A stretch of DNA of 64,000 nt from assembly GCA_918797485.1 (NCBI GenBank), contig CAKKNE010000004.1:372001-436000 (forward strand), given 5' to 3'. The notes beneath the pieces are model-generated. The model was not told the DNA's origin, ran no database searches, and saw only the letters and a program-made list of their open reading frames with translations. Each line of letters begins with the position of its first letter. Within the stretch, counting starts at the first letter, position 1. The DNA is from Pelagomonas calceolata. Taxonomy: Eukaryota > Sar > Pelagophyceae > Pelagomonadales > Pelagomonadaceae. Positions 1-64,000 of this stretch are shown here, in pieces. Both the position numbers and the translations under genes were made by a program.

Positions 1-123
1 CAGGTGCTCCGGCTGCGCGCCGAGCACCACGTCTACATGCTCGAGTCGGGCCGCCTCTCCATGGCCGGCGTCACTTCCAGTAATGTGGAGCCGCTCGCCG
101 CGGCGATCGCGGCCGTGCTCTAA
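1..123 (+). CDS. Aspartate aminotransferase, C-terminal end (partial)
   Basis: Forty codons are open from the window edge to a TAA at 121-123. The translation has the class I aminotransferase tail pattern: an EHHVYML segment, then SGRLSMAGVTSSNVEPLA. The Arg in SGR matches the conserved substrate-carboxylate-binding region of aspartate aminotransferases. The enzyme interconverts aspartate/2-oxoglutarate and oxaloacetate/glutamate using PLP. The catalytic lysine and N-terminus lie outside the window, so compartment cannot be judged. It is convergent with the light-harvesting gene, 38 bp stop to stop. Confidence 0.85.
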   Translation, partial: QVLRLRAEHHVYMLESGRLSMAGVTSSNVEPLAAAIAAVL

Positions 124-161
124 CAACTAGTGTGATATAGTTATACGCCAACCAACTACAC

Positions 162-758
162 CTACATGTGCATGTCCATGAGCGGCTTGTCGAAGAGCAG
201 CGTCTGGATCACCATGCCGACGAAGGCCATCATCGCCAAGCGCCCGTTCGTCAGCTCCCCGAGCATCAAGCGGTCCATCTCCGCCTTGGACTTGCCCTCC
301 TGGAAGCACAGGGGGTCAAATCCTAAATCCCACGGCGTCTCGCCGTACGTCTTGTCCGCCGTCGCGAGCTCGATCGCGCCCGCCAACATTAAGATTTGGA
401 GGTTCGCGGCCCACGGCACCGTCCAGGGCGCCGTGAGCGGCTTGAAGTTCTGGTAGTCGGCGCCCGGAATGTGCCAGTACTCCTGGATGATGAAGCCCAC
501 GCAGGCGAGCATCGCGATGCGGCCGTGCTTCACTTCCGCGCCGCGCGCGTACGTGAGGTCGACCTGGACCTCGGCTAACCGGAGGGGATCAAACCCGACG
601 TCGCCGACCATGGTCCCATCCAGCTTCTCGGGCCGTTTGAGGAAGGGGAAGGCCTCCGAGTTCTCGGCCCTCACAACAACAGGGGTCGACACGGGCGCCG
701 GCGCCAGGAAGGCGCCGGCCGTCGCGGCGAGCGTCGCCGCGGCGAGGAGGCGGGCCAT
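162..758 (-). CDS. Fucoxanthin chlorophyll a/c-binding light-harvesting protein
   Basis: 198 aa from the ATG at 756-758. This start is preferred over an in-frame extension to 1088 because it opens a hydrophobic leader ending AGAFLAP, resembling the ASA-FAP cleavage motif of bipartite heterokont plastid signals. Two chlorophyll-binding helices are clear: EVKHGRIAMLA (helix 1) and ELTNGRLAMMAF (helix 3), with a hydrophobic helix 2 (NLQILMLAGAIELAT) between them. VGFDPL before helix 1 is typical of the family. The protein harvests light in thylakoid membranes. No intron is needed. The gene is divergent from the small plastid gene at 1530. Confidence 0.93.
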   Translation of the reverse strand: MARLLAAATLAATAGAFLAPAPVSTPVVVRAENSEAFPFLKRPEKLDGTMVGDVGFDPLRLAEVQVDLTYARGAEVKHGRIAMLACVGFIIQEYWHIPGADYQNFKPLTAPWTVPWAANLQILMLAGAIELATADKTYGETPWDLGFDPLCFQEGKSKAEMDRLMLGELTNGRLAMMAFVGMVIQTLLFDKPLMDMHM

Positions 759-1529
759 GCTCTGCCTCTGACCTGCGTGGGTGCCGTTCATGCCTCTCGT
801 GGCGTTTTGCGCGAAGTGTGTTTCTCTCGCCAAGGAGCGAGCGCCGACCGTCCGCGGCCGCTGGCTGCCGCGGTTGACCGCGGCGGCAGCGTCGGACGGC
901 CCCCGAGCCAGCGCACGCATGTGTCTCGCCGGAGTGAGATGTGGCTCGGCGGCAGCTGTTCGCCGCCCGCCGCGCCCGCGAGCCCCTAAGCGGCTGCGGC
1001 TGCACTGTTCCGCGCTCCGCCGCGCGGCGGCACTGGAATGAGCCAACGGCGCACGGTAACGCGTCGATCGGAATAGACTTGACGTCAAATCCGCCGTGCG
1101 AACCCAGCTCGATCCAGTGCTCGCCGTGCGCGCGTCGTGGAGCAGCGCCGTCGCGCCAGGCTCAAGAGGTGGTCACGTAGGGCACGCATGTGTATCAACT
1201 CGGCCATTTAACGCGTTCTACGCCGGTTGTGGACCGAAAAAAGGCTAAGCTGCAGTCGATCCAAAACCCGTCTCGACTCCATTTGCCCAAAAAAAAGCTG
1301 CGTGCTGACGCTCTTCCGGCGACGCTCGACGCCTGCTACGCGTCCGCAGGCCCGCGCGGCGTAGACGCTGAAAACCCGCGGCTTGGCTGCGAGCTTGCTG
1401 CGGAGCGGCCTGTGTTCTCGCCACTGCCACGATATCTGCATCGATTACGCTGCGTAAGATACGTCCGCTATCCCCTTACTGCAGCCCTTGCAGCGCTGCA
1501 GCTCGCTGCACCGCACAGCTTCAAAAACA
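759..1529. promoter_or_regulatory. Divergent promoter region between two plastid-protein genes
   Basis: 771 bp between the light-harvesting start (758) and the small plastid-protein start (1530). The open frames here are GC-rich Arg/Pro/Ala strings without recognisable domains and I do not call them. A bidirectional promoter is inferred from arrangement only. I see no clear TATA box or repeat. Confidence 0.4.
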
Positions 1530-1956
1530 ATGAGGCGCTCTCCCTTGCTGGCTCTCGCGGCGCTGAGCACCGCTTTCGTTCTGCCACAACAACCACGCCT
1601 TGCCGTCCGCGTCCGCGCGGACGAGATCGAAGCGGCAGAAGACGCCGCCGACGCGGAGCCGCGCACCGCGCCGGAGGTGAACAGCGGCGCCGAGGCCGTC
1701 GCGCTCCGTGCAGGAATCAAAGCGTCGCGGCGCGTCTCCCACGCCATCGCCGCGACCGGTTGATGGCGCGCAGGTCGAGCTCCTCTTCAAGGACCCCGAG
1801 GGCTACAAGCTCGCGCGGGACGAGTACAACAAGAAGATGAAGGAGGAGATCATGGAGGAGGGCGCCCCCGACAGGGCCTTCCTGCTCCAGGCGGCCGCCG
1901 TCGGGCTCGGGAGCTTCCTCTTCGGCTTGTACGGCCCGAAGCGAAAGGATGACTAA
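1530..1956 (+). CDS. Small plastid-targeted single-pass membrane protein, two exons
   Basis: Exons 1530..1697 and 1774..1956 give 116 aa; the junction is phase 0. The leader MRRSPLLALAALSTAFVLP is a signal peptide followed by an ASA-FAP-like TAFVLP, so plastid targeting is inferred. The short mature chain is acidic, then lysine-rich (KLARDEYNKKMKEE), and ends with one hydrophobic stretch (AFLLQAAAVGLGSFLFGLYG) and a basic tail. Size and shape suit a small thylakoid subunit, but I recognise no family. Without splicing the reading frame ends early; the 76-bp introner-type intron joins the two frames. The stop lies 4 bp from the convergent VTA1 stop. Confidence 0.7.
1698..1773 (+). mobile_element. 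Introner-type intron, 76 bp, in the small plastid gene
   Basis: The intron starts with GTCGCGCT; the downstream exon starts with GTCGAGCT, a 7/8 target-site duplication. It ends GCGCAG. Inside are degraded terminal repeats (AGGAATCAA and TTGATGGCGCGCAG) and the ACGCCATCGCCGCG core. Phase 0. Splicing restores one copy of the duplicated octamer. Confidence 0.75.
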
Positions 1957-1960
1957 GAAA

Positions 1961-2800
1961 TTAGGAGAGCGCCTCGAAGGCCCGCTTGAGGCGCTCGAGG
2001 GCCAGGCCCGCGTCGCGCGCGTCGCAGGCCGCGATGGCGAAGCGGCAGCACTCGACGGCGTCGGCGAACTGCTGTTTGGAAGGCTGCCTTCCACTGCTGT
2101 TGATCGGCGGCGGCGCCTGCGGCGTCCACTGCCGCCGCGGCGGCGGCGCGAATGCAGGTGGTGGTTGGAAGGCCGGCGGCGACGGCGCCGACGGTTTGCC
2201 GGCCGGCGGGAGCTCGTCGTAGGCCGGCGGCGCGACCGGTGGAGGCAACGCCGTAGCGTCCGGGATGTCCGGTGTTGCTGGTGAGGCCGGCTCACTACCC
2301 CCAGGAGGCCCCGGCTCGGGCCGGACGCCGGCCTTCAGGCACTTGATGATGTCCGCGGCCTTGTATTTCGCGTAGCGACACTTTTCTTCCACTTCCTCGC
2401 CTCGCTCCCCAAACTGCGACAGGGCGTCGAAGAAGATGGACGCCGCGTAGAACGTCTTCGCTGTTGATTTGGAGGCCTTGCCCGCGCGATCTTCGGCGTC
2501 GGCCTTCGCAAACACATCTTCCGCGAATTGGCACAACACCTGCTCCTGCTCTTCCCGAGTTAAATCACCGAGCTTTTCTTTTTTGGACTCGAGCGTGTCC
2601 ATCAAACTTAGGAGGAAGGTCGTCGCGGCCTCGGCGTCACTCGCTTTGTCTCTGAGTGCTATGCCGAGCTCCATGGCGCGCTGGCGGCAGCAGTAGGCCG
2701 TCACGGACGCTTCTTGCGACGGGTCCCGATCTAACTCCTCCGCTCGTTGCAGGAAGGGCTTGGCCGGCTTGAACTCCGGCGGGATGGGCGGGAGCGGCAT
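1961..2800 (-). CDS. VTA1: VTA1/LIP5 homologue, ESCRT-III/Vps4 regulator
   Basis: 279 aa. The N-terminal ~150 residues match the Vta1 MIT-like domain: an aspartate-rich start (AEELDRDPSQEASVTAYCCR), AEDRAGKASKSTAKTFYAAS, and CRYAKYKAADIIKCLKAG. A Pro-rich linker of ~80 residues leads to a C-terminal helical Vta1_C segment (QQFADAVECCRFAIAACDAR) of the type that binds Vps4. In known systems the protein stimulates Vps4 disassembly of ESCRT-III at endosomes. Domain order and length fit the family and no intron is needed. A CTAG palindrome sits 168 bp upstream of the start. Confidence 0.9.
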   Translation of the reverse strand: MPLPPIPPEFKPAKPFLQRAEELDRDPSQEASVTAYCCRQRAMELGIALRDKASDAEAATTFLLSLMDTLESKKEKLGDLTREEQEQVLCQFAEDVFAKADAEDRAGKASKSTAKTFYAASIFFDALSQFGERGEEVEEKCRYAKYKAADIIKCLKAGVRPEPGPPGGSEPASPATPDIPDATALPPPVAPPAYDELPPAGKPSAPSPPAFQPPPAFAPPPRRQWTPQAPPPINSSGRQPSKQQFADAVECCRFAIAACDARDAGLALERLKRAFEALS

Positions 2801-2967
2801 CTTCTAGTTTGGGTCTCAGGGAGAGCGCTTGCTGCGGCGGCGTTTTTAGCCGTTCAAACGTGGTGGGCGCGCTTCTGGTGAAGGCTTGGGGTGCGCAGAG
2901 ACAGCCGGCGCGTTGTGAGCTGCACGGCGCCGCAAAAAAGGACTTGGCCGCGGGAGCAAAATAATGA

Positions 2968-2987
2968 CTAGCGTGTCGACACACTAG
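2968..2987. promoter_or_regulatory. CTAG palindrome between VTA1 and zinc-ribbon gene
   Basis: CTAGCGTGTCGACACACTAG is a near-perfect 20-bp palindrome with one mismatched pair. It lies in a divergent intergenic gap, 168 bp upstream of VTA1 and 385 bp upstream of the zinc-ribbon gene. It is one of at least 13 related sites in the window; function unknown. Confidence 0.5.
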
Positions 2988-3371
2988 CCTATCACCGGGC
3001 ACGAAAAGGAGACGTATACGATTCCTCGCAGGGAGTAGAAGGGCATTGGCGACTCGTCTGGCGGCTTCCCGCATGCCGCTGGGAAGCCAAAGAGCATTGC
3101 TGGGCTTTGCTTTGGCCTTGTACCGAGGCCGACGAGTAATAAGTGCTCGTTTCAGCTTCTAAGAGCCGCTAGATAACAGGTTTCGACTCTCAGCTCTCGA
3201 AACCGCCTTCCACCGCGCGGGAACACAACAAGCCTCAGCCCTCTGCAGCCCAGGCACTGGTAAGCCACCCGCAAGCCGCCGCCGTACAACAACTCTGCGA
3301 GAGGCAGGGACCAGGCAGCACCTCAGACTTCTCAGCCGTCGACGCCGCCGCGACCCAGAAAAAAAACAACC

Positions 3372-3848
3372 ATGAGCCAGATGCTCGCCGACCAAGGCAA
3401 AACCGCCCCGGTCGCCGAGGTCGTCCAATCACAACCACCGGCCTACGACCAGGCCGTCACCGCGACTGTGGTGCATGCCCAACCGATGGCGCCGCCCATG
3501 GTGGTGACCTGCCCGCCCGGCGTTACTGCGGGACAGCCGATGAGGGTTGTGGATCCAGGGACCGGCCAGACGATGCAGGTGACCGTCCCTAATGGTGTCA
3601 AGCCGGGCGGGCAGTTCCAGGTCCAGTTTCCCGCGCCCCAGCCCGTCGTGCAAGCACCGGCGCAGGGCCAGGTCGTCCACGTGCAAGGCCAAGTGGTCCA
3701 TCAGGCCGTCGCGCCGGCGTCGTCGGCGACGCGGCGCTGCCGCGGCTGCGGCGTCCAGTTCGAGCTGGACGCCAGGACGAACCCGGCCTCGGCGGCGGCC
3801 TTCCGGTGCAAGAAGTGCCGGCAGATCTCGTTCTCGAACTTCTTCTGA
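3372..3848 (+). CDS. Proline/glutamine-rich protein with C-terminal zinc ribbon
   Basis: 158 aa. The N-terminal two thirds are Pro/Gln/Val-rich and carry a repeated CPPGVTAGQPM...VPNGVKPGGQFQVQFP-type element of the kind seen in many stramenopile proteins. The C-terminus has CRGCGVQFEL and FRCKKCRQISF, two CxxC pairs that should bind one zinc. The ATG follows AAAAAAACAACC. Function unknown; an adaptor or nucleic-acid-binding role is a guess. Single exon. Confidence 0.75.
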   Translation: MSQMLADQGKTAPVAEVVQSQPPAYDQAVTATVVHAQPMAPPMVVTCPPGVTAGQPMRVVDPGTGQTMQVTVPNGVKPGGQFQVQFPAPQPVVQAPAQGQVVHVQGQVVHQAVAPASSATRRCRGCGVQFELDARTNPASAAAFRCKKCRQISFSNFF

Positions 3849-4010
3849 GACCCCGTGTGTTCTAGACTCGCGAGCGCCGACGCTATCGCCGCGATCGCTG
3901 CAAGAGAAGCAAGGGAAATACCCGTGTGTAAGACTTGAAAACTTATCACATTTAACGCGTCGTCGCCTCCGAGCTTTAGACACTCGGGGCGACGGCGTGT
4001 GAGGGCCGAA

Positions 4011-5779
4011 CTACCGTATCCGCAGCTTGTCGAGGTTCGCCCAGTGCGTCTGGACGTCCAGAATACTATGTGCCGTGATCATGCCCGAGGCCGCGACGGC
4101 CGGGACCCCAATCCCGGGGAACGTCGAGTCCCCACACACGTAGAAGCCGTCGAGCGGTGTGGAATGGCCCATGAGCTGTCCTGAGGTGGCAGGCAGGAAC
4201 GGTCCATAGGTCCCGGCGTCTCTTCTATTAAATCGTCGATGGGTCAAGGGCGTCGCGGGCAGCGCGACCTTTACCCTTTGACGGACGTCGGGCACGTAGC
4301 GCTCGATGGCCCGCCAGAGGACCTCGACGGCTTGTTCTTTCGCCTCCCGGTAGGCCGGCGACTGGTAGCCACCGTCCGTGAGGAACTCTTCCCAGTCTTC
4401 AAAGGGCTCCGTCGCCGGCACGTAGGCGTGGATGACGTGGCAGCCGTCCGGCGCGAGCGACCTGTGCGGGAATCCTCGCGTCGACCCCCACGCCATAGAC
4501 GCGACGTCTGCTCCCTGGTTGATTTCCGCGCGGCACAAGACGGGTCGAGCATCGACGCCATGGACACGAGAACCAAGTTGCGCGGCGCGTCGACGCCGCG
4601 GCCCCAGTCGTCGAGTGCCGCCCACTGGGCCGGTAATGATTCGGACGGTTCTGTGGGCAGGCCCGTGGCGTCTATACCCACGTGTAAGTGTAAAAACGAG
4701 TCGCAGCGCGTCACCCTTGCCGCTTGTTTGTCGAAGTAGTCGACGAGCTTCGGGTGCTTTGGTATTAATTTCTGTGTGGTCCAGAGGTCCGCGTTCGAGA
4801 CCACAATCGGGGCGGATATGGTCTCGCCGGACGCCAGCTCCACGCCCGTCGTCGCGCCGTCTTCTGCCAGCACCTTGGCCACCGGCGCGTTGAGCCGCAG
4901 CTCGCCGTTCTTCCTAACGCCTCGTAACAAAGCGTCGATAATACTCTTGGTCCCGCCCCTCGGGAAATCCAGTACGACCCCGTCACAATAAAAGTCCGAG
5001 AGCATGTAGGCCATCAGCGTCGTCGGCGCCTCTTTCGTCGTCGCCCCCTGCAGCAGGAAACAGATCATGTCCAGCCAGTTCCGTAGAAAGGCATCGGTGA
5101 CGCCGCACTGGTCCAGGACTTCCGCGAAGGGTCTTGACAATGCCGGCGCGGGGCCCACGGCCAATAACGTGGCGAGCGACAGGCCGTATCTGCCCAACGT
5201 CACAGCGGCAAACGCGTCCTCGCGCACGGCCGCCGACGGCACGCCGAAGATGGCTTCACCGAGAGGTTCGACCCTCTTCATTAATGTGTCAAATTGTTCC
5301 GCGGCACCGGGTCCCGCGTACGTCGGCAGAATTCGTTCCTTGAAATCTTTGGCCCCGACGGCGGCGGCAAACGTCCCCTCCGGAAAGGCCGTGCCCCATC
5401 TATCATAAGTGAGCCACTCGGGCTCCTCGCCGATGATCTGGAAGACGTGCTTCAATGGATTTGGGCTCGCGTTTGGCGAGAGGCCCGCGTACAAGGAGGG
5501 CCCGTTTTCGAAGGTGAATCCTTGCACTTCATAATCATGTGCTACTCCGCCGGCGCGGTCGTGCGCCTCGCAGACGAGCACGCGCTTCCCAGCGTTCGCG
5601 AGGATGGCTGCACAGCTAAGTCCACCTATCCCGCTGCCGACGACGACGGCGTCCCATTCGTTAGTCGTTGCTGCACTGCTGGCGGCGCTGCTCGCAGTAA
5701 TGCGCCGCGTCGTCGGCGTCTGCGGTGCCTGCAGTGCGGCGGCGTGGCAGAGGCTGCAGAGGACCACAGCGGTGCGCAT
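4011..5779 (-). CDS. CrtISO-like carotenoid isomerase/desaturase-family oxidoreductase
   Basis: Exons 4552..5779 and 4011..4471 give 562 aa. The start at 5779 opens a short leader (VVLCSLCHAAALQAP) suggesting plastid targeting. Next is an FAD dinucleotide-binding motif (VVVGSGIGGLSCAAILANAG), and the C-terminus has the second flavin signature YVCGDSTFPGIGVPAVAASG. The spliced junction DPSLAPDGCHVIHAY matches the DLAPxGxHxxHAY segment of carotene cis-trans isomerases, which supports the intron call. These enzymes act on poly-cis carotenes in plastids; the phytoene-desaturase/retinol-saturase superfamily is broad, so exact substrate is not certain. A CTAG palindrome lies 120 bp upstream. Confidence 0.85.
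4472..4551 (-). mobile_element. Introner-type intron, 80 bp, in the CrtISO-like gene
   Basis: On the minus strand the intron begins GTCTTGTG, then CCGCGCGGAAATCAACC, a variant of the family-A terminal repeat CTGTGTGGAAATCAA. The core is GCGTCTATGGCGT and the end GATTCCCGCACAG. The flanking octamers match at only about 4 of 8 positions, so the copy is old or altered. Phase 2; splicing gives the expected CrtISO protein. Confidence 0.8.
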
Positions 5780-5898
5780 CGCTCTTCTCTTTTTGCGGGC
5801 GGCGAACCAGCGGACTGTGTGAGATCCCACTCGTTTTGCTAGACAAATAATGCTGTTGTGGCGGTGAACAGCAAAGCTGAGTCGGTCGCCTCGATTAA

Positions 5899-5920
5899 CT
5901 AGCGGCATGTAGACACTAGC
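5899..5920. promoter_or_regulatory. CTAG palindrome in divergent gap
   Basis: CTAGCGGCATG then TAGACACTAGC, two inverted CTAG half-sites. It lies 120 bp from the CrtISO-like start and 63 bp from the MYND/RINGv gene start. Confidence 0.5.
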
Positions 5921-5982
5921 AAGCAAAGCAAGCTGGACAAATCGACGACGCGCGACCCCTATACCGCTCACGCCAACGCAAA

Positions 5983-7149
5983 ATGATCCTCACAACTTGC
6001 GCCGCCTGCGCCGCCCCACTGGCCCACACCGCGCCGCGATGCGTAAGATGCCACACGAGATACTGTAACAAGACTTGCCAACATGACCACTGGCGCCGCG
6101 GCCACAAGCAGATGTGTAAGAAAATACACCGCGGCGGCAACGCGGAACAATACCACGCCGACAAAAAATACAAGGAGGCCGTCGCGGTCGCGGTCGAGGC
6201 GTGCGCAGACGACACGAAGGGCCAGACGTGCTACATCTGCACGCAGGCCCTCCACTGGAAGACGAAGGAGGGTCTCGTACGCGGGTGCTCGTGTCGCGGG
6301 ACGGCGGGTTTCGCGCACGTGTCGTGCTTGGCGGAGCAGGCGAAGATTTTGTGCGACGAGGCCGAGGAGAACAACTTGATGAACACTGATAGAGGTTGTG
6401 AGAGGTGGAGGCGGTGGGACACGTGTAACCTGTGCAAGCAAAGATACCATGGTGTCGTGAAGTACGCGCTCGGGTGGGCGTGCTGGAAGACGTACCTGGG
6501 CCGTCCGGAGGGCGACCGGTTTCGAATCTGGGCAATGGGCACGCTTGGGCAATCCATGCGGATGGTTGGTCATGTCCGGGAGGCCACTGTCGTCCTGGAG
6601 GCTTTGTTAGCTCTGATTGACCGCCAACCCGAAAAAGAAAAACATACACATACCGTCCTTAACGTTCAAAACACTCTTGCATCGCTCTATGGTCAGCAGG
6701 GGCGGCATGAAGAAGAGCTCTCCCTTCGCCGCAAAAACTATCCATTACTCAAGTTGATCGAGGGCGCAAACAGTCAAAATGCGCTCATCAGCGCCAATAA
6801 TCTCGGGTTGTGCCTACACCAGCGGGGAAGGCACGCCGCAGCAAGGGAAGCATTGCGCGAACCTCTGGCAGACGCGCGACGCACGTTCGGAGAGGACCAC
6901 TCTATCACGCTCAATCTTCGCGAGACTACCGCAGATGCTACTTCAGGGCTCGGCGGCGAGGCTAATCTGCGCGAGACCATCGCAATATATGAGGACCTCG
7001 TGACGCGGTCGCGGCGGGTGCTCGGGACTTCGCATCCCACGACACAGCAACGCGAACAATGTTTGCGGGAATTTCGAGCGTTCCTCACGGGAGGGGTCGC
7101 GGCAGTGTTGGCCGAGCGCCGCGCCCGCGGTGGTGGTGGTGGCGCGTAG
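5983..7149 (+). CDS. MYND finger - RING-variant - TPR protein (family member 1)
   Basis: 388 aa. An N-terminal MYND-type finger (CAAC, CVRC, YC..TC, H..GHKQMC; residues ~6-45) is followed by a RING-variant C4HC3 domain (TCYIC, GCSCRG, HVSC, CNLC; residues ~80-150). After a conserved GWACWKTYLGRPEGD block comes a TPR-like helical repeat region with NLGLCLHQRGRHAAAREAL. RINGv domains are E3 ubiquitin-ligase modules and MYND and TPR bind partners, so a ubiquitin-ligase adaptor is inferred. There is no membrane segment, unlike animal MARCH ligases. Paralogues lie at 15493, 41015 (decayed), 57723 and 58879. Confidence 0.85.
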   Translation: MILTTCAACAAPLAHTAPRCVRCHTRYCNKTCQHDHWRRGHKQMCKKIHRGGNAEQYHADKKYKEAVAVAVEACADDTKGQTCYICTQALHWKTKEGLVRGCSCRGTAGFAHVSCLAEQAKILCDEAEENNLMNTDRGCERWRRWDTCNLCKQRYHGVVKYALGWACWKTYLGRPEGDRFRIWAMGTLGQSMRMVGHVREATVVLEALLALIDRQPEKEKHTHTVLNVQNTLASLYGQQGRHEEELSLRRKNYPLLKLIEGANSQNALISANNLGLCLHQRGRHAAAREALREPLADARRTFGEDHSITLNLRETTADATSGLGGEANLRETIAIYEDLVTRSRRVLGTSHPTTQQREQCLREFRAFLTGGVAAVLAERRARGGGGGA

Positions 7150-7217
7150 TCGCTTAAAATATGTCTGAATTCTATACTTGCGAAATATAATTAGATAATA
7201 AACGTCGAACGAACATA

Positions 7218-8768
7218 TCACCACTTGCGCTTCTGCCCCTTGCCGAAGCCGCCGCCGCGGCCGCGTCCGCGCCCGAAGCCACCGCGGCCGCGGCCGCGGC
7301 CCCGACCGCCCTTGCCGCCACCCTTGCCGCCCGCGCGCGACGTGAGCTCGGCCAACTCGGCCGGCACCTCCTGCCCCGCGTCTCTCAATATAGCCACCAA
7401 CACCCGGCCGTTGGCCTTGATGTCGTCTTTCGTCAGATACGCGTGCGCTTCACCTTTCTTTCCCGCCCGGCCCGTCCTCCCAATCCGATGAATATAGTCC
7501 TCGACGCCGGCCTTGCCCGAAGCGGCCGGGAAGTCTATTTGGACCACGTTCGTCACGTCAGACACGTCCAAGCCGCGCGCGGCGACATCAGTGGCAATAA
7601 GGCACATAACTTCGTTCCGCCGGAACTGGCCGATGACTCTGTCTCGTTCCCTCTGTTCTTTATCCCCATGGATGGAGTCGCACTTCAGGCCGGCGTACCA
7701 CAGTTCATTGGCCACCTCGTCGCAGGCTCTTTTGGTCGCTAGAAATACAATGGTCTTTGCCGAACCATCCTTATGTAACGCCTTCAGTCGCTCAATGGCC
7801 TTGACCTTCTTATCTCTCCACGACTCGACAATCTCCACGGTCTGCGTGACGTCTTTATTTGCTGTCAGTTTACCAGAGGCCGCGTCGCCGAACGAGACTC
7901 GAGTCGGCTCACCAGACACAAGGGTGCGAGCCACCTTCTGGACATCTTTCCCCCAGGTCGCCGTGAACAGCATGGTCTGGCGCGGCGGCATCCTTGATAC
8001 CACTTCCCGAATTTGCGGTTCAAACCCCATATCTAACATCCGATCCGCCTCGTCCAAGACTAGTACATCGACTTCGTTCAGGAAGATTTTCCCCTGGTTC
8101 TGGAGGTCGTTCAACCGGCCCGGCGTGGCCACGACGCAGCCCCGGTTGTTCAGCCACCTTAGTTTCTTAATCTGCTCCCACTTGGGCGCGCCGCCGTAGC
8201 AGCACGCCGTCGTGGCCCCGAAGCAGGGCGCGAACTTTGCGGCGTCGCTGGCGATCTGGAGGGCGAGCTCCCTTGTGGGTGCCATGACCACGATTTTTGG
8301 TGCTGCTATTGTACTTGAGTTGCGCTCGAACTTCTGCTCGATGCGGTGAAACGCTGGCAGTAGAAATCCAAGGGTCTTGCCACTCCCAGTCTTGGCGATG
8401 GAAATGAGATCCGTGCCCGTCAAAGCCAAAGGCCAGGACACGGACTGCGTCGGCGTCGGCTTCGCGAAGCCCTCCTTGGCGAGTTTTTGTTTACACGCGG
8501 CATTGAACGGCGCCTTGGCGAACTCGACGACGGGCACCGGCTCGCTTCCGCTGAGCTCGACGGCGTGCTCCTTCGCGAAGGCGGCGAAGCTCGTTTCCGA
8601 CGCGTCGGCGCGCTCCGTTTGTGGTAGTGCCGCGGGCTTCGAGAAGGAGTCGCTGCGCGGCTTCGGCTGCAGGAGCTTTTGTTTTTTGAGCGCTTTGCGC
8701 GCGGCGCGCTCCTCGGGCGTCTCGTTCTTGCGCTTCTTGGACTTCTTTTTCTCCTCGACGGCGGCCAT
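7218..8768 (-). CDS. DEAD-box RNA helicase, DBP2/DDX5-like
   Basis: 516 aa from the ATG at 8766-8768, whose N-terminus is lysine-rich (EEKKKSKKRKNE). Motifs in order: Q motif PTPTQSVSWP, I AKTGSGKT, Ia APTREL, II DEAD, III TAT (in place of SAT), IV IVFLATKR, V ATDVAARGLDV, VI HRIGRTGR. The C-terminus is a Gly/Arg tail (GRGRGRGG repeats) that binds RNA. Likely roles are ribosome biogenesis or mRNA processing in the nucleus. No intron. In-frame sequence upstream of the start looks non-coding. Confidence 0.93.
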   Translation of the reverse strand: MAAVEEKKKSKKRKNETPEERAARKALKKQKLLQPKPRSDSFSKPAALPQTERADASETSFAAFAKEHAVELSGSEPVPVVEFAKAPFNAACKQKLAKEGFAKPTPTQSVSWPLALTGTDLISIAKTGSGKTLGFLLPAFHRIEQKFERNSSTIAAPKIVVMAPTRELALQIASDAAKFAPCFGATTACCYGGAPKWEQIKKLRWLNNRGCVVATPGRLNDLQNQGKIFLNEVDVLVLDEADRMLDMGFEPQIREVVSRMPPRQTMLFTATWGKDVQKVARTLVSGEPTRVSFGDAASGKLTANKDVTQTVEIVESWRDKKVKAIERLKALHKDGSAKTIVFLATKRACDEVANELWYAGLKCDSIHGDKEQRERDRVIGQFRRNEVMCLIATDVAARGLDVSDVTNVVQIDFPAASGKAGVEDYIHRIGRTGRAGKKGEAHAYLTKDDIKANGRVLVAILRDAGQEVPAELAELTSRAGGKGGGKGGRGRGRGRGGFGRGRGRGGGFGKGQKRKW

Positions 8769-9445
8769 CGCGATTACTGTGGCTGCTTGTGATGCTGCAG
8801 GACAAATGTGCAGTGTTCGCAGCGTAGCCGCAACGTTGCTAGACGCGGCTTGCTGTGCTCGAGTCGAGCTATATGGCGCTTCAATATGCGTTGCACGCGA
8901 AGTCCTGAATGCAGTTATGCGTGTGTTTGGCACCGCAGAGCGCCACGCTGCCTCGACCTCGCCCGTTTCGAGGCGCGGCCGTTTGCAAGTCGGACCAGCA
9001 AGAATCACAGTAGCCGTCCCGTAAGACTCCGTCCGACCGCCAGGCGTCGCGACGCGCCCCGACGACCGCACCGTCTGGGCCCCCCGAACCGCAGAGGCCG
9101 CGCTCTGCCTGTTGCAAAAGAGGAGCCGCGCGCGCGCGTAAACTGGCGCCAAGCCGCGCATATATGCGACCCCAGGCCGCGCACTCTCCGCGACACCGCC
9201 GGGCAGCCGCCGCCGGCCGCCGCCACCAGCGCACGGCCACGGACTACCAGCCGGTCTGGCACAGCCCGCCATCACCGAAGCGACCGGCGGCCAAACCGAG
9301 GCTCGCAGTCTACTCAGAATACAAGAGAGAACGAGCACGCGCAGCCCCGAAGGACGCCGCTAACTCACCTACAAACGACGAACCACCGCCGCCGCCCCCG
9401 ACGTTCGCGCGCATTTCTGGCCAGCATTTTGTGCCAAACCAGACC
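8769..9445. promoter_or_regulatory. Divergent promoter region, helicase / Ser-Pro-rich gene
   Basis: 677 bp. At 9157-9168 is a perfect 12-bp palindrome CGCATATATGCG containing TATATA, a possible TATA-like element for the plus-strand gene. The rest has GC-rich pseudo-frames without domains. Confidence 0.35.
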
Positions 9446-10315
9446 ATGGCCTCCAATAGCGACAACGGCGACGTGCACGACAAAGCCTTCCGCGCCGCGT
9501 TGGCCGAGGCGCTCTCCTTAGCGAGGGACCCCCGACATGTCGTCGCGTTATCTAGAGTATACGCCCACGCGGTGGGCGCGTCGGACCCCGACGACCCGCT
9601 CGCGAAGGCGGCGCTGGCGGCTGCGGACGTGGCCGTCGCCGAGGACCTGGCCGCGCCGACGCCGAGGGTCGTGCGCCGCGCGAGCAGCCCGAGCAGCCCG
9701 TACTCGCCGGTGCGCGCGAGTAGTAGTGTGGCGCCGGTGTCGCCGCCGCCGCCGATGCCAAGCGTGGAACGCGCGACGTCGCCGGGCGTCGCCCGCGTAT
9801 TGTCGGTGGGGCCGGATGCGAGGAGACCGCCCACGGCGCCCGCGCCGCCCCGACTCGCGTCCGGCGTCACCCGCGTGCCCTCGCCGGACCCGGACGCCAG
9901 GAGACGTACGCCGTCGCCGGACCCGGACGCCAGGAGACGCCGCACGCCGCCGCCCGACGAGCGCTCGCCGTCGCCCGAGCCGGCGGTCATGCCCTGCCAA
10001 CGCTCAAATCGGAAAGAATTGCGGGACAGGAAGCGCCAGGAGGAGCGCCGGTTCCGCAAGCTCCTAGCGAAAGCGAGAGAAGAGTCCGAGCAGAGGACGC
10101 CCCACAAGGGCACGTCGCGGGCGATCGCGCGCGTCATGCGGGATTTGGCAGCGGCGACGGCGGCGCTGGACGCGGCGTCGCGCATCTCTCAACAAGAAGA
10201 GGAGCCTGAGGAGGCGGCGCCGCCGCGGTTCCGCGGGCCCCTCCGCGAGGACGCGGCCGTGGAGAAACGGCGCGTCGCGCTGGAGCTGCTGCGGGACATG
10301 CGGTGTGGCCGGTAA
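9446..10315 (+). CDS. Ser/Pro/Arg-rich low-complexity protein, unknown function
   Basis: 289 aa from ATG 9446 (MASNSDNGD). The middle is Ser/Pro-rich with imperfect tandem repeats PSPDPDARRRTPSPDPDARR, resembling an SR-like or phosphorylation-prone linker. The C-terminal third is charged and helical (KELRDRKRQEERRFRKLL) and probably a coiled coil. I recognise no domain. Single exon, convergent with the EF-hand gene. Confidence 0.6.
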   Translation: MASNSDNGDVHDKAFRAALAEALSLARDPRHVVALSRVYAHAVGASDPDDPLAKAALAAADVAVAEDLAAPTPRVVRRASSPSSPYSPVRASSSVAPVSPPPPMPSVERATSPGVARVLSVGPDARRPPTAPAPPRLASGVTRVPSPDPDARRRTPSPDPDARRRRTPPPDERSPSPEPAVMPCQRSNRKELRDRKRQEERRFRKLLAKAREESEQRTPHKGTSRAIARVMRDLAAATAALDAASRISQQEEEPEEAAPPRFRGPLREDAAVEKRRVALELLRDMRCGR

Positions 10316-10344
10316 TTATCATGGTGTGTTAGTAACTACGGCAA

Positions 10345-10445
10345 TTGGGGCGGCGCGGCGGCGATGGCGTCGCGGGCCGCGATGGCGTCTCGACGGGCGC
10401 CGCCTCGACGCCGTCGCAGCTGCCGTCGCCGCGACCCACCGTTCG
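10345..10445. mobile_element. Introner-like core repeat between convergent genes
   Basis: Contains CGGCGATGGCGTCG and CGCGATGGCGTCTCGAC, then CTCGACGCCGTCGCAG and GCCGTCGCCGCGACC, the inverted core seen in the introners. It lies outside a coding region, so it is a probable remnant or an insertion in a 3' UTR. Confidence 0.45.
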
Positions 10446-10479
10446 GCTCAACCTAGCACTACTAGTAAAAGCAAAGCAA

Positions 10480-12993
10480 CTACGGAGTTAGCGGCGACGC
10501 GGGCCCGTCCGGCGCGGGCTCCTTTATAGATTCGTCGAAGGTGACCCTATTCTCTGATAATTTTTCAAGAGTCGTCGAGCGGCCGACGGTAGCCATCTCC
10601 TTGAGCACGTTGCCGCCCACCGTATGTTTACGATTCATTTTGGGCTTGACCGCGCCCCATTCCCGGTCATCCTCCATGCGCCAGTAGTCGCGACACGATT
10701 CCGCATAAGCTAGTTTACCGGAAGTCGCGGCCATAATCACTTCAGGGAATTGGTCGGCCTCGTCGATGGCTCCCGACTGGATGTGCGCCTCGGCGTCGGC
10801 GTCGGCCAGGTCTTCGATCTCCGCATGTACTGTTTCCGAATTACTGGCGTCGCCCGTCGTCCACAGGAGTAATTCGCGGAATTCATCTCCATCTAAACCA
10901 TTATCGTCATCGTCGAACCTGTAGAACGTTTCCAGGAGCTTTCTATGATGTCGAGCCACCGCCGCGGCCATATGTTCTAAGAGTAACATACTGACGTCGC
11001 CGAAGGAGATGCCGCCCGGCGAGCCATACTTCGGTGGTAACGAAGGTAATGTAAGTATGACCTTGAGGACCGCACCGACATCCTGAGGCGCGAGCATCTG
11101 CCTGACACAAGGCGCTTCTTCTTCAGGTGACGCCGACTCGGCGATGGCCTTGGCGACGTTCGTCGGATCTAGCACGGCCGTCGCCCGCGCGGCCAGGAAT
11201 GCGTCGAGGTGGTCGGGCGACTCGTCAGGGTCCAGATACTCGCTGATCAACTTCCGCAACACACTGAACCAGGCCGGCGCGAGCCAGGCGGACTTGCCCG
11301 CTTTTATAGAAGCGTCGCCTACTTTGATCGTCTCCAGGCCTAGCAAGATAGCCACGGCCCGGACCGTGTCGTCGACCGACTTATGTTCGTCGACGGCCGC
11401 GATGGTCTTGGCCACTTGGACGTTGACCTGTTTTCTGGTGAGATCTTTCGACCGCCAGAACGCATACAAAAAATCGGCGAAGTGGCCTTCATGTTCCGGT
11501 TGATTCCTCAGTTTCGCGGCCAGCAACTCATTTGCTAGTGCACGTGTCTCATAGAGAGGCGGCAAGGGCTTCGCCTTCTTTCGGGCTATTCTCGCAGCTA
11601 AAGCCTCGGCGCCCGAGTCGTTCGCTTGCGCGGCGGCCTGAGCGAACGCTAACGCCGCGGCCGACGCCTTCGGTTGGTTCTCCTCGACTACTACAGATGG
11701 TTGCTCTGTTACGACGTCGTCGGTCTGGACGGAGCAGTCGACGAACTTCTCGGCCATCTCCTTGCGGTACAGCGCGTCGTCGAATTTGCTCAGTTCTTTT
11801 ATGGTGGCGTCGAGCTTCTTTTGCAGTAAAGCGTTCTTATTTTTATATAGATCGGCCTCTTCCACCGCATCGGCAAAGAGTAGTCGCTGCGTCTCGGCCT
11901 TGTCACTCATCTCTCTTATTCTATCTTCGTAGTCCTCTCTAGCTTTGATGAACGAGGTCATTTCATTGATGTACTTCTTCTCGCATTTCAGCTCGAACTG
12001 CCGCGCCAGGCTCCATTCTTTCATATGCCTATCACACGTATTTTTCTCGGGTAAGGGATGGCCCAACTCATCAGAATTCATCTGTCGCGCGGAGTCGTCA
12101 CTTCGCCCGTACTTCGCTAACCTACGACCTAATTCCGCCGCCTTCATGGCCGGGTCCTTGGCCAAGAGTAAGCGAGGCAGCTGCGCCAGCGGCACTCGAG
12201 TAACAGATGAGTGTTTTGGCATGAGGCAATACGCGCACCTCGGCAGCTGTTTCACGGCGCACGCACCACACACTGGCTCGACAGCTTGTGGAGAACTGGG
12301 CCTTGTCCGTTCCAACGGTTTGTACGACGTCCAGTCCAAAGGTTCTCTTGGATGAAACTGGACACTCCAACCTTGGGGTCTGGGCGGGGCCTCGGGTGTT
12401 TGTGGGGGTGTTTTATGAACTTTCACGCCGGAAAAGATGGACTCCACGAAGGACGGGGGCTGCTCGACCTCCTTCCAGCTCACAGGATTCACGCCCCAGG
12501 AACAGGTGCGTTCCGTGCGCAGCAAATGGCCGGCCGTCACTTGGGACGCGGTCTGATGGGCCTGGCGCCGCCGTTGATCATCTCTCGTGGTCTGGGCGAG
12601 CTTCCTTCTCTCAGCTTTCGCTTGTATGATACGAGCGCCGCCGTCGTTTTGAGGAATGGGGCTCTCCTTCAGCGTCGCGGCGAGGCGCGCCTGCCGCTCG
12701 AGTCTTACCAGCCGCTGGGGGCTCACGAGGCGTTCCGGCTCATTCACAAAATGGGATGGGCCCTTGTGCTGGTTGCGGTAGTCCGTGACTGCTAGACCTC
12801 CGGGCAGCTTCATAGCACTGGAGGGCTGCCCGCGGCGCGTGCGCGGCTGCCTCCTGGGCTCGTGGGCTCTTTCGTACGGCACGACTACTCGGCTGCTCCG
12901 CGCCGACGGCGTACGGGCCGGCCTTTGCGCCTGCGCGTCGGAGAGCGCTGCAGGGCCAGGGTCTCGGGGCGCGCGGCACGACGCCACCGGCAC
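10480..12993 (-). CDS. Large coiled-coil protein with one EF-hand
   Basis: 837 aa from 12993; an alternative start at 12813 would remove 60 Arg/Pro-rich residues. A Cys cluster (CGACAVKQLPRCAYC) near residue 250 may bind zinc. A charged coiled coil follows (EWSLARQFELKCEKKYINE... to KKLDATIKELSK), then a helical region. Near residue 700 is an EF-hand loop (YRFDDDDNGLDGDEFREL) with Asp/Asn/Gly/Glu at calcium-binding positions. Function is unknown; a cytoskeletal or calcium-responsive scaffold is inferred. Single long exon. Confidence 0.75.
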   Translation of the reverse strand: MPVASCRAPRDPGPAALSDAQAQRPARTPSARSSRVVVPYERAHEPRRQPRTRRGQPSSAMKLPGGLAVTDYRNQHKGPSHFVNEPERLVSPQRLVRLERQARLAATLKESPIPQNDGGARIIQAKAERRKLAQTTRDDQRRRQAHQTASQVTAGHLLRTERTCSWGVNPVSWKEVEQPPSFVESIFSGVKVHKTPPQTPEAPPRPQGWSVQFHPREPLDWTSYKPLERTRPSSPQAVEPVCGACAVKQLPRCAYCLMPKHSSVTRVPLAQLPRLLLAKDPAMKAAELGRRLAKYGRSDDSARQMNSDELGHPLPEKNTCDRHMKEWSLARQFELKCEKKYINEMTSFIKAREDYEDRIREMSDKAETQRLLFADAVEEADLYKNKNALLQKKLDATIKELSKFDDALYRKEMAEKFVDCSVQTDDVVTEQPSVVVEENQPKASAAALAFAQAAAQANDSGAEALAARIARKKAKPLPPLYETRALANELLAAKLRNQPEHEGHFADFLYAFWRSKDLTRKQVNVQVAKTIAAVDEHKSVDDTVRAVAILLGLETIKVGDASIKAGKSAWLAPAWFSVLRKLISEYLDPDESPDHLDAFLAARATAVLDPTNVAKAIAESASPEEEAPCVRQMLAPQDVGAVLKVILTLPSLPPKYGSPGGISFGDVSMLLLEHMAAAVARHHRKLLETFYRFDDDDNGLDGDEFRELLLWTTGDASNSETVHAEIEDLADADAEAHIQSGAIDEADQFPEVIMAATSGKLAYAESCRDYWRMEDDREWGAVKPKMNRKHTVGGNVLKEMATVGRSTTLEKLSENRVTFDESIKEPAPDGPASPLTP

Positions 12994-13147
12994 CAGTCCT
13001 CCCGTCGGTGCCGATATTCGTCGTACGGATGCCGGATCCCGACGGAGGCCTCGACGACGGGCGAGTCCGGTTTCCGCGACCGCGCGACGGCGCCGCGAGT
13101 CCGCCCGGACGCCCTCGCGGCGACCCGCGAACTACTAACTACAAATC

Positions 13148-13696
13148 TTACGACGAGGGCTTCGAATTCCCCTGCTTGATGAGCCACTGGAGGACCTGGT
13201 CCACGTTCACGACCTTCAGCGCGGAGATCGGAATGACGATCCAGGGGTTCTCCGTGACATAATCTAAATTCAGGTCCCGAATCAAATCGCCCTCCGTGAC
13301 GTGGGGCTCGAGGTCGATTTTGTTCGACACGACGAGGACTGGTGTGGTGGCCAACTCCCGGTCCTCGAGCAACCGATGGAGCTCCTTCCGCGCCAGCGGA
13401 ATCGACTCGATCGCGTGCGAGTCCACCACGAAAATAATCACGTCGCAGCCGCGCGTGTAGCGGCCCCACTCGCTCCGGTACTGCGCCTGCCCCCCGATAT
13501 CCCAGCACTTCATCTGGACGCCGCCCTTCCTCACCAACTTCACGTTCAATCCAATGGTCGGGCAGGTCTCGACGGGGCGGCCCGCCGCGAGGACGTTCAA
13601 CAAAGTGGTTTTGCCAGAGTTTTCGAGGCCGACAAGCACTACCTCGAGCTTCTTCGCGTAGAAGGTGTCCAGTAGTTTTGTTAAGAATGCACCCAT
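13148..13696 (-). CDS. ARL8: ARL8-type small GTPase
   Basis: 182 aa, full length. G1 is GLENSGKTTLLN, G2 threonine is in CPTIGLNVK, G3 is WDIGGQ, G4 is SNKIDL and G5 is PISALK. The sequence resembles ARL8 rather than ARF because it lacks the Gly2 myristoylation context and has RKGGVQMKCWDIGGQAQYRS. ARL8 proteins recruit kinesin adaptors and HOPS to lysosomes/vacuoles; VPS11, a HOPS subunit, is also in this window, although linkage is not functional evidence. Single exon. Confidence 0.92.
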   Translation of the reverse strand: MGAFLTKLLDTFYAKKLEVVLVGLENSGKTTLLNVLAAGRPVETCPTIGLNVKLVRKGGVQMKCWDIGGQAQYRSEWGRYTRGCDVIIFVVDSHAIESIPLARKELHRLLEDRELATTPVLVVSNKIDLEPHVTEGDLIRDLNLDYVTENPWIVIPISALKVVNVDQVLQWLIKQGNSKPSS

Positions 13697-13725
13697 GTTG
13701 GGTGCTCGCCGCTGCGGGTGCGTTC

Positions 13726-13806
13726 GGAGCGCTGCGGAGTTTTATGGGCTCGCCGTCCGCCGCTGCGCGGGCGTCGGGCTCCGAGCGCTGCGGAGTTTTA
13801 TGGGCT
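13726..13806. repeat. 25-bp direct repeat, period 56 bp
   Basis: GAGCGCTGCGGAGTTTTATG with GGCT following occurs at 13726-13750 and again at 13782-13806, just upstream of ARL8. It is a tandem duplication in the promoter region with GC-rich spacer sequence. Confidence 0.7.
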
Positions 13807-13956
13807 GTGTGGCTTGGCTGTGCTCACAGGGCGTGCGGCGTCAAGGATTCACCGCGAGCCCAACAAAGCTGCTGCTGCGGTTCTGTAGGCAACGTATCGT
13901 GCGCGCCGCTTCGGTCTTGACCAAGTAGGCGCGCCCAGAGATCGAAAAAAAAGCCC

Positions 13957-13978
13957 AAAACCCGTGCGAACGGGTTTT
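13957..13978. other. Hairpin, 9-bp stem
   Basis: AAAACCCGT, loop GCGA, ACGGGTTTT: a perfect 9-bp stem with a 4-nt loop. It lies in the ~370-bp gap between ARL8 and the U-box gene, near a run of G at ~14012-14020. Purpose unknown. Confidence 0.5.
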
Positions 13979-14065
13979 CTGGGTTCGCCTCCAGCTATCG
14001 TGCATTAGCCGCGGGGGGGGGGTGTCAATAAGCCGACCACGAGACTAGCTTCACACAACTGTTCT

Positions 14066-14941
14066 TTACTCTTCCTGCTCCAGCTCGCGGGCCCATCTCG
14101 CTGCTTCGGCTACATCTTTACCCATTAGGTTCTTGTACTCGCACTCGCCGTCGACGACCTTCTTGAGCCAGTACCGCGCTCGGACGGGGTCCTTTGTCAG
14201 GCCCCGCCAGCCTTTGCAGAACGCCCAGCCAAGATAGTACGCGCCGACGTCCGAGCCAAGCGCCGCCCCCTGGCTCACCATAACGAGCCCGAGTACATTG
14301 TCCTGGGGCCCACCATTGCCAAGCAGGAGAGATTGACCAAAACAAGCTATCCCGCGTGGGTCGCGGGCCGCCGCGCTGCGCTCGAACCACGCGCGGGCTT
14401 GCGCCAAGTCTTTCACGAGGCCGTTCGTGCCATGTCGGTGCCACACGCCGAGCCGCCACATGGCTTCCGCGTCACCCACTTCCGCTTTTGCGCGCGCCTC
14501 CTTCACTCGCGTCTCGTCCGCCAGCTTCTTCGTCCACGCCTCAGCTATCTCTCCCTCGATGGCGCCGCTCTTGACCAGCGCCTCGATCGTGTTTCGCACT
14601 TGCGGCGCCGGTTTTAACGTCGTGCCAATGATGTCGCCCGTTGTGGGGCTTTTTGCTTCGCGGTCAGTCCCGAACCACTGGAGTAGGTCTTTCTTCTCGT
14701 ATATCCGGCCGTCTTCTGCTAGTACTGGTTCTACGGGGAGCTCTTGCGTGATCGGACAGATCAACTCCTCCGCGATGGCGTTCAGCGCGACTTTGTGCTT
14801 CTTCTCCGGGCTATCGTCATCGGTGACGACGGCGTCGGCGTCGGCGTCGCGGGCGCGCTTTTTCGCTGCACCCCAGGAGCCCGAAAACATGGCTTGTGTC
14901 GTTGCGTTGTCTTGCTTCTTCGAGCCCAAGGAGCGGGTCAA
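14066..14941 (-). CDS. U-box E3-like protein with Sel1 repeats
   Basis: 291 aa (240 aa from the second ATG at 14890, if the start is MFSGSWG). The U-box is near residues 57-120: ELICPITQELPVEPVLAEDG, YEKKDLLQWF, SPTTG. The C-terminal half holds Sel1-like repeats (DAEAMWRLGVWHRHG, AQARAWFERSAA, GAYYLGWAFCKGW). U-box proteins are E3 or E4 ubiquitin ligases and Sel1 repeats are protein-binding scaffolds. An acidic nuclear-signal-like segment (KKRARDADADA) precedes the U-box. Single exon. Confidence 0.87.
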   Translation of the reverse strand: MTRSLGSKKQDNATTQAMFSGSWGAAKKRARDADADAVVTDDDSPEKKHKVALNAIAEELICPITQELPVEPVLAEDGRIYEKKDLLQWFGTDREAKSPTTGDIIGTTLKPAPQVRNTIEALVKSGAIEGEIAEAWTKKLADETRVKEARAKAEVGDAEAMWRLGVWHRHGTNGLVKDLAQARAWFERSAAARDPRGIACFGQSLLLGNGGPQDNVLGLVMVSQGAALGSDVGAYYLGWAFCKGWRGLTKDPVRARYWLKKVVDGECEYKNLMGKDVAEAARWARELEQEE

Positions 14942-15492
14942 TGTGTGCTGGACAGGGATGAGCCGCTCTGGCTAGTATTTTGAGGCTACGAGCCTCAATT
15001 ATGCGAATGATAGCAATGCGAGCCGCGACAATTCCTTGACGGCAATAGCAAGCAAGCGCGACTCGGTACACCACCGCTTCCAAGCTTTACCCTAGCTAGC
15101 CCCTCTAGCCTCTACGTCGGCATCGATACGCCATCGCCGCACCCGCGAGAGTTGCATCAATCAAACTTACCCCATCAACCTCCTCTCCTCCAGAACGCCG
15201 CGATCTCGACCCAGTGGTCCGCCGACGTCCGCGGCGTATCTAAAGCAACCTCGTCTGGCTTACCACCTTGCGCTGACCTGTCCGGCGGATGGGGTTCCGG
15301 GAGGAGCGGGAGGGCCTCGGCGCGTGACCCGAACCCGCACCCGAATGTCACAATCAGCCGGGCCCTCGTCGATGATCTGTGAACCGGGCAAGCGCCTGCC
15401 CATCGTGCTGCCCATCGTGCAGCCTCCGCCCCTTACGAGCCCATTCATTGCCGTGGCAGCATCTATTGCAGCAGTGGAGCAGTGGCGAGACC
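14942..15492. other. Intergenic region with peptidase 3'-end fragment
   Basis: 550 bp upstream of the second RINGv-TPR gene. Positions 15193-15247 are a perfect 55-bp copy of the end of the S9 peptidase gene at 16552-16606. ACGCCATCGCCGCACCCGCG at ~15130 resembles one arm of an introner core. Confidence 0.55.
15193..15247 (-). pseudogene. Fragment of the S9 peptidase 3' coding end
   Basis: 55 bp identical to 16552-16606, which encodes the C-terminal DTPRTSADHWVEIAAF of the peptidase. Flanking sequence is only weakly similar. With the parental copy it forms direct repeats on both sides of the RINGv-TPR gene (15493-16503). Confidence 0.75.
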
Positions 15493-16503
15493 ATGGCCGA
15501 GGCAGAACCGCTGCTGCTGAGGGTTGACCAAGCCGGACCGCGGTACAACGAGGCTTTGCAGACCGCGGTCGCTGCCTGCGCGGCCGACACGGCGGGCCAG
15601 ACGTGCTACATCTGCCTGGAAGGCGCCGCGGATGAAGGTCTCGTGCGCGGGTGCTCGTGCCGCGGGGGGAACGGCTTCGTGCACGTGTCGTGCTTGGTAC
15701 GAGCGGCCCAGGTCGCGGTCGAGCGTGGCGGTGGGCCAGGCTGGAGGCGGTGGGACACGTGCGGCCTGTGCGAGCAGGAATACTACGGCGACGTGCTGTG
15801 CGCGCTCGGGTGGGCGTGCTGGAAGACGTACGTGGGTCGGCCGGAGACAGATGAAATTCGGGAGCTGGCGATGATGCAGCTCGGGAACGGTTTACACGCA
15901 ACAGGGAACGACGAGGACGCGCGGTCCGTGCGAGAGGCCGAGTTGTCTATGATACGGCGCCTTGGCGCACCAGAGGACGACTTACTCGTCGCGCAGACCA
16001 ATCTTGCTTGCACGTATCAAGAGCTCGGGCGGCTTGAAGAGGCCCTAAATGCGTTTCGGGATGTATACTCCAGACGTTTGGAGCTCAATGGCGAAGAACA
16101 TGTAGAGACTCTCCGAGCGGCCAACAACTACGCGAATTCCCTTAATAAACTACAGCACTTCGAAGAAGCCAAGTTGTTGCTGTGCAAAACGATGCCCGTG
16201 GTGCGACGCGTTCTCGGTGAAAGTAATGAACTCACGCTCAAGATGAGGTGGCTTTCCGCAGAGGCGCTCTACAGAGACCCCAGCGCCACGCTCGACGATC
16301 TCCGCGAGGCCGTGACGACGCTCGAGGAGATAGAACGGACCGCGCGGCGCGTGCTCGGCGGCGCGCATCCGCTCACAGCGGCGACTGAGGCCCGCCTGCA
16401 ACTGGCGCGAGCCGTGCTCCGCGCCCGCGAAAGGGCAGCGCCGGGCGACGTGAGCTCCGTCTGCGAGGGGGTGGCCGCGATGATGACGCCAGGGGATGCG
16501 TGA
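15493..16503 (+). CDS. RING-variant - TPR protein (family member 2, no MYND)
   Basis: 336 aa from ATG 15493 (MAEAEPLLL). The RINGv domain is at residues ~35-95 (TCYIC, GCSCRG, HVSC, CGLC), followed by the family block GWACWKTYVGRPETD and a TPR region with QTNLACTYQELGRLEEAL, NNYANSLNKLQHFEEAK and RRVLGGAHPLT, recalling kinesin-light-chain-type TPRs. It lacks the MYND finger of the copies at 5983 and 58879. It lies between two 55-bp copies of peptidase sequence, which suggests insertion or local duplication. A ubiquitin-ligase role is inferred. Confidence 0.85.
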   Translation: MAEAEPLLLRVDQAGPRYNEALQTAVAACAADTAGQTCYICLEGAADEGLVRGCSCRGGNGFVHVSCLVRAAQVAVERGGGPGWRRWDTCGLCEQEYYGDVLCALGWACWKTYVGRPETDEIRELAMMQLGNGLHATGNDEDARSVREAELSMIRRLGAPEDDLLVAQTNLACTYQELGRLEEALNAFRDVYSRRLELNGEEHVETLRAANNYANSLNKLQHFEEAKLLLCKTMPVVRRVLGESNELTLKMRWLSAEALYRDPSATLDDLREAVTTLEEIERTARRVLGGAHPLTAATEARLQLARAVLRARERAAPGDVSSVCEGVAAMMTPGDA

Positions 16504-16530
16504 AGAAACGCCAGCCTAAGACAACTAAAT

Positions 16531-18839
16531 TTAACCCAGCTGCTCCTCGAGGAACGCCGCGATCTCGACCCAGTGGTCCGCCGACGTCCGCGGCGTATCT
16601 AAAGCATGGTCGTCCTCAGGATAGGTCAGCAGCCGCGCGGCCTTGCCCCGCGCTTGCAGGGCGTGGTAGTACTCCAGCCCTTGCGACGGCGGCACCCTTC
16701 TATCTTTCAGACCAAGAGCTAACAAGACGGGTGCCTCGACGGCATCGATCCCGGAGATAGGCGACATGGCGAAGAGCTTCTTCAGTACTTCCGGCCCCGG
16801 CGGTGTGCCCGACGATGCACATTCGCAGGCCACCCAGTCGGGAATGTCCGAACTACCGACCATGGCGCCTAGATTGGTGACCGGGTTCCGCAGCGCCGCA
16901 GCCTTGAACAATTTTGGTGAACGCGCAATCAAATGTGCACCCAAGAAGCCGCCGTGCGAGCCGCCGACGACGGCTATCTTGTCGCGGTCGACGTTATGCG
17001 TTGCGCAGCACACTTCTATCGCTTTCAGGCAGTCGTCGACGTCCTGGCTCCCAATGTTGCCCGGCAGCGAATAGAGTAAAGCCTTGCCGAAGCCTGTACT
17101 CCCCCGATAGTTCACGGATAACACGGCGAAGCCCCGTGACGCCAAAAAAGCTAAAGCTGCCGAATAGGACGTGGGCGTGCACCTGTGTGGAAATCAAAAT
17201 TTTACGGCGCGCTCGTGCTGAATCGTCGCGTCGACCTCCACGCCATCGATGCGACGCCTGCTCGATGGCGTGGCCATGCCGGTTCCTCGCCGCTCGACCG
17301 AGCCGGCGCGAGCACCCGATGCACTGGTTGATTTCCACACAGGCGTGCACGAGTGCGGTCCGCCATGCACACTAACAACCAGCGGTCGCTTCTCGGCACC
17401 CTCCTCCCGTAATAGTAACGCCTCGAAGGCGTCGACGCGGATGACGTCGCATTTCAGAGGTGCCGGCGCGGCGTCGAAGGTCGCCAGGGTCTTGGAGACG
17501 ACGCCGAGCGGCGGCGCGGCGGTCGACGCGAGGATGTCTCCAGTTTTGACGTCGACCGTTAATAAGGCGCCGGCGGCGACCTCGGGCGCGGTCGTGTGCA
17601 CGACCGCTATGCCATCCGCGACGCAGAGCGCGGCGTGGGCGTTGTCCGCGTCGCCGACGCGCGTTATTGACTTGTCCTTCGTGTCCACCAGCAGCACCGA
17701 CGGCGCCGAGCCCCAGAGCGAGTTCACGACGAGCGTGTCGCCGCTCCAGCAGTCCTCCAGGAGCTTCGGGCAGGCCCACAGCCCCGGGCACTCCTGTCGA
17801 TAGTCCGGGTTCAATGGCGCCTCGACGACGACGTCGACCGTGCCCGCGCTCCAGACCTTCAACTCGACGGCGCCGTCGTGCGTCTCGAATTGCTCCGCGG
17901 ACGCTAAGAACGCGAGGCGCGACCCATCTCCATTCCACCGTGGCGACCGCTGGACGGCGTCGCCGCACAACCGCTCCGCGACGTCCTCGTCGAGATCTCT
18001 CAGATAAATCGCCGACGGCCGGTTGAAGCAATAAATCAGCCCCAGCTTCCTATATTGCGACGTCCACACGACCGTGGCCAACTGCCGCGGCTGGACCGGC
18101 GAGAAGGCCGGCTGGCCCTCGTAGACCCCGTCCGGCGGGGGCTCGACGACTTCCAGAGTATCCTCGAGTAAATCAATGACGTAGACGCGCGGCGCCGCGA
18201 CGCCGACCTGCGTGCGATGGCGTCGATGCGGTGACACAGATGGACGCGCGTGCGGGACGCCTCGACGCCATCGACGCGGCCCAACTCGAAGGCACCCCAG
18301 CGCCGCCGCGGCACGTATTTCTCGCCGAGCTCCTCGCGGAAGCGGAACTGGCCATCGAAGGCCTCCTTCTGATCCGGTAACGGGGCGTCGGCGACGAAGG
18401 CCAATAGAGCTTCGTCGGCCGACCACGACATACCGCCCACCATCGCGTCGCCAATCAGCAATTTGCCGACTTTTTTCTTGTCCAGCTGGATGCGCTGGAC
18501 CAGCACGTCCTCCTCGTAGATCTCGACGACGGAACCGTCGTCGGTCTTTGAGAAGACCGCTAATTTTCCAGAAGCCGCGCGGCACCGCCCGACGACGCTC
18601 TCGGGGTCGTCCGCGAGCTCGCCGGCTCTTCTCAATGAACTGTCCTTATCTAGGCGATACCGCAACGTCTGGCGTCGTTTCTTGTTCGCCTCGACGTCGG
18701 GCAGGCTCCGCGTCACGGCGACGTGGACGTCGGAGCCGCTCGTGATCGCGACCGCGCCGTCGATGCCCGAGGCCTGGCCCAGGGCTCGCGCGTAGGCGGG
18801 CGCGAGGTCCGGGGACAATGCTGCGGCGGTCGTCGTCAT
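16531..18839 (-). CDS. Acylaminoacyl-peptidase-like S9 serine peptidase
   Basis: Exons 18276..18839, 17351..18207 and 16531..17182 give 690 aa, close to the usual acylamino-acid-releasing enzyme length. The N-terminal part is a beta-propeller (GGMSWSADEALLAFVAD, SPRWNGDGSRLAFLA). The C-terminal alpha/beta hydrolase has HGGPHS, NYRGSTGFGK, the nucleophile GGSHGG, the Asp in LGLKDRRVPPSQ and the His in EDDHAL. The first splice joins GAFELGR to VGVAAPRVYVIDL, the second GGPHS to CTPTSYSAALAFLASRG, both conserved regions. It releases N-acylated amino acids from peptides. The start could be 11 codons upstream (18872). Confidence 0.9.
17183..17350 (-). mobile_element. Introner-type intron, 168 bp, in the S9 peptidase: reference copy
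   Basis: Target duplication GTGCACGC (minus strand) is perfect, 8/8: positions 17343-17350 and 17175-17182. The element at 17183-17342 has perfect 15-bp terminal inverted repeats CTGTGTGGAAATCAA. GT comes from the first duplication, AG from the right repeat, so the spliced mRNA keeps one octamer. Phase 2. The interior has CGCATCGATGGCGT and its complement. Confidence 0.93.
18208..18275 (-). mobile_element. Introner-type intron, 68 bp, in the S9 peptidase
   Basis: The intron begins GTCGATGGCGTCGAGG and ends CATCGCACGCAG; the exon resumes with GTCGGCGT. The inverted core GTCGATGGCGTCGA / CATCGACGCCATCG makes up most of the length. Phase 0. An alternative donor 9 bp downstream (18266) keeps the frame. 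Confidence 0.75.
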
Positions 18840-19026
18840 GAGTTTGAGGAGGAATGCGCCTCGGCTGCGCATATGAGTTTGAGCAGTGGTCGATGCTCTC
18901 CCAAAATAGAAGCGGTTCCGCAGCTCACCAGTGCTTCGGCGGTGCAGACCGAGTTGTTGGCAGTAAAATGTGGGTGTCAAGAGCGCCTTTTTGTACACAA
19001 CGCGCGCGGCCGCGCCGAGCGTGTTT

Positions 19027-19050
19027 GCTAGTGTGTTACAGGCCGCTAGC
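19027..19050. promoter_or_regulatory. CTAG palindrome in divergent gap
   Basis: GCTAGTGTGTTAC then AGGCCGCTAGC. It lies 188 bp upstream of the S9 peptidase start and 149 bp upstream of the NHL propeller gene. Confidence 0.5.
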
Positions 19051-19198
19051 TCGAGTGACCCTTCGCTCCAGAGCAGCGGCAGCACAGCGAGCTTCGTGGT
19101 CCTACGAGGGTAGTTTTAACGCATTGATCGGCGCGCAGCGCCTGCTCTTCGGGGGCTGCTCATCGGGCCGCAGATAGCGCGACTGTGTCGCCTCCAAG

Positions 19199-20401
19199 AT
19201 GGGTCAGTCATTTTCACGACGAACACCTTCAATAAAAGAAGCGCGCCAGTCGCACGACGTCAAGCAGACTCATCGCGCCTTGCTCTCGGACGACGTGGTG
19301 TTTCTCCTGTTGTCTCAGCTCGCCCCGTGGGACGGCAGCGGTGCGGCCGCGGCCTGTAAAGTGTGGCGGTCTCACTGGAAGCGGCGATGCGCGGGCTTGC
19401 TGCGTCTGGCCAGGCATCGCGTCGGAGCTTATGAGTGGTGCAACCACGTTGTCGCCAAGCCCGGCGGAGGCGTGATTGTCTCAAACTATCACGAATCACG
19501 ACTCGAGATCTTCTCGCCGGAGGGCGAATCCCAGGGCGCGTTCGTCGCGGGTGTGTCTCCTTTCGACACGCCAGGCGCGGTGGCGCTCCTCGGCGACGAG
19601 CGCAATACGGCCTGGATCATCTGTGAAGACAATCAAAACTTAGTCTGCGTTCAATTGGGCGACGCCATGGGGGAGGACAAGTTTCTAGAGCCGTCCGACC
19701 AGATCGTCAGTCCAACTATGGACTATATTTGCCCCAAGGACCTCGCCCTTAGTCCCGGTGGTGAATTCCTGCTCGTGCTAGTTGACGATTACGGCGAACT
19801 CGGGGAAGTTTTCGTGCTCAACTCTCGAGATGGAACTATTGTGGGCAGCTTCGGCTTTGAGGAAGATGATACGTTCGGTAACTTGCACTCGCCTCGCGGC
19901 CTGGCGGTCCAGGGCGATTACTGCTTCGTCGCCGATACGTACAATCAGCGAGTTTGTGTCTTCAACTGGCGCAGCCAGACCTGGGTACGCTGCTTTGGAC
20001 GGCGAGGCGCGTTCCTGCACCGTCACTTGGGTGACCCGGAAGCGGAACATCCTTACTGGTGGGATTCAGTAATTAGCGATGGCAGTCGCGGCTACGAAGA
20101 TGAACGCAAAGGAACTGGGCCGGGCGAGTTCATTGAGCCCGTTGGCGTCGCGGTCCATGGCAACATGCTATATGTTTCTGAATTAGTCGGTCGCAGGATC
20201 CAGGTCATGCGGTTGCCCGCCGACATCCTCGATTTGTCCTCAGAGCCGCAGGTATTGCAGATTATCCCGGCACCCGGTGGTCAACGGTTAGGTGGCCTTT
20301 GCGTCGACGGCGAGCGGTTGTGGTGCGTGGGCCCACATTGTATTGGGCCCCCCGGGGACCGCGAAGACACCTACGTGAGCCTTTTTTCGCCGTATGTGTA
20401 A
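19199..20401 (+). CDS. F-box-like / NHL-repeat beta-propeller protein (copy 1)
   Basis: 400 aa. An F-box-like helical segment (ALLSDDVVFLLLSQLAPWDG ... AAACKVWRSHWKRR, residues ~24-65) is followed by repeated NHL-type blades: LHSPRGLAVQGDYCFVADTY, NQRVCVFNWRSQTW, GEFIEPVGVAVHGNMLYVSE. This resembles TRIM/NHL propellers. An F-box would link to an SCF ubiquitin ligase and the propeller would bind the target; this is inference. A close paralogue forms most of the chimeric gene at 26315-27742. Confidence 0.8.
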   Translation: MGQSFSRRTPSIKEARQSHDVKQTHRALLSDDVVFLLLSQLAPWDGSGAAAACKVWRSHWKRRCAGLLRLARHRVGAYEWCNHVVAKPGGGVIVSNYHESRLEIFSPEGESQGAFVAGVSPFDTPGAVALLGDERNTAWIICEDNQNLVCVQLGDAMGEDKFLEPSDQIVSPTMDYICPKDLALSPGGEFLLVLVDDYGELGEVFVLNSRDGTIVGSFGFEEDDTFGNLHSPRGLAVQGDYCFVADTYNQRVCVFNWRSQTWVRCFGRRGAFLHRHLGDPEAEHPYWWDSVISDGSRGYEDERKGTGPGEFIEPVGVAVHGNMLYVSELVGRRIQVMRLPADILDLSSEPQVLQIIPAPGGQRLGGLCVDGERLWCVGPHCIGPPGDREDTYVSLFSPYV

Positions 20402-20544
20402 GACCCCACCGGCCCGCGACGAAGACGCGGTCCACCCCCTGTCGTCGTGAACCCCCCCTTGTAACATCTCCTACGAAACGCAGCTAGAAGGATACTCTAT
20501 TTGACGAAACGCGCGCCATGTTCCACAGCTATCCGCAAGACAGA

Positions 20545-20565
20545 GCTAGCGTTACAGATACTAGC
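20545..20565. promoter_or_regulatory. CTAG palindrome upstream of SOD-like gene
   Basis: GCTAGCGTTACAG then ATACTAGC. It lies 76 bp upstream of ATG 20641 and would be inside the reading frame if the upstream ATG at 20518 were used, which favours the later start. Confidence 0.45.
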
Positions 20566-20640
20566 TTTTTTGGGGCTCGCTGCCCCAGCGCGCTTATACG
20601 GCCCATACCCAGGCGCTCGCAGCACAAAACTAGTGCAGCT

Positions 20641-21102
20641 ATGGCCCGCTGCTCCTGCGTCCTCACGGGCACCGGCGTTACTGGTACGCTCGTCCTCTCG
20701 CAGCCGAGCGAATCACAGCCTACTGTCATCGACGGCTCGATCAGCGGCCTGGCGCCGGGGCTCCACGGCATCCACGTCCACATTTTCGGTGATTTCAGCC
20801 AGGGTCTGACGAGCGCTGGTGGCATCTTTAACCCCTTCGCGAGGAACCACGGCGGCCCGAACGACGAAGAGCGGATGGCCGGCGACCTCGGCAATTTGGA
20901 GGTGGCCGAGGACGGCTCCTGCAGCGTGCACATCGAGGACAGGCACGTGAAGCTCATCGGCCCCCACTCGATCATCGGGCGGTCGATCGTCGTCTTCGGC
21001 GGCGAGGACGACTTCGGCAAGGGCGGCCACGAGCTCTCGCTGTCGACGGGCAACCCGGGCCCGCGCGTCGCGGGCGGCGTCGTGGGGATCGCGCCGTCCT
21101 AG
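20641..21102 (+). CDS. Cu/Zn-superoxide-dismutase-like protein lacking key metal ligands
   Basis: 153 aa from ATG 20641, the usual SOD1 length. The fold is recognisable: GLHGIHVHIFGD, NHGGPNDEERMAGDLGN, GPHSIIGRS, DDFGKGGHELS, GNPGPRVAGGVVGIA. Using human SOD1 numbering, His46, His48, His71, Asp83 and Arg143 are kept. The bridging His63 is Ile (SAGGIFNP), the Zn ligand His80 is Met (ERMAGD), the Cu ligand His120 is Phe (IVVFGG), and both disulfide cysteines (57, 146) are absent. Dismutase activity is therefore unlikely; a structural, chaperone or other binding role is open. The frame is intact and the region unusually well conserved for a pseudogene. Confidence 0.85.
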   Translation: MARCSCVLTGTGVTGTLVLSQPSESQPTVIDGSISGLAPGLHGIHVHIFGDFSQGLTSAGGIFNPFARNHGGPNDEERMAGDLGNLEVAEDGSCSVHIEDRHVKLIGPHSIIGRSIVVFGGEDDFGKGGHELSLSTGNPGPRVAGGVVGIAPS

Positions 21103-21223
21103 GCGTTGCGCTGCGTGCGGTTTTCTTCTGAGCCGGCCGGGGCGCGGGCCGCGCTGTTAACACTCGGTATAGTAGAACGTTACGAAGTAGGGGGAGGAGT
21201 CGTGCGCGCCGCCGCCGCGGCGC

Positions 21224-22606
21224 TCAGAGCACCTTTTGCCCCTTCTCCGGAGCCTTGGAATCGTCCGGCGACGGCTTGGGGATCTTGAACGGAGTCCAGT
21301 TCGGGTCTTTCTTTTTCCCCTCCATCTCCGAGTCCCGGACTGGCGGAGACTCGTACTTCGGCTGGTCCTTGTAATTCGCCGTGAGAGGGTCCTTCTTCCG
21401 GGACCAGGCCCAGGCGCTCTTCGAGGTGCGCATGAGCTCCTCGTCGAAACCGACGGCCCGCGCCGGCGTGGCGACGGCCGCGGGCGCGGCGACGGTCTGA
21501 TCATCTAAAGCGGCGGCCGCCACGGCCCCCTGCAGGGGCGCCGCCTCGACGGTCTCATCATCTAAAGCGTCGGCCGCCACGTCCTCCTTCGGAGGCGCCT
21601 CCTCGACGATCGCATCATCATCATCTGAAGCGGCTGCCACGTCCTCCACGTCCTCCTGCAGAGACTCCGGCGACGCCGGCGACGGCCGGTCGTCGCGCAA
21701 GAGCGAGAACTTCGGCGCGAGCGCGCGACGGACACCCATGGATTCCGTCCGCGGCGTCACCCCTAACGTGTCACTACCCGCGGAGGGCGGTTCGACCAGG
21801 CGCTCGTAAGAGTGCCCGCGCGGCGACTCTAAAGCTAATTGTTCCGACGCCGACTGCGGCGCCGCCTCGATCTCGGGCAGCTGCCGGCCGGCTAACAGGC
21901 GGTTCATCCGCTTCATCTCCCGTTTCGCCTCCTCGCGATCCAGGCGCGCCTGCTCCAATTCCTCCAACATCTTCGCGTTGAACGCCATCTGCTCGTCGGC
22001 CCGCTGGTTGACGGTCTCCTTGATCTCCTTCTTGTTGTCCCTCCCTTCCGCGACGAGCACTTTCGACTGCGTGACGAGCACTTTCCCGACGCCATCCCTG
22101 ATGTCGGTCGCGGCCTCCACCACCGTCTTCTCGATCTTGTTCGTCTGCTGCTGCTGGCCCTCGCGGACCTTCTGGGTGATGATGTCCCCGACCGCGAACA
22201 TGTCCTGGCGCCGCTGCTCCCCTTCGGGGGTGTCCCGCTTGACAACGAGGGTCAGCACCGCGTCGAGGCCCGGGCAGTACGCGAAGATCGCCTGCCCCGC
22301 CGCCGCGCACCCCTTCTCTATGTCCTTCTTGGAGCCGAGGACCGTCTCGTGGAACTCGTAGTCCTTGATCTTCTTCTTCTTCGCGATTTCCTCCGCGAGG
22401 TCGCGCGCCGTGAAGTAGTTCTCGGATGCCGGGTCCTTGATCAGCAGCTGGAATCTGGACTCCGTGAGAAGTCCCGCGAACGCGCCGATGACGTCCCTCG
22501 CGTCCACCTTGGCGGCCTTGCAGACCGTGTACACGTCGTCGCGCGACTTGCCGGGCGCGAGCGTGGCCTTGCAGCACCACAACTCCTTCTTAGACGTTCC
22601 GAACAT
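21224..22606 (-). CDS. Coiled-coil protein of unknown function
   Basis: 460 aa from the ATG at 22604-22606 (MFGTSKKELW), chosen because upstream in-frame sequence is Arg/Pro/Gly-rich. Residues ~1-140 look globular (DVYTVCKAAKVDARDVIGAF, FTARDLAEEIAKKKK). Residues ~140-240 form a charged helix or coiled coil (GQQQQTNKIEKTVVEAATDI ... LDREEAKREMKRMNR). The rest is acidic, Ala-rich, with a repeated ALDDETVEAAPLQGAVAAA pattern. I recognise no family. Single exon. Confidence 0.65.
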   Translation of the reverse strand: MFGTSKKELWCCKATLAPGKSRDDVYTVCKAAKVDARDVIGAFAGLLTESRFQLLIKDPASENYFTARDLAEEIAKKKKIKDYEFHETVLGSKKDIEKGCAAAGQAIFAYCPGLDAVLTLVVKRDTPEGEQRRQDMFAVGDIITQKVREGQQQQTNKIEKTVVEAATDIRDGVGKVLVTQSKVLVAEGRDNKKEIKETVNQRADEQMAFNAKMLEELEQARLDREEAKREMKRMNRLLAGRQLPEIEAAPQSASEQLALESPRGHSYERLVEPPSAGSDTLGVTPRTESMGVRRALAPKFSLLRDDRPSPASPESLQEDVEDVAAASDDDDAIVEEAPPKEDVAADALDDETVEAAPLQGAVAAAALDDQTVAAPAAVATPARAVGFDEELMRTSKSAWAWSRKKDPLTANYKDQPKYESPPVRDSEMEGKKKDPNWTPFKIPKPSPDDSKAPEKGQKVL

Positions 22607-22690
22607 GGTCCCTGTGAAGCACCAGGTGTACAATGAAAGTTCAGAGGCGGCCCCCGCGCCCCACGAAACGCAGCCCCCGCGCCGGGGCCA

Positions 22691-22720
22691 CGGCCGCCGG
22701 TGCCGGGGCACCGGCGGCCG
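22691..22720. repeat. 30-bp perfect GC palindrome
   Basis: CGGCCGCCGGTGCC, GG, GGCACCGGCGGCCG: 14-bp arms with a 2-nt centre, all G/C except one A/T pair per arm. It is 85 bp upstream of the coiled-coil gene start and could extrude as a cruciform or form an RNA hairpin in the 5' UTR. Confidence 0.7.
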
Positions 22721-23024
22721 CGCCCAGCGGCCGCGCGCGGCCCGCCCGGGGCTGCCTCGAACCTGCTTCAACGAGCAGCGGCACTCAACGCGCCGATTTT
22801 GAAGGCGCTCTCGCGGCGCAGGCTAACTACAACGTACCTGGGGGTCCGGCGGCCTCGATTCTAGTGCGGGCAGCCTCCTGCCACCTAGATAACACGCTAA
22901 AGACGCGGCTCGACCTCGATGGCGGCTCTGCTAACCTACTAGGGGGAATTTCCGGTTACGGTCTCGGGCTGCCCCCCCTCTCCACCGCGACGCTCGGTAT
23001 TTGCTCTCAAGTCAACTGCGCGCG

Positions 23025-24455
23025 ATGGCTGCCCCGGAGCCGCAGCTCGCTGGTGTCCTGGGAGCGGCGGTAGACCAGATCGACGTGGACGAGAAGGTGG
23101 TGATCGTGCGCACGCTCAGGGTCCATGTCAACGTCGGCATGCTGGACTTGTACCGCAACGACGTCCGGAGGCTAGGCCTCGCGGTGCCGTGTGCCCATAA
23201 CAAGGGCGACACCCGCGTCTTCGTGGGCACCGCGTTTGCGCCTGAGGCGATGAAGTTCTTTGGGCCTCCGCCCGACGGCGCGGACGCCGAGGCGTACCTC
23301 CAGGAGTGCTACAAAATCTTGAACTCGCAGAAGAGCGTAGTCGACTACGTGAATTCGTGCGACGACAGAAAGAACGACCCCAAGAAGAAGTGGGTCTTCG
23401 GAACGCGCGAGAAGGAGCTCGGCGACTTCAACGAACTCTTGCTAGAATTCAAGGAGGCCTGCCCCATTTTCTTCGACGAGGAGACCGGTGCCCCCTTCTA
23501 CCAGGAGCAGAACTTCGCCGCGGCGTTCATCGACTGCATCAGGCGGCGCAACCCCGAGCTGAAGTGCAAGACCCACATCCAGAAGCTCTGCAAGAAGCGG
23601 CGCCTCCTGCGCAAGGCCGACGCCGTGGTGAAAGCCGCGCGGCGCGCCGACGCCGTGGCCGCGGCGACCGTGCTCGTCGCTCGCGGGCGCGTCGTCGACG
23701 CCGTGCTGGCGGCCGCGCGCGACCCGGCCGCCGCCGCGCTCGCGGAGCCCGCCGAAGAGCCCGCGCCCGACGCCGCGCCCGACGCGAACCAGCCGCCCGC
23801 GCCCGCGCCCGAAGCGCGGACGGCCGCCTCCCTGGGGTGGCCCGGCGGGACGGCGCCGGCGCCCGCCGCCGACCGCGAGCCGCGCCCCCTGGACGCGTCG
23901 CCGTCGCCGCGGGCGAAACAGAAGCGCCCCGGCGCGGCGCGGCGCCCGCCGCGCCACCGCGCCAACCCGCCCGGCGCGCGCGCGGCTGCGCGCCCGCGCC
24001 GCCGGGCGGCCGGCGGCGCGCCGGCGCGGGCGCTGCAGCCGTCGCCAGACACGAGCCCGTCGCCCGCGACGGAGGTGTCCGTTGGCGACGCGGACGCTGC
24101 CGAACTCCAGAGGATGCTGGCGACGGCCGAGGCGCGCGCCGCCGACGTGAAGAAGCGCGCCGACGGGCTCGGTGCTCAACTCGCCGAAGCCAAGACGCGG
24201 TGGAAGGCGGGCGACGAGCGCGCCAAAGCTGCCGAGGAGGAACGCGACCGGCTCAAGGTGCGCGCCGAAGCGCTCGCGGCGGATTTCGCCGCGGCCAACG
24301 CGTTCGCCGAGACGGCCAACGCGCGCGTCCGCGCGGCTGAACAGGACCGCGACCGACAGAAGGCGCGCGCCGACGCGGCCGAGGCGCGCGTCCGCGAGCT
24401 CGAGGAGAAGCTGAGGGACCGCGCGGACCGCGCCCTCGGCGACGACACCGAGTAG
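23025..24455 (+). CDS. Unknown globular domain plus coiled coil
   Basis: 476 aa from ATG 23025. Residues ~1-210 look globular and charged (VDQIDVDEKVVIVRTLRVHV, NPELKCKTHIQKLCKKRRLL). A ~160-residue Ala/Pro/Arg-rich stretch follows, and then a C-terminal coiled coil with heptad character (AEARAADVKKRADGLGAQ ... RVRELEEKLRDRADRALGDD). The last ~17 codons and ~140 bp of 3' flank are nearly repeated at the end of the next gene. I recognise no domain. Codon use in the middle is extremely GC-rich. Confidence 0.6.
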   Translation: MAAPEPQLAGVLGAAVDQIDVDEKVVIVRTLRVHVNVGMLDLYRNDVRRLGLAVPCAHNKGDTRVFVGTAFAPEAMKFFGPPPDGADAEAYLQECYKILNSQKSVVDYVNSCDDRKNDPKKKWVFGTREKELGDFNELLLEFKEACPIFFDEETGAPFYQEQNFAAAFIDCIRRRNPELKCKTHIQKLCKKRRLLRKADAVVKAARRADAVAAATVLVARGRVVDAVLAAARDPAAAALAEPAEEPAPDAAPDANQPPAPAPEARTAASLGWPGGTAPAPAADREPRPLDASPSPRAKQKRPGAARRPPRHRANPPGARAAARPRRRAAGGAPARALQPSPDTSPSPATEVSVGDADAAELQRMLATAEARAADVKKRADGLGAQLAEAKTRWKAGDERAKAAEEERDRLKVRAEALAADFAAANAFAETANARVRAAEQDRDRQKARADAAEARVRELEEKLRDRADRALGDDTE

Positions 24456-24885
24456 CTCCACGCGCCTGCTGACGCTTTCCACCTCACGTTACGACCTCCC
24501 CCAAGTACTTAAGGACCTCACGTCTGAAGCCTCGTCATTTCTGCTCCGGGCTGGGTAGTACGTACATGCGGCTCCTGGCGTCGTCGATGAGCTCCATTTG
24601 TGCGCTTTGACGGTTCGTACCGCTGCCGCTAGTAGCACTAGCTTTTTGGAGCCTAAAACAATTCCTCGTCACATCGGTTTAAGGCAGCCCGTGCGCCGTC
24701 TACAGGCAATCAGACACCCGGGGGAGCCTCTAAACGACTCCACACCCCCTCGTTGCCATCCTGCTGCTCGCGCGCGACCGCTGCTGCGGCACACGCTGCG
24801 ACACAGGCCCACAAAACCAGCAAGCTCTTTTGCCCATCGTCGACGCAGGCCGTGCAAGATGCCCGTACCGATGGGCGACGAAACC
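24412..24885. repeat. Repeated 3'-end/promoter module, copy 1
   Basis: Nearly identical to 25893-26341: the coding end (CRADRALGDD-type codons), a 3' flank with TCCACGCGCCTGCTGACG, then, after a short divergent stretch, a 5' leader with CATCGGTTTAAGGCAGCCCG and the shared start ATGCCCGTA. It serves as terminator of the upstream gene and promoter/5' UTR of the gene at 24859. Confidence 0.8.
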
Positions 24886-25929
24886 GACGACGAAATCGAC
24901 GACGGCGAGGATGAGCCGATACGACGCGGTTCCGCGGATATGATTCCGGCCGAGATGCGCGAGACGACGCAGGAGCTGCGGCGCCAGCTGCAGATCGAGA
25001 AGCAGGTGGCGCGCGACGCCGAGCGCGAGCGCGACGAGGTGTTGCGCGAGCTGAGGGCCATGCGCGCGGAGCAGGCTGCGCGGTACGATCGGTTGGCGGC
25101 CCTGAAAGCCAAGCTCGCGAAGGACCCGGAGAACCCCAGACCTACAGTGTCAGATCGGGTAGCGGCCCTGCGGGCCGAGGCGCGCGAGAAAACGGCGCAA
25201 CTAGCACAGGCGCATGATCGTGATCCTTCTCTCGACGATCTCGAGGCCGGAGTCACCTCCATGCAGGTCGGGCAGAAACGCGCTCGCATTGGGATCGAGG
25301 AGCGCAAAGATGTCGCGGAGCGGGATTATGCCTCGCTCGGGGCTCGGGTGCAAGAGCTCGACGAGACCGTCGCCGAGCTGCGCCGACAGTTGGAAACGGA
25401 GAAGAAGGCCAATCACGAGGCCCTCGTGACGTGCATGCGCGGGCGCACCAAGGCCGAGGAATATAACAAGGTTTTAGTGAAGCTGGTCGCCGCTTACGAG
25501 CGTGTGACCCCTCCGGAGAAGATCGCGCCGATCGCCGCTCGGATCTGGGCGCGCGCGCCCACGGTACCGGGCGGTGCCGCGACGGCGCCCGAGTCCGACG
25601 AAGCGGATCCCGGGGATAAGCGCCCCGTCCCGCCTGGACAGGAGGCCCAGAAGGTCAAGAAGCCCAAATTGGCCGCGCCGACGCCGTCGGGAATGGAGTT
25701 GGCGGAAACGTGCCTAGACCGCGACGCTGCACCGGAGAAGCCCACCACCGTGAGCTCCGATGAGCGCATACGCGCCGTCGAGGACCGCCTCGCGAAGCAG
25801 GCGAGCAGACACGAGAGAGAGATGGAGGCGCTTCATGTGGCGTGCGACGCGGCCGAGGCGCGCGCCCGCAAGCTCGAGGAGCAGCTGAAGAACCGTGCGG
25901 ACCGCGCCCTCGGCGACGACACCGAGTAG
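24859..25929 (+). CDS. Coiled-coil protein sharing both ends with its neighbours
   Basis: 356 aa from ATG 24859 (MPVPMGDET). It is strongly helical: RETTQELRRQLQIEKQVARD, LGARVQELDETVAELRRQ, EDRLAKQASRHEREMEALHV. KVKKPKLAA looks like a nuclear signal. The C-terminus (KLEEQLKNRADRALGDDTE) matches the end of the gene at 23025, and the leader and first codons match the chimeric gene at 26315. It is thus an intermediate in a tandem duplication series. Function unknown. Confidence 0.65.
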   Translation: MPVPMGDETDDEIDDGEDEPIRRGSADMIPAEMRETTQELRRQLQIEKQVARDAERERDEVLRELRAMRAEQAARYDRLAALKAKLAKDPENPRPTVSDRVAALRAEAREKTAQLAQAHDRDPSLDDLEAGVTSMQVGQKRARIGIEERKDVAERDYASLGARVQELDETVAELRRQLETEKKANHEALVTCMRGRTKAEEYNKVLVKLVAAYERVTPPEKIAPIAARIWARAPTVPGGAATAPESDEADPGDKRPVPPGQEAQKVKKPKLAAPTPSGMELAETCLDRDAAPEKPTTVSSDERIRAVEDRLAKQASRHEREMEALHVACDAAEARARKLEEQLKNRADRALGDDTE

Positions 25930-26341
25930 TTCCACGCGCCTGCTGACGCTTTCCACCCCACGTTACGACCTCCCCCAAGTACTAAGGACGCTGAGCCTAG
26001 TAATTTCTGATCCGGGCCGGGTAGTACGTACATACGCCTCGTGGCGTCGCCAATGAGCTCTCTTTGTGGGCCTTGACGGCTCGACCAGTAGCACTAGCTT
26101 TTTGGTTGCAAAGCCTTCTCTCTCGTCACATCGGTTTAAGGCAGCCCGCGCGCCGTCTACAGGCAATCAGACACCCGGGCAGCCTCTAAACGACTCCACG
26201 CGCCCCCGTCGCCATTCTTCTGCTCGCGCGCGACCGCTGCTGCGGCACACGCTGCGACACAGGCCCACAAAACCAGCAAGCTCTTTTGCCCATCGTCGAC
26301 GCAGGCCGTGCAAGATGCCCGTACTGATGGGCGATGACGAC
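25893..26341. repeat. Repeated 3'-end/promoter module, copy 2
   Basis: Second copy of 24412-24885. The two differ by scattered substitutions and small indels; the core CAATCAGACACCCGGG and CAGGCCCACAAAACCAGCAA are identical. It drives the chimeric propeller gene at 26315. Confidence 0.8.
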
Positions 26342-27742
26342 GGCAGTTGGAGGAGGGGCAGTACGGAGGAGGGGCAGTTGGAGGAGCAGTTGGAGGACAT
26401 GCGCTTCGACCGCGATTGCGCGCGCGCGACCATCGCGGAACAAGACAAGCGCATCCTAATGTTGGAGGAACAGTTGGCAGAGGCGCGCAAGGCCCTCGAC
26501 GCGCACGACGACGCCGATCGGCTCTACGCGATACCTTCAATACAAGATACTCTGTCGGACGACGTGAAGGAGACTCACCATGCCCTGCTCTCGGATGATG
26601 TGGTGTTTCTCCTGTTGTCGCGGCTCGCTCTCTCGGACGGCACTGGGGCGGCCGCGGCCTGTAAGATATGGCAGTCTCAGTGGAAGCGGCGATGCGCGGG
26701 CATGCTGCGCCTGGCCAGGCATCGCGTCGGAACTTTTGAGTTTTGCCAACACGTTGTCGCCAACCCCGGCGGAGGCGTGATTGTCTCAGACTATCACAAA
26801 TCACGACTCATGGTGTTTTCGCCGGAGGGCGAATCCCTGGGCGCATTCCAATCCCCTCGTATAATCTGGACGCCAGGTGCGGTGGCGCTCCTCGGCGACG
26901 AGAGCAATACGGCCTGGGTACTAGACGAAGACAGGGAACGCCTCATCTGCGTGCGATTAGGCGATGCCATGGGGGGTGACAAGATTCTAACGCCGTCCGA
27001 CCGCATCGTTAGTCCGGTTATGGACTATAAATGCCCCAAGGCCCTCGCCCTTAGTCCCGGTGGTGAATTCCTGCTCGCAATAGTTAACGATTGGGTCGGT
27101 GAAGTTCTCGTGCTCAACTCTCGAGATGGAACTCTTGTGAGCCGCTTCGGCGAAGAGGAAGATGATACGTTCGGAAACTTACATTCACCTTGCAGCCTGG
27201 CGGTCCAGGACGATTACTGCTTCGTCGCCGATACGTACAATCAACGAGTCAGTGTCTTCAACTGGCGCAGCCAGACCTGGGTGCGCTGCTTTGGACGGCG
27301 AGGCGCGTTCCTCCACCACCGTACTTGGACATCTGACCCGGAAATTCCGCATCCGTACTGGTTCGATTCGGAAATGAGCAATGGCGACGCCGAATATGAA
27401 GATGAACGCAAAGGAACTGGGCCGGGCGAGTTCATTGAACCCGTTGGCGTCGCGGTGCATGGCAACACGCTATATGTTTCTGAATTAGTCGGTCGCAGGA
27501 TCCAGGTCATGCGGCTGCCCGAGAATATCCTCGATTTGTCCTCAGAGCCGCAGGTGTTGCAGATTATCCCGGCGCCCGGTGGTCAACGGCTAGGTGGTCT
27601 TTGTGTCGACGGTGAGCGGTTGTGGTGCGCGGGCCCTCTCTCTATTTACACTGAGCTTGGTAAACCCCCCAAATACACCTACGTGAGCCTGTTTTCGCCG
27701 TTTAGCGGAGACGAGCAAGGACCGCGACCGCGCGCGGCCTAA
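26315..27742 (+). CDS. Chimeric coiled coil - F-box-like - NHL propeller protein (copy 2)
   Basis: 475 aa from ATG 26315 (MPVLMGDDD). Residues ~1-70 are a coiled coil (EEGQLEEQLEDMRFDRDCAR ... LMLEEQLAEARKALDAHDD) not found in the first propeller gene. From DDVKETHHALLSDDVVFLLL onward it is a close paralogue of the gene at 19199, including the NHL blades FGNLHSPCSLAVQDDYCFVA and FIEPVGVAVHGNTLYVSEL. Its promoter, leader and first codons come from the gene at 24859. The fusion is seen directly in sequence; its function, possibly dimerised substrate-receptor activity, is inference. Confidence 0.8.
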   Translation: MPVLMGDDDGSWRRGSTEEGQLEEQLEDMRFDRDCARATIAEQDKRILMLEEQLAEARKALDAHDDADRLYAIPSIQDTLSDDVKETHHALLSDDVVFLLLSRLALSDGTGAAAACKIWQSQWKRRCAGMLRLARHRVGTFEFCQHVVANPGGGVIVSDYHKSRLMVFSPEGESLGAFQSPRIIWTPGAVALLGDESNTAWVLDEDRERLICVRLGDAMGGDKILTPSDRIVSPVMDYKCPKALALSPGGEFLLAIVNDWVGEVLVLNSRDGTLVSRFGEEEDDTFGNLHSPCSLAVQDDYCFVADTYNQRVSVFNWRSQTWVRCFGRRGAFLHHRTWTSDPEIPHPYWFDSEMSNGDAEYEDERKGTGPGEFIEPVGVAVHGNTLYVSELVGRRIQVMRLPENILDLSSEPQVLQIIPAPGGQRLGGLCVDGERLWCAGPLSIYTELGKPPKYTYVSLFSPFSGDEQGPRPRAA

Positions 27743-28011
27743 GCACGCGACGACGCCAACCAGCAAGGCCCGCCCCCGTCGTCCGCCTAGGCCGCCGGCA
27801 CCCCTTCCCTTCCCCCCGCGTAAGGACCTCGACTATCGAATCACTATTATTAGCACGTTAACTCTGGGACCGCTGCCGGCCCGCGGGTCGGGAAACTCCG
27901 CCCGGCGTAGTAGTACAGCACACACGTGGGGCAACACAACGACAAGGTCTTGGGTCGGGAGGAGGCACAGTGCGGGGAAAGGGGGAAAGGGGATCGTGGT
28001 CTTCTTGTGGT

Positions 28012-30056
28012 CTAGAGCGCCGCGCCCGTGCGCGGCTCGACGGCCTTGGCCGCGGCGCGCGCCTCGAGCATCAAGCGGTGCTCGAAGCGCGACAGCGGTT
28101 CGTTGTTCGTGTCGACGACGAAGTCCGACGGCGGCAGGATCTCGAACTGGTCTTCCGTGACGCCGGCGCCCATGGACGCCGTCGACGCGCCGCCGCCGGT
28201 GGCGACGGCCTGCATGCGGTCCATGAGTTCCGCGCCGGACCAGGTCTGGTGTTTTAGTATCGAAGCGCCGATGGCCTTCTCCTCTCTTTGCACATCTTCG
28301 ACGTAGGCCTTCATGCCCACATCGGCGAAGCGGCGCACGTACTTCTCCGTCGCTAAACCGTTCGTGTGGAAGCCCGCGAGCGTCGTGAACTGCCAGACGT
28401 AGCCCGCCTTCGCGAGGTCGTCGGTGAAGGCCTCGATTTCTTCATCGTTGTTGAAGACGCCGGGCGCGTCCCAGTTGAAGGACGGCGACAGGTTGTAGGC
28501 GAGCATCTGGTCCGGGAAGTCGGCGCGGACGTTCCGGGCGAAGTCGCGCGCTTGTTCGACGTCCGGCGTCGCCGTCTCCATCCACAGCAGATCCGAGTGG
28601 GGCGCGAAGGCCTTGGCGCGCTCCGTGGCGTACTCCGTCGACGGCGCGACGCGGTAGTAGCCCTCTCTAGCTCGAGGCGCCTCCCAATCAAAGTAGGGTT
28701 CGAAGCCTAAGATCTTCGAGGCTTCAATCTTCATCTGTTGCAAGTTCTTGCCCTTCGTCACGAGGTCCCAGTGAAGCTTATCAGCGTCCAGCAAGGCATC
28801 TCGCACTAACTCCGGGAACGTCTTGAGCTGGGCGCTCTCGATCCAGGTCGCGCCGGCTTGATCGCCGCAGCGGCCCTGGGCCTTCTCGTTGGCGACGTGC
28901 TCGTCGAAGGTGCACTCGAGCTGCTTGGTCGCGCCGAGGATGAAGGGGTGGTCCCGGGCGTCGATCGTCGACGTGAGGAACGTCGCGGCCTCGGCGTCCG
29001 TTCTGGCAATAATGAGGGTCGAGGAGCCCATCACGTCGCACTGGAGGCGTGCGGCGTTGAGGCGGTCGGCGTGCTCGCGCATGGGCACGAGGACCTTGCC
29101 GCCCATGTGGCCGCACTTCTTCGTGCCCGGGGACCTGTGTAAAGTAGCGTGAGTCGCGGCGATGGCGTGCCTCGCAAGCGCGCATTGATAGCGTCGACGG
29201 CGCCGCGACGCCGTCGCCCCAACAATCGAAGCCCAATCACGACACGGAACACCGACTGGTCCTCGAAGTGCACGCCCGCGGCCCCGGCCTCGACCATGAG
29301 CTGCGTGAGCTTCATGACCGCGGTTAATCCACCGTGGCCGGTATCACCATCAGCAACAATCGGCGTCAAGTAATCGACGTCTTGCCCGCTCGAAAAAGCC
29401 CGGCGGTCGTGGTGCTTCAGGGCCTTGAACAATTGGTCGACCTTCTTGGGCACCGTATCATAAGGATAGTCCGCGAAATCAGGACCGGGCTCGTTGCTCG
29501 AGGACGACGTCGACGAGCACTGCCAGCCGCTCACATAGATGGACGTGAGCTTGGGCGCCATGGTTGCGGCCTGGACGGGGTCGAGGGCGCCATACGTGCG
29601 CGAGTGGCCGCCCGTGTTGGCGCACAGGTCCAAGGTCTCAAACAACTTCTGGGCCGTCGCGTCCTGGTACGGCGCTTCTCCTTGTAAAGTGCCGCGCATG
29701 GCTACCACATCTTGGGCGGAATAGGGTCGTTCGACGCCCTTCCAGCGGGGCTCCTGCCACTTGGCTTCGAGCGCGGCGACCTGTGTTAGTAAGTGTTTGT
29801 GGGGCGCCGCGGCGGCGTCGCGGCGGTTGCGCGGCGCGCGCAGCGGTGCGCAGTCGTCTCGTCCTTCGCGCGCGGCGGCGGTGGCGTCGCGTTGCGGAAA
29901 TCGAATTCTGGCCGCGTTCTCGCGGGCAACGAGGCTTGAAGTGTCGTGCAAACGCGGTCGTGGCACCTCGGCGGCAACGTCGCGCGTTGGCGGCGGCAAC
30001 CGCGGCGTGTGCCCGGCCTTGCGAGTGCTGGTTGATAGTACGCGCGCGAGTCTCAT
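28012..30056 (-). CDS. Isocitrate lyase, probably mitochondrial, three exons
   Basis: Exons 29979..30056, 29257..29780 and 28012..29134 give 574 aa. The 26-codon first exon is a presequence rich in Arg/Ser/Thr ([20 protein letters not shown]). Active-site segments: GLYVSGWQ-type ([11 protein letters not shown]), [15 protein letters not shown], and [13 protein letters not shown], whose Cys is the catalytic base. KKCGH appears only after correct splicing of intron 2 ([10 protein letters not shown]). Downstream are IARTDAEAA and NLSPSFNWD. It splits isocitrate to glyoxylate and succinate in the glyoxylate cycle. The three-exon total is an exact codon multiple. Confidence 0.93.
29135..29256 (-). 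mobile_element. Introner-type intron, 122 bp, isocitrate lyase intron 2
   Basis: Begins GTCGGTGTTCCGTGTCG and ends CTACTTTACACAG; the exon resumes GTCCCCGG. Octamers match 4/8. The core GGCGTCGCGGCGCCGTCGAC with a GCGATGGCGT-type complement is present. Phase 2. It separates the codons for HFEDQ and the KKCGH catalytic motif. Confidence 0.8.
29781..29978 (-). mobile_element. Introner-type intron, 198 bp, isocitrate lyase intron 1
   Basis: Starts GTTGCCGC; the exon resumes GTCGCCGC (7/8 duplication). The acceptor context TTACTAACACAG includes a branch-point-like TACTAAC. Phase 0. It joins the presequence exon to [20 protein letters not shown]. Terminal repeats are weak, so membership in the introner set rests on the duplication. 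Confidence 0.7.
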
Positions 30057-30614
30057 TGCAAAAGTGTGCTGTGGTTGTCGGAGAGCGTGATGCGCGCGTT
30101 TAAATTGCGCGTAAAGCTGCGAGTAGGGCGGCTGGCTGGCCCTTACCGTGATGCGCAAGTTTGCGCGAGTGCTGTTGTCGATGGCGATGCGCACAGAGGC
30201 AGCGCTCAACTTTGTCGATGAGCTCCAAAAAATCGAGGTGTTCTGATCAGCTGAATGACAAGGACTCTGGCAGTTTGCTGCTGCTTGTGAAGTTGCCGTG
30301 CCAACTCGTCGCAAAAGGCCCGTGGAGCTCGGAATCGTGCCGCCAGACATCACCCCGTGGTCTGGTGGCCGCGCGGGAGACCGCGACGCACTCGATTGCC
30401 ACTGGCGGCGCCAGGAGCCCTCGCGGCGAAGCTCAGACGACTCCCTGGGGCGCCGCGGACCGCGTTTCGGACGGCTCAGATTTAACCGGCTAGCGGCATG
30501 TAAGACACTAGCCAGCCAGCCATGCCGGAGAGCAAGTCTGCGTGGCGGCCCCATACCGCATCACTGGCAAGTGAAATCACCTGGTTTCCTTCTCATTGAT
30601 CAGATCCTCCAGCG
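30057..30614. other. Divergent intergenic region, isocitrate lyase / lipase
   Basis: 558 bp. Apart from the CTAG palindrome at 30489-30512 I see no coding signal or repeat. Confidence 0.4.
30489..30512. promoter_or_regulatory. CTAG palindrome
   Basis: GCTAGCGGCATGT then AAGACACTAGC; 103 bp upstream of the lipase start at 30615. Confidence 0.5.
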
Positions 30615-32336
30615 ATGCGTTGTTGGCTGCTCGCCACAACTGCGCTAGCGCTCGTGCCACTGCGCCAGAGGAGCCACAGGCCACCCACGCGACGACGAGC
30701 GGAACCGCAGCGCTTCCCCTTCGCGAGCCCATTCCCGTTCGGCCGGCCGACGAATAGCACGCAAAATGCAGCGCCGCCGCCGGCCGCTTCCACAAATGCG
30801 AACGGGCCGCAGCTGCCGTTCGCCAGTCCCTTCCCCTTTGGCGGCGCCGACGAGGCGCCGACCGCGAACGGCCAGCGGACGGCGGCGTGGCGCCTCCCCT
30901 TCGACGATTCAAGGGTGGACACGGTCCTGAAGGCGCTGCCCGTCGACGCGGCCCAGCTTTTGCCTGCTTTACAACGGTTCCGGGAGCGCGCCGAGGGCGA
31001 TAACTACGAGCTGATACAACAAGTGAGTAGGCAGGCCGAGCGCGCCCTCTCGGGTGAAAACCCTCTCAAGCTCGCGCAGGGTGTCCTGGGCGGCGCGCTC
31101 GCGGAGCGTTTACCGTCGAACGTCGATCCGCGCTCGAGGGCCTTGGCCGAGAAGCTGCTGCGGGACGTCGACGCCTACCCCGAAGCGGCGTTTCCTTCTG
31201 ATTTAGTCCAGACGGTCTCGCTCGACGACGAGCGGCCGTTCCTGGAGGGGGCGACGCTCTGCGCGTCGCTATCTTCCGCTGTATATGCGAACGCGAACGC
31301 GAGGGCCGCGCTGCGAAGTCTGGGAAGGGCCCACGTCGCGTCGGGACGGACCCACGACGTCGCCTGGTCAATTGTGGATGGCGTGCGCGACGGGAGGCTG
31401 GAGCGGCACGTTGTTTTGCGAGGCTTCGACGCGTCCGACGACACGGGCGACAACGTCCTCCTCGTCAAGCGGGTATTGTGCGCGCGGCCCGTGCCGATTC
31501 CTCTCGATACGCAAGCGTTTCCTAGGAGTTGGGACGCCGTCGATAACTATAGAAGTGACGAGAACGTCCCGGAGGTCGTAGCCCACGCGGGCTTCCTGTT
31601 CCTGGCCGAGGCTTTGTTAGATGATCTGGCGCCGTACCTAGATGTAGCTCCAGAGCACAATCTGATCTTCACGGGCCATTCGATCGGCGGCGCTTTAGCT
31701 GGTTTATGTACCGTGCTAGCAAGAACGAGAGACGACGATAGAATTTTAACAAAACCATCAGCGGTCGTCTTCGCGCCGCTGCCCTGCCTCAAAAGTAGTG
31801 AAGACACGGTGCTCGCCGCTCTAGATTTAGACGAGACGGTGGTGCGAAGCTTCGTCCAGCCCTGGGATCCTTTAGTGAGATGGTTCACGGAACATGACCC
31901 TTGCTATCCGTTGGTGGCCGATTCGCTCGACGACGACATTTATACGCTGTTTGCTTCCGGGCCTCCTCGTGTTCTGAGGAATGTGGCGCGGGCCATCTTA
32001 GCCGCGGCCGAGGACTGGCCGGCCGTGCGGTCTGTGTACCTACAAGAGGCGAACCAGACGTTCGATCATTTGGGAGAGGCGCATTTACTGATGCCGGCGC
32101 AAGCAGCAAGGTACTTGGCGGATAGACTTTTTGCATTAGTTGTGGACGTGCCGGAGACAATAATATTAGTACGGTGCGCCGCGTCCGATTTACCGGAAGC
32201 GCTGGACCACGCGTTCAAGCTCGAGGAGTTCTCTATATCATTGGCGCCAGCGGGCCTGCGGTCCTTCATCCACCACTTCCACCCCGCCTACTCGGCGCCG
32301 CTCGAGGAGCTCGTGTCGCCCAGTGGTGGCGACTAG
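30615..32336 (+). CDS. Class-3-lipase-like alpha/beta hydrolase
   Basis: 573 aa. The N-terminus has a hydrophobic leader (CWLLATTALALVPL) and two copies of LPFASPFPFG/RFPFASPFPFG in a Pro/Phe-rich linker. The hydrolase core follows, with the nucleophile elbow FTGHSIGGALAGL (GxSxG) near residue 360 and an Asp candidate in SFVQPWDPLVRWF; a His candidate lies in EANQTFDHLGEAHLL. Family lipases hydrolyse acyl esters of glycerolipids. The leader suggests secretory or plastid targeting, not resolved. An introner-like repeat follows immediately after the stop. Confidence 0.8.
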   Translation: MRCWLLATTALALVPLRQRSHRPPTRRRAEPQRFPFASPFPFGRPTNSTQNAAPPPAASTNANGPQLPFASPFPFGGADEAPTANGQRTAAWRLPFDDSRVDTVLKALPVDAAQLLPALQRFRERAEGDNYELIQQVSRQAERALSGENPLKLAQGVLGGALAERLPSNVDPRSRALAEKLLRDVDAYPEAAFPSDLVQTVSLDDERPFLEGATLCASLSSAVYANANARAALRSLGRAHVASGRTHDVAWSIVDGVRDGRLERHVVLRGFDASDDTGDNVLLVKRVLCARPVPIPLDTQAFPRSWDAVDNYRSDENVPEVVAHAGFLFLAEALLDDLAPYLDVAPEHNLIFTGHSIGGALAGLCTVLARTRDDDRILTKPSAVVFAPLPCLKSSEDTVLAALDLDETVVRSFVQPWDPLVRWFTEHDPCYPLVADSLDDDIYTLFASGPPRVLRNVARAILAAAEDWPAVRSVYLQEANQTFDHLGEAHLLMPAQAARYLADRLFALVVDVPETIILVRCAASDLPEALDHAFKLEEFSISLAPAGLRSFIHHFHPAYSAPLEELVSPSGGD

Positions 32337-32548
32337 ACTTGACCCGTCCCTACTCGCGAGCTTTCATCGTGACCGAGGCGCGTCGATGGCGTGCTGGCGG
32401 GTACCGATGGCGTACTCCACCGCATCTGTACAACCACGCCATCGTCGCACGCCAGCCCGACGCGTCCGTGTCTCTCACTCTTCGACGGCGTCGCAACGGC
32501 ACGTCCACCTTGAGTCCTGGACGCCGTCGAGCCGACGCCGTCGCAGGA
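32337..32548. mobile_element. Long introner-like element, copy 1 (outside annotated coding)
   Basis: Shares ~200 bp of clear similarity with 35515-35740: ACCCGT..C.ACTC.CGAGC, CCGAGGCGCGTCGATGG, CTGGCGGGTACCGA, GGCGTACTCCACCGCATC. It starts right at the lipase stop codon and ends GCCGTCGCAG. It could be a 3' UTR insertion or an intron leading to a different C-terminus. Confidence 0.6.
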
Positions 32549-32630
32549 ACCTTGTCTGTAGTTAATATTTTTTGTGTTACCACGCCGTCGCCCTGAGGCT
32601 TAGCAGAGGAATACCGGGGCACAGTGTTAG

Positions 32631-34080
32631 TTAGACGGGGAGGGCGGGCAGAAAAACGCGCGAGTCCTTCGGCGACGTCGGCGCCGGCCCCGGGACCAGG
32701 GACCGCAGCTGCGGCGCCGGCGCCGCCGCGACCAAAGATGAGACGGCCGTGTCGCGCGCGTCGTCTCTTCTAGAACCGCGCCGCCGCGCCGCCAGATCCA
32801 ACCACCGCCGCGCGGCTCGAGAATCGGGGCAGCGCCCGACGAGACCCTGTCCTGAAACGTGGGCCATGTTCACGCACGCCGCGGCGTCGCCGGCGATCGC
32901 CGCCCGCTCGCACCACGCCACCGCCGCGACGTCGTCCTTCAGCACGCCGCGGCCCCGCGCGTAGAGGACAGCTAAATCAAACATGGCGCGCGGCACGCCG
33001 CCCGTCGCCGCCGCGAGGTAGTAGCGCGCGGCTTTTGAATCGTCCCGCGCGACTCCAATCCCGCTCGCGAACATGATGCCCAGGTTGCAGCGGGCCTTGG
33101 CGTGGTTCTGGGAGGCGGCCTGCGTTGTTTCGTGGTGTTTTTGTGTTCGTGGTGCGATCGCGATGCTTTCTCGTGGCGATGGCGTGTGGGCTAGAAGTAC
33201 ACACAACGTCGACGCCATCGACGCGAATCAGAAGGACGCTGTCGAATACCTTCTCGAACCAGTGCAAGGCCCGGCCCGGGTCCCGCGCCACGCCGCGGCC
33301 CTCGGCGAAGCGGATGCCGAGCGAGAACTGCGCCTTCGCCGAGCCCTTCGCGGCCGCGTGTTGGAACCACTCGACGGCCTTTGTGGCATCGCGTTGAAGA
33401 CCGCGGCCCTCGTCCAACGAAATGGCGTAGGCGAACATGGCCTTGACGTGGCCGCCCTTCGCCGCCGCCTCGTACAAGGACGACGCCTTGGCGTCGTCGC
33501 GGCCCGCGCCCCGTCCCAGTTCGTAGGCCAGGCCGAGCTTGTACTGCACGCGGGCCACGTGCTTGCCCTCGGTCCGCGTGACGAGGAGCCGTTCGAGGCG
33601 CTTGACGTTCTCGGAGTGCGACGCCCTTAATGGTGCGCGGCAGGCGGGGCAGGCGCCCCAGCCGCGCTCTTTCAGGTCGCGGTCGGCGTCCGCGGCGCAT
33701 GCTCTACGGGCGAGCTGGGGTTTGCACTCGCCTGCGTTTTTTCACGTGTTTCGTGGCGACGGCGTGGATTGTGGACACCGCTCGCTACCGCAGAAGAAGG
33801 TGCCGCAGGCCGAGCACATGCCGCACGTCATGCCGCGCGCGGGGTCCTCGAAGTCGTCGGGCCGCGTGAGGCAGATCAAGCAGCGGTCGGCGGAGGAGGG
33901 GTACGGGCTCGGGTGCTGGTGCAGTGGTGCCGTTTGGCTCGACGGCTGGGCCGCGTTTGGCATCGGTTCCCGCGCTGCTCTGTCGGAAGGCATCGATTGC
34001 GCTGCATGTGGCGACGCGTGATAGCTATTGCTGCGTGTCAACGTCGAGGAGGGGGCCGATGGTGTTCGCGTTGCAATCAT
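32631..34080 (-). CDS. RING-like zinc finger plus Sel1-repeat protein, three exons
   Basis: Exons 33789..34080, 33250..33731 and 32631..33119 give 420 aa with exact phase. The N-terminus is Ser/Pro-rich. A cysteine-rich RING-like domain spans the first junction: CLIC, CGMCSACGTFFCG, then CKPQL and GACPACRAPLR. Sel1 repeats follow (VQYKLGLAYELGRGAGRDDA, AKAQFSLGIRFAEGRGVARD, and across junction 2 LHWFEK-AASQNHAKARCNLG). The regular Sel1 spacing across the second junction confirms that intron. The likely role is an E3 ubiquitin ligase with a Sel1 substrate scaffold. The start at 34080 is the best of several in-frame ATGs. Confidence 0.83.
33120..33249 (-). mobile_element. Introner-type intron, 130 bp, RING/Sel1 gene intron 2
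   Basis: Begins GTATTCGACAGCGTCCTTCT and ends CACGAAACAACGCAG. CAGCGTCCTT at the left and the reverse complement of AACAACGCAG at the right are weak inverted repeats of a second class (family B). Core CGCGTCGATGGCGTCGACG. Phase 0. Confidence 0.8.
33732..33788 (-). mobile_element. Introner-type intron, 57 bp, RING/Sel1 gene intron 1
   Basis: GTAGCGAGCGGTG to GAAAAAACGCAG, with CCACGCCGTCGCCACGAAA inside. A donor GT gives CG-ECKPQ; a GC donor 3 nt later (GCGAG, also the start of the downstream exon GCGAGTGC) is equally in frame. Phase 1. Confidence 0.7.
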
Positions 34081-34778
34081 ACTGTCAGAATTGCATTCAT
34101 GCGCGCATTTGCAATGGTCCACTTCCAAATGCCGACGCGAGGCCCCTGAGCACCCGCGCAGTTCAAATTCTTGACCCGCTCTCTGGCATCGCCACGTATC
34201 CGTCGGGCGCCCGGAGACGTGCTGGAGCGAGCAGCGGTCGCGCCATCGCCATCGTGGGCCGCGACGCGCGCCGCGGCCGCCGAGGCGCGATCTACGCCGA
34301 AGTTCGTGACGCATCCCTCAGAAAGCGTGCCCTTGATGGCGGGCGACTCTCGTGCGGGCGTTGGCGGATCTGCGGATTGTGCTCCCAGCAATCTGCGATT
34401 TCCAGCGGCCATAGCTCGCACGCCCGCGCGCTTACGACCGAGAAAGATCGACGAGCAGTAGTCGAATAAAGCCTGTTCACTCACGCGTGCAGAAATCCGC
34501 CTCAAACTGAGAGCCCTGAGTTGAAATCTAACATGGCAGTCATCAATACGATGCCCTTGGACGAGCAAGCGCGCGGCCGAGCCCATTTTCATCAATATCG
34601 AGCGCCCGAGGACGGCTGTCTTCGCCGGCGTCGCCCCTAACATACCGCGTCGCAGGCCGCGCCGCTCGTCGCGAAGCCGACGTCGTCGCGGCGGTCGCGC
34701 TGCAAGGATGGACGGCGCTCCGCCCGCTGGGGATCCGCGCGTAAACACCGTTTGTCCGAATTCAGCCATTAAATATAC
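34081..34778. other. Intergenic region, nothing firm
   Basis: 698 bp between the RING/Sel1 start and the Mpv17-family stop. A 230-codon minus-strand frame covers it, but it is Arg/Ala-rich with no domain and overlaps the neighbour's start. I call no gene. Confidence 0.4.
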
Positions 34779-35445
34779 TTACTTCTTCCCAACACGCGAC
34801 TTCAACGAAAGAAAGATCGTCCAGACGAACGACGCGCAGTTGACAAATAAGGGAATGTACGCGATCGGGATGAAGGCGTAGCTGATCAGGTCGACGAAGG
34901 GCCAGAAGCCCGCTCCCGCAATTTGCACTTGCAATAGGTCGGCCTTGATCTTTGCTGGTAAAGTGGAGAGTCCTTCTCCTTGGGCGCAGGCCGCGGCAAA
35001 AAAGACGATGGTCACGAGCGGGCCGAAGAAAATTTGGCCCAACAAAGCCTTGGTCAGTATCTCCTTGAGGCCGTTCTTCGGGATGAGGCGCGTGATCTGC
35101 GCGTACCAGACGTGCGCCTGCGTTGTTTTTTTCGTGAGTTTTTTGTGTTGCTTCGACGGCGTCTCGGCGGCGCCACCTCGACGCCGTCGACGCGTTTTCC
35201 CACGCCGATCTCAGCACCGCCGGCGCGAAGTACAAACCACCAATCGCCGTCGTCGTCAGCAGCCGCGTCGCGTCGGGCTCCTTGACCCTTTCCAATTTCT
35301 GGGCGCAGGCGTCGCTCGCGCCGAAGATGACCGCGCTCGTCGCGGCTTTCGTGGCGAGCGGCGCCTTGTCCATGCAGCGCGCGTAGGTCTGCGCGGCGGC
35401 GCCGAGCGCGCCCGGGACGCGGAGCGCGTTGGTGGGGCGCGTCGC
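34779..35445 (-). CDS. Mpv17/PMP22-family membrane protein (5' exon unresolved)
   Basis: Exons 35218..35445 and 34779..35117 encode 188 aa: QTYARCMDKAPLATKAATSA, FGASDACAQKLE, ALLGQIFFGPLVTIVFFAA, then the family signature FWPFVDLISYAFIPIAYIPL FVN and WTIFLSLKS, with basic C-terminus. These are four-helix proteins of mitochondrial, peroxisomal or plastid membranes. The first exon must lie upstream of the acceptor at 35446. The best candidate starts at 35853 (MRRKLAALLLAARSSARINH), but joining it in frame needs a GC donor (GCCCTGTA), so I do not fix it. Confidence 0.82.
35118..35217 (-). mobile_element. Introner-type intron, 100 bp, Mpv17-family intron
   Basis: GTGCTGAGATCGGCGTGG to AAAAAACAACGCAG; ATCGGCGT recurs in the intron at 39702. 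Core CGCGTCGACGGCGTCGAGG with its complement. Phase 0. The right end is the same as family B at 33120. Confidence 0.78.
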
Positions 35446-35800
35446 CTGTGTGGTGTTGTTGTTCTATTACGTCGCTCGGCCTTCACGCGGCGTCGATGGC
35501 GTACTCTCGTTCCGACCCGTTCCCACTCACGAGCCTTCATCGTGCCGAGGCGCGTCGATGGTGTACTGGCGGGTACCGACGGCGTACTCCACCGCATCAG
35601 TACAAGACCAGTTCGACGCGCATCAGTACCCCACCAGTACGCCAGCGCCGCACGTCAGCACGAAACGAGCGTGTCTCTCTCTCCCCGACGGCATCGCGAC
35701 GGTATGTCCGCCTCGCCATCGAGGCGACGCCGTCGAGTGTGAGTCGCCTCGACGCCATCGAACAGGCGTCGCGTCGAATGGCGTGTACAGGGCATGATTG
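35446..35800 (-). mobile_element. Long introner-like element, copy 2, in the first intron of the Mpv17-family gene
   Basis: Ends on the minus strand with AACAACAACACCACACAG immediately before exon GCGACGCGC, so it supplies a splice acceptor. The interior matches the element at 32337-32548. Several GCGTCGATGG cores suggest a composite or nested insertion. The left boundary is near GTACACGCCATTCG (~35790) and is approximate. Confidence 0.65.
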
Positions 35801-36179
35801 ATTCGTGCGCTGCTTCGCGCGGCGAGGAGGAGCGCGGCGAGCTTGCGGCGCATTGTCGTTGCTGCTGTGTTGTTTACGCGACGCGTTCGTTGCACCGCTC
35901 GCCTTCGCGAGCTTGTTCAATTGCAGCACTCTGAGAGCACCAGCCAATAGTGGTCGCACGCGCGCGTGCGTTGCTACAGCTGCCCTGCAGCGTGTTTTGT
36001 GGCTTCAGTCGCGGTAAATTGCTGCTCTGGCCGCGCTTACAAGTCGCGGGAGCCTGTAATTGCGCAGTGCAGCAGGCGCATGCAGAGAGGCGGCTACCCC
36101 AAGACGCGCGGCCGCCGGGGACTCCCACGCATGTGGTATGGCCTCAGAGTCGTTCCAAGCGACTTGGATGGCTGCATTT

Positions 36180-36200
36180 GCTAGCGTTAGGCACTCTAGC
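36180..36200. promoter_or_regulatory. CTAG palindrome
   Basis: GCTAGCGTTAG then GCACTCTAGC; 162 bp upstream of the F1-ATPase delta start. Confidence 0.45.
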
Positions 36201-36361
36201 CTCGATTTAGCCACGGGCTCGCCGCGACAAAAACGGGTCGGGACGCGCACCACACGTCCTCGCAGCAAGCTAGACGTCGCCTAGACGCCATCGCCGAGAC
36301 GCCGCCTTGACCGCACGCGCTCGCCGGGCTGTCCTCGTGCTAGCAAGGACCAAACCCAAAG

Positions 36362-36808
36362 ATGCTAGCTTTGCGTGCCGCGCGGGCCCTGCGGGGAGCC
36401 CGGCGCTTCTCCGACGCGAGCGGCGGCCTCCAGCTCTCCTTCGCGGCGCCCCACACGGTCTACTACTTCGAGACCAGTGTGGCCAGTGTAACTCTACCGG
36501 GCGCGTCCGGCGAGTACGGTGTGACGGCCGGCCACTCGCCCCTCGCCGAGCAGCTGAGACCTGGGGTTGTGGCCATCACCCACAAACAAGGCGAGGAGCC
36601 GGAGAAGTTCTTCGTGAGTGGCGGCTTCGCGTTCACCGACGCGGAGAAGACGGAAGTGTCCGCCCTGGAAGCCGTGAAGCTCGAGGACATCGACGAGGCC
36701 AAGGTGCGCGCCGAGTACGCCGCCGCCGCCAAAGGAGATGATGACGACTCGAAGGCGGCAGCCGACGCGGCGAAGGCGATGGCGGCGGCGATCGGGGTGA
36801 CGCTCTAG
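36362..36808 (+). CDS. Mitochondrial F1-ATPase delta subunit (bacterial epsilon homologue)
   Basis: 148 aa. The N-terminal MLALRAARALRGARRFSDAS is a mitochondrial presequence with Arg/Ala and no acids. The beta-sandwich domain follows: LSFAAPHTVYY, VTLPGASGEYGVTAGHSPL, LRPGVVAI, KFFVSGGFAF, LEAVKLEDID. A C-terminal helical hairpin (AKVRAEYAAAAKGDDDDSKAA) completes the fold. It is the central-stalk subunit of ATP synthase. Length fits. Single exon. Confidence 0.92.
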   Translation: MLALRAARALRGARRFSDASGGLQLSFAAPHTVYYFETSVASVTLPGASGEYGVTAGHSPLAEQLRPGVVAITHKQGEEPEKFFVSGGFAFTDAEKTEVSALEAVKLEDIDEAKVRAEYAAAAKGDDDDSKAAADAAKAMAAAIGVTL

Positions 36809-36906
36809 AGGATTCGTGCGCCTAAGACTAGTATATACTACGCTGCGATGGCGTCGTGCCCAACGTGTATGATTGCACAAAACACACTTACATCCTAGCC
36901 AGCCGC

Positions 36907-37449
36907 TCAATCGGCGAGGTCGGCGACGCACAAACCCACGTCCTCGAACATCGCCACGGCCTTGGCGTCGCCTTCCTTCGCCCGCTTCCGGCTCCTTCGG
37001 AAGGCCTCGCCGCTCCGATATTCCTCGCGGATTTGGCGCTCCTCGTCGCGGAGGCGCTTCCGGGTCGCCTCGCGGCGCTTCTCGTTCGCCTCGAAAACCG
37101 CATTCACCCGCAATGTTTCGGCCTGGGATTCGCGAATTAGCTTTTTCAGTTTTTTAAACGCCCTCGCTAGCGAGCTTTTTGTATCGATCTCTACGATGAG
37201 TCGCTCGCGCTCCTCGTACGTCAGTTTAGCAGCGCGAGGTAAATACTTCTGGATGCGCGCCCGAACCAGGGCCACGTCATCCGCGTCGAACGTCACCTTT
37301 TCGCCTGCCCACTTCGGGCTGTAGCCTGTGCATATCACGTGATACAGATCCCTAAAGACGGCCGCGAACCGCGCGAGCTGCTTGGCGTCTCTCGACGAAC
37401 CAGCGTGTTCGCCGTGGGCGAGGCCGTGGATGACCTGCAACAGAAGCAT
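36907..37449 (-). CDS. Charged helical protein, unknown (start uncertain)
   Basis: 180 aa from 37449. The sequence is Arg/Lys/Glu-rich and helical: YEERERLIVEIDTKSSLARA, FKKLKKLIRESQAE, EKRREATRKRLRDEERQIRE. The frame stays open upstream with plausible residues (QWRRIGALD) but without ATG, so a short upstream exon may be missing. A different upstream frame contains a Cys-rich stretch (RCNSCVAP ... CDRWCALPF) ending at ~37515. No family recognised. Convergent with the ATPase gene. Confidence 0.55.
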   Translation of the reverse strand: MLLLQVIHGLAHGEHAGSSRDAKQLARFAAVFRDLYHVICTGYSPKWAGEKVTFDADDVALVRARIQKYLPRAAKLTYEERERLIVEIDTKSSLARAFKKLKKLIRESQAETLRVNAVFEANEKRREATRKRLRDEERQIREEYRSGEAFRRSRKRAKEGDAKAVAMFEDVGLCVADLAD

Positions 37450-37638
37450 GTCGAGCGCACCGATGCGCCGCCACTGGGTGAGCTTGCTTGTTTGACCAGG
37501 TAAAGTCGTCCTAGAAGGGAAGTGCGCACCACCGATCGCAATCGCGCTTGAGCGTGCCAGCGTAGAGGTGTCCGGTGACCGGCGCGACGCAGCTATTACA
37601 GCGTCCAGCGCCGCACAATGACTCGAGACTGTGACGTA

Positions 37639-37661
37639 GCTAGCTCTTGTAAGACACTAGC
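37639..37661. promoter_or_regulatory. CTAG palindrome
   Basis: GCTAGCTCTTG then TAAGACACTAGC; 190 bp upstream of the charged helical gene's ATG. Confidence 0.5.
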
Positions 37662-37714
37662 AATTCACACAGTAGGCAGCTTATGCCGGAGGAGGGGGTC
37701 AGAGGGGAGCTCAC

Positions 37715-38384
37715 TCACTCCGCCCGGGGAGTGGGACACGGCGTGTCCTCGAACTCGTCGAGGCGCGCCTCGAGGCGGGCGAGGCACGGCTCGCAGACGC
37801 GGCCCGACGACCACTCCTCGTCGACGAGGCCCGCCTCGACGAAGACGTCGCGGCCGCGCGTCGTCGTGAGGGCGTCGCGGAGGCGCGGCGCGATGGCGCG
37901 GAGCTGGCCGCGGCGGCTCTGGACGTAGCACGCGTCGCAGACGAGCGCCTGACAGCCGCGCTTGCCGCGGCAGATGTCGGCGCGGTTCACGCCTGTACGC
38001 CATCGACGCGTCGGAGTCCGGTGTCGTGGCGCCTCGCGGCGATGGCGTGCCGGTGGGAAGCGCTACGTACGCGAGCGATACATGGTCCGGCGGCTTCCTG
38101 AAGGAGAAGTCGCCGTCAGGACGCCGAAAGGCACCGACGACGTCGTCGCCGCACTCGTCGCAGCGGCGGAGCGCGGGCGCGAGGCCGTAACGCATCCAGC
38201 CCGGCGGGACGGCCTTCTTGGGCGACTTCAGCGGCGGCAGCGCGAGCGGCGGGATGGCGTTGGCGGGCGCCCACTTGCGCTTGCTGCGCGAACCCGGAGG
38301 CGTGACGACCGGCGCCGGCGGCTGCGGAGCCTTGCGTTCGGGCGCGCCGAACATCGCGGTTAGCTGTGTTTGGCCGTCGAGCAT
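37715..38384 (-). CDS. Zinc-binding protein with PIP-box-like N-terminus, two exons
   Basis: Exons 38051..38384 and 37715..37992 give 203 aa. The N-terminus MLDGQTQLTAMFGAP resembles a degenerate PCNA-interacting (PIP) box, QxxLxxMF. A basic Pro-rich linker (PPGSRSKRKWAP) is followed by a possible zinc cluster: CDECGDD, then CRGKRGCQALVCDACY and CEPCLARLEA. The frame requires a phase-1 junction with a GC donor (ACC G/GCACGCC). An upstream frame (MACQKAGLSPSTPP... to ~38450) may be a further 5' exon. Nuclear DNA-associated role is a guess. Confidence 0.6.
37993..38050 (-). mobile_element. Introner-type intron, 58 bp, apparently GC-AG
   Basis: GCACGCCATCGCCGCG ... CGCGTCGATGGCGTACAG. The inverted core occupies both ends. 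No GT donor gives the needed phase 1, so a GC-AG intron is inferred. Confidence 0.6.
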
Positions 38385-38640
38385 CGTCGCGTGGCGTGAA
38401 GGCGTCGAATGAGTGCGTCGCGTGGCCTGAACGCGTCGATTGAGTTCGTTCGTGTCGAAAACTTGCCCTGAGAGCGTGTTTTTTGCAAGGCTGCCAACTC
38501 CTCGCGCGCGTACTCGATCGCGTTGTAGTCTTCGCAACGCGGTAGACCCTTTACGAACTTGCTGTGGCTCAGTGCGTTCGCGATTTGAGTTCGCAGCGGC
38601 GGCGTGCTGGGTGACAATCCGGCCTTCTGACATGCCATCA
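38384..38640 (-). other. Possible extra 5' exon or small gene
   Basis: Frame beginning ATG ~38640 (MACQKAGLSPSTPPLRTQIA) and running LSHSKFVKGLPRCEDYNAIE, AREELAALQKT looks coding, then hits a tandem ~31-bp repeat (TCGACGCGTTCAGGCCACGC / TCGACGCCTTCACGCCACGC). It may splice to the zinc-protein gene, but I found no satisfactory GT-AG junction. Confidence 0.35.
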
Positions 38641-38827
38641 CAAACTCAAAGTCCGAGCCAGCAACGCGCTTGGAGAGGGTACGTGTTGTAACGGCGGCAG
38701 ACGGATGGCAGCGCCGTTCTCGCGCTGGCTTCCCGGCTTCTCGTCTGCTGTCGCGCGCGTGTGGGCTCTCAAAACGGCGGTTGGGCACGGGCGGCACCAG
38801 CGAGCCAAAAAAGACAAAAAAAAAGAT

Positions 38828-38999
38828 CGACGTAGAAGAGATTCGAACTCTCGCGTGAGACTCTAACGTTTCAGAACAGAGCATAGAAATCCCGTTTTTT
38901 TGGGATCATTTCCTTAGCATTATTCTCCAGTCCTAGGTGGATGGGAAACACCTCGGGGTCGTTCGATTTAACCAAAGTTAACCACTCGGTCACTACGTC
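38828..38999 (-). tRNA. tRNA-like gene, type II (Ser-like), interior unresolved
   Basis: Minus strand. The 5' end GACGTAG pairs perfectly with 3' CTACGTC, followed by discriminator G. An A-box-like D arm (TGACCGAGTGGTTAA) follows the 5' arm. A T arm (GAGAG TTCGAAT CTCTT) precedes the 3' arm. T9 lies 3 nt after the discriminator, as for RNA polymerase III termination. Discriminator G and the Ser-like D arm suggest tRNA-Ser. The 172-nt span is too long for a mature tRNA, so one or more introns are needed and I cannot place the anticodon. Confidence 0.5.
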
Positions 39000-39322
39000 T
39001 TCATGTTTGTCTTCACCGATGCAAACATCGGCGGAACAAAACGAGAGATCGGTGAATTCTTCCCATATATTTTCGGGGTTGTAAAAACCCGTGTTCCAGT
39101 AGTTCACCCGCGGCGCCGCATCACGTCGGGTCAAAACGCAAAAACGCTGCCGGCTCATCCGAACGGGACCCAACCACACGGCACTCAAGACGCGGCTGCA
39201 AACCGAGCGCGTCTCCGCGGAGAAACAACCACAAGCACCCCCCCCCTGGAAAACGGCCGCGCTGTGCGTGTTGCTGGCCGGCGCGCGTACTCCTGGACGG
39301 GCCGGGGCTGCCCCCGCGCACC

Positions 39323-40651
39323 ATGACCCCCGCCCAACTCACCCCCAACCCATTACCGGACGAGGACGACGCCGAAACGCCTCAAACACCGCCCGCCAGC
39401 GACGCCGACGACGCGCCAACACCAAAAAGAGAAGACGAGGCGCCCGCGAAAGCGATCCGACGAGCGAAGCGTGCGTGACACGGCGTCCTTTTCAAGCGTC
39501 GCAGCGATGGCGTTCCGGTGCGAGAGAGATACAACATCGACGCGACCGTCGCTCGCAGGCTCCTACACGCCCCCGCCCAACAAACCCACGAGCGTCCACC
39601 TCTCCCCGACTGCCTCCTCCCGAAACCCAAAGACCATCGGCATGCCCAAGGCGCCCATCGAGTACGCCCACGAAATTAGACAATGCACGTTCTCGCCGCG
39701 CGTGCGTGAATCGGCGTCCTTTTTTGAGCGTCGCGTCGATAGCGTAACGTGACGCGACTCGCAGGTCAAAGGCGTCGCCGCGCACATGAAGCAGGCCCGG
39801 GCCTGGACGTCCGTGGAGGTGACGGAGCGTTTGGCCGCGCAGCCGCCGCCGCCGCCGCCACCGCCAAAGCCGAAGCAACAAACCATCGGCGGCCCCTCGA
39901 TCGACTTCCAGGAGTTCGTGAGAAGACAAGGGAGGGACTCGTCGCGGCGCGCGCGCAAGGCCGAGGCGCGGCAGAAGGAGACGCCGCGCGAGTGTTCCTT
40001 CAAGCCGAGGCTCTGCGAGAATTCCAAAAGAATGGCGCGCAACTCGAAGTTCGACGACCGCCAGAACCGCCTCGAAGCGCGCCGCCTCCAGCGCATGGCG
40101 AGCGGCGATAGAGAAAAGTTCTCGGGCCACCTCGAGTCGGACGCGAAGAACCCGCCCGACGCGCCGCGGCCGCGCGAGACGTTCCGGTGCGGGCCCAGCG
40201 TCCTTTTTTCAGCGTCGCGGCGATGGCGTACCGGTGGACGACACGCAGGCCCGAAGTCACGGCCAAGGCGAAAGCAAGGCCCGCGCGCACCGCCGACGCG
40301 CAATCGAGAATAGACGCCGCGCGGCGCCAGGCCGCGACGAAACGCGTCGAGGCGTCGCTCGCCGCTCGACGAGCACGGGAGGAAACGTTTAGGCCGCGCC
40401 TGAACCACCAGACGTCGCGGTCCTGGGAGGACGTCAAGCCGCGGTTGTTGGCGCCATCTCGCCGCGCGCGCGACGCGACGCGCGCCCCGAAGCGCGACGA
40501 CGATTTGGAGGCGTGCTCCTTCAGGCCGCACCTCGTCGCGCAGTGCCCCGCGTACATCCACGCCATGGCCGACGCGTCGCGGGCGTCCAAAAGGGCGGAG
40601 CCCGCGCCGCCGCCGCCGCCGAAGCCGATGTTCTTCCACGGCCGGGACTAA
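39323..40651 (+). CDS. Repeat protein with CxFxPR motifs, four exons
   Basis: Exons 39323..39470, 39559..39701, 39765..40186 and 40249..40651 give 371 aa with exact phase (1, 0, 2). A repeated short motif occurs four times: CTFSPR, ECSFKPRLCENSKRMA, ETFRPRLN and ACSFRPHL. Similar 'C-[TS]-F-x-P' repeats occur in protist cytoskeletal and flagellar proteins, so an axonemal or cytoskeletal role is possible, not shown. There are two polyproline runs (P8 and P7) and basic helical spacers. All three introns are introner-like and share their 5' ends. Confidence 0.75.
39471..39558 (+). mobile_element. Introner-type intron, 88 bp, repeat-protein intron 1
   Basis: GTGCGTGACACGGCGTCC TTTTCAAGC ... CGTCGCAGCGATGGCGTTCC ... 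GTCGCTCGCAG. The first 20 nt are similar to the next two introns of this gene. Phase 1. Confidence 0.8.
39702..39764 (+). mobile_element. Introner-type intron, 63 bp, repeat-protein intron 2
   Basis: GTGCGTGAATCGGCGTCC then TTTTTTGAGCG, core CGTCGCGTCGATAGCGT, end GACTCGCAG. Phase 0. It shares the first 8 nt, GTGCGTGA, with intron 1, although exon context differs. Confidence 0.8.
40187..40248 (+). mobile_element. Introner-type intron, 62 bp, repeat-protein intron 3
   Basis: GTGCGGGCCCAGCGTCC then TTTTTTCAGCG, core TCGCGGCGATGGCGTACC, end GACACGCAG. Phase 2. A GC donor 6 nt inside (GCCCAGCG against exon GCCCGAAG) also keeps the frame. Confidence 0.75.
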
Positions 40652-40659
40652 GTCGGTCT

Positions 40660-40715
40660 TCTTGTGATTATTGTGACGCGTCGACGGCGTATTGTACGCG
40701 TCTATGGCGTAGATG
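40660..40715. mobile_element. Introner-core fragment in 3' flank
   Basis: GACGCGTCGACGGCGTATTG and TACGCGTCTATGGCGTA, just after the repeat-protein stop. Same core motif, no splice role evident. Confidence 0.4.
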
Positions 40716-40808
40716 GCTGCGCGAGCGCGCCCGAAGTAGTCCCAGGCACCAAGGTGCGAGATTATTCTGCTCCGGGCCCCACGTTTATGCGAAGAAGAGC
40801 CAAACCGA

Positions 40809-40832
40809 GCTAGCGTATATCGACACACTAGC
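40809..40832. promoter_or_regulatory. CTAG palindrome
   Basis: GCTAGCGTATATC then GACACACTAGC. Lies upstream of the decayed RINGv-TPR copy. Confidence 0.45.
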
Positions 40833-41014
40833 AAATTTAACGATACGCCTCGATGGCCTCAAAAGAATGACCCAAATTCAGAATACATCCTAGTCGTTCG
40901 CCGAGACCAAATATTTCAGAGTAGCATCCCGGGAACATACCCTCGCACCTCCGGGAAGGCACCGCCCGCGACATTCACAGATGAGCCTTACGGCCCACCA
41001 AAGTAGACCAGCGA

Positions 41015-41740
41015 TTGACGCCGCCATCTACCGTCCAGATAGTACATTATATCAACTCCAGCCCAGTTTTCATACACACTCGACGGAACCGGAGCCGACG
41101 GCCCGCGCTAAGTCGTACTTGGGGCGGCCGGAGACCGACTGGGTTCGGGATTGTGATGAACCTGCTTGGGTCCGGTTTACACTTAGCGAAACACCACGAG
41201 GACGCGTTGTCCGTGCAAGAGGCCCAATTGGCTACGATGCGGCGCCTTGGCGAGTCAGAGGGAAACATTCTCGCCGTGCAGACCAATCTTTCGTGCTCGT
41301 ATAGAATGCTTGGACGGGATGAAGAGGCCCTGTCGATGCGGCGAGATATATACTCCGGGCGTTTGAAGCTCGACGGCGAGCAAAATGAGAGAACCCTCAT
41401 TGCAGCCAAAAACTACGCAACGTCCCTTAAGGATCTATCGCGCTTCGAAGAAGCCAAGGCACTGTTACGCAAAGAGATTCCTGTGACGCGACGCGTTCTT
41501 GGAGAGAGTAATGATCTCACGCTCAAAATGCGGTGGGTTTACGCGGAGACGCTCGTCAAGGACCCCGCCGCCACGTTCGACGATCTTCACGAGGCTGTGA
41601 CGACGCTCGAGGACGCGGGACGGACCGCGCGGCGCGTGCTCGGTGGCGCACACCCGCTCACGGTCGAGATTGAGCGCGGATTACAAAAATCGCGAGCCGT
41701 CCTCCGCGCCCGCGAAACGCAGCCATCGGCGAGTGCGTAA
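41015..41740 (+). pseudogene. 5'-truncated, frameshifted RINGv-TPR copy (family member 3)
   Basis: The TPR half matches the gene at 15493: AVQTNLSCSYRMLGRDEEAL, NYATSLKDLSRFEEAKALLR, RRVLGESNDLTLKMRW, RRVLGGAHPLT. The family block YLGRPETDWVRD is at ~41113-41148 but in another frame from GSGLHLAKHHEDAL, so a 1-base shift lies between ~41150 and 41165. No RINGv or MYND domain is found upstream. It may still be transcribed; an ORF of 241 codons remains open, so a recent loss or a truncated TPR protein are both possible. Confidence 0.7.
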
Positions 41741-41915
41741 TGGTAGGATAATAAAATGAATTGAGGGAGGCCTAAAATAAAACAGCAAGCAACAATACCC
41801 CGGCGACCGCCTCTCCTCCCACAATTGATGTCGCCGCGTCGGAGAGTGTGCAATACAGCGACGCTCTGAACGGGAGCCCCAACGCCCGCCGACGCGAAAA
41901 ATAAGAACACAAAGA

Positions 41916-42872
41916 TTACCGCCCCGCCACAATATCCTCGTACGTCACGTCGATCACCCCCTGGACCAGCGCCTTCCCCCGGCCGACGTCGCGGAATATT
42001 TTGGGCGAGATCTTGTTCGCTTCCAACACTTCCGCAATAACGTTGTAGTCCGGCCTGTCAGCACCCGAGGACCCGAGCGAGATGGCCGGCTCGTCGTCCC
42101 GATCCGACAGCGCGAAGATGCGCCAGCCAAACGGATAGGCCTTGAAGATCCTAACCTGCGTGCCCGTCACGACGAATTCTTGTAAAGAAAAGGTCTCCTC
42201 GAAACCTAATGAGTCCATGGAATTCGTGAAGGCCGCCTTGCCGCCGAGGAAGCCTCCGATACTACCAAGTAACCCTGTTTTTTTTGCGAGAAAATCTAAC
42301 GTGTCGTCGACGTCGCGGAATTGCGGGTTGAGCGTGAGCACGAGTCGCGGCCCGGCCGCGGCACAGACGTTTTCAATCGTCTTCTGGACTTCTGAACTAG
42401 GCTGGATGAAGAGCGACGCGTCGTTCCGCGCGGATTCGCCTTCGGCCACGAGTAGGGATTCGCCGTCCACTCCCGAGACGTCTAGTCGTTGTTCGCGCAA
42501 GGAAGGCTTATCGTCTCGCGCCTCGCCGATCTTCCTTAATAAGTCGCGCGCCAGCGGTCGGCACGCCCCGTAGAGCTGCATGATCCCGCCCGTCCACGTC
42601 TCGTCGGGCGGCACGAGCTCGCCATCTCGCCTCAGTAACGTTCTTAATTGCTGGCGCGTCACGCCGTCCTTTGAGGCGCGGAGGACGGCGTCCCTTGCTG
42701 CGAGGAGTTGCGCCTCGGCGTTCAGAGGGCACTTCGGCGGCTCCACTGCTTTTTCGGTGGTCTCGGGCTCGGCGACGGCGGTGTATATTCTGCTGCGCCG
42801 CGTCGGCGTCAATCGCGTCGACGGCGCGAGCGCTGCGGCCGATGCCAGCAGGGCTGCTGCATACATGTGCAT
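41916..42872 (-). CDS. Plastid DUF1995-like protein
   Basis: 318 aa from ATG 42872 (MHMYAAALL; a second ATG is two codons later). The leader AAALLASAAALAPSTRL is a signal peptide plus ASA-FAP-like cleavage context. The body resembles the DUF1995 group found in plastids, for example photosystem II assembly factor LPA3: GPRLVLTLNPQFRDVDDTLD, FEETFSLQEFVVTGTQVRIF, YPFGWRIFALSDRDDEPAI. The call rests on pattern recognition only. A photosystem assembly role is an inference. Single exon. Confidence 0.6.
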   Translation of the reverse strand: MHMYAAALLASAAALAPSTRLTPTRRSRIYTAVAEPETTEKAVEPPKCPLNAEAQLLAARDAVLRASKDGVTRQQLRTLLRRDGELVPPDETWTGGIMQLYGACRPLARDLLRKIGEARDDKPSLREQRLDVSGVDGESLLVAEGESARNDASLFIQPSSEVQKTIENVCAAAGPRLVLTLNPQFRDVDDTLDFLAKKTGLLGSIGGFLGGKAAFTNSMDSLGFEETFSLQEFVVTGTQVRIFKAYPFGWRIFALSDRDDEPAISLGSSGADRPDYNVIAEVLEANKISPKIFRDVGRGKALVQGVIDVTYEDIVAGR

Positions 42873-43303
42873 GCTGACTGTGGCTGATGCAAGTTGGACG
42901 GTTGTCCTTTGAAAGAACGATGAATGACTGATGTGCACGCTTGATTGCAGCGTCCGAGGTGCAGCTATGCGGGACCAGGCGAACTTGCAATCCACCAGCG
43001 CATCGAGGCTTTCCGAACTAGCCAAGCCAAGCGCACGTAGCACTCCGTTTTCGGGACAGACGCATGCAACGAAGACACATGAACAGCTGAGCTGACCTGG
43101 CTTGCGCTAGCGTCCTGTAAGACACTAGAGCAAGCCATAGGCGCCAGACTTTGCGGCGCTCGCGGCGGCAGAGCTCGTGATACGCTGGTTTACAGCAGAA
43201 TTGTTCGTCTAGCAGCAGTACTATACGACAGAGCTCAAGTCCCGTGCTCGCAACAGTACGCAACAGCAGTTTCAGTGAGAGCCCTCTCAAGAGGCAGAGG
43301 ACA
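42873..43303. other. Divergent intergenic region, plastid gene / VPS11
   Basis: 431 bp. It contains the CTAG palindrome at 43106-43129 and no other element I can support. Confidence 0.4.
43106..43129. promoter_or_regulatory. CTAG palindrome
   Basis: GCTAGCGTCCTGT then AAGACACTAGA; 174 bp upstream of VPS11. Confidence 0.5.
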
Positions 43304-46300
43304 ATGGTGCGCGCCACGCAGCAGTGGCGCCGCCACTCCTTCTTCCGCAAAAGTGCATTGGGCGACGCCGTCAAGCAACTAGGACTGCCCGAGGGAGCGC
43401 AAGTGACCTGCGCCCATTTAGTGGAATTGAAACCGAGACGAGATGAAGACGCCATCACGATGAGCGACGTCGACGAGGCCACGACGAAACAACTGAAGGA
43501 GCCTTCCATAAAGGCATTAGTGGTAGTAGGAGATAATGGCGGTAGAATAGTGGTTTGTGACGGCCACCTCTCCACGCCGTCGTTCCTGCCGCCCTTCGAT
43601 TCAAGGTCATTACACGTCCACGCCGTGACCAGGGGAAGTGAGAAGGACGTCGCACGAGTCGGCGCGGTCGTCGCGGCCGTCGGCTCGTCGAGAGACGGCA
43701 GCTATTTACTAAGGACCTTCGCCGTTTCTGATGACGGCGCCTTCGCCGGCGGCGTCGCCGAGTTACCTTTGACTAAAGATGCGCCGGCATCTCTAGCTTT
43801 AAGGAGCGACGGCCGGTTGTGCGCGATCGGGTTGGAAAGTGGTTCGGTCACGCTTGTGAGTGTAGGAGCGTCGATCGCGTGCTCCGAGGATGATCTCTCA
43901 AGAAACCCCGTGGCGCCGGGCGACAAGCCGCGGTTCGTGGATTTTGCCGATGCCGCGGCGCGGAGAATAGGACGGCAGCTGCAGACGGACAAGGCCGACG
44001 AGTTGCTGGTGGTCTGTGGGTCCGTCAAGCCGCCGCGAAGTGCACCGTGCGTCGCCTTGGCCTTCGCTTCCTTCACGGAAGAGACGTATTTGTTTGTGGG
44101 GAGTCAGGTGCGGCGCTTCGCGGGCGACAGGGTGCGGCGCGGCGTCCTCATTCATCGTGTGTCGCGGCGATGGCGTCGAAGCGACGCCGTCCTCGCGTCG
44201 GCTCGACGCCATCGCGGCGAGAGCGCCGCCGTCGCGACACAAAATCACACAGGTCGAGGGCGACTCCGATGATGATGATGACGCCGGCGGTCAAGTAGTT
44301 TGCTCAAAAATCCCCGATGCCATATCTGGTACTCTACCTTCATCAGTGCTCGACGAACGGGGCTGCGGCCCGGGATTGATGAGTTTTGACGGCGAGAAAA
44401 TCATAGTAGCACGTTCAGATGGCCTGTACCTCTACGCGACGGACGAGCGACGGGGCGCGCTGGGCTTCGACGGCCCGAAGACGGCTTTATCGTGTCTCGG
44501 GGACGGGCTCGTGGCCGTCGCGGCGGTCGGAAGGTACAAGCGCTCCGAGGTGACTATTTACGACATCATACAAAGGCGTATTGTACACTTCGCTCGATTG
44601 CAACAGGGCGTCGCGGCAGCTTGTTTGTTATCAGCTTTAGCTAGAAAGCCGCCGGAACCCGCAGATTACGTCGACGGGCGGCGACCGCTCATGAAGCCCC
44701 TGTCATCGGTCATCATGCTCGCGACGGATGGTGGAATAGTGAGGTACGACGAGAAGAGTACACCGGAAAAACTCGACGGCCTCTATAAAGAGAGAAGCTA
44801 TGCCTCTGCGGTCGATGTAGCATTGAAGAGCGGTTTACCAAAAAGGGCGGCATCACAAATCTTCCGCATGTACGGCGACCACCTCTGCGACCAATCACAA
44901 TACGGAGACGCGGCGCAACACTACGCGCACACCATCGGGACGGTGCCGCCCTCATATGTCATCCAAAAATTTTTGAACGCGCGTCGCTTCGAAGAGTTGG
45001 CTGCTTATCTGTTAAAAGCCCACGGCAAGGACGAGACGAAGCGACAGTTTGTCCTCGATGACCCTTATGGTTTTCCTAGACCTCTTGAGGAATTAGATGA
45101 GTTAAAAACCCGGCCCGAATTGACTACCTTACTCATCAACTGCTACGCCAAACTCAAAGACGTGGCGGCCTTGGATCGATTTGTGAGAAATGAAGACGAC
45201 TTGGCGGTCGACGGCGCGACGGCCGTCGTCGCGCTGCGGGACGCCGGTTATTATGGACACGCTGAGAAGGCAGCAGTAGCCTTCGAGGAGTTCGAATGGA
45301 GATGCGTCCTGGCGTTGGAGCGGGACCCCTGGCGGCCGGAAGAGGCGTTGGAGTTCTTCGATCGCATGGACGTCCTCTCGCGCTTCAGATGTGTGAGAAG
45401 ATTCGGCATTCGATTGGTGAAGGACTTCCCCGATCGAACGACGGAGTTACTGATGCGCCTGGCCACGGCGCCTGACGTGGAGGTCGACGATTGCGTCCGG
45501 CCCGAGGACGAGAACACGCCCGTCTGCTACGAAGAAGAGTTACAATTAAGGAAGGAAGAGTTAAGACAGAGAAATCGACCCACGACCCCGCAAGCGTTTC
45601 CCCCCGACAGTGATAGCGACGACGAGGGCTTCACGTGCGACGACTTCCCCCACTTCTTCGTGCACCGGCCGGGGCATTTGCGGCTGTTTTGTGATTACGT
45701 CATGAATTTTGACGAGCGCGGTCGGACGCGGAACATCTGCACGACGCTTTGCGAGCTACTTATTGACGAGTGGCGGTCGCTGAAGGATAATGATGGTAGT
45801 GAGGAACTCTTGGAGCAGAAGTCGGAAGATATCATGGCTTTACTGCGTTCAGATGCGCCGTACGACCGCATGGTCGCGCTTGTATTGGTCGAGACGCGGG
45901 AGTTCCCGTTTGTAGCTGTGTCCGTGATCCTGGGGCCGTCGCCGTCGCGGCGATGGCGTCTTCATGGGACCGCGTCGCCACGACGTCGTCGACGCGGCCG
46001 TCAGAGTCTACGCGTCTCGTGAGAGAACCGCGGTGTCGCCGCGACACAACGTCCACGCCACGCAGGCCCGGCACGCTCTACCTCTACGAGACGAAGTTCG
46101 CCCAGGAACCGGTACCGTACCAAGATAGGAAGGAGCCCTGGTGGACGCGGCGGCAGAAGCGTCGAAGCCAGAAGTTTCGCGACGCGGTACGACCGGAAGA
46201 AAGAATCATCCCGCACGGTCTGCGGAACGGCATTTTAGTACAAGAATACCACAAGCGAGGCCGCATCGGCGACATGCTGCGCATCTGCCGCGCGGAAGGT

Positions 46301-47467
46301 CGATCTGATCCGCTGTTGTGGATTCTCGCGTGTCAGACGACGGCGGGCGCGATTCCGCCGGAAGTGCTCAAAAGAAAGCGCTACTTCGGCCTGGGCGATG
46401 ACAAGGCGGAGGTCTGGGACCCGGAGGCAGCTAGAGAGGCTGACGAGCACACGGCGCGGTGCGCGAACGAAGGCTACGCCGCCGAAGGTTTTGTGGACTC
46501 GGACTACGTTTGTAAACCGCGCGGGAATCACCACTTCCGGCGCCCTTACGCCATCGACGCGCGCCATCGAGCCACGACCGCGCCGCCGACGCAGGCGAAG
46601 ATGTACGCCCCAAAACCGCCGCCGCCGCCGCCGCCGCCTCCCACCGATCCGGAGATTCTCAGGAAGTTGGATGAGAGAGAAGATAGGTGCTCGGACCTGA
46701 AGGAGGTGCTGAAGGCTCTCGATGAAGAAAAAGGTTTGCATCCGCGGCGCGTCGTCGAACTAGTCTGTCAAAATGAAAACGTCCCGCTCGGCGCGATGCT
46801 GCCCTACCTCAAAACTGTATTAGGAAGGTGGCACGCCGAGACGGAGGCCGAAAACAAGGAGAGCAGACGGCTCGAGAAGGAGTGCGCTGCGATGCGTAAA
46901 GAGTTGCACGACAGCAAATGCGCGGAAGTCGCCGCGCTGCCGAACGTGAACGAGTACGCGGATGTGTTGCAGATGGAGCCCGGGCCGGAGAAGACTGCAT
47001 TGCTCGATGAGATTCTCGAGGAGAAGTATAGGATTGACGAGGAGGCGGCGGACCGCTGGCGCGAGGAGGAAGGGCTGCCGCCTCTCTCGAAGGAAGACAG
47101 GGAGGCTTTATTAGATAAGATCATGTCGGAGGACGACAGGAAATGGATGGAGATCCACAAGAAGCGGCAGGAGCCCGTGGACCACGAGCAGTTCTTCCGG
47201 GAGCTCGAGGATCCGGACACGGGTGGCTTCGACTGCGTCGCGCGGTGGATCGGCAAGGGCGTGATTTCGGACGATGCTCCTATTGATGTAGATGCTTTGA
47301 AGAAGTACCCCTACATCGTCGGCGAGGAGGTGGCGAAGGACGAGGAGGGTCGGTATCTGATCAACGTGGCGCCGGCGCTGCGGCCGTACGTGCAGGAGCC
47401 GGAAGTTGTGGGTAGGGGGACGGTTGAACTTGATGATCCGGGCGTGGCGGAGAGCAAGGGGGATTAA
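43304..47467 (+). CDS. VPS11: VPS11, HOPS/CORVET tethering subunit, lacking the usual C-terminal RING
   Basis: Exons 43304..44131, 44253..45907 and 46066..47467 encode 1294 aa, or 1265 if the 87-nt element at 46508..46594 is spliced. The start WRRHSFFRK is typical. A beta-propeller leads to the clathrin-repeat-like region: QYGDAAQHYAHTIGTVPPSY VIQKFLNARR, TTLLINCYAKLKDVAALDRF, PPGTLYLYETKF, DPLLWILACQ, LGAMLPYLKTVLGR. The protein tethers endosomes and vacuoles. The usual RING-H2 finger at the C-terminus is missing; instead there is an acidic helical tail (DKIMSEDDRKWMEIHKKRQE). An early spliced exon could hide it, but downstream sequence shows none. Confidence 0.88.
44132..44252 (+). mobile_element. 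Introner-type intron, 121 bp, VPS11 intron 1
   Basis: GTGCGGCGCGGCGTCCTC ... AAAATCACACAG. Long inverted core: GTGTCGCGGCGATGGCGTCG and CGACGCCATCGCGGCGAG ... GTCGCGACAC. Phase 0. An alternative donor at 44108 also keeps the frame. Confidence 0.82.
45908..46065 (+). mobile_element. Introner-type intron, 158 bp, VPS11 intron 2
   Basis: GTTTGTAGCTGTGTCCGTG ... CGTCCACGCCACGCAG. Core GTCGCGGCGATGGCGTC plus GTGTCGCCGCGACAC. Phase 2. It restores the conserved LYLYE segment. Confidence 0.82.
46508..46594 (+). mobile_element. In-frame introner of 87 nt in VPS11
   Basis: GTTTGTAA then ACCGCGCGGGAATCACCAC (family-A-like repeat), core TTACGCCATCGACGCG, end GCCGACGCAG. Phase 0, 29 codons, no stop. Either spliced or translated without frameshift. 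Confidence 0.6.
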
Positions 47468-47477
47468 TGTGTGTTGT

Positions 47478-47504
47478 GCTAGTGCTTTGCTTAGACTGGC
47501 TAGC
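47478..47504. promoter_or_regulatory. CTAG palindrome variant
   Basis: GCTAGTGCTTTGC then TTAGACTGGCTAGC, longer than the others. It follows VPS11 by 11 bp and precedes the secreted-protein gene by 555 bp. Confidence 0.35.
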
Positions 47505-48058
47505 CGCCGACACAGGCGCGGGTGTTGATTTTTTTTTTAATCACCTGTCTGATCTCTCATGGCGAGGACAGACACGAGTTTCCGCTCGAGCTGTAGCAAT
47601 AATTAATCGCCCGACGTATCCCACACCCACTGACCTAGGTAAAATAGGCTTGGCTCCTGGGAATCGCTGGGGCGCAAACAAAGCCCGCGCGCGAAGGAGC
47701 GTACAGTGAAGTGAGTATCGCCGCGTATAATCAGGCGAGCAAGCAAATACCACGGTCCTTCCGCGCAAAAAAGAGAGAAACTGAAAAAAGCAGCCAAAAC
47801 TATTTAGAGCCGCACGGCGCGCGCCATCCGCGTTTTGCGGCCTCAGGACTCGCGACGTGGCGGCGTGGTACGCCTCGCCGGGCGAGCTGCGCATTGACAA
47901 GACGCTCGGGCGGTTTCCGGGGACCGTCGGCAGTTTCATAAAAAACAAGGCCCCCTTCGGAGAACGGGCGGGCGGCGGGGCGTGTGTCGAGAGTTTGCTT
48001 CCCCGCGCAGGCAACAGACGAGAGCCTCGAGATCATCGGCGAGCGAAGACAAAAAACG
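47505..48058. other. Intergenic region before the secreted protein
   Basis: About 550 bp. Contains a T9-type run at ~47530 and an A/T-richer stretch around 47770-47810 (AAACTATTTAGAGC). No gene recognised. Confidence 0.35.
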
Positions 48059-48546
48059 ATGTACCGCTCGCTCGTCCTCGCGGCGCTCGTGCCGCTCGCG
48101 CTCGGCGACGACTCCACGCCACCGGGCACACCGCAGACGGAGTACTCCTACGACTACACCGACGCGCCGACGACGGCGCCGACGACGCAGACGATGACAC
48201 CCACGGCGTCGAACGCCCCGACGCGCGCGGAGACCTACGCCCCGACGCGCATGACCGAAGCGCCGTCGTACGCGCCGACGACGGACACGTACGCGCCGTC
48301 GGTCGCGCCGACGGGCACCGCGGCCCCGACGCCCTGGAACTGCACACTACATGAAGTACAGGGCTGCGCCGCCCAGGTGCCTGGCGCTTTCTTTCAGCGT
48401 GCCCGGGCAGTGCGAGCTGCTACCCCCCGGAAAAGTTCCTCGCGGAGCGGGTAGCTTCGCCAGGCCTGGACAACACGGCGGACTGGAACGACATCGACCA
48501 GCAGGTCGGAACCTTGGCGGACCAGATCGTCGCGAAAATCTGCTGA
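48059..48546 (+). CDS. Secreted Thr/Pro-rich protein (splice junction unresolved)
   Basis: ATG 48059 opens a signal peptide (YRSLVLAALVPLALG) and then Thr/Pro/Ala-rich repeats (APTTAPTTQTMTPTASNAPT, RAETYAPTRMTEAPSYAPTT) that look mucin-like and O-glycosylatable. After WNCTLHEVQGCAAQ the frame must change to give CYPPEKFLAERVAS, DNTADWNDIDQQVGTLADQI and stop at 48544-48546. The length difference requires an intron of 3n+2. One GC-AG option is 48341..48375, with other possibilities. Cell-surface function is inferred. Domain family unknown. Confidence 0.5.
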
Positions 48547-48625
48547 GCGGCGACGACGATGGCGGGGCGGCGCCCGGGGCGACGGCGGGGCGGCGCCCGG
48601 GGACCCCCGCACTACTAAGCATCTA

Positions 48626-50223
48626 CTACATAGAACAGCGCTCCGCGAAGCGCACGCGCGCCGCGACGCCTGATGAGTCCTCGTCGCGGAGTCGGCGCAG
48701 CTCGTCCGCGAGCGCCCGCCGCGTCGCGTTCCTCTCTTCGCGTCGTCGGTTCGCGAGCACGTGTACCCCGAAGCGAACGAGCGGGATCGCTAGGATCGCG
48801 AGCGAGTAGTAGTAGAAGAAGGCCGCCGCGCGCGCGAGCGCGCCGTCGACGGCCCCGCGGAGGACCCACAACGCGAGCACGTTGCCTCCCACCAGCCCCG
48901 CGCAGCAGAGCGTCCTTTCAAAGGAGAGCCCCGCGAAGGGCACGGGCGCCTCGCACAACGCGTCGTCGCCGTCGGCGGGGGCGCCTCCAACCAGCTCGGG
49001 AAATTCGAACACGACGCCGCCCCCCTCCTCGCAGCGCCGGGGCCGGCCCCGGAAGTGGACCACGGCCACTGCCGCCGCGGCCTCGCTGCCGCGCAGCTTC
49101 ATGGGCGGCGCGGGCAGGTGCGGCGCGAGGTCCTCGGGGGCTATGACGCCGCCGCGGCTCGCGATGACTCCGCCGACGGCTCGCCAGTGGTCCGCGGTCC
49201 GCGCGCCGGGACCGCCGAAGAGGAAGGCGTGCAGCGCCGACAGCGCGTCGTCGCTTGGGTTCGGCGGACTCGCGCCCCCCTCGTCGTCGAGGAGCGCCTC
49301 GCGGTCCTCCTCGTCGACGGCCGTCGCGACGGGCAGATCCTCTGTCAGCGGCGCCTCCTCGGCCGGCACGGCGACGACGACGCCGTCGCGGACGACGGCG
49401 CGCGTCCGCGCGACGTTCCGCCGACGCCGCGCGTGGCGCAGCGCCGAGCCGAGGCCGTAGCCGTAGCCGTAGCCGGGATAGCCGTAGCCGTAGCCGTAGC
49501 CCCCGAACGGCCCGTAGTAGTACGGGTAAAAACCGAAGGGCACCGGCCGGAAGAACGGGTTCGTCCCGCCGCAGCACCTGTGTGGAAATCAAATTTCGGG
49601 CGCTTCACGCCATCGACGCGACGTAGTCCCCGTGACCGTAAAACCCAACTCACCGTTTGATTTCCACACAGCGCAACACCAGTACAGCGACGTAAACAAG
49701 TTCCACGTCCTCACGAGTTCGTGGAGCTCCCGGATGCCTCCTCGTATGTTCGGGCCCCGCGACCGCGACCGGCCGTCGCCGCGCAGGGCGGCCACGGCCG
49801 CGGCCACGACGAATAACACCTGTGCATAAATCAAAGTCTCGCGGCGCGTCCTTACGCCATCGACGCGCACCCGACTCACTGGTTGATTTGCGCACAGAAT
49901 AACACCACGACAACCGCCACGAAGAGCGTCGCGAGGAGCACGAACGCGCCGACGGCGTACTGCGCCGCGGTCGCGGCCGCTGTTAGAATGTGCTGCAGCC
50001 GCGCGTTCGCGCGCCGGGCGCCGAGCTTGCTCTTGACGTTGGACGGAAAGATGTAGACCACGATCTCGCCGCGGAACTCATACGAGCCGCCGCACGCCGC
50101 CAGCAGCTGCGCCAGCGCCTCCTCGCTGTCCTCGACGGTCGCGCCCGTTTTTAACGAGACGTCCAATGCGGTCGCGCGGTAGCGCTGGCGCTCGAGGACG
50201 GCCAGGAGCTGCTTGTCGTCCAT
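48626..50223 (-). CDS. Multi-pass membrane protein with Tyr/Gly-rich repeat, three exons
   Basis: Exons 49906..50223, 49680..49819 and 48626..49577 give 469 aa. Residues ~1-60 look soluble and helical (LAVLERQRYRATALDVSLKT, SEEALAQLLAACGGSYEFRG). A transmembrane segment straddles the first intron (AAQYAVGAFVLLATLFVAVV, VLFVVAAAVAAL). Then comes GGIRELHELVRTWNLFTSLY, a Tyr/Gly repeat (YYYGPFGGYGYGYGYPGYGY), an Ala/Asp/Glu-rich region, and two C-terminal membrane segments (CCAGLVGGNVLALWVLRG, FFYYYSLAILAIPLVRFGVH). No family recognised. Both introns are clean introners and their removal gives a coherent protein. Confidence 0.75.
49578..49679 (-). mobile_element. Introner-type intron, 102 bp, membrane-protein intron 2
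   Basis: Target octamers GTGTTGCG and GTGCTGCG (7/8). Terminal repeats CTGTGTGGAAATCAA are perfect and continue 2 nt. Core CGCGTCGATGGCGTGAAGC. Phase 2. Confidence 0.93.
49820..49905 (-). mobile_element. Introner-type intron, 86 bp, membrane-protein intron 1
   Basis: Target octamers are both GTGTTATT (8/8). Terminal repeats CTGTGCGCAAATCAA and CTGTGCATAAATCAA (13/15). Next to the left repeat is CCAGTGAGTCG, shared with 54158. Core GCGTCGATGGCGTAAGGACG. Phase 0. Confidence 0.93.
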
Positions 50224-50581
50224 GATTCTTTTGGTCGCACGCCGTCGACGACGTATGCGTGCTCACGCACCGTGGATTGCGACGACAGCGTGCTGCTCAC
50301 ACTATGGATTGATTTGAGTGTGAGCTGCAGTGGCACGCAAGCTGACGAACGCGTCGATGCAAGCAATGCGCGATGCAATAATAAGTCAAAACCGATGCCC
50401 CTGCCGGATTCCGCGCAATACCAAGCGTCTAGGCTAAGCTTGGGCTCACTGCCCAGCCAGCTCCAAGGGCCACAGCGCGGGTTTCGATGGAGGAGATAGA
50501 ACGAACACTTAGATTAAAAGGGGAGAGGAGACCCGCTGCTCCCCGAAACGCGCGGCGGGCGCCGCAGAACGCCCGCCTCTG
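50224..50581. other. Intergenic region, nothing firm
   Basis: 358 bp between the membrane-protein start and the SF3B5 stop. GCACGCCGTCGACGACG at ~50236 resembles an introner core fragment. No gene seen. Confidence 0.35.
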
Positions 50582-50830
50582 TCACTCGGGCGGCGGCCCG
50601 CACGGCTGGAGCATCTTCTCGAGCAGCTCGTAGCGCACGCGGCCGACGGACTCGCCCTGGGCCACCGAGAAGTAGAGCAGCCGGTCCGCATGTCCTACAT
50701 GGGACGCGATGGAGTCGCGGTGGACGTTCGACGCCCACTCATATTTGCTCATGTCGACGTGGCCGGTGCCGACGTATTTTTGTTGAATGTGCTCCCAGGA
50801 CCGGTTGATGTTCATGCGGTCGGCGGCCAT
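50582..50830 (-). CDS. SF3B5: Splicing factor SF3B subunit 5 (SF3b10)
   Basis: 82 aa, about the usual length. Diagnostic segments: LEHIQ-like WEHIQQKYVGTGHVDMSKYE W, HRDSIASHVGHADRLLYFSV, ARVRF-like GRVRYELLEKMLQPCGPPP. SF3B5 is a core component of the U2 snRNP SF3b complex, which recognises the branch point. Its presence fits the intron-rich gene set here. Single exon. An 18-bp tandem repeat sits directly upstream of the ATG. Confidence 0.95.
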   Translation of the reverse strand: MAADRMNINRSWEHIQQKYVGTGHVDMSKYEWASNVHRDSIASHVGHADRLLYFSVAQGESVGRVRYELLEKMLQPCGPPPE

Positions 50831-50833
50831 CTT

Positions 50834-50887
50834 GGCTGTTCTCGCGCCGGCGGCTGTTTTCGCGCCGGCGGCTGTTTTCGCGCCGGC
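50834..50887. repeat. 18-bp tandem repeat, three units
   Basis: GGCTGTTTTCGCGCCGGC repeated three times (first unit has C for T at one position). It starts 4 bp upstream of the SF3B5 ATG, so probably in its 5' UTR or core promoter. Confidence 0.85.
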
Positions 50888-51318
50888 GCGGCGGTTTTTG
50901 GCCGCAGGCCGCTTTTACTCTATAAACTCGGCCGCGGGGGCGCGGGGCGCGCTGTTCTCGGCTGTGGTCCCTAAGCGGCTGTCTGGGCGAGCGATGAAAG
51001 CCGTGGGAGGTGAATCCGCTAGCCCGCGGCGTCGCCTGCGGAGCCGCAAAGTGGCGAGTTATCGAACCGAGGCTAGCGGCTTGTAAGACACTAGCAAACA
51101 CTCCAAAAACTTGTTGCAGCCTTTGTGCAGGCCGCAGCCTGCAAATAAATTTGCGTTCGAGGCGCTTCGGTTTCGAGACGGTCCGTGCGAAGCACCTGAC
51201 ACCACTAAGCTCGGGATAGGGCTGCCCAGCAGCAGCATTGATGGTCAGCGGTGCATGACGGCTGCCCACGCGTGACTCATCGCTATCTGCCGAGGCACAA
51301 GGAACCTCAGAGCAACAA
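50888..51318. promoter_or_regulatory. Divergent promoter region, SF3B5 / antiporter
   Basis: 431 bp. Holds the CTAG palindrome at 51072-51095. Otherwise no feature I can support. Confidence 0.35.
51072..51095. promoter_or_regulatory. CTAG palindrome
   Basis: GCTAGCGGCTTGT then AAGACACTAGC; 224 bp upstream of the antiporter and 242 bp upstream of SF3B5. Confidence 0.5.
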
Positions 51319-52509
51319 ATGACGCCCGCCGCCTACGCACTCGCAGGCTTCCTGGCAGCCTTGTACCTCGTGGGAGAACTTGCGCGGCGGTGCGGCGCGC
51401 CGGCCCTCGTCGGGGAGATAATCGTAGGCCTGGTGCTCGGTCCGTATGGTTTTGACGTCGTGCCGCAGACAAGAGCGTGCACGATCGCCGGCGAATTAGG
51501 ACTCGCATTACTGGTTTTGGAAGGAGGCTTACATGTGGACCTCAAGACGCTGAGGGAGGTGGGCGGCGTCGCGAGCCGAGTCGCCGTCGCCGGCACGGCG
51601 CTGCCCGCATTAGCGGCGTGGGGCCTCCTCGCGCTGCTGCCCGCGTTCACGGCGCGCGAGGGCCTGCTCTGCGGCGTCGCCCTGAGCTCGACGGCGATTG
51701 GGATGGCGGCCCAGCTCATGACCGATCTGGGCCTCATCGAGACGGAGCTGGGACGAGTAGTGGTCACTGCCGCGATGGTCGACGACGTGCTGTCGCTGGT
51801 ATTGTTGGCCGTCGTGCGCAAGTCCACGACGACCTTCGTGGACGTGGCGAAGCCGGTCGGAGCGTCGGCGGCCGTCGTCGTCGCCGGCGTGGGCCTCGCC
51901 GCGCTCACGCCGCGGGTCGTAGCTCGAAGGCCGGCGCCGCCGGACGTGCTCGTCGCAATGGCGCTCGCCCTGGGCGCCGGCGCCGCCTTCGCCGCGGACG
52001 CCGCCGGGTCGACGCCGTTGCTCGGCTGCTTCGCCGCGGGAGTGTGCTTCGCGAGCGTCGAGGGCGTCGCCCACCGCTTCGACGAGGTCGTGGGACCGCC
52101 GGCGGCGTGGCTCTACCGCGTCTTCTTCGCGTCGATCGGTTTTGTCGTGCCCCTGGGCCGGCTCGCGTCCGCGCCGGCGGCGCTCTACGGGCTTCTCCTG
52201 AGCCTCGTGGCCGTGCTCACGAAGGTGGGCACGGGACTGTTCTACCGTGAGGACCCCTGGAAGGTCGGCTGGGCCATGGTCGGGCGCGGCGAGCTCGGCT
52301 TCGTGATGGCCCTGGAGTCATTTCACAGGGGCCGGACGTCGAGGCTCGCGCTGAGCGTGACGGTCTGGGCGTTGCTCGTCGCGACGCTCGTCTCGCCCGT
52401 GGTCCTGCGGCGGCTCCTGGCGCGCACCCGCGGCGGCGGCGACGGCGACGACGCGGAGACCAGGCGTGCTGAGGCGGCGCCGGCGGCGAAGGCGGCGGCG
52501 CCCGAGTAA
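51319..52509 (+). CDS. KefB/CPA2-type cation:proton antiporter
   Basis: 396 aa with about 11-12 hydrophobic helices. Family features: ALVGEIIVGLVLGPYGF, LGLALLVLEGGLHVD, LSSTAIGMAAQLM, the AMVDDVLSLVLL acidic motif (DD in place of ND/DD), FFASIGFVVPLGRL, and MVGRGELGFVMA. These carriers exchange K+ or Na+ for H+ across plasma, vacuolar or plastid membranes; the sequence alone does not choose. There is no regulatory TrkA_N domain; the C-terminus is short and charged. Single exon. Confidence 0.9.
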   Translation: MTPAAYALAGFLAALYLVGELARRCGAPALVGEIIVGLVLGPYGFDVVPQTRACTIAGELGLALLVLEGGLHVDLKTLREVGGVASRVAVAGTALPALAAWGLLALLPAFTAREGLLCGVALSSTAIGMAAQLMTDLGLIETELGRVVVTAAMVDDVLSLVLLAVVRKSTTTFVDVAKPVGASAAVVVAGVGLAALTPRVVARRPAPPDVLVAMALALGAGAAFAADAAGSTPLLGCFAAGVCFASVEGVAHRFDEVVGPPAAWLYRVFFASIGFVVPLGRLASAPAALYGLLLSLVAVLTKVGTGLFYREDPWKVGWAMVGRGELGFVMALESFHRGRTSRLALSVTVWALLVATLVSPVVLRRLLARTRGGGDGDDAETRRAEAAPAAKAAAPE

Positions 52510-53099
52510 TGTGGTGTGAGTTGTAGAGTTTTTTGGCACGGGACCCACGCGCGGGGGAATGACGTGCGGCAGAGGAGCCCCTTCAGCTTGGACGGTTTGT
52601 CGATGTTACGGTGCTAGGACTAGTGGGCGGAGCCCCGGGGGGGGAGACACCGCGCGTCGCCGATTCATCGGCGGCGGGCGCGGGCCGCTTCTTTCATAAC
52701 AGCGTACCTCCTTCTAAGCAGGACGTCCTGGAGGATCTGAGGCTGAGGCTAGTTACGTCGCAGGGCTCCCCGTACCCCTCCCGGGATCTCTGCTAGTGTC
52801 TTAGCAGGACGCTAGCTCGACTATTTTTGTCGACACTTTGCCTTGCAGCCTGTGCCAGAGCTCATATCTGACCGAGGCACGCGCACGCTGCTGAACCACA
52901 ACTAATTCCTTCGCAGTTCTCACTGCTGCCGCTTGCGTGAGGCAGAGTGCAGCGAGCGACCCAAGGCTGCAGGGTGCAGTGCAGTGCGAGAGGCGCTCTC
53001 ACAAAGCGCCGTCGCCGCTGAAGAGCCGCAAGGGACCCAGCTGCCGCGCACTGCAAGGATCTCTCACAAGCGCGACGCCGCCGAGGCGTACACAGAGCC
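52510..53099. promoter_or_regulatory. Intergenic region upstream of NOL10
   Basis: 590 bp between tandem genes. Contains the CTAG palindrome at 52792-52816. No coding frame with a domain. Confidence 0.35.
52792..52816. promoter_or_regulatory. CTAG palindrome
   Basis: GCTAGTGTCTTAGC then AGGACGCTAGC; 284 bp upstream of NOL10. Confidence 0.5.
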
Positions 53100-54816
53100 A
53101 TGGTCACGCGCGTCGGCGCCCAGACGGCCATTTACTGCTTGAGCGACGGCGCTAGACTCCCAGCCTGGGCCGAGCAGTCCGACCAGGCGCGACGGAAGGC
53201 CCTGAAGCGAGACGAAAAACTCGGTAGAAGGGTCGAACTCCTCCAAGGTTTAGAATTTGAGGGCGGCGCTTCTAGAAGAATCAAATTCAGCGATGATGGA
53301 CGGATGCTCGTGTGCACGGGAGAGTACCCGCCAGCTTGTAAAGTGTTTGAGTTGTCGCAGCTCGGCCAGAAGTACGAGCGGAGGTTAGGGTGTGCTGCTG
53401 TTGATGTCTGGCCCCTGTCGCCCGATTTGGGCAAGATGGTCTTCCTCTTATCTGATCGCACTCTGGACTTCCACGCGCCCTATGGTACTCATTATAAAGT
53501 GAGAGTGCCCTCGGCTGGAAGAAGACTACTGTACGACGGCGCGAAATGTACGCTACACGTCGCGTCCGGACAGAGATCAGTAGCGCATCGTTTGGACCTA
53601 GACTCAGGCACTTTCTTATCCGATTTGGAGGTAGGCGCTCCCTCGTCGTGCTGCGACCTCGGGAGGGGCGTGCCACTCACGGCCTTCGGCTGCGAAGATG
53701 GGATCGTGCGCTTCTTCGACGCTCGAACCAGTTCTATACAACCCGTGGCTTTACTAGACGTCGGCAACGACGTCACGGCTCTGGCATTCGATGGCGACGG
53801 GTTGAGAATAGCCTGCGGCACGGCCGATGCGGAGGTGAAGTTGTACGATCTGAGAAGTAAACGGCCTACTCTCACAAAAGCGCATCAAAATCTCCTACCG
53901 ATCGTCGACCTGAAGTGGCACTCGTCCTCGCGAGAGACGGCCTCGTCATTAATACTGTCGTCGGACGCTCGCGTCCTCAAAGCCTGGGATTCTCGAGATG
54001 GCAAGGTCTTCACGAACGTGGAGCCCTCTAGTCCCTTGAATCACGTCGCCGTGGCGCCTTCATCGGATGAGCGAGACTCGGGACTCATCCTGATGGCGGG
54101 CGAACAAGCGAGGGTCATGGCCTACTACGTCCCGGCTTTAGGGCGGGCGCCGCGGTGGTGCGCGTCCGTGTGGAAATCAACCAGTGAGTCGTGCTGCTCA
54201 GTCGAGCGGTGAGACTCCGGCACCGCCACGCTATCGAGCAGAGTCGCGTCGATGGCGTGGAGGTCGACAAACGCGCCGTGAACTTTGATGTCCACGCAGG
54301 TGCGCCTTCCTCGACTCGCTCACCGAAGAACTGGAGGAGAAGGGCCAGTCCCACTTCGAGGATTACCGGTTTGTATCTAGGACGGAGCTCGACGAGCTCG
54401 GTGGCGAGGCCTTCGTGGGCACGCCGCAGTTGCGAGCGCACGCGCACGGTTTTTTTATGGATGCTCGTTTATATAAAAGATTACGCGCTGCGGCTGCCCC
54501 GTACGCCTACGACGACTACAAGAAGCAGAAGGTCGCGAAGAAGCTGGCCGAGAAGCAGGAGAGTCGTATTCGTAGAGCTGAAGTGTTACCGGCCGTCAAT
54601 GCGGAGCTCGCTCAGAGATTGCTTTCGCCACCAGAGGAGGACAAGCCGCGGAAGCGCGGCAAGAAGAAGTCGAAGCAGGGTCTCCCTACGCCGACGGAGG
54701 CGAATCCCCTGGGCGACGACCGGTTTGGGGCGATGTTCACCGACGAGCGGTTCCAGGTCGACGAGTCTACGGAGGAGTACAGATTGAGGCATCCTCCCGT
54801 CAAAAGTAAGAAGTAG
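53100..54816 (+). CDS. NOL10: NOL10/ENP2 ribosome-biogenesis WD protein, two exons
   Basis: Exons 53100..54157 and 54300..54816 give 524 aa. A WD-repeat propeller: GGASRRIKFSDDGRMLVCTG, YPPACKVFELSQL, CGTADAEVKLYDLRSKRP, LPIVDLKWH, ILSSDARVLKAWDSRDGKVF. The signature YYVPALGRAPRWC-AFLDSL TEELEE spans the intron, confirming the splice. The C-terminus is Lys-rich (KPRKRGKKKSKQG) as expected for a nucleolar protein, with DDRFGAMFTDERFQVDE typical of the NUC153-like region. It acts in 18S rRNA / small-subunit maturation. Confidence 0.93.
54158..54299 (+). mobile_element. Introner-type intron, 142 bp, NOL10
   Basis: Target octamers GTGCGCGT and GTGCGCCT (7/8). Left repeat CCGTGTGGAAATCAA then CCAGTGAGTCG; right end TTTGATGTCCACGCAG. 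Core GTCGCGTCGATGGCGTGG. Phase 2. Confidence 0.92.
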
Positions 54817-54839
54817 TATGTGTCACAAGTTAGTATCTA

Positions 54840-54900
54840 TGAATTGTCGCGTCGCGGCGATGGCGTCCTGGTGGCGACGTCGCCTCGACGGCGTGCAGGG
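54840..54900. mobile_element. Introner-core fragment between convergent genes
   Basis: GTCGCGTCGCGGCGATGGCG TCC ... GACGTCGCCTCGACGGCGTG CAG. Looks like a short introner copy in the NOL10 3' flank. Confidence 0.5.
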
Positions 54901-54906
54901 AGTCGG

Positions 54907-55971
54907 TCACCAGTGGCCCCCACCTTTCGGAGGCCTAGCTTCGTCGCCCGGGAAGTACTGCTTCAGGAAGTTCCAGCCCGCCGGCGTCTCCGAGGCGTCC
55001 TTGACCTGGTCGCTGGTCTCGTACCGAAGCCGTACCTTCGCGTCCAACGCCTGGGCCGCACATGAACGCGCGCAGTCGTCGACCAGTAATGTCGTCCCGG
55101 TGCCCATGCCGGTCGCGCTATTGTTGCGCCACGTGCCCCTAGCCATCATGCCGTCGAGCGCGTGCTCGAAGGTCTCGACTAACGCGTCGACGTCGAACGC
55201 TCGTCGAAATTCAGCAAGAGTCTCATCGAGCTGTCTTGAAGCGTGGGCGTGGACCGCTCGTTCCGTCTCGAGGAGTTTCCGCATGGCGTTCCCTTCGCAC
55301 GTCGGCGTATCTCGGTGCCTCGACCCGCCGTGGTACTTTGACAAAGGGGGCAGCACGTCGCCCAGCGGCAGGCGGTGCTTGAGCGCGAAGGCCACCAGCG
55401 ACTCGTTGTATCGTTCCAAAACGAACCAGGATTTGAACCGCTCTTGTATTTGTGAAAGCGCTTCCGTCGTATTGGTGCGAGATGACCCAGCAATCCCATA
55501 GAATTTCAATGCTATAGAAGCGCCTTGTTGACATGGTCGTTTCGGGTGCTTCGAGACCCAGGACCTCAAGCGCGCCTCGGGGCTCCGCGCCGTACCGATG
55601 ACGAAGGCCTGGTTGAAATTCGATCGGATCCAGTCACCAGCACCCCTATGAGCTACGGCCCATTTCGGCCCATGCTTCGGTGTTTTTTCGATCGCATCTT
55701 CGAAGGTCAATGGTTGATTGCCTTTCCACGCTCCCGGGACCCAGCAGGGGATAGATCTTCTCGAGGCGAGGTCCGCGAGCAGCTGCGCCGTCGTCGAGGA
55801 GCCGGTCTCGGGCACTTTCACGAGGACGAGCTGCTTCGGCAGTGGACTAGTGAGGTTGCTCGGCACGGTCACGGGCTTGCTGTGGTCGTAGACCTCGTTG
55901 CAGGCGCATTCTTTCTTCACCGCTGCTGCTGCCGTTGCGAGGAGGAGCATTGCTGCCCCCCGTGGCCGCAT
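54907..55971 (-). CDS. Galactose-3-O-sulfotransferase-like Golgi enzyme
   Basis: 354 aa with an N-terminal signal or anchor (AAMLLLATAAAAV). The 5'-phosphosulfate loop is QLVLVKVPETGSSTTAQLL and the 3'-phosphate segment is VIGTARSPEARLRSW. Other family-like segments are KWAVAHRGAG and YNESLVAFALKHRLPLGDVL. It probably transfers sulfate from PAPS to glycans in the Golgi. N-glycosylation sequons (NLT, NTT, NES, NNS) fit a luminal protein. Family assignment among carbohydrate sulfotransferases is tentative. Single exon. Confidence 0.78.
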   Translation of the reverse strand: MRPRGAAMLLLATAAAAVKKECACNEVYDHSKPVTVPSNLTSPLPKQLVLVKVPETGSSTTAQLLADLASRRSIPCWVPGAWKGNQPLTFEDAIEKTPKHGPKWAVAHRGAGDWIRSNFNQAFVIGTARSPEARLRSWVSKHPKRPCQQGASIALKFYGIAGSSRTNTTEALSQIQERFKSWFVLERYNESLVAFALKHRLPLGDVLPPLSKYHGGSRHRDTPTCEGNAMRKLLETERAVHAHASRQLDETLAEFRRAFDVDALVETFEHALDGMMARGTWRNNSATGMGTGTTLLVDDCARSCAAQALDAKVRLRYETSDQVKDASETPAGWNFLKQYFPGDEARPPKGGGHW

Positions 55972-56125
55972 GATGAGGGCAGCCCTTATCTATCAGTGTT
56001 TGTCGTTGTACGCGTTCGCGTGCGCCCGCTGGAATCAGGGCTCAATTCCGGCCATCGTTTCTGGCCGCGTGCCTGCGCAGCTTTGCCAGCATGCGACTCA
56101 CAAAAAAATTTGACTGTGAGAATTT

Positions 56126-56149
56126 GCTAGTATCTTACTGGACGCTAGC
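56126..56149. promoter_or_regulatory. CTAG palindrome
   Basis: GCTAGTATCTTAC then TGGACGCTAGC; 155 bp upstream of the sulfotransferase. Confidence 0.5.
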
Positions 56150-56264
56150 GGATTTCCTGAACCGACGCGATCACTCTCCGAACTTGTAGACTTTCGAATT
56201 TACACTTAGTGATAGATAAGTCACGTCCGGACCACCGCGGACCAAACAAACAACACACAACACG

Positions 56265-57470
56265 CTATCGACGCGGCGGCGGCGGCAGCGCCTCCGACTC
56301 GCCGCGGATCAGCGCCAGGTCCGCGTCGAGCGCCCCCAGGACGTCCGCCACGAGCCGCAGCGCCGACCCGAGCTTTTCCCGAATGAACGTCCTTGCGATG
56401 CGCACCAGGCACCCCCCTATCCGCGGCAGGTCCATGCGCAGGCGCTCCCGCAAGCCTTCTTCCACAAAATCCATCTTAAGGCACCACGTTTCGAGGAGTA
56501 ACCTACGGAGGGCTGGAAACGGTAAGACGGCGCTCAGGAGGTACTCGCCCCACGTTTGCTCTCCTATACTCGTCATTGTAAAAGTCCAGTGGACGTCGTC
56601 GCCGTCCGACGCGTGGTCGAGCCGCAGCTTGAGCTCCGGTAATGATATAACACCGAGCCACAGTCGCAGCTTGACTTGGATCGTGATGTCCACACTCGTT
56701 TCGCCTCCGAACTCGGTTAACGGTGGCACGACGAAGCCTTCCTGACTTCGTACGTGACCATCACAGGTCTCGAAGGCGCACTCGAAGCGGTCATAACCGA
56801 CGCCGTGCGTCCAGAGTTGATCGTCTGTGCCCGGTCGGAACACTCGGACGCGCAAAAACTGCACGTGCCGCAATACCTCGCCGATGGAGGGGTAATGCGA
56901 TTGGAGCTTCTTGAGGTCGATGGGCCAGTGCCACCGGTGCCGCGTCCCGCCTTCTACGGTAAGCGTCTCGCCGACGCACTCGTCGAGCTTTAGAATGCGC
57001 TTGTAGACTTCCTCGAGGTGCGGCGCGCTCTTTGATAGATCGGGGCGCCAAATCGGCGCTTCTTTATTTGCCTCGACGACGCTCTGGAGGCACGCCGCGA
57101 GTTCTTTCGGTCGGAAGAACCCGTCCAGAGCTACTGAGAGCTGGAACGTGCTCACGCCGTCGCCCCGCTCATCAAATGTAGCTGCGGCGCGGACCTTGTC
57201 GCTTTGGTCCTCGTCGTCCCAATGCAAGTCCGCGCCCGTCGCGCGCACCCGCAGCGGCTCGCCGTCGAAAAGCAGGGCCAGCAATCGTCGCCGCAGTTCC
57301 TTCCGCGCGTCGTGCAAAGCGCCGCACGTCTTTGCCGCGTCGTGCAGCGCCTCGATGACGCGCCTCGGCGAAAAGGCGAGCGGCGCGAGGGCGTCGCGGA
57401 TCGGCCGTCCTTTTGCTGGCGGGTCCGGCGCCTCGAGGGCGTGCATCAAGGCGTCGTGGTCGTCCGCCAT
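56265..57470 (-). CDS. Hypothetical protein, unknown fold
   Basis: 401 aa from the ATG at 57470 (MADDHDALMHALEAPDPP); an upstream in-frame ATG would add 14 residues. Mixed alpha/beta composition with Trp-rich beta segments (RHRWHWPIDLKKLQSHYPSI, LWLGVISLPELKLRLDHA, DDVHWTFTMTSIGEQTW) and basic helices near the end (LRERLRMDLPRIGGCLVRIA). It may bind lipid or another large ligand, but I recognise no domain. Single exon, divergent from the RINGv-TPR gene at 57723. Confidence 0.6.
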   Translation of the reverse strand: MADDHDALMHALEAPDPPAKGRPIRDALAPLAFSPRRVIEALHDAAKTCGALHDARKELRRRLLALLFDGEPLRVRATGADLHWDDEDQSDKVRAAATFDERGDGVSTFQLSVALDGFFRPKELAACLQSVVEANKEAPIWRPDLSKSAPHLEEVYKRILKLDECVGETLTVEGGTRHRWHWPIDLKKLQSHYPSIGEVLRHVQFLRVRVFRPGTDDQLWTHGVGYDRFECAFETCDGHVRSQEGFVVPPLTEFGGETSVDITIQVKLRLWLGVISLPELKLRLDHASDGDDVHWTFTMTSIGEQTWGEYLLSAVLPFPALRRLLLETWCLKMDFVEEGLRERLRMDLPRIGGCLVRIARTFIREKLGSALRLVADVLGALDADLALIRGESEALPPPPRR

Positions 57471-57722
57471 GACTGCTATCCCACAGCACGGATGCGCGAC
57501 GGCAGCGCTCAATTGGCTGGCTCAATGCTGTCGACAAATGACGTTTGAATCCGTCTCGGCGGCTGCTGCGAGCTTCGCGGGGCCGAGTTCGAGCTGTCGG
57601 GGCAGAGATGACCCTCGGAGAGCAGCGGGCTGCTGGCGCGCGCTAGGCCTGCGGTCACCCCTTAGGACCCACATTCGTCTTCTGCGCACCCACATCTTGC
57701 GCCGACAGCGCGCACGCGACGA

Positions 57723-58685
57723 ATGGCGACGCCGAGCAGCGACCAAGCGGCTCAAAAGTACGAGGAAGCCGCGGCGGCCGCCGTCGAGGCGTGCGCCGAG
57801 GACACGGTGGGTCAGACGTGCTACATTTGCATGGACGACGGTTCGAAGGAGGGCCTCGTGCGCGCGTGCGCATGCCGTGGGACGGCGGGCTTCGGCCACG
57901 TGTCGTGTCTGGTTCGGCAGGCGCAGGTCGCGGTGCAGCAAGGTTTGGAGAATGAGGAGAGATGCATTGCCCTGCATCGGGTAAAACGGTGGTATATCTG
58001 TCGCCTCTGCGAGCAACATTACCACGGCGCCGTGTCGAGCGCGCTCGGCTGGGCGTGCTACAAGACGTACTTTGGGAGGCCTGAGGGGGACCACCTGTGG
58101 GAATTGGCGCTCCAGATCCTATGCGGTAGTATGCAAGAGGACAAGATCGGCCGCCTCGCTATCCTCGAGCCGATCGCCGGACGGCTCGCGAGAGAGACGG
58201 AGAGGCACCCGCACAAGCTGTCCCAACTCCTCTACGTGCGCAGCCAGGTCGCCGATTGCCTCGCCCAACTGGGGCGGAACGACGAGTGTCTCGCGCTGCG
58301 GCGCCTGAACTACGAAGCAGGCCCTACGGACGCGTGGTCGCTCGCGACCGACCTCGGCGAGTCGCTCATCACGGCGCGGCACGCTGAGGCGGTCGAGTTT
58401 ACCCGCCACTATGTGGATCGGGCCAAGCGCGAGCTCGGTGAGGAGAGCCCCGTATACGAACAATGCCTCATGAGCTACGCGCGCGCGATCTCCACAGCCA
58501 CGAAACGCTCCCCGGAAATGTTAGCTGAGGCCGAGGCGATCGTCGCCGCCACCGCGCGGAAGTGGCGGCGCCGGTACGGCGACTCGCATCCGAACACGCG
58601 CATCGCAGAGGCCGGGGTGGGGAAGATCCGCGCGAAGATTTTGTTCAATGGCGTGCTCGCGGAGCTGCTTGCTTCTCGTAGGTAA
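57723..58685 (+). CDS. RING-variant - TPR protein (family member 4, no MYND)
   Basis: 320 aa. Conserved opening YEEAAAAAVEACAEDTVGQT leads into the RINGv C4HC3 domain (TCYIC, ACACRG, HVSC, CRLC), then ALGWACYKTYFGRPEGDH. The TPR region has LLYVRSQVADCLAQLGRNDE and YVDRAKRELGEESPVYEQCL. Closest in this window to the gene at 58879 (RSQxxDCLxxLGRxDECLAL and ARKWRRRxGxxHP shared), indicating a tandem duplication with loss or gain of the MYND finger. Likely ubiquitin ligase component. Confidence 0.85.
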   Translation: MATPSSDQAAQKYEEAAAAAVEACAEDTVGQTCYICMDDGSKEGLVRACACRGTAGFGHVSCLVRQAQVAVQQGLENEERCIALHRVKRWYICRLCEQHYHGAVSSALGWACYKTYFGRPEGDHLWELALQILCGSMQEDKIGRLAILEPIAGRLARETERHPHKLSQLLYVRSQVADCLAQLGRNDECLALRRLNYEAGPTDAWSLATDLGESLITARHAEAVEFTRHYVDRAKRELGEESPVYEQCLMSYARAISTATKRSPEMLAEAEAIVAATARKWRRRYGDSHPNTRIAEAGVGKIRAKILFNGVLAELLASRR

Positions 58686-58878
58686 TTATTGTGTGTAGAG
58701 GGCGAAAACCCGTCAAGCTCTCTGGGCCAGGAGCGCCCGCGTGCCCATTGCGCGCGCGCAGGCGGATTTCGGATTGACATAGACCGATAGAACTCCTCAG
58801 TCGCCTTCCCTGCTACTGCTGGCCAAATCTTATTGCGTTTCATGCAGTAGAAGTGGACGCTTGCTGCACACTGTGATC

Positions 58879-60099
58879 ATGCTCCGCAACAAATGCGCCG
58901 CCTGCGCCACACCGCTGGACTCTCAAGACACGACCAGCTGCGTGCGGTACTTGTACGAATCTAGCGATGCGTGGCCCGGATGCGTGCGGTGCCAGACGCG
59001 CTACTGCAGCGCCGCGTGTCGGCGCGCCCACTGGCGAGACGGTCACGAGCAGGTCTGCGAGGAGATAGCCCGCGGCGGTGGCGCGGAACAGCACTACGCG
59101 GATGAGAAGTACATCGAGGCCGCAGAGGAGGCGATTAAAAAGTGCGCGGACGACACCAAGGGCCAGACGTGCTACATCTGCATGGACGGGGCCGAGACTG
59201 GCGAGGGCTTGGTACGCGGCTGCGCGTGCCGCGGGGCGGCGGGGTTCGTGCACCTGTCCTGCCTGGTCGAGGACGCGCAGGTGCAGGTGGAGCAAGGCCT
59301 GGAGGACGAGATGGAGCACCAGCGACCGATGCTGGTGCCGAGGTTGATGCGGTACCTCCAGTGCCGCCTGTGCCATACCGACTTCTACGGCGCCGTCGCG
59401 GCCGCCCTCGGCTGGGCGTGCTGGGCGTCCTACGTCGGCAGGCTCGAGGGGGACAATCTTCGGAACATCGCGTTGCAGATCCTCGGGGACGCGCTGAAGC
59501 ACGGCAAACGGCACGCGGAGTCGCTCGACGCGCTGGAGGCGAATCTGGTTCGTGTCAGAGAGGGCGAGGACTACGAGGGACGGGAGGGGACCATCTTTTA
59601 CGTCCGTAGTCAGATGGGTGATTGCCTGCGCGAACTCGGGCGCCGTGACGAGTGCCTCGCCCTGCGACGCGAGAACTACGAAGCGGGGGCGGAAGCAGTG
59701 GCGGACGGAGTCGTGTCCATCAAAGCCCACCTGACCCATGCGATCGAATATTGCGAGTCCCTCAATCGGGTCGACAACGCGGCGGCGAAGGCGTTCATGC
59801 GGGACCAGGACCTCATCGCGCGGGTGACGAGCGAGTTCGGCGAGGACCACCCGACCACGCACGGCTGCCTCCACACCTACGCCTTCACGCTCATCGGCGA
59901 CCCTCGGAGACGGTGCCCCGACGACGACCTGGCCGAAGCGACGGCGATCTTCGTCGACATCGCGCGAAAATGGCGACGGAGACTCGGCGCCGCGCATCCA
60001 CAGGCGGAAATGATGCAGGAAGGGGCCAAGATATTGCAGGCGAGGATCGCCTTCAACGGCGTGCTCGACGAGCTCCTCGCTGCTGCCAGGGGAGACTAA
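58879..60099 (+). CDS. MYND - RING-variant - TPR protein (family member 5)
   Basis: 406 aa from ATG 58879 (58861 adds 6 residues). MYND finger: CAAC, CVRC, YCSAACRRAHWRDGHEQVC. RINGv: TCYIC, GCACRG, HLSC, CRLC. The block GWACWASYVGRLEGDN precedes the TPR region (VRSQMGDCLRELGRRDECLA, VTSEFGEDHPTTHGCLHTY). Adjacent paralogue at 57723; same domain order as 5983. Tandem arrangement and intact frames suggest an expanding family. Likely ubiquitin ligase with protein-binding finger. Confidence 0.87.
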   Translation: MLRNKCAACATPLDSQDTTSCVRYLYESSDAWPGCVRCQTRYCSAACRRAHWRDGHEQVCEEIARGGGAEQHYADEKYIEAAEEAIKKCADDTKGQTCYICMDGAETGEGLVRGCACRGAAGFVHLSCLVEDAQVQVEQGLEDEMEHQRPMLVPRLMRYLQCRLCHTDFYGAVAAALGWACWASYVGRLEGDNLRNIALQILGDALKHGKRHAESLDALEANLVRVREGEDYEGREGTIFYVRSQMGDCLRELGRRDECLALRRENYEAGAEAVADGVVSIKAHLTHAIEYCESLNRVDNAAAKAFMRDQDLIARVTSEFGEDHPTTHGCLHTYAFTLIGDPRRRCPDDDLAEATAIFVDIARKWRRRLGAAHPQAEMMQEGAKILQARIAFNGVLDELLAAARGD

Positions 60100-60140
60100 G
60101 TTGTCGTTGTTACACAGCCAGGGAGAAGGGAGCGCCCCCC

Positions 60141-61634
60141 CTACTTCGTCGCCAGCGCCACCTGCCGCGCCGTCCGCGGCTTCTGAGTAATGACCTCCTC
60201 TTCCCCATCCGACTCTGCAAGTTCGCGCTTCTTCGGTAAGAACCTAGTGGTCTCCTTCGATAAGTTCAGGACCTCGGTCTCCCCATCATCATAGGTAATA
60301 GTGTGCTTCGTCCGGCCATTAAAAGCCGTAATGGTACCAGCATACCACGCGCTATCTTTCGGCCACCAGACCTTCAGGCGGCGGCCGACGTTCGCCTCGA
60401 CCTTCTTCTTCGACGATGAAGCTCTCTCACCTCTATAGGAGGCCGCCGTCTTCGCGTCGACGCGATTGTTCAGTCTTCTAGATTTCTCGGCGTCGCGCTT
60501 CTTCAAGTCAGCAGCCGTAGCCTTCACATAAACGCGATGTTTGGAGGCGGCCAACACCAGCGCAAGATTAGCCTTCTCCAACGCAGCGTCCACCCTAGAA
60601 TAATCGGTACCGGACTCGCCGTCTCGCTCCAGATAGACGACGCGAATCCCGTCAAAGATGTCCGGAAAATCATCAACGACGTCGGGGAAGGCCCCCTCGC
60701 AGTCCACAACTACTGCGGTGAACTTGCGCGGCGCGACCTTCTCCCGCAGCGTCTTGAGGTCCCAGCTCTTCACCAATGAAGTAGACGCCGTCTGTTTACG
60801 ACTGGTCTTGTGGAACATCCACTGGCGCTGCGTCATCGTGTCGGGGCCGTCGAGGGCGGCTTTTTTGGCCGCGTAGACGTTGCCCTTCGCCAGCGCCCCC
60901 TTGGCGACGAAGAAGCCACTCCCTTGCAACGTTTTGTTCCTTTCAAGTGTCTCGCACATCTTCGGCTGGGGTTCCACCACCACATGGCCCTTTTTATCGG
61001 AAATGATCTTCTGGATCATGGTGCTCGCGGCGCCGATGCCGCCCCCAATTTCTAACACGCAGTCGCTCGCCGAGAGGCACCACGTCGCTACTAGTTGTTC
61101 ATGGCCTTCGTGGGAGGTCGAGTGGATGGTGTCGCCCGCCGCATTGACCAGCGTGAAGCAGGGCATGGCCGGTGTGGCTCTTCGCAGACCTCGCAACCCC
61201 GCGTCGGCGTGGACCTTGCCGAGGTTCTCGACGATGGAACCTCTAGAAACGTGGTACTCCGGGCTATTTTCTAGAGTTTTGAGGTCACCTTTGTGAGCAA
61301 TACGAGCCTCGCGCCAGCCGTCGTCGCCGCCGGCCTTCTTCTCTAGATCCGCTTCATATTTCTTTTGGGTGGCTTTATTGGGGGCCTTGAGTCTCATGTT
61401 ACCGCGCTCGACCTGGTACTTGATGTCGGCCCTCGTCGCGCCTAACTCGAAGGCCTCGCCGATGGTCTTGGCCTTGGAGTACTTGGAGTAGCGCGTCCAG
61501 CCGGCGCTCTTCCACTTCATCGTTTCTGCACTGGACATCATGAGGAAGACGGACTCGATCGGGGTTTTATCGGCGAACCACCACTCCTGGGGCTGGAGGT
61601 AGTGGCAGGCGCGGGACTTCTTGTCTTCGGCCAT
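60141..61634 (-). CDS. FkbM-like methyltransferase fused to a Tudor-like domain
   Basis: 497 aa. The N-terminus holds a helical segment (IGEAFELGATRADIKYQVER). A Rossmann methyltransferase follows: VLEIGGGIGAAST (SAM-binding GxGxG), HVVVEPQPKM (acidic strand-2 end), and VVDCEGAFPDVVDDFP, FkbM-like. A basic linker leads to a Tudor-like domain near residues 415-470 (GRRLKVWWPKDSAWYAGTIT, HTITYDDGETEVLNL). Tudor domains read methylated residues or chromatin. The combination suggests nuclear or RNP-linked methylation; substrate unknown. Single exon, convergent with the RINGv gene. Confidence 0.78.
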   Translation of the reverse strand: MAEDKKSRACHYLQPQEWWFADKTPIESVFLMMSSAETMKWKSAGWTRYSKYSKAKTIGEAFELGATRADIKYQVERGNMRLKAPNKATQKKYEADLEKKAGGDDGWREARIAHKGDLKTLENSPEYHVSRGSIVENLGKVHADAGLRGLRRATPAMPCFTLVNAAGDTIHSTSHEGHEQLVATWCLSASDCVLEIGGGIGAASTMIQKIISDKKGHVVVEPQPKMCETLERNKTLQGSGFFVAKGALAKGNVYAAKKAALDGPDTMTQRQWMFHKTSRKQTASTSLVKSWDLKTLREKVAPRKFTAVVVDCEGAFPDVVDDFPDIFDGIRVVYLERDGESGTDYSRVDAALEKANLALVLAASKHRVYVKATAADLKKRDAEKSRRLNNRVDAKTAASYRGERASSSKKKVEANVGRRLKVWWPKDSAWYAGTITAFNGRTKHTITYDDGETEVLNLSKETTRFLPKKRELAESDGEEEVITQKPRTARQVALATK

Positions 61635-62075
61635 CGTTTTGTGTTCCGGCTGGCGGCGGCGGCGTGTAGCGGGCTTGGTCTGTGGCTGGCTCTGCCGAAG
61701 CTGGCTGTTTCGGCGCGCGCTGGCGGCGTTTTCCGCTTGAAAGCGAGCGCGGGCGATAGCCTGGTATATCAGTCACTGCCTCAAGCAGTGCTGGTGCGTG
61801 GGAAACAGTAATGCAGCTGTATGCGGCTCGTAAAGTTTGAGCAGCCTCTCGCGCCATTTTGGTAACACACTAGCCCTATGAGTTGGTCTTGCGTCTCGAC
61901 CCTCGTTTGACGTCAGCTGCACGTGTAGAAGGCCCCTTGCAGGCAATTGGCACGGACCTAGGCTGAATGTCGGCCGCGCGTGAGCGGCGCGACGGCCGAT
62001 GCAGGACACATACCCCCCACGCCGCCGAGGCTAGAGCCGAGGCGCCCCACCACGCGACACGGAAAGTACACGTCC
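61635..62075. other. Intergenic region before the FkbM-Tudor gene
   Basis: 441 bp. Contains one half-site AACACACTAGC at ~61864, possibly a decayed CTAG palindrome. No gene recognised. Confidence 0.35.
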
Positions 62076-62644
62076 TTAGTCGTCGTCCGACGAGTCGCCC
62101 CACGCGCTCGAGAACGGAGAAGCCGCGAGCTTCTGCGCGCCGCTCATCGGCGGCGGCAAGGGCGGCGCCGCGGGCTTCGGCGCGGGCTTCGGCGCGGGCG
62201 CAGCAGGAGCAGCAGGCGCCGCGGGAGGCTTCGGCGCGCTCACCTTTGTTTTGGCCAAAGCGGCGTCAATAGCTCTCAGCTCCGCCTCCGCCTGAGCTTT
62301 TTTATCGAGTTCAGCCTTCGTCACGGCCCAGGCCGCGTGGGCGTCGTCCTCCTTCTCCTTGATCTTCGTCAAATATTTGATGTACTCCCCATGGTTGCGG
62401 AACGCGATGTCCTCGGACGCATCTCTCTCTTTTTGGCACTTCGCCAGATAAGCCTTGTAGGCCGCCTCATCTTTAAAATTCAGCACGACCTTCTCGGGGA
62501 TGGGCGGCTCAAGCTCCGGGCAGTTCGCCCTAGTATGATTACCACCGCAATGGTAACACCCTTTCCCCTTACCGCCTTTGCCGGAGTTCCGTCGGTCGCC
62601 CTTGCCGCCGCCGCCTCGTCCTTTGCCGCTGTTCCGTCGGTTCC

Positions 62645-62675
<31 letters not shown>

Positions 62676-62822
62676 TCGTCCTCCGCCGCCGCCGCCGCCG
62701 CCTCGTCCACTCCCTCGTCTACGGCCGCCGCTCTTCTTTTTCGAGGAGCCACCCCCTGCCGGCGCGATGCCGCCGTTGTAGCGCGGGTCCAAGGACTTGG
62801 CCATGCCGTCGCCGGGCGCCAT
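62076..62822 (-). CDS. Glycine-rich RGG protein with CCHC zinc knuckle
   Basis: 248 aa. Residues ~25-85 are Gly/Arg-rich (GRRRGSGRGGGGGGGGRGGG, NRRNSGKGRGGGGKGDRRNS). A CCHC knuckle follows: CYHCGGNHTRANC. A charged helical region (YKAYLAKCQKERDASEDIAF, LTKIKEKEDDAHAAW) and an Ala/Pro-rich tail ending in WGDSSDDD complete it. RGG plus CCHC implies single-stranded RNA binding. The trinucleotide run for the Gly stretch is at ~62640-62700 and may be length-unstable. Confidence 0.75.
62640..62705. repeat. CCG/CCTCGT trinucleotide run
   Basis: Repeated CCGCCGCCG triplets interrupted by CCTCGT, encoding poly-Gly/Arg of the RGG protein on the minus strand. Prone to slippage. Confidence 0.75.
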
Positions 62823-63380
62823 TTTTGCGTTTGCGCTTGCTTTGCTTTGCTTCCTGCAGCAGTGGTGACCTGCAGCAGCTACCTGTACGCGTGTTTGTTG
62901 CAGCTCGCAGTCTCAAGATCGATTATGAGTAATGAATGCTGTGTGCCGCGGCAGTATGAGTGCAGCAATGTGCGTATGACCGGCCAACTCGAATGTGCTT
63001 GTCGACGACTGCATTTTCAGCTATGTGCGGGTTTGAAAGCGCACTCGTCCCATGCTTCCTCTCTCGACGGATGTTGTGAAGTGCTTACGACGCCTCCCGC
63101 CGCGCCGCGGCGATCGCGACATTTGCTCTGCACCCAGCAGCAGGGAGTGGCATTGCTCATGGTGCCCCACGCCTGCTGAGAAGTTCGCATTCGTATCATT
63201 TGAGACCGGACGCACTACTGCTGTTGCAAGCGCGCGTCAAAACGGCTGCATCCCTGCGCTATTGCTGCTGAAAAAGCAGTGCAGCCTTCAGCGCGCTGCC
63301 TGGCGCGCCGTCGACGCGAAGTTACAGCCGCCGTGCCCAGCAGTAGCTAGGCAGACACGCCATCGACGTGCAGTTGTAGC
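62823..63380. promoter_or_regulatory. Divergent promoter region, RGG protein / transporter
   Basis: 558 bp. GGCGCGCCGTCGACGCGAAG and ACACGCCATCGACGTGCAG at ~63302-63373 form introner-core arms close to the transporter ATG. If an intron is here it would be in the 5' UTR; not proven. Confidence 0.35.
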
Positions 63381-64000
63381 ATGAGTGCCGTGACATGGCT
63401 CGCGATTGCGGGAGGCGCGGTCGCCCCAGGCCTCATGGCCTTCGGGCTGTTTGTCTGGGCGGACGCGTGGACCTACTCGCCGCTCGCGCTGAACGCCTTT
63501 AAGTGTGCCTTAGGGTCGTCGCTCTTCGGGCTTGTTGTGCTCATATTTTACCGAAGGCCGATGCCGGAGCGCGTCGTGTTATGGCTGGCGTTTTCCTCGC
63601 TCTTGGGAATCGTGATCGCAGATACGCTCTGGCTCGCGGCGCTGCAGATTCTCGGCGCGCGGCGCATGATCGCCATTGATGCTTTAAAACCTTTTGTGGC
63701 GGCCTTCATGGGCTACTTTTTGTTAGGTGATGCCGTGCCGTGGCTCGGGTACCTTGGTGTTGTCGTTTGTGCGCTGGGCGTGTATTTGCTGAATGTGGAG
63801 TCTGCCGAAAAGAAGGAGGCGGACGAAGACGCCGTGGAGGCCGACGACGTCGCCGTGGAAGAGGCGACGGAGCCCCCATATCTCAGAGGCTACGCCTACG
63901 CGACGGTCAACGTGGTCCTCGACGTCTACGCCGCCACGATCACGGTCGCCGAGCGCGGGCCCCTGTCCTCTGCCGAGGTCAATTTGTTGCGGTTCGGCCT
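63381..64000 (+). CDS. EamA/DMT-family transporter, N-terminal part (truncated by window end)
   Basis: 206 codons are open from ATG 63381 to the window edge. Hydrophobic helices: LAIAGGAVAPGLMAFGLFVW, LALNAFKCALGSSLFGLVVL, VVLWLAFSSLLGIVIADTLW, IAIDALKPFVAAFMGYFLLG and WLGYLGVVVCALGVYLL, the helix pattern of one EamA repeat, then an acidic loop (EKKEADEDAVEADD) and the start of a second repeat. DMT carriers export or exchange metabolites; substrate cannot be told. The frame has no stop in the window. Confidence 0.8.
   Translation, partial: MSAVTWLAIAGGAVAPGLMAFGLFVWADAWTYSPLALNAFKCALGSSLFGLVVLIFYRRPMPERVVLWLAFSSLLGIVIADTLWLAALQILGARRMIAIDALKPFVAAFMGYFLLGDAVPWLGYLGVVVCALGVYLLNVESAEKKEADEDAVEADDVAVEEATEPPYLRGYAYATVNVVLDVYAATITVAERGPLSSAEVNLLRFG

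Follow-up and report, generated by a model that had tools for sequence, protein, structure and literature searches.

The question raised by this locus in the pelagophyte Pelagomonas calceolata is whether short introns of unrelated genes arose from mobile elements that bring their own splice sites. Introners of this kind have reportedly been described in Aureococcus anophagefferens by Huff, Zilberman and Roy in 2016, with a splice site said to be co-opted from the target site duplication (TSD). The original prediction, made from the letters of the window (the whole 64-kb stretch analyzed, C4:372001-436000), proposed about twenty such elements. Judged on sequence, five clear elements and a decayed sixth are very probably introners, that is, non-autonomous MITE-like DNA transposons turned into spliceosomal introns, with splice sites made by the TSD and the terminal inverted repeat (TIR).

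Genome sequence and sampling

The genome searched comprises 32,445,274 bases in eight contigs, of which the six large ones sum to ~32.3 Mb. The genome paper (PMC9481584) reports, for P. calceolata RCC100, six nuclear contigs (32.4 Mb) plus one plastid and one mitochondrial contig, and 0.45 introns per gene. Sixteen 10-kb stretches with fixed coordinates were sampled, together with 60 stretches around TIR matches on contig C1. Because an exact match to the TIR on one side was the criterion for this second set, it is biased toward well-preserved copies.

Coding frames of the flanks were set independently for each flank from codon usage, and chance TSD matching was estimated by shuffling right flanks. 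Ordinary intron ends were taken from the output of a rough gene finder, and a comparison of introner donors against them was too noisy.

Probable introners in the window

The five best cases of the original prediction (1698, 17183, 49578, 49820 and 54158) were all recovered in place, each with a TSD matching at 7-8 of 8 positions, a GT donor in the first TSD copy and an AG ending the right TIR. The figure of about twenty was an overcount, since the family defined by TIR and TSD comprises these five and the decayed copy at 4462, exactly where the rough gene finder had independently put an intron. A core plus terminal repeats had also been proposed for introns of at least eleven genes. The core was indeed widespread, a core-like motif (≤2 mismatches) being present in 18 of 42 roughly predicted introns, whereas many of the core-bearing introns lack the TIR and any TSD. 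Neither is the orientation relative to the gene uniform, as had been claimed: the element at 1698 runs opposite to the other four, and sampled genome copies run both ways (23 versus 14, with 18 unclassified).

Table 1. Introner-derived introns and other features located in the window and on contigs C4 and C5 (window positions unless a contig is given).
Feature	Position	Strand	Element	TSD	Remarks
Introner-derived intron	1698..1773	+		GTCGCGCT/GTCGAGCT, 7/8	Degenerate TIR; interior reversed relative to the other four
Older copy of the introner family	4462..4541	-		Decayed, 4/8	TIR recognisable
Introner intron	17183..17350	-	17183-17342, 160 bp	GTGCACGC, 8/8	S9 acylaminoacyl-peptidase-like gene
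Introner intron	49578..49679	-	49578-49671, 94 bp	GTGTTGCG/GTGCTGCG, 7/8	
Introner intron	49820..49905	-	49820-49897, 78 bp	GTGTTATT, 8/8	Gene shared with 49578
Introner intron	54158..54299	+	54166-54299, 134 bp	GTGCGCGT/GTGCGCCT, 7/8	NOL10/Enp2-like gene
Three similar core-bearing introns (near 39471, 39700 and 40187)	39471..40248	+			Without family TIR or clear TSD; not counted as members
Duplicated segments, 83-94% identical	19249-20331 / 26554-27633				
Duplicated segments, 83-94% identical	24371-24881 / 25845-26337				
Intact-looking hAT transposon	C5:1220521-1223389			ACACTCGG, perfect 8 bp	Long open frame; TIR CTAGGTTGCCA
Intact-looking hAT transposon	C4:4499549-4503199			TTGCTCGC, perfect 8 bp	Long open frame; TIR CAGGGCAGCAGAAGGGCAAG

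In a family-agnostic scan, all intron candidates with a perfect 8-bp TSD belonged to the TIR family, and the 7/8 class was at background level. A second introner family among the core-bearing introns was rejected, as these show no TSD excess. The trio at 39.5-40.2 kb, which shares GCGTCCTTTTTTnAGCGTCGC or a close form of it, is clustered and its sequence is rare elsewhere in the genome; it was rejected as a genome-wide family, being a local set only, and from its sequence looks like a local intron duplication.

A genome-wide element family

Members of the family carry a 15-bp inverted TIR, CTGTGTGGAAATCAA, at both ends. Genome-wide, the repeats and duplications on which the original prediction relied were borne out: the TIR (≤2 mismatches) occurs at 3,250 end-like sites versus 22 for the reversed control, and TSDs match at 7-8 of 8 positions in 52 of 71 paired elements in the sampled DNA versus ~1.2 by chance. 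Element length ranges from 60 to 206 bp. Full-length copies (203 bp) diverge from the consensus by 4.6% on average, are 94-97% identical and are found on all six nuclear contigs, and the host genes of introner copies are unrelated to one another. Among the sampled copies, TIR conservation did not differ between donor side and acceptor side.

The GC-rich core 13-mer has 3,001 exact copies in the genome versus 1 for the reversed control. Its matches are enriched in roughly predicted introns (32 in 25 kb), with 14 in 29 kb of intergenic DNA and 22 in 169 kb of coding DNA, and it is also present in short arrays. Given its presence in intergenic DNA, coding DNA and arrays, the core is not diagnostic of introners; it may also be a minisatellite unit.

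Two further arrangements were noted. At C1:1830075-1831025, two TIR ends of identical direction are separated by 198 bp and have no right-hand partners, possibly representing nested or truncated copies. In the sampled stretch L023, an array of core-like units (CGCGACGCCATCGACGCGACG) occupies positions 1811-1942, outside any clear introner.

Predicted splice sites and reading frame

The TSD has a constant length of 8 bp. All 55 copies with a TSD matching at 6 or more of 8 positions have GT or GC (GY) at one TSD end, in one orientation. In 33 copies both flanks were confidently coding; in every one of them the two flanks agree in strand, the reading frame runs on once the element and one TSD copy are removed, and GY stands at the sense-strand donor. 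Where the TSD offers GY in one orientation only, this is the sense orientation of the gene (24 of 24). As the octamer is duplicated, several splice registers give an identical mRNA; the only one giving GY...AG throughout runs from the start of the first TSD copy to the TIR end. Across the genome, the dinucleotide after the TIR end is GT in 681 cases and GC in 370.

The mechanism originally put forward (donor from the first TSD copy, AG from the right TIR, exon unchanged) is accordingly supported, at the level of sequence, by each of the 33 testable sampled copies, for the TIR family rather than for all core-bearing introns. All three intron phases occur, as had been foreseen (phases 0, 1 and 2 in 13, 8 and 18 of 39 sampled copies).

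Predicted spliced peptides were compared with solved proteins. Removal of the 17183 intron restores the motif HGGPH/S (slashes mark junctions), and the peptide aligns gap-free at the junction with acylamino-acid-releasing enzyme (acylaminoacyl peptidase). Likewise, removal of the 54158 intron restores the conserved APR/WCAFLD, gap-free at APR/WC against NOL10. Other sampled spliced peptides are gap-free at the junction against TrpRS, kinesin and CysRS.

These elements probably became introns as follows. A transposase would insert an element of 60-206 bp bounded by inverted TIRs (CTGTGTGGAAATCAA), duplicating 8 bp of exon. Surviving insertions would be those in which the duplicated octamer, read in the sense of the gene, starts with GT or GC. 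The first TSD copy would then serve as 5' splice site and the second would restore the exon, leaving the protein unchanged; the AG, and probably also the branch/pyrimidine region, would come from the downstream TIR (TTGATTTCCACACAG). We infer that introners are actually spliced, that the branch point lies within the TIR and that a TIR hairpin assists; by eye, the TIR stretch TTGAT fits the branch site motif yUnAy.

Donor choice, U1 pairing and intron folding

The sense donors of the sampled introners are GT in 39 cases and GC in 16 (about 29% GC), and GA and GG do not occur. Once the abundance of the two dinucleotides in coding DNA is allowed for, an available GT is found as the donor 6.5 times as often as an available GC. 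No consensus is seen at TSD positions 3-8. The best U1 match in the genome, at 64.3 bits just below the Rfam gathering score of 69.5, begins with the canonical ATACTTACCTG. Numbers of U1 pairs are similar at introner donors and random coding sites, with 3.29 versus 3.44 for GT and 2.57 versus 2.54 for GC. Introner donors thus appear, from these predicted pairings, to have no U1 complementarity beyond GY, although the U1 of the genome is canonical.

Folding predictions for the intron RNAs give a hairpin in which the TIRs form the closing stem and the AG is located at the base or immediately beside it (z -2.5 to -5.0), and this hairpin may guide donor choice. A tentative extension, which we rate as possible but on balance doubtful, is that position together with structure sets the introner donor, which sits 8 nt outside the TIR hairpin with the AG at its base and needs only GY without extended U1 pairing.

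Alternative explanations and origin of the elements

Copies with neither flank coding are scarce, 1 of 53 versus 9.2 expected from random positions, pointing to insertion or survival biased to genes. This near confinement to coding genes, as well as their spliceable appearance, is also what would be seen if the introns had copied themselves through RNA, the route of reverse splicing plus reverse transcription suggested for introners in fungi. Sense-strand RNA intermediates, however, are not expected to leave 8-bp TSDs, 15-bp TIRs and both orientations relative to the gene, and such copying is highly improbable. Both orientations are the expectation for DNA transposition with symmetric ends; together with the TIRs, the TSDs and the 4.6% mean divergence they fit cut-and-paste DNA transposition and disfavour RNA-mediated copying. 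We give equally little credence to ordinary, unspliced MITEs that disrupt genes or pseudogenes. Donors without extended U1 complementarity would be natural for these, but they leave unexplained why GY is on the sense strand in 24 of 24 one-sided cases and why junctions are gap-free in host genes for the conserved TrpRS, CysRS and NOL10.

A further alternative accepts the elements as introners and concerns only the GY rule, which might reflect a target preference of the transposase instead of selection for splicing. The occurrence of GY at one end of all 55 copies with well-matched TSDs and the depletion of copies away from coding DNA are in its favour. A preference acting on double-stranded DNA should nevertheless put GY on either gene strand, contrary to the 24 of 24 on the sense strand, and we regard this alternative as improbable, if less so than the two above. 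Survivorship, rather than target choice, would then underlie the GY rule; by itself it does not account for the scarcity of copies with neither flank coding (1 versus 9.2 expected).

Taking the elements as introners derived from DNA transposons, a search for a mobiliser in the genome (KDZ, MULE, IS1595/Merlin and hAT) found no transposase with introner TIRs. The MULE and IS1595/Merlin searches gave no match; nor did the KDZ search, in which no control matched either. Two intact-looking hAT transposons, like the introners, have 8-bp TSDs and terminal inverted repeats. The TIR sequences of both differ from that of the introners, and an origin of the introners as hAT-derived MITEs is not supported, with the proviso that further hATs could have been missed. 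An 8-bp TSD is not decisive for hAT, as it is shared by several superfamilies. In viral contigs, 22 stretches matched TIR ends and none had paired TIRs at introner spacing.

The chromosome ends of C1 and C5 are duplicated within their first 261 kb, with 98.5-99.9% identity over the sampled stretches and mainly small indels. In the ~22 kb compared of this very recent duplication, no empty introner allele was found, only small indels and mismatches.

Relation to known introners

Introner logic as such is already known, introners with splice sites supplied by TSD and TIR being described in PMC9860276. Introner-like intron lengths in P. calceolata are known as well: the genome paper notes that intron lengths peak near 210 bp, which it calls 'the characteristic length' of introners in Aureococcus (PMC9481584). 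New in the present analysis are the sequence of the element, the rule that GY lies on the sense strand, the share of GC donors and the absence of U1 pairing outside the GY.

The Aureococcus introners, as cited in PMC9860276, PMC7789003 and PMC9481584, are likewise from a pelagophyte and MITE-like, with TIRs, direct repeats of constant length and a TSD-co-opted splice site. According to PMC7789003, canonical splicing motifs are present in all Aureococcus elements, whereas about 29% of P. calceolata introner donors are GC. Introners of Symbiodinium microadriaticum likewise have TIRs and an element-borne 3' splice site (Gozashti et al. 2022, Fig. 2B, PMC9860276), but their TSD is 4 bp instead of 8 bp and their host is unrelated (PMC9860276). 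Amoebophrya introners also combine short direct repeats with inverted repeats through which the intron can form a hairpin that brings the exon boundaries together, and hairpins that join exon ends have been proposed for them (PMC7789003). In contrast to the P. calceolata introners, which are of the GY-AG type and whose host genome has a U1 with a canonical 5' end, they are largely non-canonical (PMC7789003).

The intron-length hint of the genome paper thereby becomes a defined element family, giving a base-level view of how introns were gained en masse in an alga that is abundant worldwide and whose genome sequence is nearly complete. The TSDs constitute a natural assay of donor choice, making the minimal needs of a new intron testable, and flanking U1 pairing seems not to matter for donor choice in introners. 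If the proposed role of structure is true, nearly every GY could serve as a donor thanks to the TIR hairpin, and this would account for the capacity of a single transposon to produce introns in large numbers.
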